Assembly (NCBI GenBank): GCA_964023275.1
Contig: OZ029921.1
Coordinates: forward strand, 30,115,230-30,179,229
DNA length: 64,000 nucleotides
Source of the DNA: Norana najaformis
Taxonomy: Eukaryota > Annelida > Clitellata > Crassiclitellata > Hormogastridae
Direction: 5' to 3'
The notes under the pieces are model-generated. The model was not told the origin of the DNA. It made no database searches and was given only the letters and a program-made list of their open reading frames with translations. Of this stretch, positions 1-64,000 are shown piece after piece. A program made the translations under genes and the position numbers. How positions within the stretch are numbered: the stretch's first letter is position 1; each line of letters opens with the position of its first letter.

Positions 1-359
1 TGCTTAGCACAGGGCTCACACACTCAAACACACATACAAACACAGAAACACAAATACAGACACAGAAACAAACACACAAACTATATATCCACATAAATAT
101 GAGACACAAGCATCCAATTTTCTTATAATTATAACTAAATGATATATCTAGCATCAGATTGAAATGATATAGACACAATGAATGACTACACAACTACGAC
201 ACAACACATATCAATCTCAATATCAGTGTCTTGATATTTTTATCTTAGAACCACCAGCATCCAATTAATGTCCATGATACGGATGAAGTCATATACAGAA
301 GCACAGCAATTGATTGCCAAAGCACCAGCCTTCTACATCATCTTCATCCTGGGCGAATT

Positions 360-426
360 CAGTCTCAGTCTCTCTCTGTCTCTCTCTCTGTCTCTCTCTC
401 TGTCTCTGTCTCTCTCTCTCTCTCTG
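360..426. repeat. (CT)n / TCTCTG microsatellite
   Basis: A pyrimidine-only tract of TCTCTG and CT units downstream of TTYH exon 3, in the following intron. Confidence 0.95.
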
Positions 427-638
427 AGGCCTCTTCTTTTGCTTTGCAATCTATAGGCAGACATCCACAAATTTCCTGCACACACATAAATATGCATGCA
501 CACACACCAACACACATACACACATTTCTACAGTGCTTTTGACAGATACCTAGAGGATGCTATAAAAATCTTTCGTGACTGACGTATATATTGCTCGCTC
601 AGGTGTAAAGACGTACTTGAGGCAAGATATTAACTGAC

Positions 639-3600
639 CTGTGCTTTCGTTCGACTGATCGTATCCATTGCATCATTCACGGCTCCAGACAAATACATTA
701 TGCCATTGTTGGCTTCTTCGTTTCCATAGAAACCGATGCCAATTGCACCACTAAGAAAAATGCACAAGAAAAAGTCTGAAGAGCAACTGCGTCATCACAG
801 CTGTGACGCTACAACTGTTGCCAAGTGCACTTCCACAAACAACATACTTGGTTCAGCATTTCAAAGAAAGAAAAGTATGGCAAAGTATCTCTGGTGTGGC
901 ACATCAGTCTATTCAGTTAATGTACTGAGTCTGTAAATGTAAAGGTTGCATGCAAATGTAAGGTAAATGTAAGGTAAATGTAAAGGAGGATTCCCTGTAA
1001 TGATTCTGGGCAAGGGGTCACTGAACATTATAATTTGGTACTGGCATAAGCTCGGAAGTAAACGGCAAGTCCCGTGATGCGCTGGCCCCATGTCCAGGAC
1101 CTTGGGATTCATTAATTGTTGGCCCAACGGCGCAAGAACAGGAAACGAGCACCTCTTCCTACGTTCCACTAGAGATATGGAAGACCTTTACTTTTTCTAA
1201 TCTCAGATTAAAGAGTACCAGCTCATCATTATGACAAAGTAGATCTAATATCCAAGCAGAAAGGACCGATTTAGCTCATCACCTGGATTACCTTATTCCT
1301 GTCTGGCCTCGAGTCAACATGGAAGGAATTCCCAAGTGTTAGCGTGTAGCAGGTACATTTGCCATTTGCCAGGTAATTTATTCCTTTCAACGGTATCATC
1401 TTATGCTGCTCATGTTTTGGTTTTAAATGACTCCAGTTTCAGTTTGCTTATTTACATCTTTCCTACAGACCAACCCTGCCCTGGGTCCATTTCAGCACCT
1501 TTGTGCACTCTTAAAAGTAATGACTGGAAACAGCAGACACTGATGTAACTAGAATGCTCACAGACATCAGCTGTTTAGTAATAAAGCACAGTTATTGTGA
1601 CCTAAAGCCAGATATTATTGTTGCTGTTTGAAGTCGTTAGACAAAACAGTCTGGCAGCAGGCCCCAATGAGAGTGCTTTGACACCAGACAGTTTAAGTCT
1701 GACTGTTTAGCCATACTAGTGTCTGCTCTCAGCAGACATTATTTATAAGATTGAGAGGTTGCCAAAGGGCGCTATACCAATATCCAGACACATGCACACA
1801 CACACCACTTCAACTTGCAAACAACCTTGCTTAGGATTAGGTAATTATATCCCAGACACTCATAAACACACACAAATACACACACACACACACAAATACA
1901 CACACACACACACAAATACACACACACACACACATACACGCACCAATGCACACACACGCATATATGCACACACACACACACAATCACATTAGCAGAAGAC
2001 ACAAGGAGCAGTTTTTAAGTGAGCCCCTAGAGGCAGCTGTGGGTATGAAGAGTTAGTGACTATTTTTCTTAGCTCTGGCGTTTGAGGGCAGGCGGCCATT
2101 CTCTCCCACACTACCTGATCTTACCACCAACAGTGTTCGGTCAGCTAGGGAGCACAAGTGAAGCCAAAGTCTCAAAACAAATTTCTGCCATGGCAGAGAG
2201 TTGAACCTCCAACCTTTTGATTGACGCCATATGTCCATTTCCCGAGCAACGGAATCATAGGCGATGGGTGGGTCACAGCACTCAGAAAACAAAACCAAGA
2301 TGGTAAAAAAAAGGTTTTAAGCTGCTTTATGAATATATCTAGCTACAAATCACGTTAACCAAATGTAAATGATGAAATGGTCATAAAATTGGCACATCTT
2401 TGAGTATAAAACATTTACAAAACCATAATTTGACTTTTAAAAACATTATGGCATTTGAAATTGCTAATGAAGGACCTTCCTGAGAATGATAAAGCAGCTC
2501 ACCAACAGACGAGTGTCAGCACAGCCATCGTCCATTTCAGGCAGAACACATTCTGCTTCTTCTCAGAATCTCGTTGGCAACATCGATAGCAAAAGTACAT
2601 GAGAAACACCAGGAGTGTTATAAGAAGCCACAACACAGGAGCGGCTGCCCAAAACATCAGCGACTGTCAAACAACAAACGAAGTCTTAAGAAAGAACATA
2701 ACCGATACTGAGAAAACAAATTCATACTGCTCACAGCAGGTGTACTTCATTTAGAACAGTCAGACTCCAGGTTCTCAGTGTTCAATCTCTTTCCATGTTG
2801 AGAAAAAAATTATGTATTTTGGTATTCGTGATACAGTGAGGTTGGTTTGTACAACCAACTAGTGTTATACAAGGTAATTTCAATCAACTATTGACACCAA
2901 CTAGTGTTATACAAGGTAATTTCAATCAACTATTGACACCAACTAGTGTTATACAAGGTAATTTCAATCAACTATTGACACCAACTAGTGTTATACAAGG
3001 TAATTTCAATCAACTATTGACACCAACTAGTGTTATACAAGGTAATTTCAATCAACTATTGACACCAACTAGTGTTATACAAGGTAATTTCAATCAACTA
3101 TTGACACCAACTAGTGTTATACAAGGTAATTTCAATCAACTGTTGACACCAACTATTGTTATACAATGTAATTTCAATCTGTAGACAGATTGCTAGTAGG
3201 TGAGGGTGACAGGTCCAGAAATTTATAAATTTTATAAATTCTTGGACCTGCAGGAGGCCAGTTATGCGACAGGGGGACATGGTGGAGATGGTTCCTATGG
3301 GCAAGCTTATTATACTTAAATAAAATTTGCAAAGTACTTTTGTAGAAATCTAAATTACATCGCATAAAGATGCATAATAACTTCAGTTTCTGGCAAGAGG
3401 CCAAGGAAGACTGTCCCTGCTAAATATTGCATTGTCTGGTAATCAATAGTGGCAGTTTGGATAAATTCAGAAACAGCTGTATTCATGTTGAATATGGTAC
3501 CTCAGCAACTCAACATATGGGGGATATGTTTTACTTACGGCATATTAGCAAATTATGTAATTGAAAGCCATGTGTGTCATGATGAAGGACCAAACAAGGG

Positions 3601-5343
3601 TCACAGCAGGGTCATACAATAAATTACATGCAGTCTGTAAAAACAGGCCCAGTAAAACAGCGTATGGTCAGTCTAGTGATTTCATAGCAGAGTTCACCAC
3701 AGGGAACAAGTGGAGCATAAATCTTGAAGTATCTTTCTGCCCTGATTGGGATTTGAACCCCCATTGTGCAATTAAATATGCACATGTGGCAAGACAAGAA
3801 ATGCATGTACTTTAAAAAAATCTGCAAGACAGTGGCAGTAAAGCTGAAAAAGAGTAGCATTTTTGCAAGAAATAAATTTTAGTCTGGCAAAGGATAATCA
3901 TGGAATGGTCATGTGATGAGGAGTGAGGAGGAGAGCTGCAGTAAAAGAATTATGAGCACAGAGGTTTACAGAAGCCGCAGTTGGGAACGACATAAGAAGA
4001 GATGGGGAGACATGATTCAACAAGACCTAAAGCTCCTCAGACTGAAGAAGGAAGATACTGGGGGTAGAAACAAATGGAAAAGAAGGATACACGTGGCTGA
4101 CCCCTCCCCTAGGAAGGATAAATTCCGGCCAGAAAGAAGAAGAAAAAGAAAGGATAATCATGGCAAAATGGCCCATCTGCTAACTGGTCAGCTACAACTG
4201 CAACTGACAGTTTTCCTTTCAGTTAAGTTGAATATCTCTGTCAGTATAAGTCCTCACTGGCATGGTTCCGAAGTTGAAGAATCATTCAGCCTAAGCACAT
4301 GTTGTGAAATTTTGTGATTTTACTGATTTATGATTTAAGATGAAATGCCAGGATTCAAACCCCAGATACACAGGTATATGGAACATGCATTAGCAATCCA
4401 CCAATGTGCTAGCTGTTATTTTTTTATCTCATCTAATGTAATCCAATTACTCATATGACATGGTCATCATAAACTACACAAACTCATCAAAGGATCGATG
4501 GTTGCTCAGTCATGTTCAGTTGAAGAAACCCAATCAAAATGCAGTAGGTAAAAGCGACAGTAAGGCAGGCTACATTGAATTAGCTAAATGAAACTGATGG
4601 ATTTTGAGCATAAACCAGAAAATCAGTTGTGTACTTCAGTCAGGGAATGCCAAAGCTAACATTTCCTTGTCTATCATTGATCGTACGAGGTATGTGCCCA
4701 CCCACAGGCATTGTGTTTTTGCTGGGTTCGGCCAAGTCGATTTGAAGGCATCCAAGCTTATACTTCTGTAACAGTGGCACGAGTATTTGACACAAGGGCG
4801 TGTGCACCTGACGGATGGCCAGTAGAAAACAGCTGAATGCCATCAAGATACTCGTGAACCCATGCTCCAAGGGCAGTGATGACCCGAGTTAGATCAGCCG
4901 AGTACAGCATATAGAGGTGCAACCTGAGGACTGCACCATTAGTGACCCAGAAGGGTACTGGTCAATTTGTGGCCCAACCCAAGGCCTGCACTATTCTCAC
5001 AGAAAGTATTGTCCCAATCTGGTCACGAACTTTTGGAAAAAAAACGGCTGTGTATAGCAAATAGCTGCATGATCTCGATGAGGCTGCTATACGAAATTTC
5101 GTTATGTATCCAGATGAGTAAATATGAACTGTCTTTAAAGGTGCTTCATAAAATCATAAAAATCACACCCTTACAAATGTGAAAATACATTATGCGCTGT
5201 GAAAACTGACTGACCTCCTTGTATTTTGGTTCATCCAAGTCAAACGATGAATTGACTCGCTGAAATGTTAGATCCAAATGCGGAAACGAATTTAAAACCG
5301 TCGCCCACCACGGCACCTGATATTCTTTAGCAGGCAGGTACAT
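639..5343 (-). CDS. TTYH: Tweety-family membrane protein, 5' part (three coding exons; runs off left edge)
   Basis: Coding exons, in transcription order, are 5343-5215, 2663-2503 and 750-639 (129, 161 and 112 nt). They join in phase (0, 2, 0) to give the first 134 residues, and the gene continues beyond base 1. Exon 1 starts MYLPAKEYQVPWW and continues to LTFQRVNSSF, matching the tweety N-terminus, where an aromatic WW and an 'F..VNS.F' stretch precede the first membrane helix. Exon 2 encodes a hydrophobic helix (VLWLLITLLVFLMYFCYRCC), a basic loop and a second helix (WTMAVLTLVC). Exon 3 begins GAIGIGFYGNEEANNG, the family's 'GFYGN' signature after the second helix. Known tweety proteins are plasma-membrane proteins linked to anion or volume-regulated currents and lipid handling. 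Donors are GTCAGT, GTGAGC and GTCAGT. Which vertebrate paralogue (TTYH1, 2 or 3) is closest cannot be told from this part. Confidence 0.9.
751..2502. other. TTYH intron 2: CA-rich repeat and one tRNA-like segment, no other gene seen
   Basis: No coding exon is recognised. The stretch contains a CA-rich block (about 1786-1990) and, at about 2150-2300, a reversed tRNA-like B-box region (gagagttgaacctccaac) suggesting a SINE head on the minus strand. The rest is AT-rich and unremarkable. Confidence 0.6.
1786..1990. repeat. CA-rich microsatellite
   Basis: Runs of (CA)n interrupted by 'aaatacacac' and 'gcacacacac' words. All long frames here are simple-sequence artefacts. Confidence 0.95.
2852..3178. 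repeat. 42-bp minisatellite, nearly eight copies
   Basis: The unit (caccaactagtgttatacaa plus 22 nt) is repeated head to tail almost perfectly; the last copy is diverged. It lies in TTYH intron 1, about 190 bp upstream (in the transcript sense) of exon 2. The 14-residue repeat in one frame is a by-product of the unit length being a multiple of three. Confidence 0.97.
3730..3800 (-). mobile_element. tRNA-derived SINE head (family C)
   Basis: Minus-strand reading shows a B-box-like ggggttcaaatccc followed by aatcagggcagaaagata. The same order recurs at 36645-36735 (gttcaaatccctttcagggc), so both belong to one SINE family. Confidence 0.55.
3904..4148 (+). mobile_element. 5'-truncated LINE tail with 15-bp target-site duplication
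   Basis: The frame opening NGHVMRSEEESC and continuing RHKKRWGDMIQQDLK, then HVADPSP, is the usual C-terminal tail of non-LTR retrotransposon ORF2 ('GHV.R...RGRP..RW.D.I..DL...W...I..ADP'). The fragment is bracketed by identical 15-bp copies of aaaggataatcatgg (3889-3903 and 4149-4163), and an A-rich run (agaagaagaaaaagaaa) precedes the right copy. This is a standard target-primed insertion, severely 5' truncated, in TTYH intron 1. Confidence 0.85.
4640..4900 (-). mobile_element. Decayed LINE reverse-transcriptase fragment
   Basis: Minus-strand reading gives EVxAWMPSNRL in one frame and NPAKTQCLWVGT in the next, together the thumb-side motif 'V..WM..NRL.LNP.KTQ.LW.G' of CR1/L2-type reverse transcriptases. 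The frame shift and an in-frame stop show it is dead. It sits antisense-neutral in TTYH intron 1 (same strand as the gene). Confidence 0.65.
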
Positions 5344-6180
5344 CGTTCTTCGAACTTCAACACCAAATAATATATCAGTTAAAATCGTTAATCGCTTACG
5401 CGTACTTGTAAGCCGTCAGCTACAGATCGACTCCACTCGCAAATAACATTACGTCTGCTTTATAGACGCATCAGCCCATCGCCACTCAGTCAGTCGCAAC
5501 TGCCGCAATTTTGCACAATCACAACACAATCCATCAACCATGCTTTGGACAGTGTACCATTCAGTGGCGAATTCACATAGCACAAAAATCAGCTTGAAGC
5601 TTTAAGGTCTTGATTTCATATACAGACAATACCCAGTCCATCATCGATCGCCCGCGTCGCTTCCACGGGCCATAACAAACCCAATGCATTTACCAATAAC
5701 GCCGACGATCACTTAACTAGAAGATACGAGCGCTGCATAAGTAACTCAATTCGTATAACATTAGCGCCATCTTAGTTCCGTGATACGCTAAAATAAGTAA
5801 GATGCGCTATAACAGCGGAAGTAAATAATTATTTTCCTAGACAAACGCTTGGTAAAAATAAACGTTTCGACTTTTGAAACAGCCGTACATGCTACCAGAG
5901 ACAACGCTTCTTCGTTTCCTCGTCATTTCCCTCGTCTTTTGCCTAACCGAGAACAATTGTCTCCGTCTCACCTTCAATCGATGGAAGAAGTGACGTCTTC
6001 AGTTATGACGACACATTAGCAGGTTCACGGGAGAAAAGATGAACGAGGCCTGAAGGAGTTCGTCCAGAAGAGCCAGTCAGACGAATTCATGAACTCCAAA
6101 GCCGCATTTAATGCAACGAGCGAGCGCATCTACTCGCAAAAACATACCTCTTTCACAGATCCTATTCTGACACCTCTTCT
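5344..6180. promoter_or_regulatory. Likely TTYH promoter/5' UTR region
   Basis: This lies immediately upstream of the TTYH start codon and is richer in CpG than the flanking introns. It includes a CRE-like tgacgtc at about 5991. No TATA box or transcription start can be assigned from sequence alone. Confidence 0.35.
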
Positions 6181-6189
6181 TCCTTATAT

Positions 6190-6415
6190 CTCTCTCCTCC
6201 CCAACCCCATAATTGTCACCACCCTCCATAGCTGCCACGCTGTCTCTCCGTCTGACTTTTGGATCTTGACCTGGAACCGAACCCTTTTGCCTATCGATTT
6301 TGTTTTGAGTGAGCGCCTGTGAATAAGCTGGTCCCCGCGGCGCGGCTTTCGTTGGTCGCTGTAGAAACCTCGGGATTACGAATACGATTACGATTACGAA
6401 TTAAAAGGTCCTCAT
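6190..6415 (+). repeat. Dispersed repeat family A, copy ending in (ATTACG)n
   Basis: Contains the family words cttgacctggaaccgaaccc, cctatcgattttgttttgag, gtgaataagctgg and gctgtagaaacctcg, then gattacgaatacgattacga. Other copies are at about 9885, 10150, 29745, 38120, 44905, 48385 and 56090. The element has no coding capacity and no terminal inverted repeat that I can see. Confidence 0.8.
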
Positions 6416-6417
6416 CG

Positions 6418-7122
6418 ACACGAATACGAATACGAATACGAATACGAATACGAATACGAATACGAATACGAATACGAATACGAATACGAATACGAATACG
6501 AATACGAATACGAATACGAATACGAATACGAATACGAATACGAATACGAATACGAATACGAATACGAATACGAATACGAATACGAATACGAATACGAATA
6601 CGAATACGAATACGAATACGAATACGAATACGAATACGAATACGAATACGAATACGAATACGAATACGAACGAATACGAATACGAATACGAAATACGAAT
6701 ACGAATACGAATACGAATACGAATACGAATACGAATACGAATACGAATACGAATACGAATACGAATACGAATACGAATACGAATACGAATACGAATACGA
6801 ATACGAATACGAATACGAATACGAATACGAATACGAATACGAATACGAATACGAATACGAATACGAATACGAATACGAATACGAATACGAATACGAATAC
6901 GAATACGAATACGAATACGAATACGAATACAATACGAATACGAATACGAATACGAATACGAATACGAATACGAATACGAATACGAATACGAATACGAATA
7001 CGAATACGAATACGAATACGAATACGAATACGAATACGAATACGAATACGAATACGAATACGAATACGAATACGAATACGAATACGAATACGAATACGAA
7101 TACGAATACGAATACGAATACG
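6418..7122. repeat. (GAATAC)n hexanucleotide array, about 700 bp
   Basis: About 117 near-perfect copies, with phase slips near 6668, 6690 and 6930. It begins where the family A repeat ends in gattacg/gaatacg units. All six frames are open because the unit has no stop codon; none is a gene. Confidence 0.99.
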
Positions 7123-7287
7123 AAGAAGAAGAAGAAGAAGAAGAAGAAGAAGAAGAAGAAGAAGAAGAAGAAGAAGAAGAAGAAAGAATACGAAGAAGAA
7201 GAAGAAGAAGAAGAAGAAGAAGAAGAAGAAGAAGAAGAAGAAGAAGAAGAAGAAGAAGAAGAAGAAGAAGAAGAATACGAATACGAA

Positions 7288-7318
<31 letters not shown>

Positions 7319-7843
7319 AAGAAGAGAAGAAGAAGAAGAAGAAGAAGAAGAAGAAGAAGAAGAAGAAGAAGAAGAAGAAGAAGAAGAAGAAGAAGAAGAA
7401 GAAGAAGAAGAAGAAGAAGAAGAGAAGAAGAAGAAGAAGAAGAAGAAGAAGAAGAAGAAGAAGAAAGAAGAAGAAGAAGAAGAAGAAGAAGAAGAAGAAG
7501 AAGAAGAAGAAGACGAAGAAGAAGAAGAAGAAGAAGAAGAAGAAGAAGAAGAAGAAGAAGAAGAAGAAGAAGAAGAAGAAGAAGAAGAAGAAGAAGAAGA
7601 AGAAGAAGAAGAGAAGAAGAAGAAGAAGAAGAAGAAGAAGAAGAAGAAGAAGAAGAAGAAGAAGAGAAGAAGAAGAAGAAGAAGAAGAAGGAAGAAGAAG
7701 AAGAAGAAGAAGAAGAAGAAGAAGAAGAAGAAGAAGAAGAAGAAGAAGAAGAAGAAGAAGAAGAAGAAGAAGAAGAAGAAGAAGAAGAAGAAGAAGAAGA
7801 AGAAGAAGAAGAAGAGAAGAAGAAGAAGAAGAAGAAGAAGAAG

Positions 7844-7873
<30 letters not shown>
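7123..7873. repeat. (GAA)n trinucleotide array, about 750 bp
   Basis: About 250 GAA units with single-base interruptions (gaga, gaaag, gacgaa). Short relics of the neighbouring GAATAC hexamer remain at about 7186 and 7275, showing the two arrays grew from one another. Purine-only strands of this length can form triplex DNA. Confidence 0.99.
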
Positions 7874-7874
<1 letters not shown>

Positions 7875-8234
7875 GGACGGCGCCTATGCATACAGCCGAA
7901 ATCAAAGGAGAGAAGGCGGTGCCTGTAGCCGAGACTAAAGAAACGGAGAAAGCCAGGAACTGGTCGGCGGGTCCCAACCGGTCCTCAAGGTCAAGAAAGC
8001 AGCAGCGCCCGACGAAGGTCAGCCGTTGGGTTAAGGTCGAGGAGACGTCGGCGCTCGGGTCATCGAAGTTCACGACGCTGGTGCTATCGAAGCAGACGAC
8101 GACTGCGATGAAGAGGAGGAAGGAGGATGTGCTGGACGTCCTCCCGATCCGCATCAGATGTCCTCGCTGTCCATCGAATAAACGCCGGCAGAACGTTATA
8201 GCAATAATGATAATGATGGTGGTAGTATTGGCAG
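7874..8234. other. GC-rich unique island between two microsatellite arrays
   Basis: About 340 bp of CpG-rich single-copy-looking sequence between (GAA)n and (AAT)n. A 142-codon frame crosses it but runs into AAT repeat, has no recognisable motif and no codon signature; I do not call a gene. Confidence 0.5.
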
Positions 8235-8443
<209 letters not shown>

Positions 8444-9029
8444 GCAACAACATTTATCATCACTTTCGATGATGCAATTTAAAACTAGTCGACTTATGAC
8501 GTTAGTAATTATAGGCCTAATTACATTTATAATTATAAATTCATAATTACAAACTTCTGGATATACAAAAGAAACCAGAAAGAAAGCAAGTTAAAGCAAC
8601 TACAACTGTAATCACTCACTTCCATTCTGTCGTCTGTTACAACACTTAATTCGTTCTGTTGAACCAACTTTAATTAGCGTAAGACTAAAATTTCTCACAG
8701 AAACCAGCAACCAAAGTCAATCATTTCAGCTAACTTAAATCCGCAGGTAAATTGTTTGGTCAGTTTTAGTCTCAGTCAAGTTATCAGTGTTTACAGAAGT
8801 CAAGCCAAGACAGCGACTGTGATTAAGTGCACGAACGCAATCTCGCCGCAATAGATAATGAATTGTGAATGTATTGTAATAATAATAATAATTAGAAACT
8901 TCTAATGCGCCGGTGTCTAGTGCACAAGGCTAATGTCTAATGTACAATTGTAGGCCTACGTGTATTGAATAACTGTAGGGTCTATATATTTTTTTTGCTT
9001 CGGCATATGTGGGCGATTGTTCGGCCAAT

Positions 9030-9660
9030 CTTCTCCCTCATCAATGACCTAATCATATATCTGACCGTTTTATTGAAAAAGCATCTTCTAATTCCTTCAC
9101 CCTCTTGTCCACTCAAAGCTTGACTGCTGTAATTCCCTCTTTCCTAACCTTGAATCCGCTCAAATAAAGCGTCCTCAACTCATCCAAAATTCACTTGCCC
9201 GAGCTATCACAAAGAACACCCAAATGTCACCATACTGATTCTATTCGTAGGCCAACATCACTCCCCTGGATAAAAATCCTCTAACGCTTTGATTTCAAAG
9301 TTCTTTCTATAACCTATAACTCGCTGTAATGCTCCAAACCTACTTATCTTGGCAAACTCTACCATCCTAACACACAGCTATGACCCCCTTTCCCCTCTTA
9401 CTTCATTCTTGCCCGTCCCTCAGTAAGCAGGCCCTACTCAACATATTTTCTCTGACCGATCCATATAGGCTACGACACTGCATCAAGACTCTGGAACGAT
9501 CTCCCGCCTTAATTCCGCAATATCCGTTCCACTGTCCCTTCCGTTGTTCATCCAACATCATCTCAGGCCCCTATATATCTATTACTTCTCAGGCATCCCA
9601 TTCAAAACGAAAGAAAAGGTCTACTTAAATGTTCATGGTCTTTTTGTATCTAATTATTGT
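9030..9660 (+). mobile_element. CR1/L2-like LINE reverse-transcriptase C-terminal remnant
   Basis: Shifting between frames gives CCNSLFPNLESAQIKR, LIQNSLARAITKN, FDFKVLS, then YDTASRLWNDLPP. This is the usual order of the CR1/L2 ORF2 end ('DYCNSLF..L....L..LQ..QN.LAR.....' to 'R.FG.RAF..A.P.LWN.LP'). Several frameshifts and stops make it a pseudogene. Confidence 0.8.
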
Positions 9661-9884
9661 GTTTTAGAATTTCAGCTTTTCAAAAAAATCTTACCCTAAT
9701 TCGATCAATCCGCCCACCTTCCCATTTCCCTCATCCTAAACACAACACACCTTAGCAGCCCACCTTAACAGCTCCTCTGCCTGTGTGTCTGTCCGCCTGT
9801 CTGTCTGTCTGTCTCTGGTCTTCTGGATACCAGACTTTGTTCTTTACATATTGTATCGTTGGACAACCCCTCTTGACTTGAAGC

Positions 9885-9960
9885 AGGGCTTGTGAATAAG
9901 CTGGGCTTAGCTTTGGAGTAGCGCTTTAGAAATTTTCGAGAATGCGATTAGGTCCCACGA
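9885..9960 (+). repeat. Dispersed repeat family A, short copy
   Basis: The words cttgtgaataagctgg, gtagcgctttagaaatttt and cgagaatgcgatta match the right end of family A. Confidence 0.65.
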
Positions 9961-10149
9961 ACTTCTGCACTTAGAAGACTTACTATCTTATTTAGGAAGA
10001 ACGCGTAAAAACGGAATTAAATCAAAGATTTTAAGAAGGTACCCTACTTAAAATCTTTGGACTTTAGAACTAGAGATTATCATCGGCACTTACTCTCAAG
10101 GCCGCTTTCTACTACTGCTTGGATTATGGTTTGGAGTTGGCACGGAATA

Positions 10150-10700
10150 TATTGTAATCGTTAATGGTAAATTTGAGATTTCTACATCGTCCAACGCAAG
10201 CTAAGCCGAGGGACCCGCTTTATCGTAGACGCTCAGTCAAAACAAAACTGATAGGCAGGAAGGGTCAAATTCGGTTCCAGGTCAAGGTCCAAGGGTCAGG
10301 CAGGCAGACAGCTAGACGGCTACAGTGGACGGTATTTGGAATCGGAGGTGTAAGATAGACAAGAAGAAGAGGAGGAATCAGGATAGGATTTGTGAGTGAT
10401 GAGTACTTGCAGTTTTGACTGAAAGACCTGCGCAGAGATTGCAAAGGGCGAACTGTTGAGTTCTTGGGATGGATAAGATAATTATCGTAATTCTGGCGGG
10501 AGTTAATTCCAGAGGGTGAAGCAGCTATGGCTATGGAGCAATTTCCAAATTTTAACGATAAGGTTACAGGAAAAGGCAGAAAAGTGCTATCGGGAAAGAT
10601 GGGTGATACGATGAGAGAAGCTTAGGTTTTGTTTCGAATATCACAATGTACCTGGATTGAGAACAGCAGAATTAGGGCCTAGTAATAAAGGTGTAGGAGA
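10150..10700 (-). repeat. Dispersed repeat family A, long copy
   Basis: In plus-strand order: gagatttctacatcg, cgctcagtcaaaacaaaact, ggttccaggtcaaggtcc, aatcaggataggatttgt, gacctgcgcagagattgc, gcagctatggctatggagca. The same series occurs at 44905 and 48385, so this shows most of the element's length (at least 550 bp). Confidence 0.8.
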
Positions 10701-10744
10701 AAGAGGGGTCGGGAATTTTCTTGAGCTGGTCATGTAGTCCTGTA

Positions 10745-10985
10745 AAATGTAAACGTGCATGTTTTTCTATAGCGACCGCAAGGCCTAGACTTTGCTTACT
10801 TTTGAATGAATTTATTGGGTGAGATCCTTTACCACCGCTGCCCGTTTGAATGGGCGCCACGCCATTTAAGGTTTCCGTGCACGGACCGTCCTGACAGGAG
10901 ATTCAAATCTCTTAAATGAGCCACCATCGATATGCGAATCTGCATCATCACGCCTAGAGATGCCATGACAAAGGCTTACACTTTA
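10745..10985 (-). mobile_element. tRNA-derived SINE family B
   Basis: Shares agcgaccgcaaggcct, gggtgagatcctttaccacc, cgctgcccgtttgaa and ccgtgcacgg with segments at 23450-23660 and 45560-45720. The 23450 copy retains a tRNA-like head, so this is a SINE rather than a random repeat. Confidence 0.7.
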
Positions 10986-12165
10986 AACGACTGAGCTAAT
11001 CAGAACAAAAGCAACCATAACGGGCAATTTGTGCGTGCCTTGGTTACGTTGTTTATTGTCGCACAGGTCACCTTGGTGACCCTCCGCCGGTTATGGTCCA
11101 ATTTGTTATCTAGCTTGGTCGGTTTTGGTTTTTCAAGCGTGAACAATTTTTTTTTATTTCTCGCTATTTTCAAAATCGGTTGGGTATCAGTTTCGGTTAT
11201 TCTCAATATCGCGATATCGATATCGGTTTTCGGTTTTATAACGTGTTTTAATGCTTCAAGTTTTTAGACCGACTTTTATCCGACATTTCTTGAGATAAAC
11301 TACTATTCTGATATTCGAATTCTGTAGGCCTATATGCCGACTTTCCGGTTTCTCGATTTTTTCTTCAGGTTTTGATATTTTTTGTTGTTTTGAATACCAA
11401 CTTCTACTTTGATTCAACATTCCTAAATATCACGGTATCGGTTTTATATCGATTTAACTGACCCGGAACTAATTTAATACCAATGTGAAAGTTGTTTCTG
11501 TATTAGCACATGTTATATGTTTCATATTCTCCGTTGTCTTCTCAATCGGCCTCATTGTAAAATATTATGCCTTGCGGTTTCATTTAAAATAATAGCCCCG
11601 TTAAATCGAACTACTTCTATCCGCTGTTATTGTATACTTTGTAGAAAACTGCTTTCCACTACTTTAGTCTGCTTATCTGATCGCTCTTGTTCCATATTGA
11701 CAGGGCATATACTCCGTGTCAAGCCCGAACCACGTTTCGAGCAACAGTGAAACGCCACCCCACTCCCAAATCTTCTAAAGTTAATGGCGTACAAAGAGGC
11801 ATAGTTAAACTGTTTCGGTGCATACAAAAATTAGCTAGTCGATTCAGTAAGAAAACTAGAAAGCGTTCGTATCACGTTACCGTTTGACTTGGATCGCTGT
11901 AAATTTGTTATTAAACAACTTCTATAGTCGAAGGTGTATCATCGATGACTCGGTGGAAGTTCCTCTCCCAGCACTTGATTACATGGAATTTTTACGTGGT
12001 TTTGCCGAAATAAACGCGAGAATCATCGCAACTGCGCACGGTTTGCATTTATATTTGTGAAAGGAGCCGGCCTCTCATTTAGCTTCATGTGAAGTGGATT
12101 ATTTTTATGTTTAGCCGTGTATCCGTGTTTTGATACGATTTTACGGTTGAGCGAAAAGGTTCTTC

Positions 12166-15100
12166 ATGGCTGCCAAGTCGAAAAGTAAGTTGTATTCCAA
12201 GAGTGCTTGTTGTTTAAAAACTTTCAGTATTTGTACAATTGCTTTGTTAATAGGCCCAGCAATGCAGTTTGCTGTGTATGCTTTGCCGTCAAAACAGTGT
12301 TTTGCCAAAGGGTCAATTTTGGCAAAGTTTTGAAGGGAGTATCAGATTTGGCGCACCTGTTCAGGATAGGATGAAGTTTGGCAGAGCCATTCTGACTAAA
12401 GCATGATGCCTGTGGCAAAGTGGCACAAACATTTTGGGGTAATCCTGGAGAAACGGCCGTTTACAGTTGCCCTACTTAAAACAACTTGGCCGCCGCAGAC
12501 TGCGAGAGAAATTAGAGCGCTGCCACCTACTGGAAGCACTGTCAATTAATGAGTAAATTAGTAATAAATTAGTAAGTGAGTCATCCGTAAGTAGCATGCT
12601 AACAAAAAGTTTTTAAAATAATTTTATTGGTGTCAATAAATGAAGAAATTGCAGAGTAACACAAAGGTATAAATAAATTAAGAAATTGGGTAAGTTTCTG
12701 TGATGCAGATAAGAATATACCAACCACCGCAAACAACTTTCTGTGTCCGCAAAATGGGGAGACATTTTTGCGGAACTGAAACCACACTGTCTTATATTAA
12801 TGTAGAGAATTTTATCAAAGCAGTGCTTTGTAGCATTAAATTATGATCATGATCATGATGATCATCATCATCATCTCCTGAATTATGACATTCCTTACAT
12901 GTTTTTTTGCTTTTTAACTGCAGAAAATCCTTTGAAGCTGACTATCCAGCAAGACACAGATGAGTTAGTGCTGTTTATTTTTATTAATTGATTTTCTTAT
13001 TCAGTTAAAGTTGTGTGTTTAGATGTAATAATAGCAACATAATATCTGTATTATAATATGATACAACATCACATTTCTAACATGTCATTTACATGTCTAA
13101 CATTACATTTCAACATTTTAACATGTCATTTACACCTGTGCCTAACATGTGCTTTGCAATTACATTCTTGAGTATCTTATGTAAACTCATAAATGATTCT
13201 CAAGGCCACAAAGGTTGGGGTTCTTCTGGTTATATGCTTGAAAATAAAACAGTATTGCTTCTGAACATGGCAAGGGTAGTTTCATAGTAACTATCTGTTA
13301 TCAGTCAAGTTTTTAAATACTGGTATGTGTAAACATATTCAGATTTTTTACAGCATAGATTAGGTAGGCATTGACAGGGTTGATAGCATTACTGTCTTGA
13401 CATTCTGTTCTCTAGTACTGTACAAGACAGCTTCCTTGAAGATTTTAAGAAAGAAACTACTATCAGAATCAATGATCAGACTTACGTTGTCAAAGCTTCT
13501 GACTTCCATCTGGAGTCTTTCATACTTGGAAGAGGAAGATATGGAACAGTGTATCGAGGAAAACACCTTCCAAGTGACACAACGATGGCTGTCAAGGTAA
13601 GAACTTGTGCAAAACATGGCTTATTTCTGGTTCTTCATTGTGCAAACCATGGTTTGTTTTAGTTCTCTGTTGTGCAAAACATGGCTAATTTTGGTTTTTT
13701 ATGTGTACATATATCCAGACATGTAGTGTGTTTTAGCTACTTAAAAAGGGCTAATGTTTCATTTGAAAACATGTATATAATGTGAATATGAATGTAATAT
13801 TGTTAGTGATGTGAATCCTGAATCTTTCAATTCAACTTTAGACGTCAAGACGTCATTCTATTGGAAAATCATTGTAGTAACAGTACTTGATATGGCACAG
13901 TAGCTGATTGGATAGAAGGCTCAGCTTGTAACGTGGAGAGTACAGGTTTGAGTAACATGTAGAGTACAGGTTCGAGCCTCCCCTTAGATGGTTGTTGTGT
14001 AGGTTCCTTCAGTAAGTCCTTCAATAACAACAGCTTCGCACCTCAGATTCAGATTACTGACCTTGTGATGCAATAAATGCAAAATAATAATAAAATAATA
14101 ATTTGGATGTCAGAGATAGTAGTATAAGTCAGTTCCAGTGTATTAATATGTACTGAGACCTCAACAATTGCCATATAAGATCGAATGATGTGTGTGCTGA
14201 TGATTTGTTTGGTAAGTACTTAGCGATTCAGTACAATGTTGCAGTGACTGCTTAGTTGATTCAGTACAATGTTGCTTTGTAATCGTTCAGTTGATTCAGT
14301 ACAATGTTGCTTTGTAATCTTTCAGTTGATTCAGTACAATGCCGATCCAGAAAACCGAAAAGAACAGGAACTGTTGCTGCGTGAGCTGGATGTGTCCGCG
14401 CGTGCTGCCAACTGTCCATACATTGTTCATTTCTATGGAGCTTTGTTTTGGGATGTAGGTCATGGCTGAATTTCTATGGTCAAATTATTTTGTTTTGTAA
14501 ACAGGAAAATCTCATAAAACTTTGATCTTTTTACAGCCATGCTGTAGTAAAGCATCTTTTACCACTGCCAGTCATGCCGTAGTAAAGTAAGCTGTACCTC
14601 TGCTGGTATGCCCTAGTCAGTCATGTGATGTTGAGATAAGTGGTTCCCAGTTTTACTCCAGTCTGATAGCATCTATGTGATTTAATGCCTTGAAATAATT
14701 ACTGTTGGGTTTCCTTAGCCGTGGTACAGTAATTCTTCGCAGTTAGGTTGTTAGATGTCGTTATGCTAGTATCACATGTTTACATTTCAGCCAGTCAGAA
14801 TATTTAAATTAATATCTCGGATTTAAATCACGAGTAATGGCAAGGCATTGATTGTTTGAGGCAATGTACAGTATGCTAAGTACATTGTACATAAAGTACA
14901 TCATGGCTGTCTTGCAGAATAAGCAACTCACACTGGGTTGCTGTGTGGTGTGAGTTTTTAGAATATGACAAATTATCATCATTTCATTTCTGATAAATTT
15001 ACAGTAAATGCAACTAATGACAACTGACCCTCATTGTAGAAGATTGTTAAAGCAGACTTCTGTGATAACACATTTTGGGACATGTGCCTGAATTTAAATT

Positions 15101-18100
15101 TGACATTTAAAAAAACTTAATGATGCAACAGATTTATTACGAGAGTGCCTGATATGGCTTGAAAAGATAGCTTTCAAGGAGTTTGTATGAAGTGTTGCTG
15201 ATCTAGAATAGTACGCCAACGGTGTAAAAGTTTAACGGTATCTTTGTCCTGATTGTTAGGGTGATGTCTGGATGTGCTTGGAATGCATGGATACCTCACT
15301 TGATAAACTTTATAAAGTGATCTACAGTAAAGGTCAAAACATTCCGGAGGATATTGTTGGAAAAACGGCATATGCGGTGAGTGCTGTTCAGTTTCTGTTG
15401 TCTGAGATGCAATGGAATGTTACCAAATGTGCTTTGTTTTCTAAACCTTTTTTGTCAAGTCAACCCCGTTAGTAAGAAATAACTGTTGGAGCAAAACTCT
15501 GGAGAGTGCACGAAACATTTGAACACATTTAGTGTATTTAAGTATCTGAATATTTGTTTAGCACCTTTTAAGCTGTATAGACCGTGTTTCCAGTAATCCT
15601 CTACAGTTGTGACAACCAAAGATTCCCCAATTAAGAAACTCGACACCTTTTCATTGTTTGGTGCTTCAGGAAAAATCCTGCGGTTTCCCTACACTGACGA
15701 TATAAGCAACTTGACAATTAGGGGGAGAACAGTGACGGTTCTGGTCTCTGCCACAGGCCAAAATGCAGTCTGCATTTCTTTGGGCATGTTGCGATATGAT
15801 CCAAAAGATAAGGACCATTGTGAGCCTTGTGGGCTGCGACAACCAAGCCACAAAAGACTGAAGAAGACCACATGATCAACCTAGGACCACGTGGACTAGA
15901 GTCCGACAGTTCATAATATCGGCCTTCATGCAGCACGAAAATTTAATTGTAGACCGTTATCTTATTACATGTATAATGCATCCCTGTAATGATGTAGTAG
16001 TTGATATGGCTCCTAAGACAGCATTACAAGGAGATTCTGATATGTATTGAACCTGGTTTTGCAGAGAAACTGGATGTGATTTAAGTGATTGTCTCCCAGT
16101 TGGATGCTTTTTCCTCATTAGGTTTTGCTTCTGCATGCAACGACTTGGCTGATCTGAGAAATGATATGGAAGAGAAGGAAAGGAGATGGCTATTAACGAC
16201 AAAATGCCGTATTTCAAATAGGTAACGGGTGTATTATGTGCAGTGCAGTGGCACTTATGTTGTGATGACTCGGGAGTCGTTTACACAAATGATGTTCTGA
16301 TTTGCAGGTCGTGCATGCACTGGATTATCTTCACAGTCTCAAGGTCATCCATCGAGATGTGAAGCCCTCGAATATCCTCATCAACCGCAACGGCCAAGTC
16401 AAGCTGTGTGACTTTGGCATCAGCGGGCAACTTGTTAACTCCTTAGTCTTCTCACTGGACGTTGGTGCCAAGGCTTATATGGCGGTAATTACTCTTCACT
16501 TGGCTGCTGCTTAAACACTCTTCATGTAAATATTGTTTAACTGATTCCTGCTGATTGGGTTATAAATTTGCACACATTACTTAGTTTTTTTTAGCTGGAT
16601 GTGTTAATTGAGGCATTAATTAAGGGTGTGGCGTTTACCTAGAGAATTGACTAAATGAAATGTTTCATGATGGTGTTACCTCAGTTTTATTTTGTTTTTG
16701 AAGTGTCATTTTTGCTGAAGATTTTCTGAATAAGAAAGATTCAAACTGCTTTAATTTGATCTTGTTGGACCACAGTGATGCGGTTTTACAATGAATTAAG
16801 TAATTAAAGAACCATGTGCTGGATGATTATTCATTAAGCAATCTGGCAGTTGAGAAATCTAAGCTGAACAGTGAACATACTACATTCTAAATCCTCAACC
16901 ACGAAATCGACAGAGCATGAAAATATTTTGCAGTTCTTACCTAATTCTCTTGTTGAAATTGTCCATCTGTTATATGCGTATCAGATTTGTACAATTCTGT
17001 TTTTGATGATTCTTTTAGCCAGAACGAATTAATCCTGAAAGAAACGATGGACGCTTTTATGACATTCGCTCTGATGTTTGGAGTCTTGGAATTTCAATGG
17101 TGAGATAATCGTCCTGTGCAACTAATCTGCCTCTTCTTCAAAATTAAAAATATTCTCACATTTGGTGTTCTTCATATCACAGATTGCCGTCTCTTTCCTT
17201 TAGGAACCACGACATAAAACTGACTTCAGTTTTGCTGTTTATGAAAAATCACCTTCAGCACTACTGGTTGAGTTCTGTAAGGCTTGCATAATGTGGCACA
17301 AAATAGTGAGTTTCTTACAGCTAGACTAAGGCTTTGTACTTAAGTCATTGTTCTTGATTTACTTTTTTAAAATCTGATACATGTATGAAGTACAACAGTT
17401 CAGTCAGTGCATTTTTTCATGTATCTTCTTGACTGCTATTTAGTGCATTCAAATAAAGATGCCATTGATTACTTGTGTTTAATTACAGATTGAGTTGGCT
17501 ACTGGTAGCTACCCATATTCTGAATGGAAAACCGTTTTTCAGCATCTTCAGCAAGTTGTCTATGGTCCATCACCCACACTACCACCAGGAAGATTCAGCA
17601 AAATATTTGAAGATTTTGTTAGCAGCTGGTAAGAGCAGTCTGGCTGAGTTGGTGTTTCTGGTAGAGATGAGCCTGGCCTGGTCCATGTCATAAAATTTGT
17701 GGCCCGCCCTGGTCTGATGCTTTTCTCTAATTGGTGTGTGGCACCATTAACTGCAGATTGTTTGTTTAATGTTCAGTAATTACTTCTTCAGTGTAAGTTA
17801 GTATTAGATATTTTAAAATGCTAACTTAAACTTACCAAATTGACAATATCTATTAGCAAAATATCGCAACAGCAGTTTTGCACAAGGACTGAGAAATATG
17901 AAAAGCAGCATTTAAAAAATGTGGGCCAAAACTTCTAGGCCAGGCCTGCCACGAACTTGGCCTGGCCTGGCCCGGCCTGCAATAAAGAGCAGGCTGGGCC
18001 GCCTGGTCCAGCCCAGCCCAATGATCCTCTCTGGTTTCTGGTGCTACCTTTGAAATGAGCTGGAGTAGTTGTCTGATAATGCAAAGCTTTGCTCTTCCAG

Positions 18101-18971
18101 TTGCAAAGAAATGGTTTTAGTACTTGGGATGACTTGATACCATTGCTGTTTCTGGTGTTTAATGCATTGTCATCTCCAAATTAGAGGATTAGCTCCGTGA
18201 ATCTTATGCTAGCACATAATTCTTTGGACAGAACCATTTGAGGTCTTAGAGGCCATGAACACCAGAAGGTTGGCTTTCCAGAAAAGTCTTCAGTCTATAC
18301 CTGGGTAACTTAAGAGAATTGGCGGAGTGAACGGAAACAGACACCAAATTCCAGAACCTCGAACCAGCAGTTGAGAAAGCCAGGAGCCATGCATTGTTCC
18401 TGTTTGGGGTTTTGCAAGAGTCAGTGTGGAAGATTGTCCTAACACTGCTAGAAGGATGTGAAGAATATAGTTGAGGTTTTTCCTACGTTTCAAAAGAATC
18501 TTTATTTTGTGAGAAAATCACATTTTATGAAAATAATTCAAAGGGCTTCAAGGAATCATGGCTTCCTAATATAATCTCGTGGATCTTGATTAATTCTATC
18601 CGAAGGACTGTGACTTGGAATGCGGTTTTACTTAGAGGCGACTATCAGTTGATGCCTTGGGCATTACAATAAAGGCCCTTTTTAAAATTTTTCAGATTCA
18701 GTATTAAACAGAGGTTAGTCAGATGCAGATGAATCTTACGTTTAGGCCAGATGCAAAAGTAAACATTGAATTTGGACTTACAGCTTAAAACTGACCTTGA
18801 TTCTCGTTTTCTGTTTTCAGCCTTTTGAAAGATTATAAGAGTCGTCCTCGTTTTGATGATCTCTTGGAACATCCATTCATCAAACAGTACAATGAGAAGG
18901 AGGTTGACGTGGCTCAGTTTGTTACTGCAGCATTAGACGCTTTTGGCGCCGAGATTCAAAAAGCTCATTAA
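12166..18971 (+). CDS. MAP2K6: MAP kinase kinase of the MKK3/MKK6 (licorne) group, complete, nine coding exons
   Basis: Coding exons are 12166-12184, 12924-12963, 13416-13596, 14326-14454, 15260-15376, 16308-16484, 17019-17099, 17489-17628 and 18821-18971. They total 1035 nt, all phases agree, and the product has 344 residues (human MKK6 has 334). The kinase would phosphorylate p38. Visible elements are a glycine loop GRGRYG at about residues 58-63, the catalytic lysine in MAVK (80), HRDVKPSN (177-184), DFG (197-199), YMAPERINPE (219-228) and [22 protein letters not shown] and the C-lobe [12 protein letters not shown]...ATG.YPY resemble MKK3/6 and fly licorne more than MKK4 or MKK7. The short basic N-terminus (MAAKSKKNPLKL) looks like a p38 docking segment. 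The activation loop reads [15 protein letters not shown] where relatives have DSVAKTxDAGCKPYM, so both phospho-sites are Ser. Exon 4 has two in-frame acceptors 9 nt apart. The 14325 acceptor is preferred because it gives AVKLIQ, like AVKRIR. Confidence 0.95.
13890..14085 (+). mobile_element. tRNA-like SINE in kinase intron 3
   Basis: cagtagctgattggatagaa (A-box region) is followed by gtacaggttcgagcctcccc (B box), then a non-tRNA body ending in gatgcaataaatgcaaaata. The head does not fold into a full tRNA. Confidence 0.55.
14220..14345 (+). repeat. 35-bp repeat duplicating the exon 4 acceptor of the kinase gene
   Basis: Copies of ttgattcagtacaatg start at 14256, 14291 and 14326, with a partial one at about 14224. 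Each is preceded by (t)tnag. The last copy is the real start of exon 4; the earlier copies reach an in-frame TAA after eight codons. Confidence 0.9.
15690..15960 (+). mobile_element. LINE ORF2 C-terminal remnant in kinase intron 5
   Basis: [18 protein letters not shown] is followed, after a shift, by [11 protein letters not shown] and GLHAA. This is the 'FGHVAR...D...AL.......RGRPR.TWLR...DL...N.GLH.A' ending of Jockey/CR1-like elements. It is frameshifted. Confidence 0.75.
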
Positions 18972-19434
18972 TACCTATTGCCTTATAGTTTCCCTCCTGC
19001 GAACTGATATCTGCTTGACGAATCCAGCTAATTGATTAGTACTTTGTGATCATTATTTTTTTTGTAAAGAAAATATGTATGAAATTTTAAAAAGTTTCTG
19101 TAACTAATTTGTTTTACCCATGTTTTTACCAGTTTGGTAGGTGTCCTTTTAATGTGAGTTGCATGCTGCTGTGAATTATGGGATATGCATGTATTAAAAT
19201 AATTTCTTACAACTATGCACAGGAGTGATATCTGTGAACAGGATTAGTTATATTTGCTAGGAATTCACCAACTCAGCCTTGTTGAGCCATCTGTTTTGAA
19301 TAATTTGGCTAAAATTATGCATCCAGGGCAGAAGAATTTTTCCTTTAGACGCTGACTTGGGGATTGAGAAAGGAATTGAGTGCCTCCCCATTCTGCTAAA
19401 GAGTGCGGGAGATTTACATGGCTGTAATTGTGTA

Positions 19435-19640
19435 CAAACAAATTGGTTACGTACCAGTAACTATGTAACACAAGCAACTGGTTTACATACTTGTAATTAT
19501 GTAACATAAGCAACCGGTTTACTTACCAGTAATTATGTAACGAGCAATTGGTTTGCATACCTATAATTATGTATCATAAGCAAATGGTTTACATACCTGT
19601 AATTACATAATTACATAATTGCACACCTGTAGTTATGTAA
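19435..19640. repeat. Degenerate ~41-bp tandem repeat, about five copies
   Basis: Repeats of 'gcaa.tggtttacatacctgtaattatgtaacata' with substitutions and short deletions, downstream of the kinase stop codon. Confidence 0.8.
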
Positions 19641-22600
19641 CATAAGCAATTGGTGAACAATTGCCCGTCTAGAAATGATGACTTGTGATGCTCAATATAT
19701 GACATTCATAATTAGAGTCATTTTGGTTCGTATTTGTGCAAAATCTGCAGCTGAAACACCTTTAGAAATAGGAGAAGATGTAACGACATGTTCCCAGCTG
19801 TACCAACAAGATATAAGCAGTTATTTGAAGTGCTGTACTTGCTATTTTGCCTTGTGAAACTAGGTAAGGGATCAGAGAATGCCAGGGCCATGGATGTGCG
19901 TGCCTTTGGGGTGAGCAAAACTGTCAAGCAGATTCTTCTGTGTGATTATGCTCATGGTGGAGTTCAGCCTCAATCACAAATCTTCAATTGAATGTTTTTA
20001 AAATAATAATTAAATAACTTCTATAGGACCACTGTAATAATGCTGAAGGCATGAGTCAGTCGTTGTGGCCTAGCAGTCCATGTGAACGCCAAAATTCAGG
20101 GGGAAATCATATGTAGAATAAATCAACTGACGTCTTTGGTTTTGAAAAGCTATCACATTTTGGGTTATCTAGACTAAAACCCGTTGTCCTGTATTCACCA
20201 TTTGTCATATTCAAAAATTAATATAGATAGGTAATTTATAAGCTAGGAATGTTTTCTTTATTTCAAGGAAAATTAACTGAAAAATTACCCAGCGTTTGGA
20301 GCAGTTGGGTTTATGCTACTGTTATGCACCTTGCTATACTTTTTTTTTGACGGAATTAAAATTTTATGGCATTGCATTGTTTTTGGTAATGAAGACAGGA
20401 AGTTACAGTTAGTTGATGTTTTATAAAGAAAATGACCGAGTGAAGGTAGCCGCAATAATGGTGATGATGATGATGGTGTTGATGATGATTATGATAATGA
20501 TGATGAGAGTTGTGCTACTGCAAATACTTAATGACTTTTAAAGCAGCACTGGAAATAATTACTGACAATGGCATGTTCTGCAATGGCTTAGTGATGCTAT
20601 GAGTGATCTCTACATTCGTCTATATGAGTAAGCTGCTGGCACCATCGTAGATTATATTTATTATTACAAAAACATGGCTTTGTTTAAGTTTTGTGCTGTG
20701 GTGGTTTTCATTTGTTGCTGCCCAAAATGTTTGAAAATGTTATATGTATATTGAGACGTGAAAAGGTGGAGAAGAAAGCAGTTAGCAAGAAGTTTAGGAA
20801 AGAGGAGGAACACACGGTTTAGGAGTGATGATGATGATTAAAATGAAGTACAGGTGACGGAGAAATGGAAAGGAAAAATTGTAATAACAAATTTGTATAG
20901 CATGTTTCATGAGAACCTAATCAATGTGTACCAGCTTAATTGATGTTAAAGTTCATCAGTTATTATTATTATTATTATTGTTTTAATAAGCAAATGGTGA
21001 TCAGATAACTTGAAAAGTCACCACTGGCAGCCTCACACGCACAAATAGGGCCCAACCAGTGGGTTTCCACCCAGAGTTGAGAATTGAATGTTTTGTTCAG
21101 AATTCAGAGCTTTGAGATGATGCAAATGAATAATTGAGGAGGGGGAGAGGGGAAAGAGGAGGTGTCTGTCATCAAAAGGAAAGGAGCAACTTGACGGGGT
21201 GGAATTGGCCAACAGAGTGATGAATAAAGGGGCCCAGAATGGAGAAACCCATGAGCAGCTTAGAGATATGCAGTTGTTGATATGTTGTGCGAAATATTTT
21301 TTAACTGTTGAACATTTGTCGAATGTAAGATCTTAGGATGTTGCTTCTGTTGTCTTTCTCGTATTCATTCCAGCTACGATATTTCAGGAGAAAATGTCTT
21401 AGTAAATGTATACACATAAGCCTATAATTATGTATTACTATACAGAATTATATATATATTTGACAATATTCGTATGATGAGCAAGAAGTCAAGTATATAT
21501 TTGACAATATTCATATATATATTATGTGTATCTCTTGTACAAATAATAATTCTTGTTTGCACTTGTGAATCGATAAAAGTTGCGAAAGACCAATAGGCAA
21601 CGAATCTAATAAAATAAACTTGGTGAGTGGAGTATTAAATTAGCAATAAATTCACCTTTAGCCTCCCAGTAATTGTCACAACATTTTGTGCTATAATTTT
21701 ATTCGATTGGTGCCAGTTGTTGTGGTTATCTTTATTTTGCAATCAGGAATTTAAAAAACTGCAGACCGACTCTAGATGGCATTATAGTATGCTCACAAGT
21801 GACTTGTAGGGATAATTATTTGCTTTTCAGGGCTAAACTAGATCTCTGCCTATTATCTCTATAATTTTCTGTTCTGTTACAATCTGAAAGTTTACCTAGA
21901 CTGCAGGTGCGTTGCATAAATTGAAACTGAGCAAACCCCGGTACTACTAAAACTGGCAGAAACAGTAGTTTTGCTGTCAAATTCAGTTGAAGTTTGTGAT
22001 AATTAGGAGATACAGTTGACAGATATAGGGACAGCTGCAGGGACTTTGTCTAAAACTGGAATTGCGGCTTGCATGCTCCAGCGGCAGTTATAGAATTTTG
22101 AACTTGTACAGTGCCATTTTCTTCTGCCTTGGCTCTGCTGCAGTGCTATATAAATTGTTATTATTGTTGTTACCACCACTTTCAGTTTCCTATATACAGT
22201 ATGTGAGACATGAAAGTGCTTATTGTCTGAGTAAAACTGTTTCGTAATTTTTGCTTTTAATGACACAGATTACTGTAACACAGCAGACATTGGCTGTCTG
22301 ACATCAGAAGAGATGCACAAATCATACATATGAAATTGTAATTAAAAAATTATCGATAAAAGTTCAAGAATAGCATAAAAGTCTCTTGAATAAATGTGTT
22401 CTGGTTAATCTTAGTCCAGCAAACTTTACAATTACGACCCAAAATTTATCTTTATCCAAATCACAAAATGATATAAATATTGTTCGTTTATTTGTTCACT
22501 GATTAAAATAAGAAAGCAATATTAAAACCCTACAACGAAACAAAAGCAACTGACATGCGAGACATCACGGGCAGTGTTGTGTGAAACACTTTGTGGTTGC

Positions 22601-23449
22601 GGGGTATCTTAGTTTTAAGCAACAACAGCAGAAGACAGTAGCTTCATTTTAGTCAAGTCACTAATTCAGGACGTAGAGTTAAAGCGAAAAGTTCTCAATA
22701 CGTATGTCCTGTTTACAGTGCACTCAGAAATTTTCAATTACTTTATGCCTACGGCGTTTCTTTATGAAAAAAGAACACAAGAAAGATAGCTTGCAGAATT
22801 GCAAAAAGCAGCAATGGCTAACAGCAGAGCACCTCTAAGGCGATGACATTACTTACATCTGTTTCAAAGTCTACTGAAAGACCAAGCAGAACAGACAGCA
22901 TACATTTGCAGTATCTTCAAAGAGTAATAAAAAAATCAGACTCTACGAGACACATCTGATACAAATTGCAGTCATGAATCAAACCTCAGTTAGCAAACAC
23001 TTTAAATCTTCGATACTTTGATAAAATATTATGCTGACAGAAATCTTCCATGATGGCAATAACCATTGTGCATAAAAACAAAACTTAAATTGATCCAAAA
23101 TTAACAGAAAATGATCAGCTGTGTACATATTCAAACATGCTTTTAATGGTCAAATTACCTGGAAACAGCAAAATGTTGGAAATTATCATAAAACGATCTT
23201 GAACTGAATCTATTTAGAAAACCAGAAAGCAAATTACTGTATGCACCAACTTAAAGTATACAACAAAACAACCAAGAACTGAAATGCTACCAAAGAAATA
23301 AGATTTCATTAGAAGTAGTGGCTATTACACTATTTGTGCTATATCCATTGTTCTGGGAACATGACAGCTTTGTTCTTTGTTGACAGCTATCAAGAATGCC
23401 AATGGCAAATTACTTGGAGAAAGTTTGCAGAAGAATATTGTAGGGTAAC

Positions 23450-23660
23450 CAAACTGGCCTAGTTAGCTACATCGGTAAGCGCGTACGCCAAGGAAACCTC
23501 TATATGTGAGGATCCCTGGTTTGCGTCCCGGTTGTGGCTTATTTCAGAGACTTGAATCTTGGGCTAGTATGGTCTCCGTGCACGGGAACCTCAAATGACG
23601 TGTAGCGGTGGTGAAGGATCTCACCCGATAGGGTTGAGGCCACACAGTCGCTACAGTGAA
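23450..23660 (+). mobile_element. tRNA-derived SINE family B, copy with tRNA head
   Basis: ggcctagttagctacatcgg and taagcgcg form an A-box-like head, ccctggtttgcgtccc a B-box-like segment; the body then reads ccgtgcacgggaacctcaaa and ggatctcacccgatagggtt, reversed relative to copies at 10745 and 45560. Not a functional tRNA: the arms do not pair. Confidence 0.7.
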
Positions 23661-24899
23661 CAATTTATTTTTACAATTTACCAACACTACTCAATCTGTG
23701 ACACTCAAGCAAATAATAAAAGATAAAACTTAATGGATGGCGCATTCTTGTTCATAAACCTTTGGAAATCCATGTTAAGCTTGTAATAAAACAGCCTGGC
23801 CTTCTCCAGACCAAAATCACTTTAGTCTTTAATATTCTATCTCATATAGTTTTGTCATATAGTCTATGTGTTTGCTAAAGTTGAAACTGCCTATATTGGC
23901 CTAAATTTGATTTACATTCACTACCTTTAAAAACTCCAAATAATAATACTTACTGTATACTTCAACAGGCACTAAGCCAAAATGTCACCTTTTAATCAAC
24001 AATGGCACTCTGATTTCAAAATACAAAAAATTAATACATTGTTTAATAATAACTACGATTAACATCAGCTGTCATGGTGCATAGACCAGCAATGTCCAGT
24101 ATTGCTAACAGCTTCATCTGACAGCAAAGCACAAAACAGAAAAAGCTGAAAACACTGTACACTTCCTATAAGGCAGCACTGTCAAAGCCAACCACCCTTT
24201 GTCAGCTATAAAATTCTTATGATTGGTCAATGAAACATGCTCACCGAGATGAGGGCATTACAAAAAACCTAACGTCTTTAAAGTGATAACCGTTTCTTAA
24301 CAGCAGGAGTAAAACTCGTTAACAAATGGTCATGCTTTGCTCGACGTTGAAATGTATTGGCACCGTGCGAATCACTTTTGCTTACTAGCTTACTTACTTA
24401 ACAGTTCAATACATCACAGCTATTTTATCACAAGAATAGTCTGAAGGTTATGAAATATATTTATATTTTGATTAGGAGGGTAGTAATAGATAGTTTTCTC
24501 AATACATGTGTAGAGGAAAGCTTGGTCAAAGTTTGATTAAACTTTGTACTACTCAAATACTGTTAAAATGGCTGAATATAGTTGTTGATTTGATCTATGG
24601 CATAAACTTTAGGCAACATGAATCCATTGCGCCTAACCATGACATTAATGCAGGAAAACAAAGGAGTATTACCACATATAACGTGGCCAATCAGTGAAGG
24701 CTTCAAAAGAAGAGAACAGAAAGATGCCACAGACATCTTCCAATTCCATTAGATACAGGTTACCTCAACAAGCAGAATATAAATGAAATCCAAAAATCAA
24801 CAGCAACTGAATTAGTTATGAATACATAAATTTAGAGGCAGAAGTAAAGCATATTCCAAATAATTAAGAGACAAGAAAAAGCACCGATTTATTCACAAA

Positions 24900-25130
24900 T
24901 GGACAAATTTACGCTTTCAATCAATCTCTAATAGAAGTCAAGTCACTTTCAATCGATCTCTAACAGAAGTTGAGTCACTTTCAATCAATCTCTAACAGAA
25001 GTCAAGTCACTTTCCATTAATGCCTAACATAACATGAGTCACAGTCAATCAACACCTAGTATGAACTGAGTCAGTTTCAATCAATGCATGGCTTTAGCTG
25101 AGCCATTTTCAATCAATGCCTATCATATTT
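24900..25130. repeat. Degenerate ~31-bp tandem repeat
   Basis: About seven diverged copies of 'tcactttcaatcaatctctaacagaagt.aag', between the SORBS stop codon and the intergenic region; may lie in the SORBS 3' UTR. Confidence 0.75.
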
Positions 25131-26011
25131 TAAAACACACATTTCAACTCTGCTATTAATAGCAGTCACCAACACAATGGCACAATTCCTAAGTCGCAGC
25201 AGCTTACCAAAATCAAACAATTGTTACACACAGTCTAAACAAAAACCATCAAAAATACAATTCTTAAGCGCTTTACTTCCTTGCCTTACATACACAGAGA
25301 TCACAAAAGACAGCTAATATGTACAAGATTTCTAGCACGAAAGTATCAGTTTCAATTCAGCTAGAGCACATAAACTTGGCATCCTGCAGGTTTCAGCTCA
25401 GCATCAAAGGACATGATGTTGGGGTGAACTCCTGTGTGTTAAGTCTTTCTACAAGTCTTTCTTTCTTCCATGAAATAAATGCGTTGATTTTCTGCATATA
25501 AAGTAAAAAAATTAACAAATTATAATCTCATCGTCTAGGATCAATATCAAAATATTGAGATACAGTGAGACCAATATGTATTTCTGTATATACATGTATC
25601 TTTATCTGGACGCTTTTGTATCACTTTTAAGAACCTCTCAAAGAGCTGGAACATGGCTTGCTAGCAGTTTTAAAAGGTGTCCCTTGGGATTTCCAGCAAA
25701 AAACGTTTTAGAAAGACAGTCTCAAGAAAGAGAAAGTGTGCTGTGCTCAAGTCATAGTGAGGCCCCTCTGGGCTGCAGAACGTAGTGACATATTTAGTAA
25801 TTGCATAGTGCTATCAATTTATGCTTTGTCTTTATACAAACGATGATAGACGATGATGATGATAATATAGTATCAATAATGACGCTAATGTCAATAATGA
25901 TAACAATTCAAAAGTAAATGTGCACCAGTCAGACAAGAACAATAACAACAAAAGAACAACACCAATCACTGCATTAAGAACAACCAACAACACAATTACA
26001 ACACGGACTAC

Positions 26012-29000
26012 TTACCAGATTGCTTCAACATAGTTGCCAGGGAATGTGCCCAACTTCTTTGTCCTTTCTGACATTCCAACGAACCAACCGTCATCATATT
26101 TTTCCATCACGTAAACAATGTCACCTTTGTTCAGTTCCAGCTCATCTCCTCTTCTTGGATCGTAAGCAAACACTGCAAGATATCTGTAAAGTAAACATGT
26201 AGGCCTACACATAAGTGGCACTGTTGAAAAACATTTACAATACAAGTTTTAAAAGGTTTGCGTGAGATACTGTAATAGCTCAATTATCATTTATTATATT
26301 TAAACAATTTTATATTATTTGTTTTAGGACCTCTTGGCTCAAGAACAAACTTGATTACATGAATCCAACAGCTGGACAACTTTACCTTACAGGTTGCACA
26401 ATTTAGAATTTATATAGCGCCACTTCAAGATAGACTCATCAGAGGAGCTTCCGGCCCGATGTCTCAGAGCTGATAGGGAATAATGCAGGCTTCAAGTGCT
26501 TGCAGAAAAGAAAGGGAGAGAGAGAGAAGAATTCTCGCCAAAATCACCAGGCATGTTGTTCCATGAGGCGGGGTCAATGACAGCAAAACTATGACACTGT
26601 GCAGTAGCAGATCAGCCCGGAGGATCACCAGGTCTTCCTTGACCTCTGACCGCAATAATCTGTGGCCAGGGATAGCGGAAACTAGGACACAAAGTTCCCG
26701 TAAATAAGTCAGAGCGCAACCAACAAGGCAGTTCCACACGAGGACCAAAATGTCAGAATGAACACGCTATATTTCTCACCTGGAATTTCCAAAGCCTTGG
26801 GTATTGGGTGCTGGATCCTTGTCGCCTGCCAACGTCTTGTGTGTCGGCCAAACAGTGGCAGTTTTAACAGGGACCAATTTAGCTCCTCCAACATTAGTTC
26901 CAGCAACACCAGAAGACGGCGCACGAAATTCATAAGACTTCTGCATTGGCTGGCTTGCAACATTATTACCCTGATTAGGAGTCTTAAAAGGTCCATTTGC
27001 GAAAGCTGATGCAGGTCTTAAGCGATCATTCTTGAGATGGTCCTGTGATCTAAACGATTCTGTTGTATTAACGTCAGACCGGTAAGATCTATTTGACGTT
27101 TTCTGGTCTGTAAAAGACTGGTTCTCGTGTGTTGGCGCTCGGGCAGAATTCTTACTACGCATGGCCACATCCATGCTGCCACCGCTTTGATGGCTGGCAT
27201 TCTTGCCATAAAATAAATCATTTCTAAATGCTGAATTTTGCCTTTGGTTTGAGTTTTGATTCATAACAGGAGACGAAGTCAATCCAGACGTCGACAAACT
27301 TGAAGAGGATGTCAATGATGGTTTTGTGTTCTCTGGAAATCAGTCAAAAAAATCAATAAATAACACAGCATAATCACAAAATATCATCTGCTCATAAAAA
27401 TATATCCGTTGATGCTGTTATTAAACAGTAGAACGCATGCATGAAAGCATAAATGTATGTATGTATGGATGTATGCATGTATATACATGTATGTATGTAT
27501 GTATGCATGCATGCAGACAGTTAATATAGTGCCTGTTGTGGAGTTAGTATAAAAGTACTTTCTAGCTGCACAATGAATTACTGAAATCACCTTTAGGAGA
27601 AACAACTTTCTTTGGAGATGACATTGAACTCGGCTCTTTGGTGATTTCAACGTAGTTTGCTGGAACAAACCCATTTCTTCTTCCATTGAAGGCTTCAAAC
27701 CAGTCTTTATTTACCCGACTAACAAGCGTGAGTTCATCATTCTATTCAAAAACAAAATCACCAGTTAATGCATTATTTGTTGCAGGTTCTCCTTTTAATT
27801 CATTTAACTTAAGACAATTGCTTGACGGAATGGTATTGTTGACATCGTCAGTAAATACTTAAGAAATGAGGTCATTCCATTAGTGAAACACAGGTTTCTT
27901 TTAGGTCTACTTTTTCACATCATTCTGACTACAGGCTGAATGTATTTAGATCATATTTTGATGGTCTGGAAAAAGTTATCTAATTTCACTTGATTGTTTC
28001 TGGCTTGTAGCTCTAACCTGAAAAAACCGGAACTAAATATCATATAAGTCATCAGGTTACCAAAAAGGAACAATGAGTCAAATTTAAGTTGTAATAAATT
28101 AAGAAGAAATGTTCTGATGCGTGACCGTGATGCGCCAATAAATGGATGAACAAAAAAGTTCATCACTAACATATATTCCTTTACTGTACATCCAGTGCAT
28201 ACGGTATATCTCAAAATTTCGACAGCATTCTTTAATGACATCTCAAAAGCAATTCTACCTATTTGTTCTACCAATTGATAAGACATCTGAAATGATTAAA
28301 CGAAAAAGCAAATACAAAACACTTCACTATCACGTACATTCTGACATAATGTGGACAATGACATGAATAATAGATTTAGTTCAAAAAGTGACACATTGTT
28401 AAAGTATGGCGATTTTCCTATGATTCCCAAAACAGTGATATAACAGTTCCAGTGCATGCACATAAACGATAAAAATCTTACATAAACTTTTAAACAGATA
28501 TAAGTTAACCTTTTTAAAAGACAGTTCTAGTACTGTTTGAGCACTGAAGTCGTAGAGGGCATAACCTTTGCCAAAATTCTGTGTTTCTGGCAAATTTGCC
28601 TCTTCCGCAGAACTCTGTCTCTTTAAACACAATAATCAAAAATTTACGCAGTGTGACAAAATTTAATTTCTCAGAAGACCAGATTTATTACTGAAAGGCA
28701 AATCTGTAGACATAAACAAATATGTAAAAATTAAATTTCCGAATGGAATGAAGCTCTGACACAAAAAGAAGTTTCATGAAAATGTGCCAAAAATGAAAAG
28801 AGAGCAAACAAAATGTGGGAAGTAAAGAAATGAATAACAAAGAGCAGCAAAGAGTAAATATAAGGATAAGAACAACAAATAACCAAAAACCTTGTATTCT
28901 ATGCAATGAGACTGTCCAATATTTTAAGTTAAACTTGAGATGCGCCTGTTAAGAACTGTTAGGTGTCCGTGTTCCAGCGAATTTGGAATATGCTAGTAAC

Positions 29001-32000
29001 TTGGACCCAAACTGCAACCTTATAAAATAAACTCTATTCGGTTTAAGTATTCAAAGTTATTTTAACTAATCAGGGTAAAGCCACAGGGTAAAGCCACAGA
29101 GAATTTTAATGCTTATCACCGCTATTTTTAATGTTAAAAATTTATCTTCTTTTGTGCAACTCAATTCTGAATTTAGAATAAGATTCTGAAGACCTGAAAA
29201 AATTTCTCTGCTTTTAGTTAACAGTATACAGTAAAACAACGTCTTACCTCCACAAAACTAATGGGAAATTTTCCAACTTTGCCGTTGCATTCACCTTTGT
29301 ACCAGTTATCGTCAATCTGATGAAATACGTAGACAGAGTCACCTTCACAAAATGATAAGTCTCTGCAAAACATACAATAAACCAATGCAAAACTACCTTC
29401 ACAAAATGACAAGTCTCTGCAAAACATACAATAAACCAATGCAAAACTACCTTCACAAAATGACAAGTCTCTGCAAAACATACAATAAACCAATGCAAAA
29501 CTACCTTCACAAAATGATAAGTCTCTGCAAGACATACAATAAACCAATGCAAAACTACCTTCACAAGATGACAATTCTCTGCAAAACATACAATAAACCA
29601 ATGCAAAACCACCTTCACAAAATGATAAGTTTGCAGAATGTACAATATACCAAAGCAAAACTATTTGAATGGTCTTATGTATTAATATCAAAATTTGTGT
29701 TAAGTTTAGGTACAATTTACTTGCAGTCATCGTTTTGATGACTGACTCCTGGATCTTGACCCTTTTGCCTATCGATTTTGTTTTCACTGAGCGCCTGTGA
29801 ATAAGCTGGTTCCCGCGACTTAGCTTTCGTTGAGCGCTGTAGAAATCTCGAGATTACGATTACGATTGATCAGCTATCCAGGAATTATGAGGCACTGATT
29901 AAATTAATATATAAAAATTACCGGTAGAAACCCTCTACTTTGCAATCAAACAACAGAAATACTGCCATTGTCATTGTGGACCAGCAAAGCAAGAAGAAGA
30001 CTTGCTTCAGCTAAGCAGAAAGACAAAATTCACACTCAAAATTCATTTTTTGATAATTCCATTCATCAAAGCTGAAGTTGTTTTGCAAAATTTCTAACAA
30101 GTCGTATGTTCTTACGAGGGACTTTGTGCTCTGAACGAGTAAACAGCTTTAGCACAAGTAATCGGATTGGTTGCATTATTCCTAACAGCTGGTTGGACTT
30201 TCTGAGGAGCATTCTGTGGTTTCACATCATGCTGTGATCTCCTGAAATATTCCAACAAAATGACACTCTTATCAGTACAATTAGGAAATCTGCTTATGTT
30301 CTACACATTTCAGGGGTATTGTGATGTTACGTGAAATCATTCTAGTTAAACCTTGAAATCCTCTCTAGTTAAACCTTGTACTTCCACTGAGTCCAGAAGA
30401 AGATTACGTTCAGCTTCAAAAGGGGACTTTGAAGTCAGGAGAGTTAATCTACAGTTTGGTAAAAGAATGTTTGAAGTAGCTGGTCCAGCTGAGTGGAACT
30501 CTTTACCTGAATCTATTCGAAGATGCTCTTCAATAGATAATTTTAAATTAAAACTTACGACTCATTTATTCTCTCAGTACTATAACTAATTATTATGTTG
30601 TAACGCGTCCTTTGAGTAAGACATTGTTTTATTAAGGCGCGTTATAAATATAAGTTGTATTGTATTGTATTGTATAAAGCTACATGGTCTTCCACAAAAC
30701 CTATCCTGATTCCTCCTCTTTATGTTGCTTTACTAAACAGAAATAGGAATTACATGAACAGTCTTCAAACATGTTCAGCATAGTTTTTCTAAATGTTTTT
30801 CTGATTACTGACTGTATTGTTGCGGCTGGCAGATTACGTATTCCATGGTTGCTCACAGCTGAAGTCGAGTTGTAACCAGAAGACAGGTGTGAATAAGATA
30901 GTTCAGAGCTACCCTAAAATTCATAAAATTTCATCAGAACTTATTGTTGGATAAGTTGGCTGAAAGATCATTGAAATAAACAAAAATGAGTGGTACAGTG
31001 CAGCATAAGTACCCCTCTTATCATCAAATAATAGTATGTAAAATACTGCTGTAAAATACTACTGTAAATATTTTTAGAGCATGAATTGTCACTAAACTGG
31101 TTGTGAAAAATAAAGTTTTTTTAGTTCATTTCAGTTCTGACGTTATTTGGTTATTTCTAGTTATAAGTACTAATAATTAGTGAAGATTTTAATTTGGTAG
31201 TTTTGTCATTAAACACTATTCTTACCCTTTCCTCCAGCTGGTTAGGCCTAAATCCATTCTTCTTTACGTTCCAATTGTCGCTAGTTACTTTATCTGTTGG
31301 TGCTGAAGTCTTAAATGCAGCAGACGTAGTGACAAGGGAATGGTTGCCATTACCTAGTAATAAAAACAGTAAATTTAGAAGTAACAGTAATATGAGGATA
31401 ACGAGAAATGGGTTAGAAGAAACAACCAATTCATTCATTATAGGAGTTTTGTTTTCGCGTTTCATACCAGCATTCTGCCAGAATTTACCAAATAAATGTT
31501 TTTTTAGAACTTGGCAGAGGTTGGTACCTGTACTCGTACTTGAGTAGTACTCGAGTACCAGTTCAAAGTACTTGCATTTGCATTTGTACTTGCATCTTGA
31601 GTACTCATACTTGAGTAGCTGTTATGGAGGAATTATAATTTATGTAGCACTGTATAATTCAAAATGGAGTTCATATCTGTTTGCCTTTGTCTTTCAAGGC
31701 ATGCATCAATTTTTGTTCTGTATAATAAAATTTTCTTGACACTGCAATCTGTTGTGAGAATAATGTTCAGAAAAACATTTACATTGCGTGTACTTGTCGT
31801 TGGCACCAAAGTATTTGTGCTCATATTTGTGTTTGCACTTGAGGATTTGATAGAAGCCTAGAATTCCGCTCCATTACTTGTAATTCCTTTGTCCACGATT
31901 ACCTACGGAATTTGGACAAATTTTCCCTCCGTTTAACCAGAAAGAGCTACAGTATTACCATTAGATGCCGAGAGATGAGGGTCGCTTTCTGTAATCAAAC

Positions 32001-35000
32001 ATTTCTGATGTTTTTCTTTCTGCCACTCATTGCCAATAATTTCCAAGTTTCTCATGAGATCCAGTGGATTAAATTCTGCACGATGGCATTGAACAATGCT
32101 TCTGAAAGACATCCCTCTGCAAAGGTTCTGAAGGGTATCGTAATCAAAGGCAGTATGTTCAACGCCGTTGTTTGCATTACGCTGGAAGCGTGAATTTTGA
32201 TTACTAAGGTTAAGCATACGATCCTTCGGCTGTAGTCTGGCAAGACCACAACTTAAGGAATCACATGAATTATCTGAAAACTTTTTGTCGTTTATCTTCA
32301 CAGACTCTACATTAAACTGGTCGATTTGAGAGACAACTACTTCGTTAAGACATGTTTTGCTTTTGTCAAGAATGTCATTGCTGGCATCAAGTGCTTGCCA
32401 ACCAAATGATGACTCACTGCTAGCATTCTCCCACCCAGTAAAAGTCTCATCTCGGCCTGCACCAGGTTTTTCTCTACATGATCTAGCCTCACTGGTATAG
32501 GTAACAGATTGGCACCCAATGTTCTCCACAGCCAAACTCCTACAACTTTCACCAAAATTCCCAGGACCACTCTGGCTGAACCGAATGCCTGAATGACTAC
32601 AACTTATTTCAGAATAATCTGGTACAATTAATGACTCAAGTTTTTCAATATCATCATTTGCAACAGTCAGCGAAATACCATTACGGATTTGTCCTGAACT
32701 GAGGTAAGTGGGTTTCAAAAACTCGTTCTGCAGCCTTTCAGGTGCTTCTCGATCCTGTGACAACACCTGTTTAATACTTGTTTGATAACAGTCATTTGCT
32801 TTTGGTGCACAGCTGAATTTCCGTACTTTTGCGTGACTGCTGTGAATGAACTTTGGCCTCAAATACACTGGTTCACTAGAAAGGCAGACTGCGGGATCAC
32901 AGTGAGAAGACAGAACAAAGTTTCCAGAATTAGGGTAAAAGCTAGTGTCGAAGGAATCCTCTGAATCTCGTGCCAGTGGGCCATCTTCCTCATTCAGATA
33001 TGCAGTCGGCCGTTTGTTCAAAACAAATCGTGTACTGGTATTCTCTGCAGGTGACTGATCAAATGCAAAGCATGGATCTGAACGAAACAAATGTGCATTC
33101 TTTTTCTGCAAATGCTTTCCAGAGTTTCCATGTCCTGCAAGACACGAATCTTGAAAGCCAGCTGATACTGTGACTGTTTCATTGACGTTACTGTTTCTTT
33201 TATCAGTCTTCTTTAATATACACCTTGGAACAGTTTTTGAAATTTCATCGGTCATTGCTGATTCGCTAGCATAACTCATGTCAGTTTCATGTTCAAGAGA
33301 CAAGAAACATTTTTCAGGATATTGGTCAATCTCTTTGTTTAAACCTTGGTTACACCTCTGCTCGTTTTTGTTCATCTTAGTATGTTGTTCCTTGAAATCA
33401 ATCTCTCTACCAGGTGATGTTGATAAGAAATCACAGCACTCCAACTTCTTAAACATAAAATCCATCTCAGTTCTACCTGGACTTCGAACAACTAAACGGT
33501 CCTTTTGGATACATTTTCCATCATTTCTATTCAGTGATGAACCTAAGCACTGACCACCTGACTGTGAAGTCCAGTTCATGTTTTCACTGTCCTCTTCATA
33601 GCAGGCAAGTTCGTGATTTCTTTGAATATCACATTCATTTAATTTCTGACAAAAGCTGTTGTTGGAGACATTTACCAAAACACTTTTGTTGCTACCAAAG
33701 CAAGCATTTCCTAACTGCCTGCCCTTTGCTTCTTCCATGTTCTTTCTTCTTTCTGCCGCCTTTTTCACCTCCCTAATACCACGTTGTCTCTGAAGCCATG
33801 ACATATCATTCAAAGACTTTTCAAAATCCTCTTGACTCTGATGAGGCAGAGCATTAGATAATTTTCCAAAAGCAAAAGCAGACATGTTTTTTTCCTGATT
33901 TCCAACATCTGCATCGAAAACTTGTTTATCAAACGAATCAAAATTTTCCCCGCGATTTTCAGCGGATTTGGTTTTATGCCTATGGCTATCAACATAAATC
34001 TCATAGCCGTTTCGATTTTCGTTCATAAAATAACCATGTACGGCACGCTCTTTCGACTTTCTACTTGCACTTTCCATAAGATGAATGTAAGTACCTGAGA
34101 GTTTTGAGGCATTCTGACTGGTGACTGATCGCCTGTGATTTTGTAACCTCCAAAATCTTTCAATCAACTTTTCTAATTCAGCTCTTTTGTCCAGCTGCTG
34201 ATATTTCTGCTGAAGCCGCTCAAAACAGAAGGCTCTGTCAAATTCCTTTTCTTCTTGTTGCCGAAAAATCTGGAGACAGGCCTCATGGAGTATTTTTCTT
34301 TGGTAAGCCACAACGAGGTCTTGAATCAAGTGACATCGATTACGCAGTCCACTGTCACTTTCTTCTCTCCACTTGAATTTACCAATATCTTTCTTGAGGA
34401 AGTAGGACAGGTCTCTATCTTCTAACACCATTTCCAGCTCTTGATAAATTCTCTTTAACTCAGATAAATGATCAAGTTTTCCAAAAGACGAGGCTTTCAT
34501 ATCTGCGGCCAAAGTTAGACTAGAAAGCGACCGAGATCGAGGCAGGGCCTGACCTCTTTGAAAGTACATGGATGAATATTTCTTGTCTAAATCCAATTTC
34601 TGCAGCTGAGATATTCTTTCCAATGTGGCATAAAGCTTCTGTAATTTTAAAAACTTTTCCGATTGCTTAGAGGAGTGTAAAATTCCGGCCATGTAACTCT
34701 GATAGACTTCGTGGTTGAGACGAGAAGCTCCAAAAATTACCTGATCAGATGTTCTTTGAAAATTGCACCCAATGTTGTTGGTTCTTCTCCTCGCGTTGAC
34801 TTGGTTTGCAACTAATACTGTACTGATGTCACTTGCAGACTGTTGTACTAGACCAACTGATAAGCCAACTTTGTTGACAACTGAAGCGGAAGTGTTTGGG
34901 TTACTCACAGAATCCCATTCTGTCGACAATTCACTACTTTCCAGTGCACACTTTCTTTCTTCACCATTTTCCAGCAAAAGATTCTTGGATATATTTTCCT

Positions 35001-37292
35001 CGACATCTGACGTAATAACTGAATCATGTCTATGAACACGAACACGTTTTTTAACTTTCTTTTTCAATCGATCAGAGCAATTCTGTAGACATTCACTTTC
35101 AGCCTCTGTCAAAACTGCAGTTCCAGATGTAGACTCTTCTGCTGAAGTCACTTCAGTATATTTCTTTATGCAAGGCTTAAGTTTTCTTTGTAAACAAGCA
35201 TTAGCATCAAGGCCTCTGTGAAAGCGTTTCACCCCACTGTTTTTTCTTTCACTATTTTTATTACTGAGCATTGGCCAACGTCGATGCTTTTCCAACAATT
35301 CCTGTTTTACATTTTCAAACAAATAAGTTCGTTCTGAAATGCTCATCTTTTAAGAAACTCAGAACTTAACCGAATGAAACTTTTCTAAGTGTCTCATCCA
35401 GTATTGTAAAAACTATCCTGTGTGCATTGTATTCAGCTAAATACTTTCAGAGTATTTACAGCTACTTCAAAATACCAGAATATCAATATAATTTTGAATA
35501 AAAGAGAACTGAAATATCCTCCAACTGGAAAAAGAGACTGATGTGGAACCAAATATTCTGATATCATTATTATAAACAAATTGGTCCTGCAGCAGTCAAA
35601 ATTCCAGAGAACCACAAGCCAGATGCTGCACACTGCCCTCTGCCAAGAGTCTCTAGTTGTTAATTACAGGTTGCCTGATGAACTAAATGAACAGTGAACA
35701 AGACCACTGACACAGACACACACACAGACACACATACAGACACACACATACAGTCACACATGTCAAACAAGTGACCAAACCCAGATAGAAGAATGCATAA
35801 TCACATATGGTAGCAATTACTGAACACGATAACATGCACCAGCTTGACACACACATACATACATACAAATCAATATCATCATAACAATGTGCTCATTAAG
35901 CAATCTATTCATTCACACAAGTATATATAATAAATAAATTTGTATACATATTATAATTATACATAAATACACTGTAACCAGCCAGTCTGTTACTCAGTAC
36001 GGTATCATAATTCTTGGCAACATGTGACTCTGGCAGAAATCTATCATGTAGCAGCTCCATTTCTAGAAAAATCACAGATCTTCGTAGCAAAACTAGTTAC
36101 ACAGTGTGCCGAAAAAACAGAAATGTCATACTGTTAAGTTGTTTAGCTCCATCGACCGGTTGCGGTCGTACGTTGTTCCTCTGTCTTTGTCCAAGGGATT
36201 CCTCGTCAAGTGCTGATGTTGATTTCCAAAATGGACGCTTGTTTAAGCGTAAGTCTGATTCTTCTCTGGTTTCTGACCTAAACAGTAACATTCTCAGAGT
36301 TGCATAAGCATTTCTACTCTTAAAGTAACTGAAATTTATAATTTAAATTCCAAAATTCACAAAAGACAAAGGACAGTTAATATTATAAGATAATGAAAGG
36401 CAATCAACTATTTTTGGCTTTGGACAAAATTAAGGGATCTGCTATGATTAAGTAAAAAATTAATGATCCGTCAGAAATAATTAATTTATCAGATGCCACT
36501 ATTAGTTCTTATAATAAGCAGCAAAAGTTTTCACCTTTGATTTGGCTTTGTGTATACTTCGTCACTGTCCAAGTTTTTACCAACAGAAGAATAGAACTGA
36601 AATACATCAACAACAGGAATTTACAGAAATCTCAAAAAATATCCTTCTGCCCTGAAAGGGATTTGAACTCCTGACCTCTCGGACGACAGTACAGCACACT
36701 AACTGTAGCACATCCAGAAAAGTGCCACTCAAGTAACAATGGTACTAACGGACCTTAGCAGCTGAAATATTTAGCCAAAGAGGATCCTATTGCATGAATA
36801 ATTAATCGGTGTTGGATAGATTTACATAACTTATAACTTATATTTGCATAATTTATTTACATAACTTACAGAGGTTCCATATCAACAGCAAACCAGACTA
36901 AATGCCAAAACCATCTTCACCCATGGGGCATACTTGAATCAAGTAGTAACACACCACACTTTACTTTCAGCTGTTGGGGGTTAAATTCTTATGCAAAACT
37001 GCCTTTTTTTCTTCAAGCACTCGGGAATGCACCAGACCAGAAGCAGAAAGCCACAGGTATGCCCCTGTCATTTACACAGTGTGCAGAAAAAACAGAAATA
37101 TCATACTGTTAAGTTGTTTAGGTATGCCCCTGTGCCATACAGGCTATAGGGATTAGATTAAAGTCAAGCAACCTTTAAAAACGAATACAATGATTGGACT
37201 GCTGTTATCACAATTAAATTCAAACTGATAGATCCTGCACTCTAAGGACAACATCTTTTAGGATCACAGCACTGAAATCATCCTACGTATAC

Positions 37293-37325
<33 letters not shown>

Positions 37326-40300
37326 GACAATTTATATAGCGCCGTAACGCCGAAGAAAAGGGCGCTGTACATACTCATAATTATGGAGTCAAAGTACTCT
37401 TACTTTATGTCTTTCTTTTTGTAAAACAGATGAATGGCCGGGCTCATAATCTTCAATACTTTTCGGCTGGACTTTGTAGGGTTGGTTTTCGTACTTATAC
37501 TGGGCAGGCGTCCATGACCTTTGAAGTACCATAACATCAGAAAGAAGCTTTAGCACAAGCAACTCTTTGTAAATTAAAGACCACTTACTGTCCACTTTAT
37601 ATTTGAATATATTCAAAACATTTACATTTTTCATACATAAACAAGAAACAAATTCAGTAATAAATAAGCAGTAGTAAAATAGTAATAATTGCATTACTTA
37701 ATGACGCCTACCATCATGTATGCTCAAAAGTGAATAACACCCCGTTAATACTGGCAAATTAGTAGTATGCATTGAAAATAACAGCTTCAGGCTTGACGCT
37801 TGAGACTCGACGATGAGTCCATTAGAATACTAGTCAGCTTTCATCTTCGAACCACATTTAAGCATGGTAAGTCAAGTCCTGCACATATGGCGACATGGTT
37901 GCTGCTGATTTTTTTCACATGGGCTTTCCTGCACCCAAGGCCCCGGCCAAACAGCTCAACAGAGCATCTAAAATGACACTATTTATCACTGTCTGACTTG
38001 TGCAGAATTTGTTTTTTGCTACCCCCCACCAGAATTATGACAATTATCTGACCCATCATATGAACTCACCAACACTTCATGTCTTGCAATTTCCGTGCAG
38101 GTCTTTCACTCAATACTGAAAACACTCCTCTTCCACAAATCCTATCCTGATTCTTCCTCTTCCCTTTATCTCACTTTCAGGTTCAATTCCAAACACCATC
38201 CACCATAGCCAGCTGACTGTCTGTCTAAAGAAATCCTGTAGTTGTGGTAGGTAAGTTGTCTGACCCACAGATATCATTTAATAGTAAGTCACATGTCGAC
38301 ATATCAGGTTTTCGTAAACTACTGTTTTGCATGATCACATTAAAATTCTTGATTGCAAACAGTTATGAATCCCTATCAAAATTCTAACTGTCTGAATATC
38401 TCACACGAAATTCATAATTAATTTACATACTGTGGACATCATGAAATTTTAAATGCAAAACGGAAAGCCACTGTCAGTTGAAAAATTATTAGCAGAAGAT
38501 AAGCACCTCTTAAAAACAATGCCACAATGTAACCACTTACTCGCCGTGTTTCTTTTTTGGACTGCTTGGAGCTGATGACTGGACACTTTTTGAAGATCCT
38601 GCCACTGATGAAACAAACAGTCTGTTGTTTCTGGTAGCTGCATTTTTGGGTGATGAAGAGGGAGGGTTTTTATCCTCAAGTCCAGCATCTGCTAATGATG
38701 GCGTTGAAGCATATCTCTGGCTACTCTTATCTAAAAATAGGACAAGCCACTTCAAAGAATCACACGCAGGACAGAAATAAGTTTTGAGAGATCAGCTCCA
38801 CTCATTCCCCATAGCAAGCTCAGCTATAAACGAGTTCAACGTCGGTGGAAAGATCAGGTGATGAGGGAGAGGACTGGCCACCTGCCCCCATATGCTGAGG
38901 TGAAGAAAAATGAAGCTGTTAACACTTCATACCCATGGCTGTATCTCAGAGTTACCTCAAGGGACTGTCCTTTTCCTTTTCTTCCTCATATGTCATTTTT
39001 ATTACCACGTACAGTAACAAGTGAGTGTGGCAAGTAGCCGTGAGGGAGATACGCTTAACTGCAAATCCACTGTGGGGTTGATTATTCACCAAGACAATGA
39101 GAGAGTTTAAAATGTCAGTTTAATAGCACCATCTAGCAACCATGGCTACAAAATGAGCGCATTAGTCTTACACTCAGTGACAAGACATAACATCAAGATT
39201 AAAATTAATAATTTATAACTAGATCTGTCTCTCTGAGTCCGGCTCTTTCTTCTACTGCAACAATTTAAAAGGCAAAAAATCACTCATAATAAATTTGACT
39301 TACTTACCATCTGGTGTCGCCTTGCGAATGGTATATGTCACTTCATGAGTTGATTTTCGTCGAGTTCGATCTGAAGAAAGACAAGTTAACTAAATTAACT
39401 CAATATTTCAGAATTTGAATACGCAAAACTAAAGGCTTATCAAAATGCTGCTATGTATCCTGCTCAAAATGAAATGCCATCCATAGAAAACCAGTCAGGT
39501 ATCCTTAACAACTGATTGGTTGAATGGTTGAACGAATGGGTTCTGCTGCATATCAGCGCAATAACAATATGATCAGCGCTTTGAATTTTTACAGGCAGTT
39601 TACAATTTAACATTTATATTGGTTCAATACAATGGGACGCAATGGTTTAGTGATATGGTCTGTGCCTCGTAACCGTAGGATCGCGGGTGCGAATCTGCAT
39701 CAAGCCACTGGGTAGCGACCTTTGACAAGTTGCTCATCCACAGTTGTCTGTAAGGAAGGCATTGGGAAACCACCTCACTCATCTCATCCTCGGGCGGCAT
39801 AAAGCCAACGGACCTGCCTTCGAGCAGAGAACTCATCATCATCATCATCATCATCATAGGTTCAGTGGTTATTTGACAATGAATGAATACACGTTATGGT
39901 ATATACAAACATCACAAATGCGATACATAAAAGGCTGTCAAACAGATCTAAAGAGGTGGTTGGTCTTACCTGTACGACTTGATCCTTCATCGTTTCCAGG
40001 AAAAACATACATTGACTCTAAAGACACCAAATACAACACAGATAATAATATTATCAACAAACAAGGTTTCAAAGTTCATGCTCAAAACTTGACTCAGATC
40101 AGAGGGCTTAATATTATTATGATACGTGGTGAACGCAACACAGAAGCACAACTTGCCAACTATCTCAGACTTTAATCAGCTAGGCTACAAATACGTCCAT
40201 CTGCATGAAGCGCTTTGCTTTAGAATTTCACTTGCAACCTTGAGGAGGAGGAAGACTGGCTTTGCATAGTTTTTATTTTGTGGATAATTACCTTTCTCAT

Positions 40301-43300
40301 CAACATTTACCAGAGCAGTAGATAATGCAAGTTAAAGATACAGATAAATATATTGTTGTCATGAATGGACAAATATAAACACTAAACAAATCCTAACGTT
40401 TCCTGTCTTAAAAGGAAGAAAAAAAAAGAAAAAATTCCAGGACCAAAGAGTAATCCAGTTTAAAATCCATTTAATCCAGTTTAAAATCCATTTAATCCAA
40501 TTTAAAAATCCATTTAATCCAGTTTAAAATCCATTTAATCCAGTTTAAAATCCATTTAATCCAGTTTAAAATCCATTTAATCCAGTTTAAAATCCATTTA
40601 ATCCAGTTTAAAATCTGCCTTGTAGTTCACAAACTGCTACATATAAATCAGTCAACCTAACTCTGTTCCATACTCTACAGTCATACCAATAAATATTGCA
40701 CTCCATCAGTGAATCAATGCCTTGTATGAGAAGAATGCTTGGTTCTTGAGCGTTCTCGGTTGCTAGTCCACGGCTTTGCAATTACCTGCCAAGTTCTATT
40801 CATTATGTCAGTTCTTTGGTGTCATTTGGGTCTACACACCAAAGCATAACTTTCGGTTTCTCTGGCCTATCAGAATTCGACCTGGCTTTACCAATGGATT
40901 ATGATTTTTAATACGATTTCAGAATTACAGAATTTACAGAATTCAGTAGTAATGGTTTTTCATTCAGCGTTCGTTATTACGCTACTAAATGCCAGGGCCT
41001 GTTTTTGTCTCATTCTACGCCATCGACTGAACTGCCAAATAACTTGTAAATATTAGAAATGTCCATAGAAGAGATCGAAACTTTAATTTATAATTATAGG
41101 CCTATGATGAACAATTCTTTAAAATTTTCTTGAATGACTTTCTTGATTTATGGAAAAATGATAAACTTTAAATTTTATCTCGTAAATTACACAGTATTTG
41201 TTGCACAATTTGTGATCAAGCTGATTGGAAAATAAAATATTACCTAAATCCCTGTCACTTTTATGCAGAGATTTATACATCTCTTTGTACCAGTCCTTCT
41301 GGTTTTTCTGTTCCACAGACTGAAATGAATAACGAGTTGTTTATAGAAAAAACATTTTAAAAATCAGGCGATCATTCTAGACAACAAGATGAGTCAGCCT
41401 GAAACTTCTGTTTTGTAGCAAATTTTAAACAGATTTTTAAAACAAAACTTCACACTAAATAAAAAATTCAAAACAAGAATTAATGATAAAAGCATACGAA
41501 TTTAATCTCACACTTCTTGTAGCAATCAGAACTCCTGTTTTTTCATCCACTGGTCCAATTCCTTCAAACATCACATATTTCTTTTCTGAAGGAACTTGAT
41601 CTGTTTGAAAATTATTGACTGCAGAACCAGTGTATTTGCTATCAGACTTTGTGTGGGTCTGCAATTTGTCCTGTAAAGAGGCTTCACTTGGAGACTGGTT
41701 CCCTTTTTCCTGTGAGAAGTTCTGTACACTGGAATTCCGGGAATTGCTGGCAGTATTTGAGTGTTGATCCTGTTTTTCGTAGTTGTCATCTGTCATCTCC
41801 AATTCAGCAATTCCAGACTGACTGAAACTTTCTTCCATCTGATTTCCTCTGTTCAGAAATCTGTCTCCTTTCCATTTCTTCAACCTGTCAGTGGAGTTCA
41901 GTTGGTCATCCGTAAACGTGCTTTCTGGATGTCTAATAACAGAGGAGCTTAACTCAGATGTTGGTTTAGACACGAATGAGTTGCTTAAGTATCTTCTGTC
42001 TGAGGAGTCGTCTTCAAAAGAAGTGAGAGATCTTGAAAGTTGTCCTTCAGCTGCAAAGTAATAAGCAAACCAAAAATCAATACCCTGATTAGGTCAATAT
42101 TCCAAGCAAAACAAGCTTTGCAAAATGTCACTTAAAAGATGCTACAAAACCTATTTCTTAAGCTAACAAGGCATAAGAAGCAATGGATAATATTCATTTA
42201 TTTTTGCAAATAATGTACAAATATCTACAGCTTAATGAGTGTTAAGAGCCGCACAACAGACACTATATAAAAGACAAAACTTGAAAAAGACATATTACAC
42301 GATATAATGCCACATATAAAATTATAAAACTTGAACAAGACAAAACACCACTAATAGTACAATTAAAAAACTACTAATAGTACAATTAAAAAACTACTAA
42401 TAGTACAATTAAAAAACTACTAATAGTACAATTAAAAAACTACTAATAGTACAATTAAAAAACTACTAATAGTACAATTTAAAAACTACTAATAGTACAA
42501 TTTAAAAACTACTAATAGTACAATTAAAAAACTACTAATAGTACAATTAAAAAACTACTAATAGTACAATTAAAAAACTACTAATAGTACAATTAAAAAA
42601 CTACTAATAGTACAATTTAAAAACTACTAATAGTACAATTAAAAAACTACTAATAGTACAATTAAAAAACTACTAATAGTACAATTAAAAAACTACTAAT
42701 AGTACAATTAAAAAACTACTAATAGTACAATTAAAAAACTACTACTGCCCAACAGTATGGTTTGTACAGTTTGAAGTGATTCAAGCATAGTGTGTTTTTA
42801 CCCTCACTCAGTCTGAAATCCTGAAACTAATAACTTAGGAACTGTTATAAGAGCAGAAATTAAGCTCATTATGCTAATTTCTACTTGGTATTCCAGCTTG
42901 ATCTTTTGGCAAAAATATAACTAAACGCCCATAAAATTTACTAACAAAATAATAAACCTAGCCTAGTTAGTCCACAAGACAGAGAAAATAGACTGAAACG
43001 TGTCAAGCCTTCAAAAGGTTGTATTTCTGACCTCGTTTCTTTTGCAGAAGAGTGATGGTAGGATTTTTAACAACAGGTAATCGAGACTGGCTATCTGAAA
43101 GATTTACATCTAGTGAAGAAATGGAATTAGGATTCCTTGAATTTGATAAAGCAGTGATGCTTGGAATGGAATAATCAAAATCCACGGAATGAGATGTTGG
43201 CCGAGCTGAGATCAACCCAGCTGAGTTATTTGATCTGTCTTTTTCTAAATTCCACCGATTCTGTTAAAATATACATAAAAGATTAGTAATGTTACAGAAT

Positions 43301-46300
43301 GGCACCAGACAAAATCATAAACAATTCCTGCTTCAGATTGTCAATAACAGACAAATAATTCAGAAACTAAAGCCATACTTAGATTCCAGCAGCAAAACAA
43401 CTGTTGCTGATGATAATGCTGATGATGATGATGCTGATGATGATGATGAGAAGGAGGAGGAGGGCAGGAGGAGGAGGATTAGCAGGAAGGAGGAGGAGGA
43501 AGAGGATTGTGATGATGATGATGATGATGATGATGACAGACAATTTGCAGAGGGCTGTAGAATGGCAGAGGGTAAAAAAGGGTGCTGTAAATGTACAGTA
43601 ATTCGCTGACTGCAGCCCCATGTGGCAAAAGTGCCAGCATATACACTGTAAAAACAATTAATAAACAAATCAAAATGACACAGACATGAAAATAATATTA
43701 ATGGAATCCGGTGATTTCACAATGGTGTTATCATCAAGCTGATCAATCTGAATTAAAAACATACTGAACATAGGGTGAGGTTTGAATAAAGATTACTGAC
43801 AGTCTGATTGTTTAATAAACGGCATCTGAAATGCCATGGTGACCTTACACAGTCACTTGGCCACTTATTAGAAAATCAGAAGATAAGAAACAGTCATTTA
43901 TGGAACAAGAGGCTGTCTGTGAAAGACAGATTTCTCGGCTGCAAAGTATAGACCAACACAAACTGTCAGTAAACAGACAACATTTTCAAATCAGTTGAGC
44001 ACTAACCAAATTAGTTTCATTATCAACTGTGTTGTCTGAAGACGTGAAATTTCCATTTAGTTTTGTGCTTCCTGAGGTATATGTTGTTTTTTGACTCTCA
44101 GGAATATGTCTATGACCATGATCTCTATCTAAAATATAAAAAAACAAACTCACACTAAAGCCATTTTTAAACATGATTTTTGCATTGCAGGATGCCTTGA
44201 AATCTCTGACTTACTCACTCACTCACTGACGTTGGTTCAATGTGCAGTAAGACTAATATATCAACTGTCAAATTATAATTGTTTACAATAATTTGTGTTA
44301 CATTGTTAAATAATAAATTCCATAGATACAAGAAGCAATTTAATAAATTTGACAGCCGATAAAACTCTGAATACTGGATTGATTAAGCTCAGTGATCTCT
44401 AAAGAGGGTTAAATTCTAAAGATCAAAGTGACTGAGTACCTCCGAAAGCTCAGCACGAACTTCAGGAGAATTTAAAAAATAAAACATTCCAAACATGCTC
44501 AAATGTTCACTCATACAAAGAATGTCATGCATCTTACAAAACTACCGGTAAGTCATCTTCAGCTATTGAAATACAGTTGACTGTTGATTCAGTCACGTCT
44601 TGGGCATTAGGTATTTTGAAGACACAGATAAAGAGGTAAAGCAAACAAAACTCAGACCTGAAGTGAATTCAGGTGAAAGCAATGACTTTGGGGCATTTGA
44701 ATTCATGTTCTCTCCTTCCTGCGACGAAACAGCTCCGTTAAGAACTTCAAACGAAACTGGGCGATAGGATTTCACAGTTTTCTGTCCTGTAGCACAAGTA
44801 AAATGAAGCAAAGTTAGGCATGGCTCATTTTTAACTGTCCTTATTATATGGTTGTCCTGCGGTTTTAGCAAAATGCAGAACAGACAGCAATGCATCATAA
44901 TCGTAATCCCAAGATTTCTACAGCACTCAACAAAAGCCGCGCCGCAGGGACCAGCTTGTTCACAGGCGCTCAGTCAAAACAAAATCGATAGGCAAAAGTG
45001 TTCGGTTCCAGGTCAATATCCAAGAGACAGGCAGAGAGACAGCATGGCAGCTATGCTGGGTGATTGGTGCGGAAAGAGGGATAAGAGAAAGAAGGGGAGT
45101 CAGGATAGGATCTGTGAAAAAGGACTGTTTTCAGTTTTAACTGAAAGGTCAATACAGAAATTGCAAGCGGTGGAGCATAGGTGAGTTAGTATGATGGGTC
45201 AGATAACTGTCACAGTTCTGGAGGAGTTGATTCCAGAGTGGTGGGGCAGCTATGGCTATGGAGCGACTGCAAAATTTTAAGGACGAGGTGATGGACAGGT
45301 AGAGCAATGAACAACTCTCCATAATGGACTTTTTGCTGTTCTTGAGAAGGACAATGCGTTTCTAAATTTACTTGTGAACCAGATACCAAAGCCAGTGCAT
45401 GGCAATATCGCTGTACCTCTATCCCCATAATACATGTTATATTCCTTCGTGTTTACGGAGAACTGTAAAGCATATTTCAAGGCTAATTTCAATGATATTA
45501 GCCGTGAAATAGGACATTTGTCACGTGTTGTATTCTGGTTCTCAACAACACCAGCACGAATCTAAATGTACAAATTTTTCTATAGTGACTGTATGGCCTC
45601 GACCCTGCTCATTTTGCAATGAATTTTACGGGTGAGATCGTTCAACACCACTGCCCGTTTGAATAGGCATCATGCCATTCAACGTCCCGGTGCTAGCAAA
45701 TCTCTGACATATGTCATGAAGTAACCCTAGTAATTAATGGTTTCAACTAAACTGTTACCAACAGATGTGATATGATGGTATCAGCATAAATTTCCAGAAT
45801 CTTAAATTCTATAGATTCTACAGGTGTGTGGATAAAAAAGAAGCTAACCAAAAGTTGACAGCCGATTGGTTTTGTCGGCAAACGGAGATGACTGGTTGAG
45901 AGCGAGGCTGCTGGTGCTGCTGGTGGTGCCATAGTTGGCTGAAATGGAAGATGAAGGGGAGATGTAAGAGAGACTGTCAGCAGATGAAATGCCAGAGGAT
46001 GAGACATCACCATTGCTAGAAAAAGGGTGACCTCTGAAAAATAAACATCATTATACATGTATTCCACAGAAGCAAGCAGTTCAATCAAATCATTCATGAC
46101 AAATTAAACATAATAGTATTGCCTTCAGCAATGAAACATGGACTTTTCTGTTTTGCCAAGGATGGGTTGGTGGTGCCACTGATTAGATTTCTTCAGGCTA
46201 TACTGTATTATTCACGTTCAACCACGAATGAATGTTAGCTGTCCAACAGCCATAAGTAACATTTCATCATGAGAGATATGGAAAGATTTTACCCATGAAA

Positions 46301-49300
46301 TCATGTATTGCCATATTTGTATTTGCCCTGTAAATTTTAATTGCCTGAGACTTTAAAAATTTTCTCAAAACAACTTAATGAGAAGAACTTACCGAATCAG
46401 CTCCAGAGACAAAACATCTCCAGCGTTTCGCACAATCTGCATCACCGCAGAACTGGACATGCCAGTGACTGACTGACCATTGATGCTGTGGATAACATCT
46501 CCAACCTGAATACCTCGACTGTGAGCCTTACTGCTGGCATTCATCTGTTACACATTAAAACAAGATCTAATTTAAACCAGCCACAGCTTCACATAACCAA
46601 GCAATCCTTGACAAGGAAGACCAAGGCTATAACACATTTGCTGTATGTGTGTATGCATGTGTCTAGCTATATTGCATGTTTGACCTTTAAGGCTCAGAAC
46701 ACATCTTAATACATTGGTGACTCCATATCACCCACCTAGATTCTTGCATTCTTCTGATACTGGTTTGTTGCAAGAACTTAGGTTCAGAAAAATAGTAGGA
46801 TCACGAGTTACCTTCAGCTGCTGTACACCTTACATATGGAATCGTCTACCACAAAACTTGCAAACTCACTTTCTTCTTTTAAATCACTTTCTTAATACTC
46901 ACTACTTTACCCTAGCTTTTGCATGATTCAACTTGGCCCCTAGCGAACATACATCCATGCCTCGGATTCTGGTGTACTGACATTGCGCGCATTGTAAGTG
47001 CTTTAATAAATAAAGTAAATAAATATATCTTTAGATAGCATCTTTACACAGCTCAGAACCTTTTGCAGGCCCTTGCTTGTTGTTTGAGTTTATTCACAGG
47101 TACTCATAGTCTTAGCATTAGGAGGTAAGAGCTCAGCCAGTCAACCACTGCATCTAATATTGCAATATGTTATAATAGACATAAACGTCACAAGTGCTGC
47201 ATTTATCCAAGTTCACTTTTTATCAGTTCTTCAATTGGGAAAGTCAATTTCAATTCCGTGCGTTTCCACTTCTTCTTCACATTTTATTCACAATTCACAT
47301 TTCTGCTTCAAAGTGTATTCAAAGTGTACTTCAAAGGGTATTCAGAATTTGCACTAGTTTATGCAGATTTAAACTTGAAACAGAAATCGCGAGTTGCTTG
47401 CAAACTTAACCCAACGTCAGTTCAGTGGTGATGCGAATGATGAGTAGGTCTAAACTGTTTACAACTAAAGGCATTTTCTACCCAGGATCTCAAGTGGGCA
47501 GATTTTGTTTGAAAAAAATAAGTCATAGAAAGATGTTACACTGGTGTACATATAATGGAGTCAACAAGGTTTTGAATCAACTAGCATTCAAATCAACAAC
47601 TGTTTGAAATCACAAGTATTTCAATCCACAAGTAAACAGGTATGAGGAAAGATACTTTCAATTAATCCTAAGACATGTTTCTAGATCTGTCAGACGACCA
47701 TATTCCCTCACCTTTTACAGTTTAGCAAAAGGTGCTACATAAATTTTCAGATATACATGCAAGCATACAAGACGGAAGTTAACTAACAAAAGAAAGAGTG
47801 AACTGCTTTGTCAACAGTCAGTGTTTACTGAGATAAGCGAACAGAACATAGGTGATCTTGTTACATCCTACCAGATGCTTCAAGCACAATTTGCAAAGAA
47901 AAACTAGGCCACTGTTTACTAATCTATTGGAAATTTCAAAGACGTCATATAGCACTGCTGCCATAACAATATGAGTCAACCGATTAATCGACTGATTGAT
48001 TAATTAATTCACTGACTGTCTGACTGACTGATTGATTGATTGAAAATCTATGTACCTGATAGTGCTTTGAATATATCAGATAACGGCGACTACCAAGTAA
48101 AAGTCTGTATAAAAAAATTTAGCAGATCCACTAGCTTTACATTTGCAGCATATTTCTTACTTCGAAAGTGCTGGGTTTGAACCTATGGTAGTAACCTGGA
48201 CAGCATATATGGTATTTAAGAAAAGCCAAAAACAGGTATTCAAAACCTCCAAAGAAGAAGGTACAACAGGCTAGTGCTACCTTATGATTCAGAATTGTTC
48301 AAAACACTACCTCAACTCTTGGATAACAACTAGAATGCATTAGCAATTGCTTCACATGTATTTTGTGTGCTAAAACTAAAACAGGAGAATCATAAACTTG
48401 AGATTTCTACAGTGCCTAACGAAAGTGAAGTCAAAAGAATCAGCTATTCACAGGCACTCAGACAAAACAAAATCAACTGGCAAGAAACGTTTGGTTCCAC
48501 ATCAAGAATCAATAGACAAGCAGGCAGGCAGTCGATGGCTACAGTGGGTGGTGTTTCGAACTGGATCTGCATGACAGATAAGGAATCAGGATAGGATCTG
48601 CAGAAGAGGAGTGTTTCAGTTTTTTAGTCTTGAGCGGAAGACCTGCGCAGAGATTGCAAGGGGTGAAGTGATGGTGAGTTTATATGATGAACCAGATGAT
48701 TGTCGTAATTCTGATAGGAGTTTATTCCACAGAGGTGGAGTATCTATGGCTATGGTGTGGTTTCCAAATTTTAAGGATGAGGTAACAGGAGGGCAGAGAA
48801 ATGTTAGGGCAGAAGCGGAGTGGATTGAACAGAGTGGTTGGATTGTAAATAACTGACAAAGATAAGAGGTTTGGGAGGACTGAAGTGTGTTGTAGGTAAG
48901 TGACAGGACTTTGCACTTGATTCATTCAGGTATTTTAATCCAGTGAAGTGATTTGAGAACAGGAGTGATGTGATGGGGTCTGGGGGTTTTGGTGACAGCA
49001 CGAGGAGAAGAAGAAACTTAAGATTAACTTACACGAGTTTTCACAGCAGCTGTAATCAGTATGAAAATGTTAAATTGTTCTGCTGTCTTAGTTGTAACGA
49101 ACTGCAATTTACACACATGGATTGAGTCTAATTATGTGAAGTCAGTGTCAGTTTTTACGTGTAAACAAAACTACATAGGAAATCAGTCCTTAACTCGAAT
49201 GACGTCACACAGAAGCCTTATCCTGATTAAGATGTTAGGGCAGTAGAAACTTTACTCGTAAAGTCCAATCAGACTTGCATTCCTTTGTTGGCTAAGAGCC

Positions 49301-52300
49301 ACTGCAGTGAATCAGACTTTGAGTAAACGGTTTTCATGTTTGCAGTTGCGCCATTTCATACTCTGAAAGTCGTGCAGCTTTTGTTGACACAGAAATTCCT
49401 TACAGCAACATGAAAGAGATTTGGCAGGGTTTATTTGCGTGAGCGACAGGAACTCACCTAATAATATGATGTCAAGGGTTGACTTAAGTATCGAGAAAGA
49501 TGAAGTTTACTTTGCCCCTGACAAACTGAAAGCCGTTTCTACGAATTTCTAAATTTGTTAGTCAATGCTTTAAAGTCTTACACCGAACACTGGCTGACAT
49601 TTGCTTGTAAACACTGTCTGTTAAAAGGGCTTGTCTGTGCATTCATGTATTTGAACATTCATGTAGCACCTTTTAACAAACTCTGCAAAACTGTGCTGCA
49701 TGCGAAACTTAATTGGATAGTAAGCACATGTTTGTTACCCAGACATACGTACTTCATGAGCACAGAACATTTTAACAGCAGTAGGTGGGTTATTGCCCAC
49801 ATCATAGGCATGGGAAGAGATGTACTGCTTAAGCCTGACTAGAAATCCTAAATTTCTTATAAATAAGTTTGATATAATCTAATAAGTACCCTTAGTCAAA
49901 ATCTTAAAACAGCAGCCCAGGAAAACCAGAGAAAAAGGCTTAATGTTAAGGCTGGTATATTTATATTGTATGCCATTCCACTCACTGGATTGTTCAACAT
50001 TTGACCCAGTTTACTAAGTTAGATTTACATTCTTTGTGCACTGAGTTTGGATGCAAACCCTTATGCACCTGTACTTATCCATGTTTAACACCATATGTTT
50101 GTTTTTCTGGGATTTTTTATTGTGGGAAAGGAGTCAAAGCCACACTTGTTTAAGCCTTCTATATTGAATGGGTTCTTAGGATTTTAGGGTCTCATTAGCC
50201 TTTTGTTTTTCATATTTTTGTGTGCTAGAACTTCATTAAAATCTGTTATCAAGGGTTGAGTTAATGTTACTGGTCTTTGCTAAGCAACTAAGTGAGTTTT
50301 TGTTATTGGCATTCGAGTTGATCAAGTGGACAAACTTGTCTGTATGTGCTTTTCTTTGACTCCTTCTTGTACTTAGCTGAATATGTAGTTGCTTTCTGTG
50401 TTTGCAATTGAAGCATAAGTCCTTCACAGTAACATGGCACACATACCTGAAGTATGTGGGAAGGTTCTAATTCTGTACCAAACATCCCATTTGGCATGGA
50501 ATTAGAACCCTCACATACTTTTCCTGTAGTGATCCTTAAATTCAAGCTTACTGTCAGGACCAAGGGGTGGGCAGGTCCCACTTACTTATTAAATTTTATA
50601 TGGAAGGGGCAGGATGACAGTCTAGAGGGAGTCTCGGGTGATGGCGTTTGGGGATCACACAACGAGGAGAAGAAACGCGTAAACAGTTGTGTTGATTTTT
50701 TCTTCTTAATGCTGACTTTGCGACTAGCTCGCGACACTTACGATTACGATATAAATATAATGTTAAACAGAACTGCTCTTACGCATTGGCTCATTTTGGA
50801 AGAATTTTCACGTTGTACGTCCCTATCCCTACAAAGCCATTCAAATCAGCCCAGCAGACATTTTCAATAAACCTTCATTTGCAGCCTTTTCATCTTTCTG
50901 AAAGCATGAAAGAGGTTCAGAAAACAGACATTCATGTCAGGCTACTTCAACCAAAGACCTGCATTCAGAGTGGATGGGAGCTGGACAATGTGACAATGAG
51001 CAAGGTCAGTAATTACAGTAATTGCAACATCTGATCTGGTTACACAAACAATGTAAGGTAAGGTCGACGTCAACAGCCCTAGCAGCCACAAGATGTCGTT
51101 AACAATGGAAACACATGACCTGGTTGCAGGTGCTGGCATTCACCAGCATAAAGCAGCTTTAGGGCCAAGTGGGCAATTACCTGTGCCAGATCTCATCTGC
51201 CCTCTATCTGACTAAGCAAAACATGACTGTCAGACGCTCTGACATGCAGAGAAGGTTACTTTATAGTCGAATGTCATGCACAGATCAGAAGCAAGAACAG
51301 AGAAAAATTATCTGAACGTCTAAGGGAAGCAACTTTGAAGATTGCATGTTACGACCAAGACAAGATAGCCTGACATACCAGTAAAGTATAAGGACTATCA
51401 ATGACCAAGATAAATCCATAAACCAGTAAACTCTCAGCCCCGTCAATTAATCAGTGAATAAGAAAGCAAGAGGTACAACAAATGTTAACCTTACAATAAA
51501 AATCCACTCTCTAAGAAGTCAACACATTAATCTTGTTAGTTACCTAAAACAATCATATGTGGCTAGTGGCCAGGGCCGTTGGCATTATAATAGCCAATCA
51601 GTTGTGGCAAGTGGCAGCGGCAATTATATAAATATCAAATCTTCTTATAAAAGAGCAAATCTCTTAGATGAAGTAATTTAACTCAGTGTTTTCTAGAACA
51701 TCAGTCAACGATGCTTTACAAGTCAAAGCAGGTCCAAAAGATGAGTCAAAAGATCATTTTGACACTCAGAACTTGACACACTGTGGCTGAGTGTATTCTG
51801 AAAACATGATATCATCGGAAACATACAAAGGTGTATAGTGTATGCCAACATAACAATCCAAAGCCCATGGTTAGGGCAAAAGGGGCAAATTCGCTGATAC
51901 AAAAGCATTTTAGTACTTCAAGACCTGATTTTAATAGCTTTTCATAATACTTTTATATTCTGCAGCAAATAATGGAATAACAATACGATTTACTATTACA
52001 GAACATTAATCCAGTCTCTGTCTGCAGTAATCTGTCAGCCATGTTGCTGCTTTTGAAAATGCAGAACAAATGCTACAAGAGAAGTCGATATGAGCAAACC
52101 TGCACCAATGCATGCAATTTTTAATGATGTTACCAAAAAGCATCAATAGCTGGCTTTCGTGATTTCAAAAGACCAGATGCTCGATCAATAATTTCAATGT
52201 GCCAGATATTGTACACAGCGAAATGCAAAAAACATGAGGGTATCGTTGTTATTTGCTGGATCAATAATTGCAGTGTGCCATATATAGTAAACAGTGAAAT

Positions 52301-53539
52301 ACAAAAATATGAGGGCATTATTCATTGTTCGTTCATCAAATTAATTTCTAATTTCATAGCAACAACAGGCTGTTGTTATGGTACACAATTTGTACCTGCA
52401 GTGAAGCAATCAAGTTTTACGTTCTGCATTGGGAAAGTTCTTTCAGTTACGGTTATCTGTTTAACAGGAGCAGTTGAGGCTTATAAACTGGTCAAAGAAG
52501 CCAAGCTGTTAAGATGCCTGCAACAGGCAGAGTCCCAGAACAGTCTTGATAGGCAACACAAGTGGCTGACATAAGATGTCTGGTGACTCTATTCTTGCAG
52601 AAAACAGCAAGAATAGAGTCACCAGACTCAAAGCAAGGAACAACAGCTCCAAAGGTACCAAACCAAATGGATAATACCCGAAGAAATATGGAGTGGTTTG
52701 CAGTTTTGGAGCAGATGAAAGGAAATGAGTTGCAACGTGTTCTATCATTCTGAACACGAGTTCTTACAACATTCACTTCTGTTCTGTTTTACATTTTAAT
52801 ATGCTGAAGAATATGTCAGCAATCTTCATTTGACTGATTATTATTTCTCATATTCAATTTGAATAAACCCCTGTATGGCTCATGAAAGCAAGAAAGATCC
52901 AGCGTTGTTTCTGCAGGCCTCATGCTTGATTCTGCCCGTGGTAACAAACGCTTAAGCTGGCACAGCTTCACGACAAATTCCGTTAGTATATTTGAACGGA
53001 AAGAATTAGCCTATGTATTGGGGAGTGGAACTGGAGTGCCAAGTGTTCAGTTGGGGGGCCATGGCCTCTGACATCCCCTGTTGAGCTGTCCCTGCCCATG
53101 GACATTGCAACTTGTAAATGACCTAGGCTACTCTCAAATTCAAAACGACCCTAAAATCAAGTTCACAGGGATAATAAGTAGCACGTAAAGTTAAGTAATA
53201 GGCCTGCATAATTTATGTCTCACTCCTATTATATTAAACTTCTCAGAAACTCCCAAAGTCCCCAGAGTCCGTCCCTGATGGATCAGAGAGCTGTCTACCA
53301 AGTACACAACGCCGGAAAAAACTCGACTACACCATAACAAAGTCAGCAGGTACTTCAGACGATTTATGTCGAAAACAAAATCGATCAAGACCTGAATAAA
53401 GTGATACGACAGTCGACTGATCTGTGTGGCCTACCTTGGCTATCTTGACTCGTCGACCCCGGTCGCCGTCTCCTCCTACCCCGTCTTCCAGGCGAAAGCC
53501 CCAAGGGCTGCCGCCAACCAATTCCACTTTGAATAACAT
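26012..53539 (-). CDS. SORBS: CAP/ponsin/vinexin family adaptor with N-terminal PDZ, SoHo and three SH3 domains; complete, 22 coding exons
   Basis: Coding exons in transcription order: 53539-53435, 46544-46393, 46033-45849, 44786-44658, 44128-44007, 43260-43032, 42050-41512, 41319-41244, 40017-39970, 39370-39308, 38730-38541, 37518-37404, 36596-36535, 36277-36132, 31353-31226, 30913-30813, 30241-30116, 29362-29248, 28620-28510, 27741-27591, 27332-26780, 26183-26012. The total is 3618 nt, every junction is phase-consistent, and the product has 1205 residues. PDZ is at about 1-86, SoHo spans about 465-650 in pieces, and the SH3 domains are at about 826-877, 896-950 and 1149-1205. An in-frame TAG lies upstream of the start Met, so 53539 is the first usable ATG. 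Family members bind vinculin and other focal-adhesion, Z-line or septate-junction partners and organise actin. Vertebrate SORBS1/2/3 have no PDZ. Only one acceptor/donor choice per junction was checked, and alternative splicing is likely. Confidence 0.95.
26400..26765. repeat. Probable dispersed repeat in SORBS intron 21
   Basis: Starts with tttatatagcgccacttcaa, a word also seen near 37325 (tttatatagcgccgtaacgc), and has a repeat-like GC-rich body. It ends 15 bp from the exon 21 donor. No coding motif is seen. Confidence 0.4.
27430..27515. repeat. (ATGT/ATGC)n microsatellite
   Basis: Tetranucleotide run in SORBS intron 20. Confidence 0.9.
29343..29665 (-). repeat. 54-bp minisatellite copying the 3' splice site and first codons of SORBS exon 18
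   Basis: Six units begin at 29343, 29397, 29451, 29505, 29559 and 29613. Read on the minus strand each holds tgttttgcag, then the start of exon 18 (agacttatcattttgtgaag), then a donor-like gtagtt. The first unit contains the genuine exon boundary at 29362. Because 54 is a multiple of three and no unit has a stop, the whole array stays open in the SH3 frame ([18 protein letters not shown] per unit). Confidence 0.95.
29745..29868 (+). repeat. Dispersed repeat family A, right-end copy
   Basis: ttttgcctatcgattttgtt, gagcgcctgtgaataagctgg (partial) and gagattacgattacgatt match the 6190 copy; here the ATTACG tail is only three units long. Confidence 0.85.
30350..30680 (+). mobile_element. 5'-truncated LINE tail with (ATTGT)n end
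   Basis: An intact 78-codon frame contains [35 protein letters not shown] and [10 protein letters not shown], the C-terminus of CR1/Jockey-like ORF2. The stop is followed by a short 3' UTR (aaggcgcgttataaatataa) and gtattgtattgtattgt. It lies antisense to SORBS in intron 16. The intact frame suggests a fairly recent insertion. Confidence 0.85.
31933..35346 (-). CDS. 1137-codon ORF inside SORBS intron 14: alternative first/large exon or nested single-exon gene
   Basis: One uninterrupted reading frame runs from ATG 35346 to a stop at 31933, with an in-frame TAA two codons before the ATG. It lies between SORBS exons 14 and 15 on the same strand. A good donor (ATG|GTAATA) at 31959 leaves the frame in phase 1, exactly what exon 15 needs, so the ORF can supply 1129 codons ahead of the SH3 half. 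No convincing phase-1 acceptor links it to exon 14, so it looks more like an alternative first exon than an internal one. Residues about 220-405 are charged and probably helical ([44 protein letters not shown]); the rest is polar and disordered, ending with a conserved-looking block ([18 protein letters not shown]). I recognise no known domain. Vertebrate SORBS2 has a large neuronal exon at the equivalent position between SoHo and SH3, but homology is not established. Confidence 0.75.
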   Translation of the reverse strand: MSISERTYLFENVKQELLEKHRRWPMLSNKNSERKNSGVKRFHRGLDANACLQRKLKPCIKKYTEVTSAEESTSGTAVLTEAESECLQNCSDRLKKKVKKRVRVHRHDSVITSDVEENISKNLLLENGEERKCALESSELSTEWDSVSNPNTSASVVNKVGLSVGLVQQSASDISTVLVANQVNARRRTNNIGCNFQRTSDQVIFGASRLNHEVYQSYMAGILHSSKQSEKFLKLQKLYATLERISQLQKLDLDKKYSSMYFQRGQALPRSRSLSSLTLAADMKASSFGKLDHLSELKRIYQELEMVLEDRDLSYFLKKDIGKFKWREESDSGLRNRCHLIQDLVVAYQRKILHEACLQIFRQQEEKEFDRAFCFERLQQKYQQLDKRAELEKLIERFWRLQNHRRSVTSQNASKLSGTYIHLMESASRKSKERAVHGYFMNENRNGYEIYVDSHRHKTKSAENRGENFDSFDKQVFDADVGNQEKNMSAFAFGKLSNALPHQSQEDFEKSLNDMSWLQRQRGIREVKKAAERRKNMEEAKGRQLGNACFGSNKSVLVNVSNNSFCQKLNECDIQRNHELACYEEDSENMNWTSQSGGQCLGSSLNRNDGKCIQKDRLVVRSPGRTEMDFMFKKLECCDFLSTSPGREIDFKEQHTKMNKNEQRCNQGLNKEIDQYPEKCFLSLEHETDMSYASESAMTDEISKTVPRCILKKTDKRNSNVNETVTVSAGFQDSCLAGHGNSGKHLQKKNAHLFRSDPCFAFDQSPAENTSTRFVLNKRPTAYLNEEDGPLARDSEDSFDTSFYPNSGNFVLSSHCDPAVCLSSEPVYLRPKFIHSSHAKVRKFSCAPKANDCYQTSIKQVLSQDREAPERLQNEFLKPTYLSSGQIRNGISLTVANDDIEKLESLIVPDYSEISCSHSGIRFSQSGPGNFGESCRSLAVENIGCQSVTYTSEARSCREKPGAGRDETFTGWENASSESSFGWQALDASNDILDKSKTCLNEVVVSQIDQFNVESVKINDKKFSDNSCDSLSCGLARLQPKDRMLNLSNQNSRFQRNANNGVEHTAFDYDTLQNLCRGMSFRSIVQCHRAEFNPLDLMRNLEIIGNEWQKEKHQKCLITESDPHLSASNGNTVALSG
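36645..36735 (-). mobile_element. tRNA-derived SINE head (family C), second copy
   Basis: Minus-strand gtgctacagttagtgtgctg (A-box region) and ggagttcaaatccctttcag (B box) are followed by ggcagaaggata as in the 3730 copy. Located in SORBS intron 12. Confidence 0.6.
37055..37133. other. Inserted copy of the SORBS exon 14/intron 14 boundary between 14-bp direct repeats
   Basis: Segment 37071-37119 repeats 36095-36144 (ttacacagtgtgc..., ...actgttaagttgttta) with about two substitutions. It is bracketed by identical aggtatgcccctgt at 37055-37068 and 37120-37133. The source spans the exon 14 donor, so both exon and intron bases were copied. Confidence 0.8.
38120..38240 (+). repeat. Dispersed repeat family A, left-part copy
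   Basis: tcctatcctgattcttcctc, ggttcaattccaaacaccat and ccaccatagccagctgactg match the 56090 copy. Confidence 0.7.
39620..39835 (+). mobile_element. tRNA-derived SINE in SORBS intron 9
   Basis: caatggtttagtgatatggt (A box) and cgcgggtgcgaatctgc (B box) are followed by a body ending ctcgggcggcataaagccaa and then (CAT)n. The head resembles a tRNA but lacks pairing arms. Confidence 0.6.
40451..40613. repeat. 21-bp minisatellite, about eight copies
   Basis: Unit aatccagtttaaaatccatt plus t, near-perfect, in SORBS intron 8. Confidence 0.97.
42350..42745. repeat. 23-bp minisatellite, about 17 copies
   Basis: Unit ctactaatagtacaattaaa plus aaa, almost uniform, with a few tt-for-ta variants clustered in the middle. 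SORBS intron 6. Confidence 0.97.
43395..43545. repeat. GAT/GAG trinucleotide tract
   Basis: (GATGAT)n, a GGAGGA-rich purine block and a second (GAT)n run in SORBS intron 5; not coding. Confidence 0.9.
44905..45300 (-). repeat. Dispersed repeat family A, long copy in SORBS intron 3
   Basis: Order as at 10150: atttctacagcactcaacaa, ttcacaggcgctcagtcaaa, ggttccaggtcaatatccaa, ggagtcaggataggatctgt, gcagctatggctatggagcg. Confidence 0.85.
45560..45720 (-). mobile_element. SINE family B fragment
   Basis: tatagtgactgtatggcctc, gggtgagatcgttcaacacc and actgcccgtttgaataggca match the 10745 copy, including its position right after a family A copy. Confidence 0.7.
46690..47035 (+). mobile_element. 5'-truncated LINE tail in SORBS intron 1
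   Basis: An open frame has [32 protein letters not shown] and a final THYF, matching 'GDRAFS.AAP.LWN.LP' to 'FK..LKTHLF' of CR1-like ORF2. A short tail ends in ataaataaagtaaataaata. Confidence 0.75.
48385..48990 (-). repeat. Dispersed repeat family A, longest copy
   Basis: gagatttctacagtgcctaa, ttcacaggcactcagacaaa, gacctgcgcagagattgcaa, ttccacagaggtggagtatc and aagtgatttgagaacaggag extend the family by about 300 bp beyond the 45300 end, so the full element is over 600 bp. Confidence 0.8.
50450..50520. repeat. Imperfect ~33-bp inverted repeat (hairpin)
   Basis: Left arm aagtatgtgggaaggttcta... and right arm ...tagaaccctcacatactt are complementary with about five mismatches or bulges around a loop of roughly seven bases (catccca). 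Confidence 0.85.
52578..52627. repeat. Perfect 21-bp inverted repeat, 8-nt loop
   Basis: Left arm starts gtctggtgactctattct and the right arm ends agaatagagtcaccagac; all 21 pairs match around loop agaaaaca. Pairing stops abruptly on both sides. Confidence 0.97.
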
Positions 53540-55069
53540 ATTCCAGTTGTATATGCGAGTCTGCGATGGCTAGTAATCCGTATTTCGCTGCCCTTTGGCA
53601 GATCTATAAAACGCTTGTACAGGTAACCGTTAGAACGGACAGGTCAATGACTATCCTATAGGTGTGCTGATATCACATAAAGCAGAAGCATTTACGCTTG
53701 AGGGCATCTCAAACGTCAATTCCTCGGGACCGGTGTATCATCACGCCCTCGTTTCGAAGCCACTGCTCCTACAGCGAGCGTTTCACGACCGTTTCGAGCC
53801 GTTTTCATAATAAAATACTTGAAATTCTTCGTCCCAGCCACTTCAGCGCACCAATCGTCACAGTTGCGTCGCGACGGGTTTACAACCTGACCTAATTCTT
53901 CTCGTAACCAGACCTGATTTTATTGCACGTCATTTGCTGCCTGCATACGGAGGACGAACTGTGCAAAGCCGGCCGCTTGATGTACAAGCTTATTAGATTT
54001 TATAGGCCCAGGCCTGCAGTGAAGAACTGTCCGTGCGTAAGTCTTCTCCTGATGCCTAGCCTAGGTGTGTGTGTTTACCTGTGTACGCGTCAACCTCTGC
54101 GTATACACGTGTCCTAGGTCTGTCCTTGTGTTTGTCCTTGCGCTTATGCACGGCTCATTCTCTGTCCTCGAGTGCGTCGTTGGACAACCATATTAGACGT
54201 CTATTAATCAAAGGGTATGTTGTTGTATAGATCTGTGACTTGCTGGCTGCTATGATTGCAGACTGCGATTCAAGACTTACAAACGACAGATTGTAGGGCT
54301 TAATTCAGGCTATGTTCGGTACAAATGACACCTTTCATAAATTTTAAATCGTCTAGTTCAGTTAATGATATTTGTAATAAGCAACAACTTTGTCGACAAG
54401 TTTTGGCGACTTGAAAGTCGTCTTTCGTTTCCGAAAATTTGTTCGACTGCAGCCTCCAGTAGTAGGAGCTTGTGGGCTCCTAAAACCAACTGGGGCTTCG
54501 TACCAGTTGCCCCTCTCTTTGGGCTACACTTCCATGCGCCGTAGCCATCTCCCTTTCTGTCTGCTTGACCTTTTGATCTGGGCTTGGAACTGAACCTGAC
54601 CCCACTGACCTCACCGATAGTTTTTGACTGTTCAGGTTTTTTGGGCGCTAAAGAAATCTAGAGTCACGGGATCTGCCAGTGACTGCGAAGCGACTTATAT
54701 CAAATGAAGAATCGACCATTCAAATAAGCAAAAATATCGGTCTAGTCTCCCGATGAATTTTGGCGATTAATCGCATATTCCACTAGCGCCCCCTGGCGAA
54801 CTCAGCTACGTGACTCTAGTATAATATATATGCTCTAAAGTTTACATCTGTGTACAATATAAACTGTTTAGTTTTAAAAGTCCTGTAAAAATATTTTAGG
54901 ACCTTCCAAAAAGGCATGTCTGATTAGGCTGTATAATATTCGACATCGGTTTCAGTTTGATTGACGCCTTGGTGTATTATGGCAACATTCTAAGTTGGTA
55001 TTTTGCTTCCAGTCTTTGAAGGTGTAAGAGGAAATGCGGTAGGCGTGGTATTGTCTTGGCTGAGTTTGC
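53540..55069. promoter_or_regulatory. SORBS 5' flank and PDE9A 3' flank
   Basis: About 1.5 kb separating two same-strand genes. The part next to 53539 is CpG-rich and should hold the SORBS promoter and 5' UTR (in-frame stop TAG upstream of the start). A weak family A relic lies at about 54540-54640. No coding exon is seen. Confidence 0.45.
54781..54801 (-). promoter_or_regulatory. CTCF-like motif
   Basis: Minus-strand cgccagggggcgcta matches 14 of 15 core bases of the animal CTCF motif (caccagggggcgcta). It lies between the PDE9A stop and the SORBS start. Confidence 0.45.
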
Positions 55070-58000
55070 TCAGTTTCTCAGTTCGATCATCTGATTCAGA
55101 GACTCGTATCGATCGCGTGCATCGATCAGAGGCTTAACCATCACTTCGGACAACTGCGGGAACAACTGCAAAAGAATAAATATCATCGCAGTTTAGACAA
55201 TACGACTTACATAAGCATGTACTTGTGCATAAAAGTCATCCCTGTATACATGCATACATACATAAGCTTACATACATACATGCACATAAACACACACACA
55301 CACACACATAAAAAGCAACGTCATGCTTAGAACTCAGCCACCCTCCCCAAAACGGGCAGTCCCTAGTGGAAAAAATTCACGTACAAGTGAATGAATCTTG
55401 CTAAATAATATCTAAATAATATCTAAATTATATTGCTACTCCCACCAATTAAAACCCTCAGTTATTCCCTACGGCCCCACACCCATGATCGTATTATTCC
55501 TCCTGCTGACAATTTAACGCGTAAATGTTTTATTGTTAGGATGTTGTATGAATATTAAGTTTTCTTGTGTTCTTAAATACTTGTAAACCGATGTGCGATT
55601 AGCTATTGGTTAATAAAGAATATACTTACTTACTTAAACATATAAATATATTGCTAAATAATATCAACGTGGCATAGTCCTTACTCTAAGTCGCTCATAT
55701 TTGCTTCTAAACTAACAAAATTTGCTAACCGCTGGGGCTTTTCGCCCTGGACCCAGCTGTTGAGCTCACAGCTGGCATAAATAGTGGGTACTGCCTCTCC
55801 GCCTACCACTCCTGTCGTTACTTCTTCCAACTTGTGAGTCCTTGTTGCACCGTTGCCAACTAACTTACGCCTGTGTAGAAACACCTCAATAGCCTTGTCC
55901 AGTGAACGAAAGATCTTTCGACTGAGGCGCACACACGACCACAGCAATCAAACGACAAGACACATTTTAAAACCCCTCGACTTGCATTGGGACTCGTCTA
56001 CCGACCCCGTAAGAATGAACGGCTGAGTGGACACTTGGTGACGCGTCATTCAAAGTATCAAGAGGGCTCAAGGGCGTATCCAATCGGCTGGTAAGGGGAA
56101 GCCCTTCCCCATTCTCATTCGATTCTTCCTCTTCCCCTTACCTCACTTTACGGTTCAATTCCAAACACCATCCACTGTAGCCGTCTGACTGTCTCCCTGT
56201 CTGACTCTTGGATCTTGACCTGGAACCGAACCCTTTTGCCTATCGATTTTGGTTTGAATGAGCTCCTATGAATAAGCTGGTTCCCGTGACCAAGCTTTTG
56301 TTGGGCGCTGTGGAAATCTCGAGCTTACGATTCCGATTACCCTCTCGACGCCTTTGGGGTGTCGATTTAGTTACTTTAAGCACCATGGGTACGGTTTGCT
56401 CCCATACGCCCCAGCTCCGCAACACCCCACGGCGCCTGATCACATACCTTGGCTATGGCTTCAAACATCGGAAGCAGGACGAACTTAATGAAGCCGATCT
56501 GCGCCGAAGGCTTCGTTACTTTCTCCCGATCCATGAACGGAGCAACCGGCAATCCCAACTCCTTCTCTCGGTCAGACTACAGACGCAAAGAAACAGCCTT
56601 CGCAAATGCCATCTCGAGTTTACGCTGGGTTTATAAAGTGTTACACACCTGCTTCTCTGATGTGCTGAAATGGATAAATTGTAATTGTAATTAGTAACTT
56701 CTATCGGAACTCCGCCACTGCCTTTAGTCGGGCAGCGCTAGTCCCAAGCCTGGATAGAGGAGGTGGGCGACGTCAACGGCCTTTGATGCCATAAAGTGTC
56801 GTTAAACACTGGAACTACTATACTAACTTCTAATGCGCCGGTGTCTAATGCACAAGGTATCAACCGATGGCTCACAAAAGCCAAGCGCAATCAGATCAAT
56901 AACCAAGAAGGTCAGTCCACTAATATACAGGTTTGCAGCAATTAAATGCAAAGAGATTGGTGCAAAGGTCAAAGGTAAACCGAGAAGTATCCGACGGATC
57001 CGCATTCGGCTCGGCTGACCTATTTCCAGTGTTAATTTCCGATGTTAATATTATAAGGTCAATTTAATCCATTTAATGAAGCATTTTCTTGCCTGATTGA
57101 AATATTCTTCGAGGAGACAATCCAGCCATGGCTCGGAGACTTCAAGAGGTCGAAGTTCATTTGATATGTCACATGACTTGACCAGAATAATTTTCAGCTG
57201 CACAGACAATATTTATCAATATTTGTTTCATTTGCAAAATGGTCTCTCTATGGCATTATTTAATGAGAGAATAGGCCAAACAAGTGGAGAGTATTCCCCT
57301 TCCTCCTTACAAATCTCTTCGAAATGCCTCTATATTCACTAACCTATAATGATATTTCACATATATACATACATGCATACATACATATACATAAACACAT
57401 ACATATACATACATACATGCATTTACATACATGTATGCATACATACATGTACATACATACATCTATCCAAACATACGTCCATGTATGCATGCATGCAGAC
57501 ATACATACATCCATGCAAACATACATACAAACATGCATACATACATACATCCATGCATGCATACATACATACATACATTTATATATACATACATGCATAC
57601 ATGTATACTGTACATACAAAACGGACGAGTGGTCTGGGCGTGTATCCTATACGTGCGATACGAACCATGCTGACGTGTTGGCTGTTCTTGAAGTCGAAGT
57701 GTTGCAAATAGCTGTTGAACTGTTCCATGTATTCGCCGTGTTTTGCCATGTCTGTCGCCAGCACCAGAGTTCGTATTTGCTGTTTCAACAACATTCGCCT
57801 AGCATCATTATTTCAGTTCTCGTCTGCTCAGCTGCTGCAGCAAGTATCGGCGCCAGCACTAGCTTCGTAACCGTCATTACCATAATCACCATCACCACCG
57901 TGAACCTCTGGTTTTGCACGCGCTTCATGTATGTCGGAAAATGTCTGCTGATATTACAGTCCTCCAGAGCAGTAGGCCTGATGCAATGCAACCATGGGGG

Positions 58001-59069
58001 AACAAGGCTGACCAGGCAGCAGAGTAACGTGGTGGTCAGTGAAGGTTGTATGCGCTTCAGGTTTATAAGCATTATAAATATTACAAGCATTAGACCTACG
58101 CCTAATGACTTAAACGTGCAATTGACAAAATATCTACTAATCGTAATCTCCAAATTGAATTTCTTGAGGCTAAACATCACAATAGTAATTATCATATCAT
58201 CATTGTCGTCATCATAGCCTCGTAGAGTAAGGTTAATAAATACGCATGTAATATTTAGGTCTAATTATTATTGTATTTATCTATTTGAAGCATTAATTAC
58301 TCGCACAGCCAATAAATCTGAATCTGATGAGCGTTTTTCAATGTTGATACCAATGATTGCTAAGATTCGTGGAACTGATTGACTTGCATGTCTGATTCGT
58401 TCCTGTTTTTTCTGGTCTACGTTCGCAAAAAGATTTGTTTCCTGGTTGCTGAGGATTTGGAATGCGACGGCGCAGTGATGATGTTCCAAAGGGGAAACGT
58501 TACTGTAGCGAATTGCCAGCTCCGTCTTGGCATTGATCTGGTACCTTAGCAGGGAATCATGACACAACCGCTGAGGCTTATAGCCTGTACTAACCTACAT
58601 CATCATCATCTTCGTCGTCGTCACAGTCATCGTCATCATCATCATTCATCGTCGTCATCATCATCAGTAGTATTACCCAAAGTACAGTAGGCCTAATCTG
58701 TCGGTCTGTTCCAAACTGGAAGATGTCAACTCAGCTTACGGGCTGCTGGAAATTTAACTTAAATGGCATACATTTGAACTTTTCTCATCCATGGCAGTAA
58801 TGCATAAGGAAAATGTTTCCACCTTATTAGAATTCCAGCAGGCAGATTGTGACTCGTTCGTTGACATTTCTTCAATTTCGCCATTTACCCAGCTTATCCA
58901 AATGGATTTTGGATTTCGATTTTGACTTGAAGCGATGATCATCGACTGAGGCCTTGGGCATTATGGTAACGGCGCTATAGAAGTCTTCAGATTAGATTAG
59001 ATTATTAATGGAGTGGTATTATTATTTTCATCATCATTATCATCATCATTATCGTTGTCGTTATCAATG

Positions 59070-59124
<55 letters not shown>

Positions 59125-59142
59125 TATTATTATTATTATTAT

Positions 59143-59177
<35 letters not shown>

Positions 59178-62100
59178 ATAATAATATCATCATCATCATC
59201 ATTATGATCATTATTAAACGTACGTGTTATTGTATCCAGGATGATCGAGGTCGTGACAAATGCAGGCGGTCAAGAGAATGCCGAGGTCTTCCGTCGACAG
59301 GTAATCCCAAAGATGACACAGGTGGATGAATCCGTACATCATTTGCGTGACGCAGAAGCAATGACGAAAGTTATGAAACGGATTGTTTCGATAGTTCTCT
59401 TGCACGCACAGCTGCATGTAACAATATCGCAACTCTATAGGATAGGCCACAGTGTCATGTGCGCTTTGCAATCTATGTAGCGGTCCTTAGCACTTTGCAG
59501 TGAAGTGCGTATACCTAAGAACACCATAGCCTAAGCGAAACCTTGCGCACTATACCAAACCTCTCTCTGTCTCTGTGTCTGTCTGTCTGTCTCTGTCTGT
59601 CTGTCTGTCTCTCTGAAAGCCCCGCCCTTTGTATTGTATTACAGATTTAAGTTGTCAAAGTAGCCATCTCGACCATTCTCTCACCAATCTGCTCCTCTCT
59701 TTCTCTCCTCTGCTCTTCTGTCTTCTCGCCTCTGTCCTTTCTCTCCCTACCAAACCAAAATGGTCCTAATTTGACCGAAACTGCTTACAAATCTGCAGTC
59801 TGTTTTATTTTATACTGGAGTAGTAGGCCTTGCATAGTTTAATTGGTGTCTTTAGCGCCCACGTCGAGACTTCAAAAATCGTGAATTATAATTATAATTA
59901 GCGTTTTACAAAATACTCGCCTGTCCCGCTGCGCGTTAGTTCGGCGAAATGCCCCTTCTGGGAAAAGCTCCTGTTGCTCCCCGTTTCTAGCTGCCTCCTT
60001 CCCTCTCTGCCTGCCATCTCGCTATCCCTCTCCTCTCCACTCCTCTCCTCTCTTCTCTCCACTCCTCTCCACTTCTCTTCTCTCCTCTCCTTTCCTCTCC
60101 TTTCTCCATACCCACTCCTCTCCTCTCTTCTCTCCTTTCTCTCCCTACCCACTCCTCTTCTCTGCTCTCCTCTGCTCTCCTCTCCTGCTTTCCTCTGCTC
60201 TCCTCTCCCATTCCTCTCTCCCTCCCCTTCATCTTCTTCACCCTATCTTGTTAACTACGGACGGAACATGAAAGCAATTTCCAAGCATGTTCGCGTATTA
60301 TTTGCCATATAGCACTAGAACATGCAACTGCCAAACATTTTCCCATAAATCATTGCCAGAAGCGCCGCAACCTGACCACGAACGTACGCACGTGTCGAAG
60401 CGCATTATTGCATAGATATTTCATTTTTCTAGCTTTAACGCTAATTAGTTTCTATAAAACTATAGCGTGCATACATTAGCCCATGCAATGCAGGGTAATA
60501 TAGCATATGCGCGCCTACCAGCCAACGTTTCAAGGTAATTGGATTGATGTTAAATTCTTTCACAAGACGAAGTTCGTGGTACATGTGTTCCAGGAGACTC
60601 AGCATCTAAACAGTAAAGTAAGTAAGTAAAGTGAGTAGCCTTTATTTTGCACGTAACATGCTGCTATTTGATATGAAACTATAGGATGTCGGACATAGTA
60701 GCTACAGTAGACCTTACGCATTAGATCAGTGAGTACAGCGTTAAGTTACACAAGGCATGGAAGAGGCCACTGATTCTCACTAGCTTAGCTCTTCAAATTA
60801 TTCCGGTAGTGCTAATCGAATGCCTGACCTGTGCTGATCTGCTGGCTCGAAACTTTTCCTTAGCTGTCAACTGTGATGGAATTCGGGATGGTGAAGCGTA
60901 TACAGGCGGACTACATACATCGCCTGTAGCCGTTTCCCAATTTTCAGAATTCTGAAGTTCAACTATCAATTCTGGACGATAATCAGTTGGTTAGGAACCT
61001 CGTGTGTGCGGGAGCGCACCAATAGTGACTTGTCTAGGTACCTGAGCATTGCATAGGCCTACGAACTTACGAACTTTCTGTTCTTCATGATATTAATATC
61101 GCCTGGGTAATCGTAGACGGCGCCTTTTAGTAGTTTCTTTTAAGCGGCGCTGTATAAATTCTAATTAGAATTACAAAATGCATTTTAAACAACAATATGA
61201 CGTCGTACTTCGTTTGGCTCCCAGTGCCACATATTAAATGTCGGCTGTTTGAGATAATTGGTCGTTTCTTTCGACAACGTATACTGCAAAACATTCACAA
61301 TTGGATTAAGATAAAGTAAAAATAAGATTACGATTCAGTAACAATTAGATTAAGATTCAGTAACAGTTAGGTTAAGATTCAGTAACAATTAGATTAAGAT
61401 TAAGTAACAATTAGATTAAGATTCAGTAACAATTAGATTAAGATTCAGTAACAGTTAGGTTAAGATTCAGTGACAGTTAGATTAAGATTCAGTAACAATT
61501 AGATTAAGATTAAGTAACAATTAGATTAAGATTAAGTAACAATTAGATTAAGATTCAGTAACAGTTAGGTTAAGATTCAGTAACAGTTAGGTTAAGATTC
61601 AGTAACAGTTAGATTAAGATTCAGTAACAATTAGATTAAGATTAAGTAACAATTAGATTAAGATTCAGTAACAATTAGATTAAGATTAAGTAACGATCTA
61701 TATGCTAGATGAAACGTCGTTCCAACCGCCAGCTGCCACAAATAATTGATGCTTTGCTGAATTCTCTGCAGAAATAAGAAGCCGAAGCTTATGGCGTCTA
61801 CGCTAAAGCCATCAGAAGCGAATGGTCGTTATAATTAAAGTCTATCATTTAATAAAAAATCTTTAGAAATTCAAAGTAGCTTCGCAATTTTCATAGGTCA
61901 CTGACTGCTTCAGTAGCCTACCCAAGTTAGGCATGTAGGCCTGAACAGGTCGTATTATTGGCCTCCAGGCCTCTTAATTTAATGAATGCTTGTGAAATTT
62001 AGGTCTCGCGTAGCGGTATTAGGTAAATATGATTCAGAAGTCGTAAGTCGACTTACTTTTGGATAGGATGGGATGTCTCCTTTCAGACTGATTTTGCTGT

Positions 62101-62927
62101 CGTCAGAAAGCGGGCTAAAATACCGAGAGAAACACAAACTGCGCATATAGAAGGAACAAGTCACGATTATAATGAAACAATAAAGAATTCCTGATCACTG
62201 TAGGTTTTAGGTCTAATTATTAGGCTGTTAAAACACCTGTATGTTCTTTTGTTTTCTTCTCGTGAATGTCTTTGCATTTTTAAGCAAGGATGGGATCGAG
62301 TATGACAATAGGTCTAATCCTGAAAACCAAAACCAAGACAATGACCATCAGGACCAAGATAGACTATCGCAAAAATACTGTCGCATTCCAGTACATACCT
62401 GATGGTATGATACGTGGATCTTGGAGATTTGTTTCTTTGGGAGTAGATGAGATCTTTAAGGTCCTGGATGTCTCGCTTACATTTGTCAATATCAAGAAAT
62501 CTCAGTTCTTCTCCTAGCGAACAGTAATATATGCATTTAGTCAGAGTGCGGAGAAGACGAGAACCATCACTGATTTTAAACCACTGCTTCTACAACGTTC
62601 AGCGCTGTCAACAGCAGGATGCGATTTATAAGGGCAAAGGGCAGAGGAATTTTAATCTTACTAACCAAGACTAGCTGGCATTCTTTTACCCATTCATTTC
62701 GTTCCTGCCTATTGGTCTTTTCTCTACCGTTTTCATTGACAAATCGCACCGAGTTCAACCACGGTCGTACAAATTAGAGTGCTTCAAGAGAACATTTAAA
62801 ATCTATAGCGAAAATCCGTTTCTTATTTGATCGATCAGAATAAATGGGATACACACTTTCGAATTTCTTTTCGAGAGCTTTCAGGCGGTTGTAAAGGTCT
62901 GACTGTAGTTCTTCAACTCTGAAGGCT
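55070..62927 (-). CDS. PDE9A: PDE9A-type 3',5'-cyclic nucleotide phosphodiesterase (5' end beyond window)
   Basis: Coding exons in transcription order: 62927-62857, 62513-62399, 62114-62057, 61283-61209, 60605-60519, 59411-59224, 58544-58388, 57779-57666, 57197-57093, 56576-56448, 55165-55070. All are phase-consistent and end in a stop at 55070-55072. The first exons encode the helical linker ([37 protein letters not shown]), then [10 protein letters not shown] and [19 protein letters not shown]. The catalytic core follows with metal ligands in [24 protein letters not shown] and [12 protein letters not shown], then [23 protein letters not shown] and DRYESLN. Every block aligns without gaps to human PDE9A, a high-affinity cGMP phosphodiesterase. 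The C-terminus stops soon after the catalytic helices, shorter than the human tail. Two introns use GC donors (after 58388 and after 57093). The N-terminal exons are not recognised before base 64000. Confidence 0.95.
55400..55645 (+). mobile_element. Possible retroelement 3' tail ending in (TTAC)n
   Basis: A 3' UTR-like stretch finishes with ggttaataaagaatatactt and ttacttac, typical of L2/CR1-type tails, in the last PDE9A intron. No coding motif is preserved. Confidence 0.35.
56090..56345 (+). repeat. Dispersed repeat family A copy in PDE9A
   Basis: cttacctcactttacggttc, ttggatcttgacctggaacc, cctatcgattttggtttgaa, atgaataagctggttcccgt and cgagcttacgattccgatta; it ends about 100 bp from the PDE9A exon 56576-56448. 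Confidence 0.85.
57355..57610. repeat. (ACAT)n microsatellite
   Basis: ACAT/GCAT tetranucleotides with imperfections, ending about 55 bp from a PDE9A exon; overlapping frames on both strands are artefacts. Confidence 0.95.
59020..59210. repeat. (ATC)n-(ATT)n-(GTA)n compound trinucleotide tract
   Basis: Three successive trinucleotide blocks that end about 10 bp beyond the donor of PDE9A exon 59411-59224. Confidence 0.95.
59560..59625. repeat. (TCTG)n microsatellite
   Basis: tctgtctgtctctgtctgtc run in the PDE9A intron upstream of exon 59411-59224. Confidence 0.9.
60000..60235. repeat. (TCCTC)n-like pyrimidine tract
   Basis: About 230 bp of nearly pure pyrimidines (tcctctc, tcttctc units) on the plus strand. 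The long minus-strand Arg/Glu frames are by-products. Confidence 0.95.
61317..61695. repeat. 22-bp minisatellite, about 17 copies, next to a PDE9A acceptor
   Basis: Unit gattcagtaacaattagatt plus aa, with three interspersed subtypes (aacaatta, aacagtta, attaagtaac). It begins about 34 bp upstream, in transcript sense, of PDE9A exon 61283-61209. Confidence 0.97.
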
Positions 62928-64000
62928 CTAAGACACAGACAGACATGATTCGGATGAGATGTTGCAAGAGTCGATGCGTATACTTCGCCAAATATATTGA
63001 CCTAAGCCTACACAATACAAAAACTTTCCAAAAACAGTTTATGATTATTATAATTAATACTGTAGGCTTAATTAATTATTAGTCATATCGCAGCATGGAT
63101 TCCAATTAGGTGTTTCTGTTGTTAATTGTCATTGTTGCCCCTACAGATCACCATACTTTTTCCACCTTAATCGAATAAAATGACTTCACCGGGGTCTGTA
63201 TTTGCTATTCAAGGTAGTCTATCAATCGATGGCGCTTCAAAGCACTACCATGAGTCCAGTAAAATTAGTACCCTACCAGAACCTTCTTAATGAAAAGCCA
63301 ATTGTTGTGAATTAGGTTGTGTCTATAATTAAACGTCCAACTGTGTTTCCACTTTCCTCCTTATTTTGCATGTCGAGTATACGAGATGAATTGTTATTGT
63401 CGTCAGAATGCAGCCTAGAAACAGGCCAATCCAGTCTCAGCGGGTCCCTCTTGGGTTGACCTTTCGACTTCCACATCAATCCTTCTGAAATATCTATTTT
63501 TTCTGCTTGTTGGTGTATTAATATGGTGCTAATGTTCGGTCGTTAAATGGCTATGTCATTTCATTACCTAGTAGGGTGCACATGAAGCGATCAGTTTCTT
63601 CTCTTACACTCTTGACTGAGCGAGGATCAAGTACTAATTATTTGCGGGTACATTTCAGGCAGAAATTTTTGTTTAGAATTTCTTTTTATGAGAACTTATT
63701 TTAATAAATACTTTCGGTCACTCGCTTAAGCGACATGTTTCTACAAGACCCAAATCTTAGCAGTCGCGAATATTTTACGTGCTTGATGTTTCGTGCGCAT
63801 GCGCCGTGTGTTTGTTAGTTTTGAAACGTCGCACGATTAATTAGGTCACAGGACATGCTTGGTTGAAGATTCGTCATCGACGCAGGCTGACGAGCCCAAC
63901 GACTGTATCATCATCATCATCGCTGTCATCGTCGTCTTCTCCATCATATCGCGTGTCTTAAGAGCATTAGGACCTAATACACTCTGGTCTTATGAGGATT
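62928..64000. other. PDE9A upstream intron sequence
   Basis: Apart from the tentative 48-nt exon, no N-terminal PDE9A exon, other gene or repeat is recognised up to the window end. A short (CATCAT)n run lies at about 63908. Confidence 0.5.
63568..63615 (-). CDS. PDE9A: Tentative additional 48-nt PDE9A exon
   Basis: A 48-nt segment is flanked by a good acceptor (cctcgctcag, just above 63615) and donor (CTAG|GTAATG at 63568). Its open frame reads KSVREETDRFMCTLL. It joins the next exon in phase only if that exon uses the second AG of the 'ttagag' acceptor, starting at 62925 instead of 62927; the junction then reads TLLAFRVEEL. Human PDE9A has a similarly placed helical stretch (SVLAQVAEQF) before RAFKINEL. 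The match is weak. Confidence 0.4.

Follow-up and report, generated by a model that had tools for sequence, protein, structure and literature searches.

The locus described here raises the question of whether a PDZ domain of the ALP/Enigma kind and a SORBS adaptor are joined in one polypeptide, and what such a PDZ domain might then bind. The window (the whole stretch of 64,000 nucleotides that was analysed) lies on contig C9 of Norana najaformis, and the genome searched comprises 608 Mb in 17 contigs. The initial annotation had joined 22 exons in phase into a protein of 1205 residues. We rebuilt the gene from homology and splice sites and obtained the same exons and the same length. The model occupies the minus strand from 53539 to 26012 and encodes 1205 residues plus a stop codon; all 21 introns are GT-AG and the phases agree throughout. 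Exons were chosen in the rebuild with the frame in view, and hence not blind to the earlier claim. Together with the Pfam results, the model gives the architecture PDZ-SoHo-3xSH3. The exons (E1 to E22) and one candidate exon are listed below in the order of translation, each with the source of its assignment.

E1, 53435-53539, minus strand: start codon and N-terminal portion of the PDZ domain (ending VKIAK), phase 0 end; found again by the genome-wide PDZ query.
E2, 46393-46544, minus strand: second part of the PDZ domain, 152 nt, phase 0 in and phase 2 out; Pfam PDZ.
E3, 45849-46033, minus strand: Ser-rich linker that continues from the PDZ in phase 2; open frame and splice sites.
E4, 44658-44786, minus strand: linker; open frame and splice sites.
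E5, 44007-44128, minus strand: linker; open frame and splice sites.
E6, 43032-43260, minus strand: linker; open frame and splice sites.
E7, 41512-42050, minus strand: linker up to SoHo, phase 0 end; related phase-0-ending block at the C11 paralogue.
E8, 41244-41319, minus strand: SoHo core, phase 0 in and phase 1 out; Pfam, with identical borders at C3 and C11.
E9, 39970-40017, minus strand: follows SoHo; gene model.
E10, 39308-39370, minus strand: linker; gene model.
E11, 38541-38730, minus strand: linker; gene model.
E12, 37404-37518, minus strand: linker with a 13-letter motif common to paralogues; motif matches at C15 and C16.
E13, 36535-36596, minus strand: linker; gene model.
E14, 36132-36277, minus strand: linker, 3' end uncertain; gene model.
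Candidate giant cassette exon, 31959-35333, minus strand: 3375 nt, bounded by AG and GT, with phase 1 on either side; open frame.
E15, 31226-31353, minus strand: linker; gene model.
E16, 30813-30913, minus strand: linker; gene model.
E17, 30116-30241, minus strand: start of SH3-1; Pfam and structure match.
E18, 29248-29362, minus strand: remainder of SH3-1, the SH3 being divided by a phase 2 intron here and at C3; structure match.
E19, 28510-28620, minus strand: first part of SH3-2, which a phase 0 intron divides here and at C3; structure match.
E20, 27591-27741, minus strand: remainder of SH3-2; structure match.
E21, 26780-27332, minus strand: linker preceding SH3-3; gene model.
E22, 26012-26183, minus strand: SH3-3 and stop codon; structure match.

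When the 1205 residues were compared with Pfam-A, a PDZ domain was found at residues 6-84 (47.2 bits) and SH3_1 matched three stretches (124.9 bits over the whole protein). The Sorb (SoHo) family matched residues 470-511 with 20.8 bits and an E-value of 2.9e-4, covering 36 of 42 model positions. This score does not reach the curated cut-off of 27, and we assign the segment to SoHo by its E-value and its context. A search against the sequences of solved structures placed the SH3-1/SH3-2 pair closest to the SORBS1 tandem 2mox (E 3.9e-25), while SH3-3 was best matched by SORBS1 2lj1 (7.2e-21) and then by vinexin 2ct3 (3.7e-19). Judged by these matches, the three C-terminal SH3 domains are of the SORBS type. 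In the 1205-residue protein no LIM domain was detected by Pfam at E-values up to 0.1 and there was no Pfam match to ZM/DUF4749; none of the eight ZM/DUF4749 matches in the genome falls on contig C9.

Some parts of the gene carry repeats. The E14 donor lies within a stretch found again at about 37.13 kb, which makes the 3' end of this exon uncertain. A 54-bp unit is repeated six times at 29341-29663, spanning the border of intron 17 and E18; its copies include an AG acceptor together with the opening bases of E18, and the frame remains open. Since 54 is a multiple of three, upstream acceptors could add repeats of 18 residues to SH3-1. Minisatellites of 23 bp x 17.5 (42342-42744) and 21 bp x 7.8 (40451-40615) are situated in introns 6 and 8, respectively, and elsewhere in the window a very long purine-rich microsatellite (6291-8334) creates long but spurious open frames on either strand.

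The interval between E14 and E15 contains an open frame of 1138 codons, which would arise by chance with a probability of about 10^-33 given the base composition. With its AG at 35333 and its GT at 31959 as borders, the candidate exon would contribute 1125 extra residues and bring the protein to 2330 in total. As it enters and leaves at phase 1, it can be either retained or skipped, and judging from its frame and ends it may be spliced in to produce a long isoform. The earlier description of the gene omits this 3375-nt candidate, although it lies inside the interval described. A search of the giant exon gave no Pfam match above cut-off; the one sub-threshold match was to RICTOR_M (E 0.1, 12.8 bits against 27). 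Pfam showed no LIM match at E-values up to 1, a PDB search likewise gave no match at E-values up to 1, and no credible counterpart was seen in 60 kb of C3 (best E 0.30). On these grounds we rejected the idea that the exon encodes a known domain. When 266 of its residues were folded as a single sequence, the model showed helices with a poor mean pLDDT of 52, and searching one C2H2 zinc finger pattern returned no hit in the 2330-residue protein.

Does the same arrangement occur elsewhere in the genome? The whole-genome query with the window PDZ, in which 24 candidates were scored, gave 17 matches at E-values up to 1. Apart from the two exons of the window itself, the strongest of these (E 1.9e-6) fell in a SORBS locus of contig C3. 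We compared 60 kb of this locus with the whole protein by tblastn and recovered PDZ exon 1 (E 0.085, by itself a weak match), PDZ exon 2 (1.9e-8), SoHo (0.004) and pieces of the SH3 domains (best 1e-15), all in the window order and on a single strand. The exon borders, where read from the printed sequence, are also those of the window: the PDZ is split at phase 0 and its second exon leaves in phase 2, the SoHo exon is entered in phase 0 and left in phase 1, and SH3-1 and SH3-2 are split at phases 2 and 0, respectively. Splice-site scoring of the C3 linker exons yielded no clear chain.

A genome query with SH3-3 returned 71 matches at E-values up to 1, from which we took the best seven loci (54-100% identity, E below 1e-15) as the SORBS-like set, leaving out C4:45.714M and C4:45.718M (47% and 49% identity). 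A PDZ exon is present upstream on the same strand at five of the seven, on five contigs. Besides the window, these are C3 (PDZ 18.4 kb upstream), C15:16.5M (15.6 kb), C11 (22.1 kb) and C16 (35.8 kb). For the remaining two, C15:19.26M and C1:45.08M, there was no PDZ among the matches listed, which represent lower bounds. In the printed sequences, all five SORBS-linked PDZ second exons align ungapped at 51 residues, with phase 0 in and phase 2 out, and the four paralogous copies are 33-45% identical to that of the window. The borders of the PDZ exon are not special to SORBS genes, since the exon at C16:16.83M and other PDZ exons of the genome have identical ones. At C11, a block resembling E7 (E 2.8e-4) precedes SoHo and ends in phase 0, and the SoHo exon (E 8.3e-6) has borders matching the window's. 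The E12 motif was located between PDZ and SH3 at C15 (E 0.23) and C16 (E 1.4e-5). SoHo was absent from the 9 kb read at C15, from PDZ to the E12 motif, and from the 9.5 kb read at C16, which is part of the PDZ-SH3 interval. At C11, C15 and C16 the SH3-3 genome query gave only partial matches to SH3-1 and SH3-2. A genome scan with Pfam Sorb produced five weak matches at E-values up to 10, two of them being the window and C3, and missed the C11 SoHo.

The presence of an upstream PDZ at five of seven loci, together with SoHo and the shared borders at C3 and C11, indicates that the fusion belongs to a gene family and is not a mis-joined model. The initial annotation had taken the phase agreement between exon 2 and exon 3 as direct evidence, which overstates its value: such a match is expected by chance in 1 case in 3 and, as the frame was taken into account when the exons were selected, it is weak evidence. 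We rejected chance phase agreement as an explanation by means of the C3 and C11 paralogues. The proposed architecture itself is borne out by the Pfam and structure matches and by these paralogues in the same genome. Frames, phases, domains, paralogues and shared borders can all be read in the DNA, and on this basis the window gene is very probably real.

We then considered what kind of PDZ domain it carries. Among the matches listed (the best 60 of 281) to solved structures, the window PDZ is closest to PDLIM7 (E 1e-8), and its best 20 comprise 12 PDLIM/Enigma and 8 syntenin chains. The C3 PDZ is best matched by LDB3/ZASP (7.1e-17); the best 16 of its 50 matches are all ALP/Enigma (ZASP/PDLIM), from 7.1e-17 to 4.4e-10, and MAGI1 comes next at 1.4e-8. 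The C3 copy looks the least changed. A Pfam scan of the genome for ZM/DUF4749 gave the eight matches mentioned above at E-values up to 1, three of them over the cut-off. At seven of the eight, a PDZ second exon lies no more than 12 kb away in the same orientation, and no nearby PDZ exon was present for the eighth among the matches listed. The window-PDZ genome query recovered one of these seven ZM-linked PDZ loci (C3:36.09M, E 0.25). In a weak tree built from 20 PDZ second exons and 51 columns, in which no branch is strongly supported, ZM-linked PDZs stand apart from SORBS PDZs (support 82/89) and cluster together in 85% of 200 bootstrap replicates, the five SORBS rows form a single group in only 12%, and the SORBS PDZs are not nested in the ZM-linked (ALP/Enigma) group. 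By its sequence matches, the N-terminal domain is a PWGF-type PDZ most like those of PDLIM/ZASP, even though the tree does not nest it among them. The term 'ALP/Enigma-type' used in the initial annotation therefore stands as a statement of likeness, carried by the PDLIM7 and C3 PDZ matches; descent is a separate claim, for which the weak tree and the recovery of one in seven ZM loci speak unfavourably.

Class-I PDZ pockets have a His residue at alphaB1, and this position differs among the SORBS-linked copies: Ser in the window, His at C3, Ile at C15, Asn at C11 and Ser at C16. By comparison, the residue is His in six of the seven ZM-linked PDZs of the genome and Tyr in the other, and it is His in the LDB3 and PDLIM7 rows. 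The window copy accordingly lacks the class-I His. Strong PF08726 matches occur at six loci in the genome, and at five of these, on five contigs, there are alpha-actinin-like C-terminal exons (C7:25532293, C8:21091566, C5:40988886, C11:6721363 and C16:3856164). The five tails read GESDL, GESDM, GESDL, GESDL and GQSDF. The sixth locus, C5:13.38M, did not match the C-terminal tail pattern. ESDL-type tails being present in the genome, candidate class-I ligands exist. ALP/Enigma proteins bind alpha-actinin through their PDZ domain, according to the available part of PMC1781342. The anchoring to alpha-actinin and the Z-line that the initial annotation proposed for the window protein was an inference, and it does not hold in the form stated: with Ser instead of His at alphaB1 such anchoring is doubtful for this copy, which also has no ZM or LIM match. 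As far as the pocket residue predicts, C3 is the copy best suited to class-I tails, which the window copy is not, and a role with alpha-actinin at the Z-line is less likely for the window copy than for that of C3.

The five alpha-actinin-like C-termini, the 8 ZM/DUF4749 matches and the 7 strongly SORBS-like SH3 loci together give the impression of expanded cytoskeletal families, such as would follow a duplication of the whole genome or successive duplications of single genes. Two near-identical PDZ exons were also noted 14 Mb apart on one contig (L033, C13:10741980, and L034, C13:25190644); these may resemble synaptopodin-2-type PDZs.

The results taken together suggest that the gene probably encodes a SORBS (vinexin/CAP/ArgBP2) adaptor with an added N-terminal ALP/Enigma-like PDZ domain, and that it is one of a family in Norana najaformis. 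An alternative would be two adjacent transcription units, in which a small gene coding for the PDZ alone (E1-E2 and perhaps further, undetected exons) lies upstream of an ordinary SORBS gene. The length of intron 1, which separates E1 from E2 by 6.9 kb, is compatible with this, as is the model itself, which was derived from genomic DNA and in which the linker exons E3-E6 were placed by open frames and splice sites. Moreover, reading beyond the E2 donor meets an immediate stop (CGG TAA), likewise at C16, which in principle makes a PDZ-only product conceivable. However, a GTAA donor at phase 2 produces such a stop by itself. The arrangement is also repeated at five loci on five contigs, with identical borders at C3 and C11 where read, and separate genes would hardly remain adjacent and in phase at each locus. 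We therefore regard two units as very improbable and retain the single fused gene.

A fused gene leaves room for different histories of its PDZ domain. The domain could represent a separate PWGF-type lineage that does not descend from ALP/Enigma proteins, in which case no link to alpha-actinin or the Z-line would be implied. The separation of ZM-linked from SORBS PDZs in the tree, the lack of the alphaB1 His in four of the five SORBS PDZs, the syntenin chains among the window's best matches and the poor recovery of ZM-linked loci would all fit such an origin; on the other hand, that tree has 51 columns without a strongly supported branch, and ALP/Enigma structures fill the top of the C3 list ahead of MAGI1. 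On balance we find a separate lineage less likely than not. It is somewhat more plausible, though still short of an even chance, that the fusion is ancestral to animal SORBS proteins and that the PDZ was lost in vertebrates, flies and worms rather than gained here. The divergence of the five PDZ-bearing paralogues from the window copy suggests, in a comparison within this one genome, that the fusion probably predates their duplications. The reading that we prefer, an ALP/Enigma-like PDZ joined to a SORBS adaptor, is framed in terms of likeness.

If the gene is expressed as one unit, a single chain would join two scaffolds that are bridged in trans in Caenorhabditis elegans, from SORB-1 through rhotekin to ALP-1. 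In the available text of PMC10752531, placement of SORB-1 in the inner dense body depends on ALP-1, yet the two proteins do not bind each other directly, and rhotekin is the proposed link between them. The fused PDZ would do covalently what the worm bridge does, and one protein may do the work of several worm proteins. Transcription, ligands and cellular location are inferred. Since the class-I His is retained at C3, the natural ligand of that copy would be alpha-actinin, with its tails ending ESDL; the Ser-bearing window copy may have a ligand other than alpha-actinin. We put forward more tentatively that PDZ-SoHo-3xSH3 is an old and perhaps ancestral architecture, from which vertebrates, flies and nematodes would have lost the PDZ and come to use bridges such as rhotekin in place of a covalent tie to the ALP/alpha-actinin scaffold; here it would have been kept in at least five genes, with divergent pockets linking vinculin adhesion to different C-terminal tails. 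A multiplied family with altered pocket residues would provide a test of how an adhesion scaffold gains partners.

A PDZ-SORBS protein was not found in the literature searched, whose scope excludes subscription journals and protein databases, and the architecture may already be published or annotated. The available main text of PMC7259718 and PMC9898538 contains no PDZ. In the available part of PMC10752531 the PDZ mentioned is that of ALP-1 (one of two mentions), and in that of PMC6073136 the mentions concern rhotekin and other partners. The terms SH3, vinexin and sorbin are absent from the part available of the PDZ/LIM family paper PMC1781342, and the corresponding parts of PMC13364712 and PMC9090768 have nothing bearing on the combination.

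Known systems resemble the window protein in separate parts. SORBS proteins comprise SoHo and three SH3 domains (PMC7259718, PMC9898538, in the text available). The vinexin-CAP-ArgBP2 family, to which Drosophila CAP and C. elegans SORB-1 belong, has SoHo and then three C-terminal SH3 domains in common with the window protein, which differs by its additional N-terminal PDZ; the available text of PMC7259718, PMC9898538 and PMC10752531 names no PDZ in the family. With the ALP/Enigma proteins (PDLIM, LDB3/ZASP and C. elegans ALP-1) the window protein shares a PWGF-type PDZ at the extreme N-terminus, whereas it has no LIM or ZM/DUF4749 match and carries Ser, not His, at alphaB1; the genome has ZM-bearing loci separate from the window gene. 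The neural long form of SORBS2, nArgBP2, presumably carries a long insert upstream of its SH3 domains, and the window gene is similar to it in layout, not in compared sequence, through the very long candidate exon that fits in phase between SoHo and SH3-1. Proteins of the SORBS and ALP/Enigma families come together at common sites, as described for worm SORB-1 and ALP-1 in the available text of PMC10752531. An ALP-like PDZ fused to a SORBS adaptor would act as a Rosetta stone for the SORBS-ALP link, predicting which contact matters.
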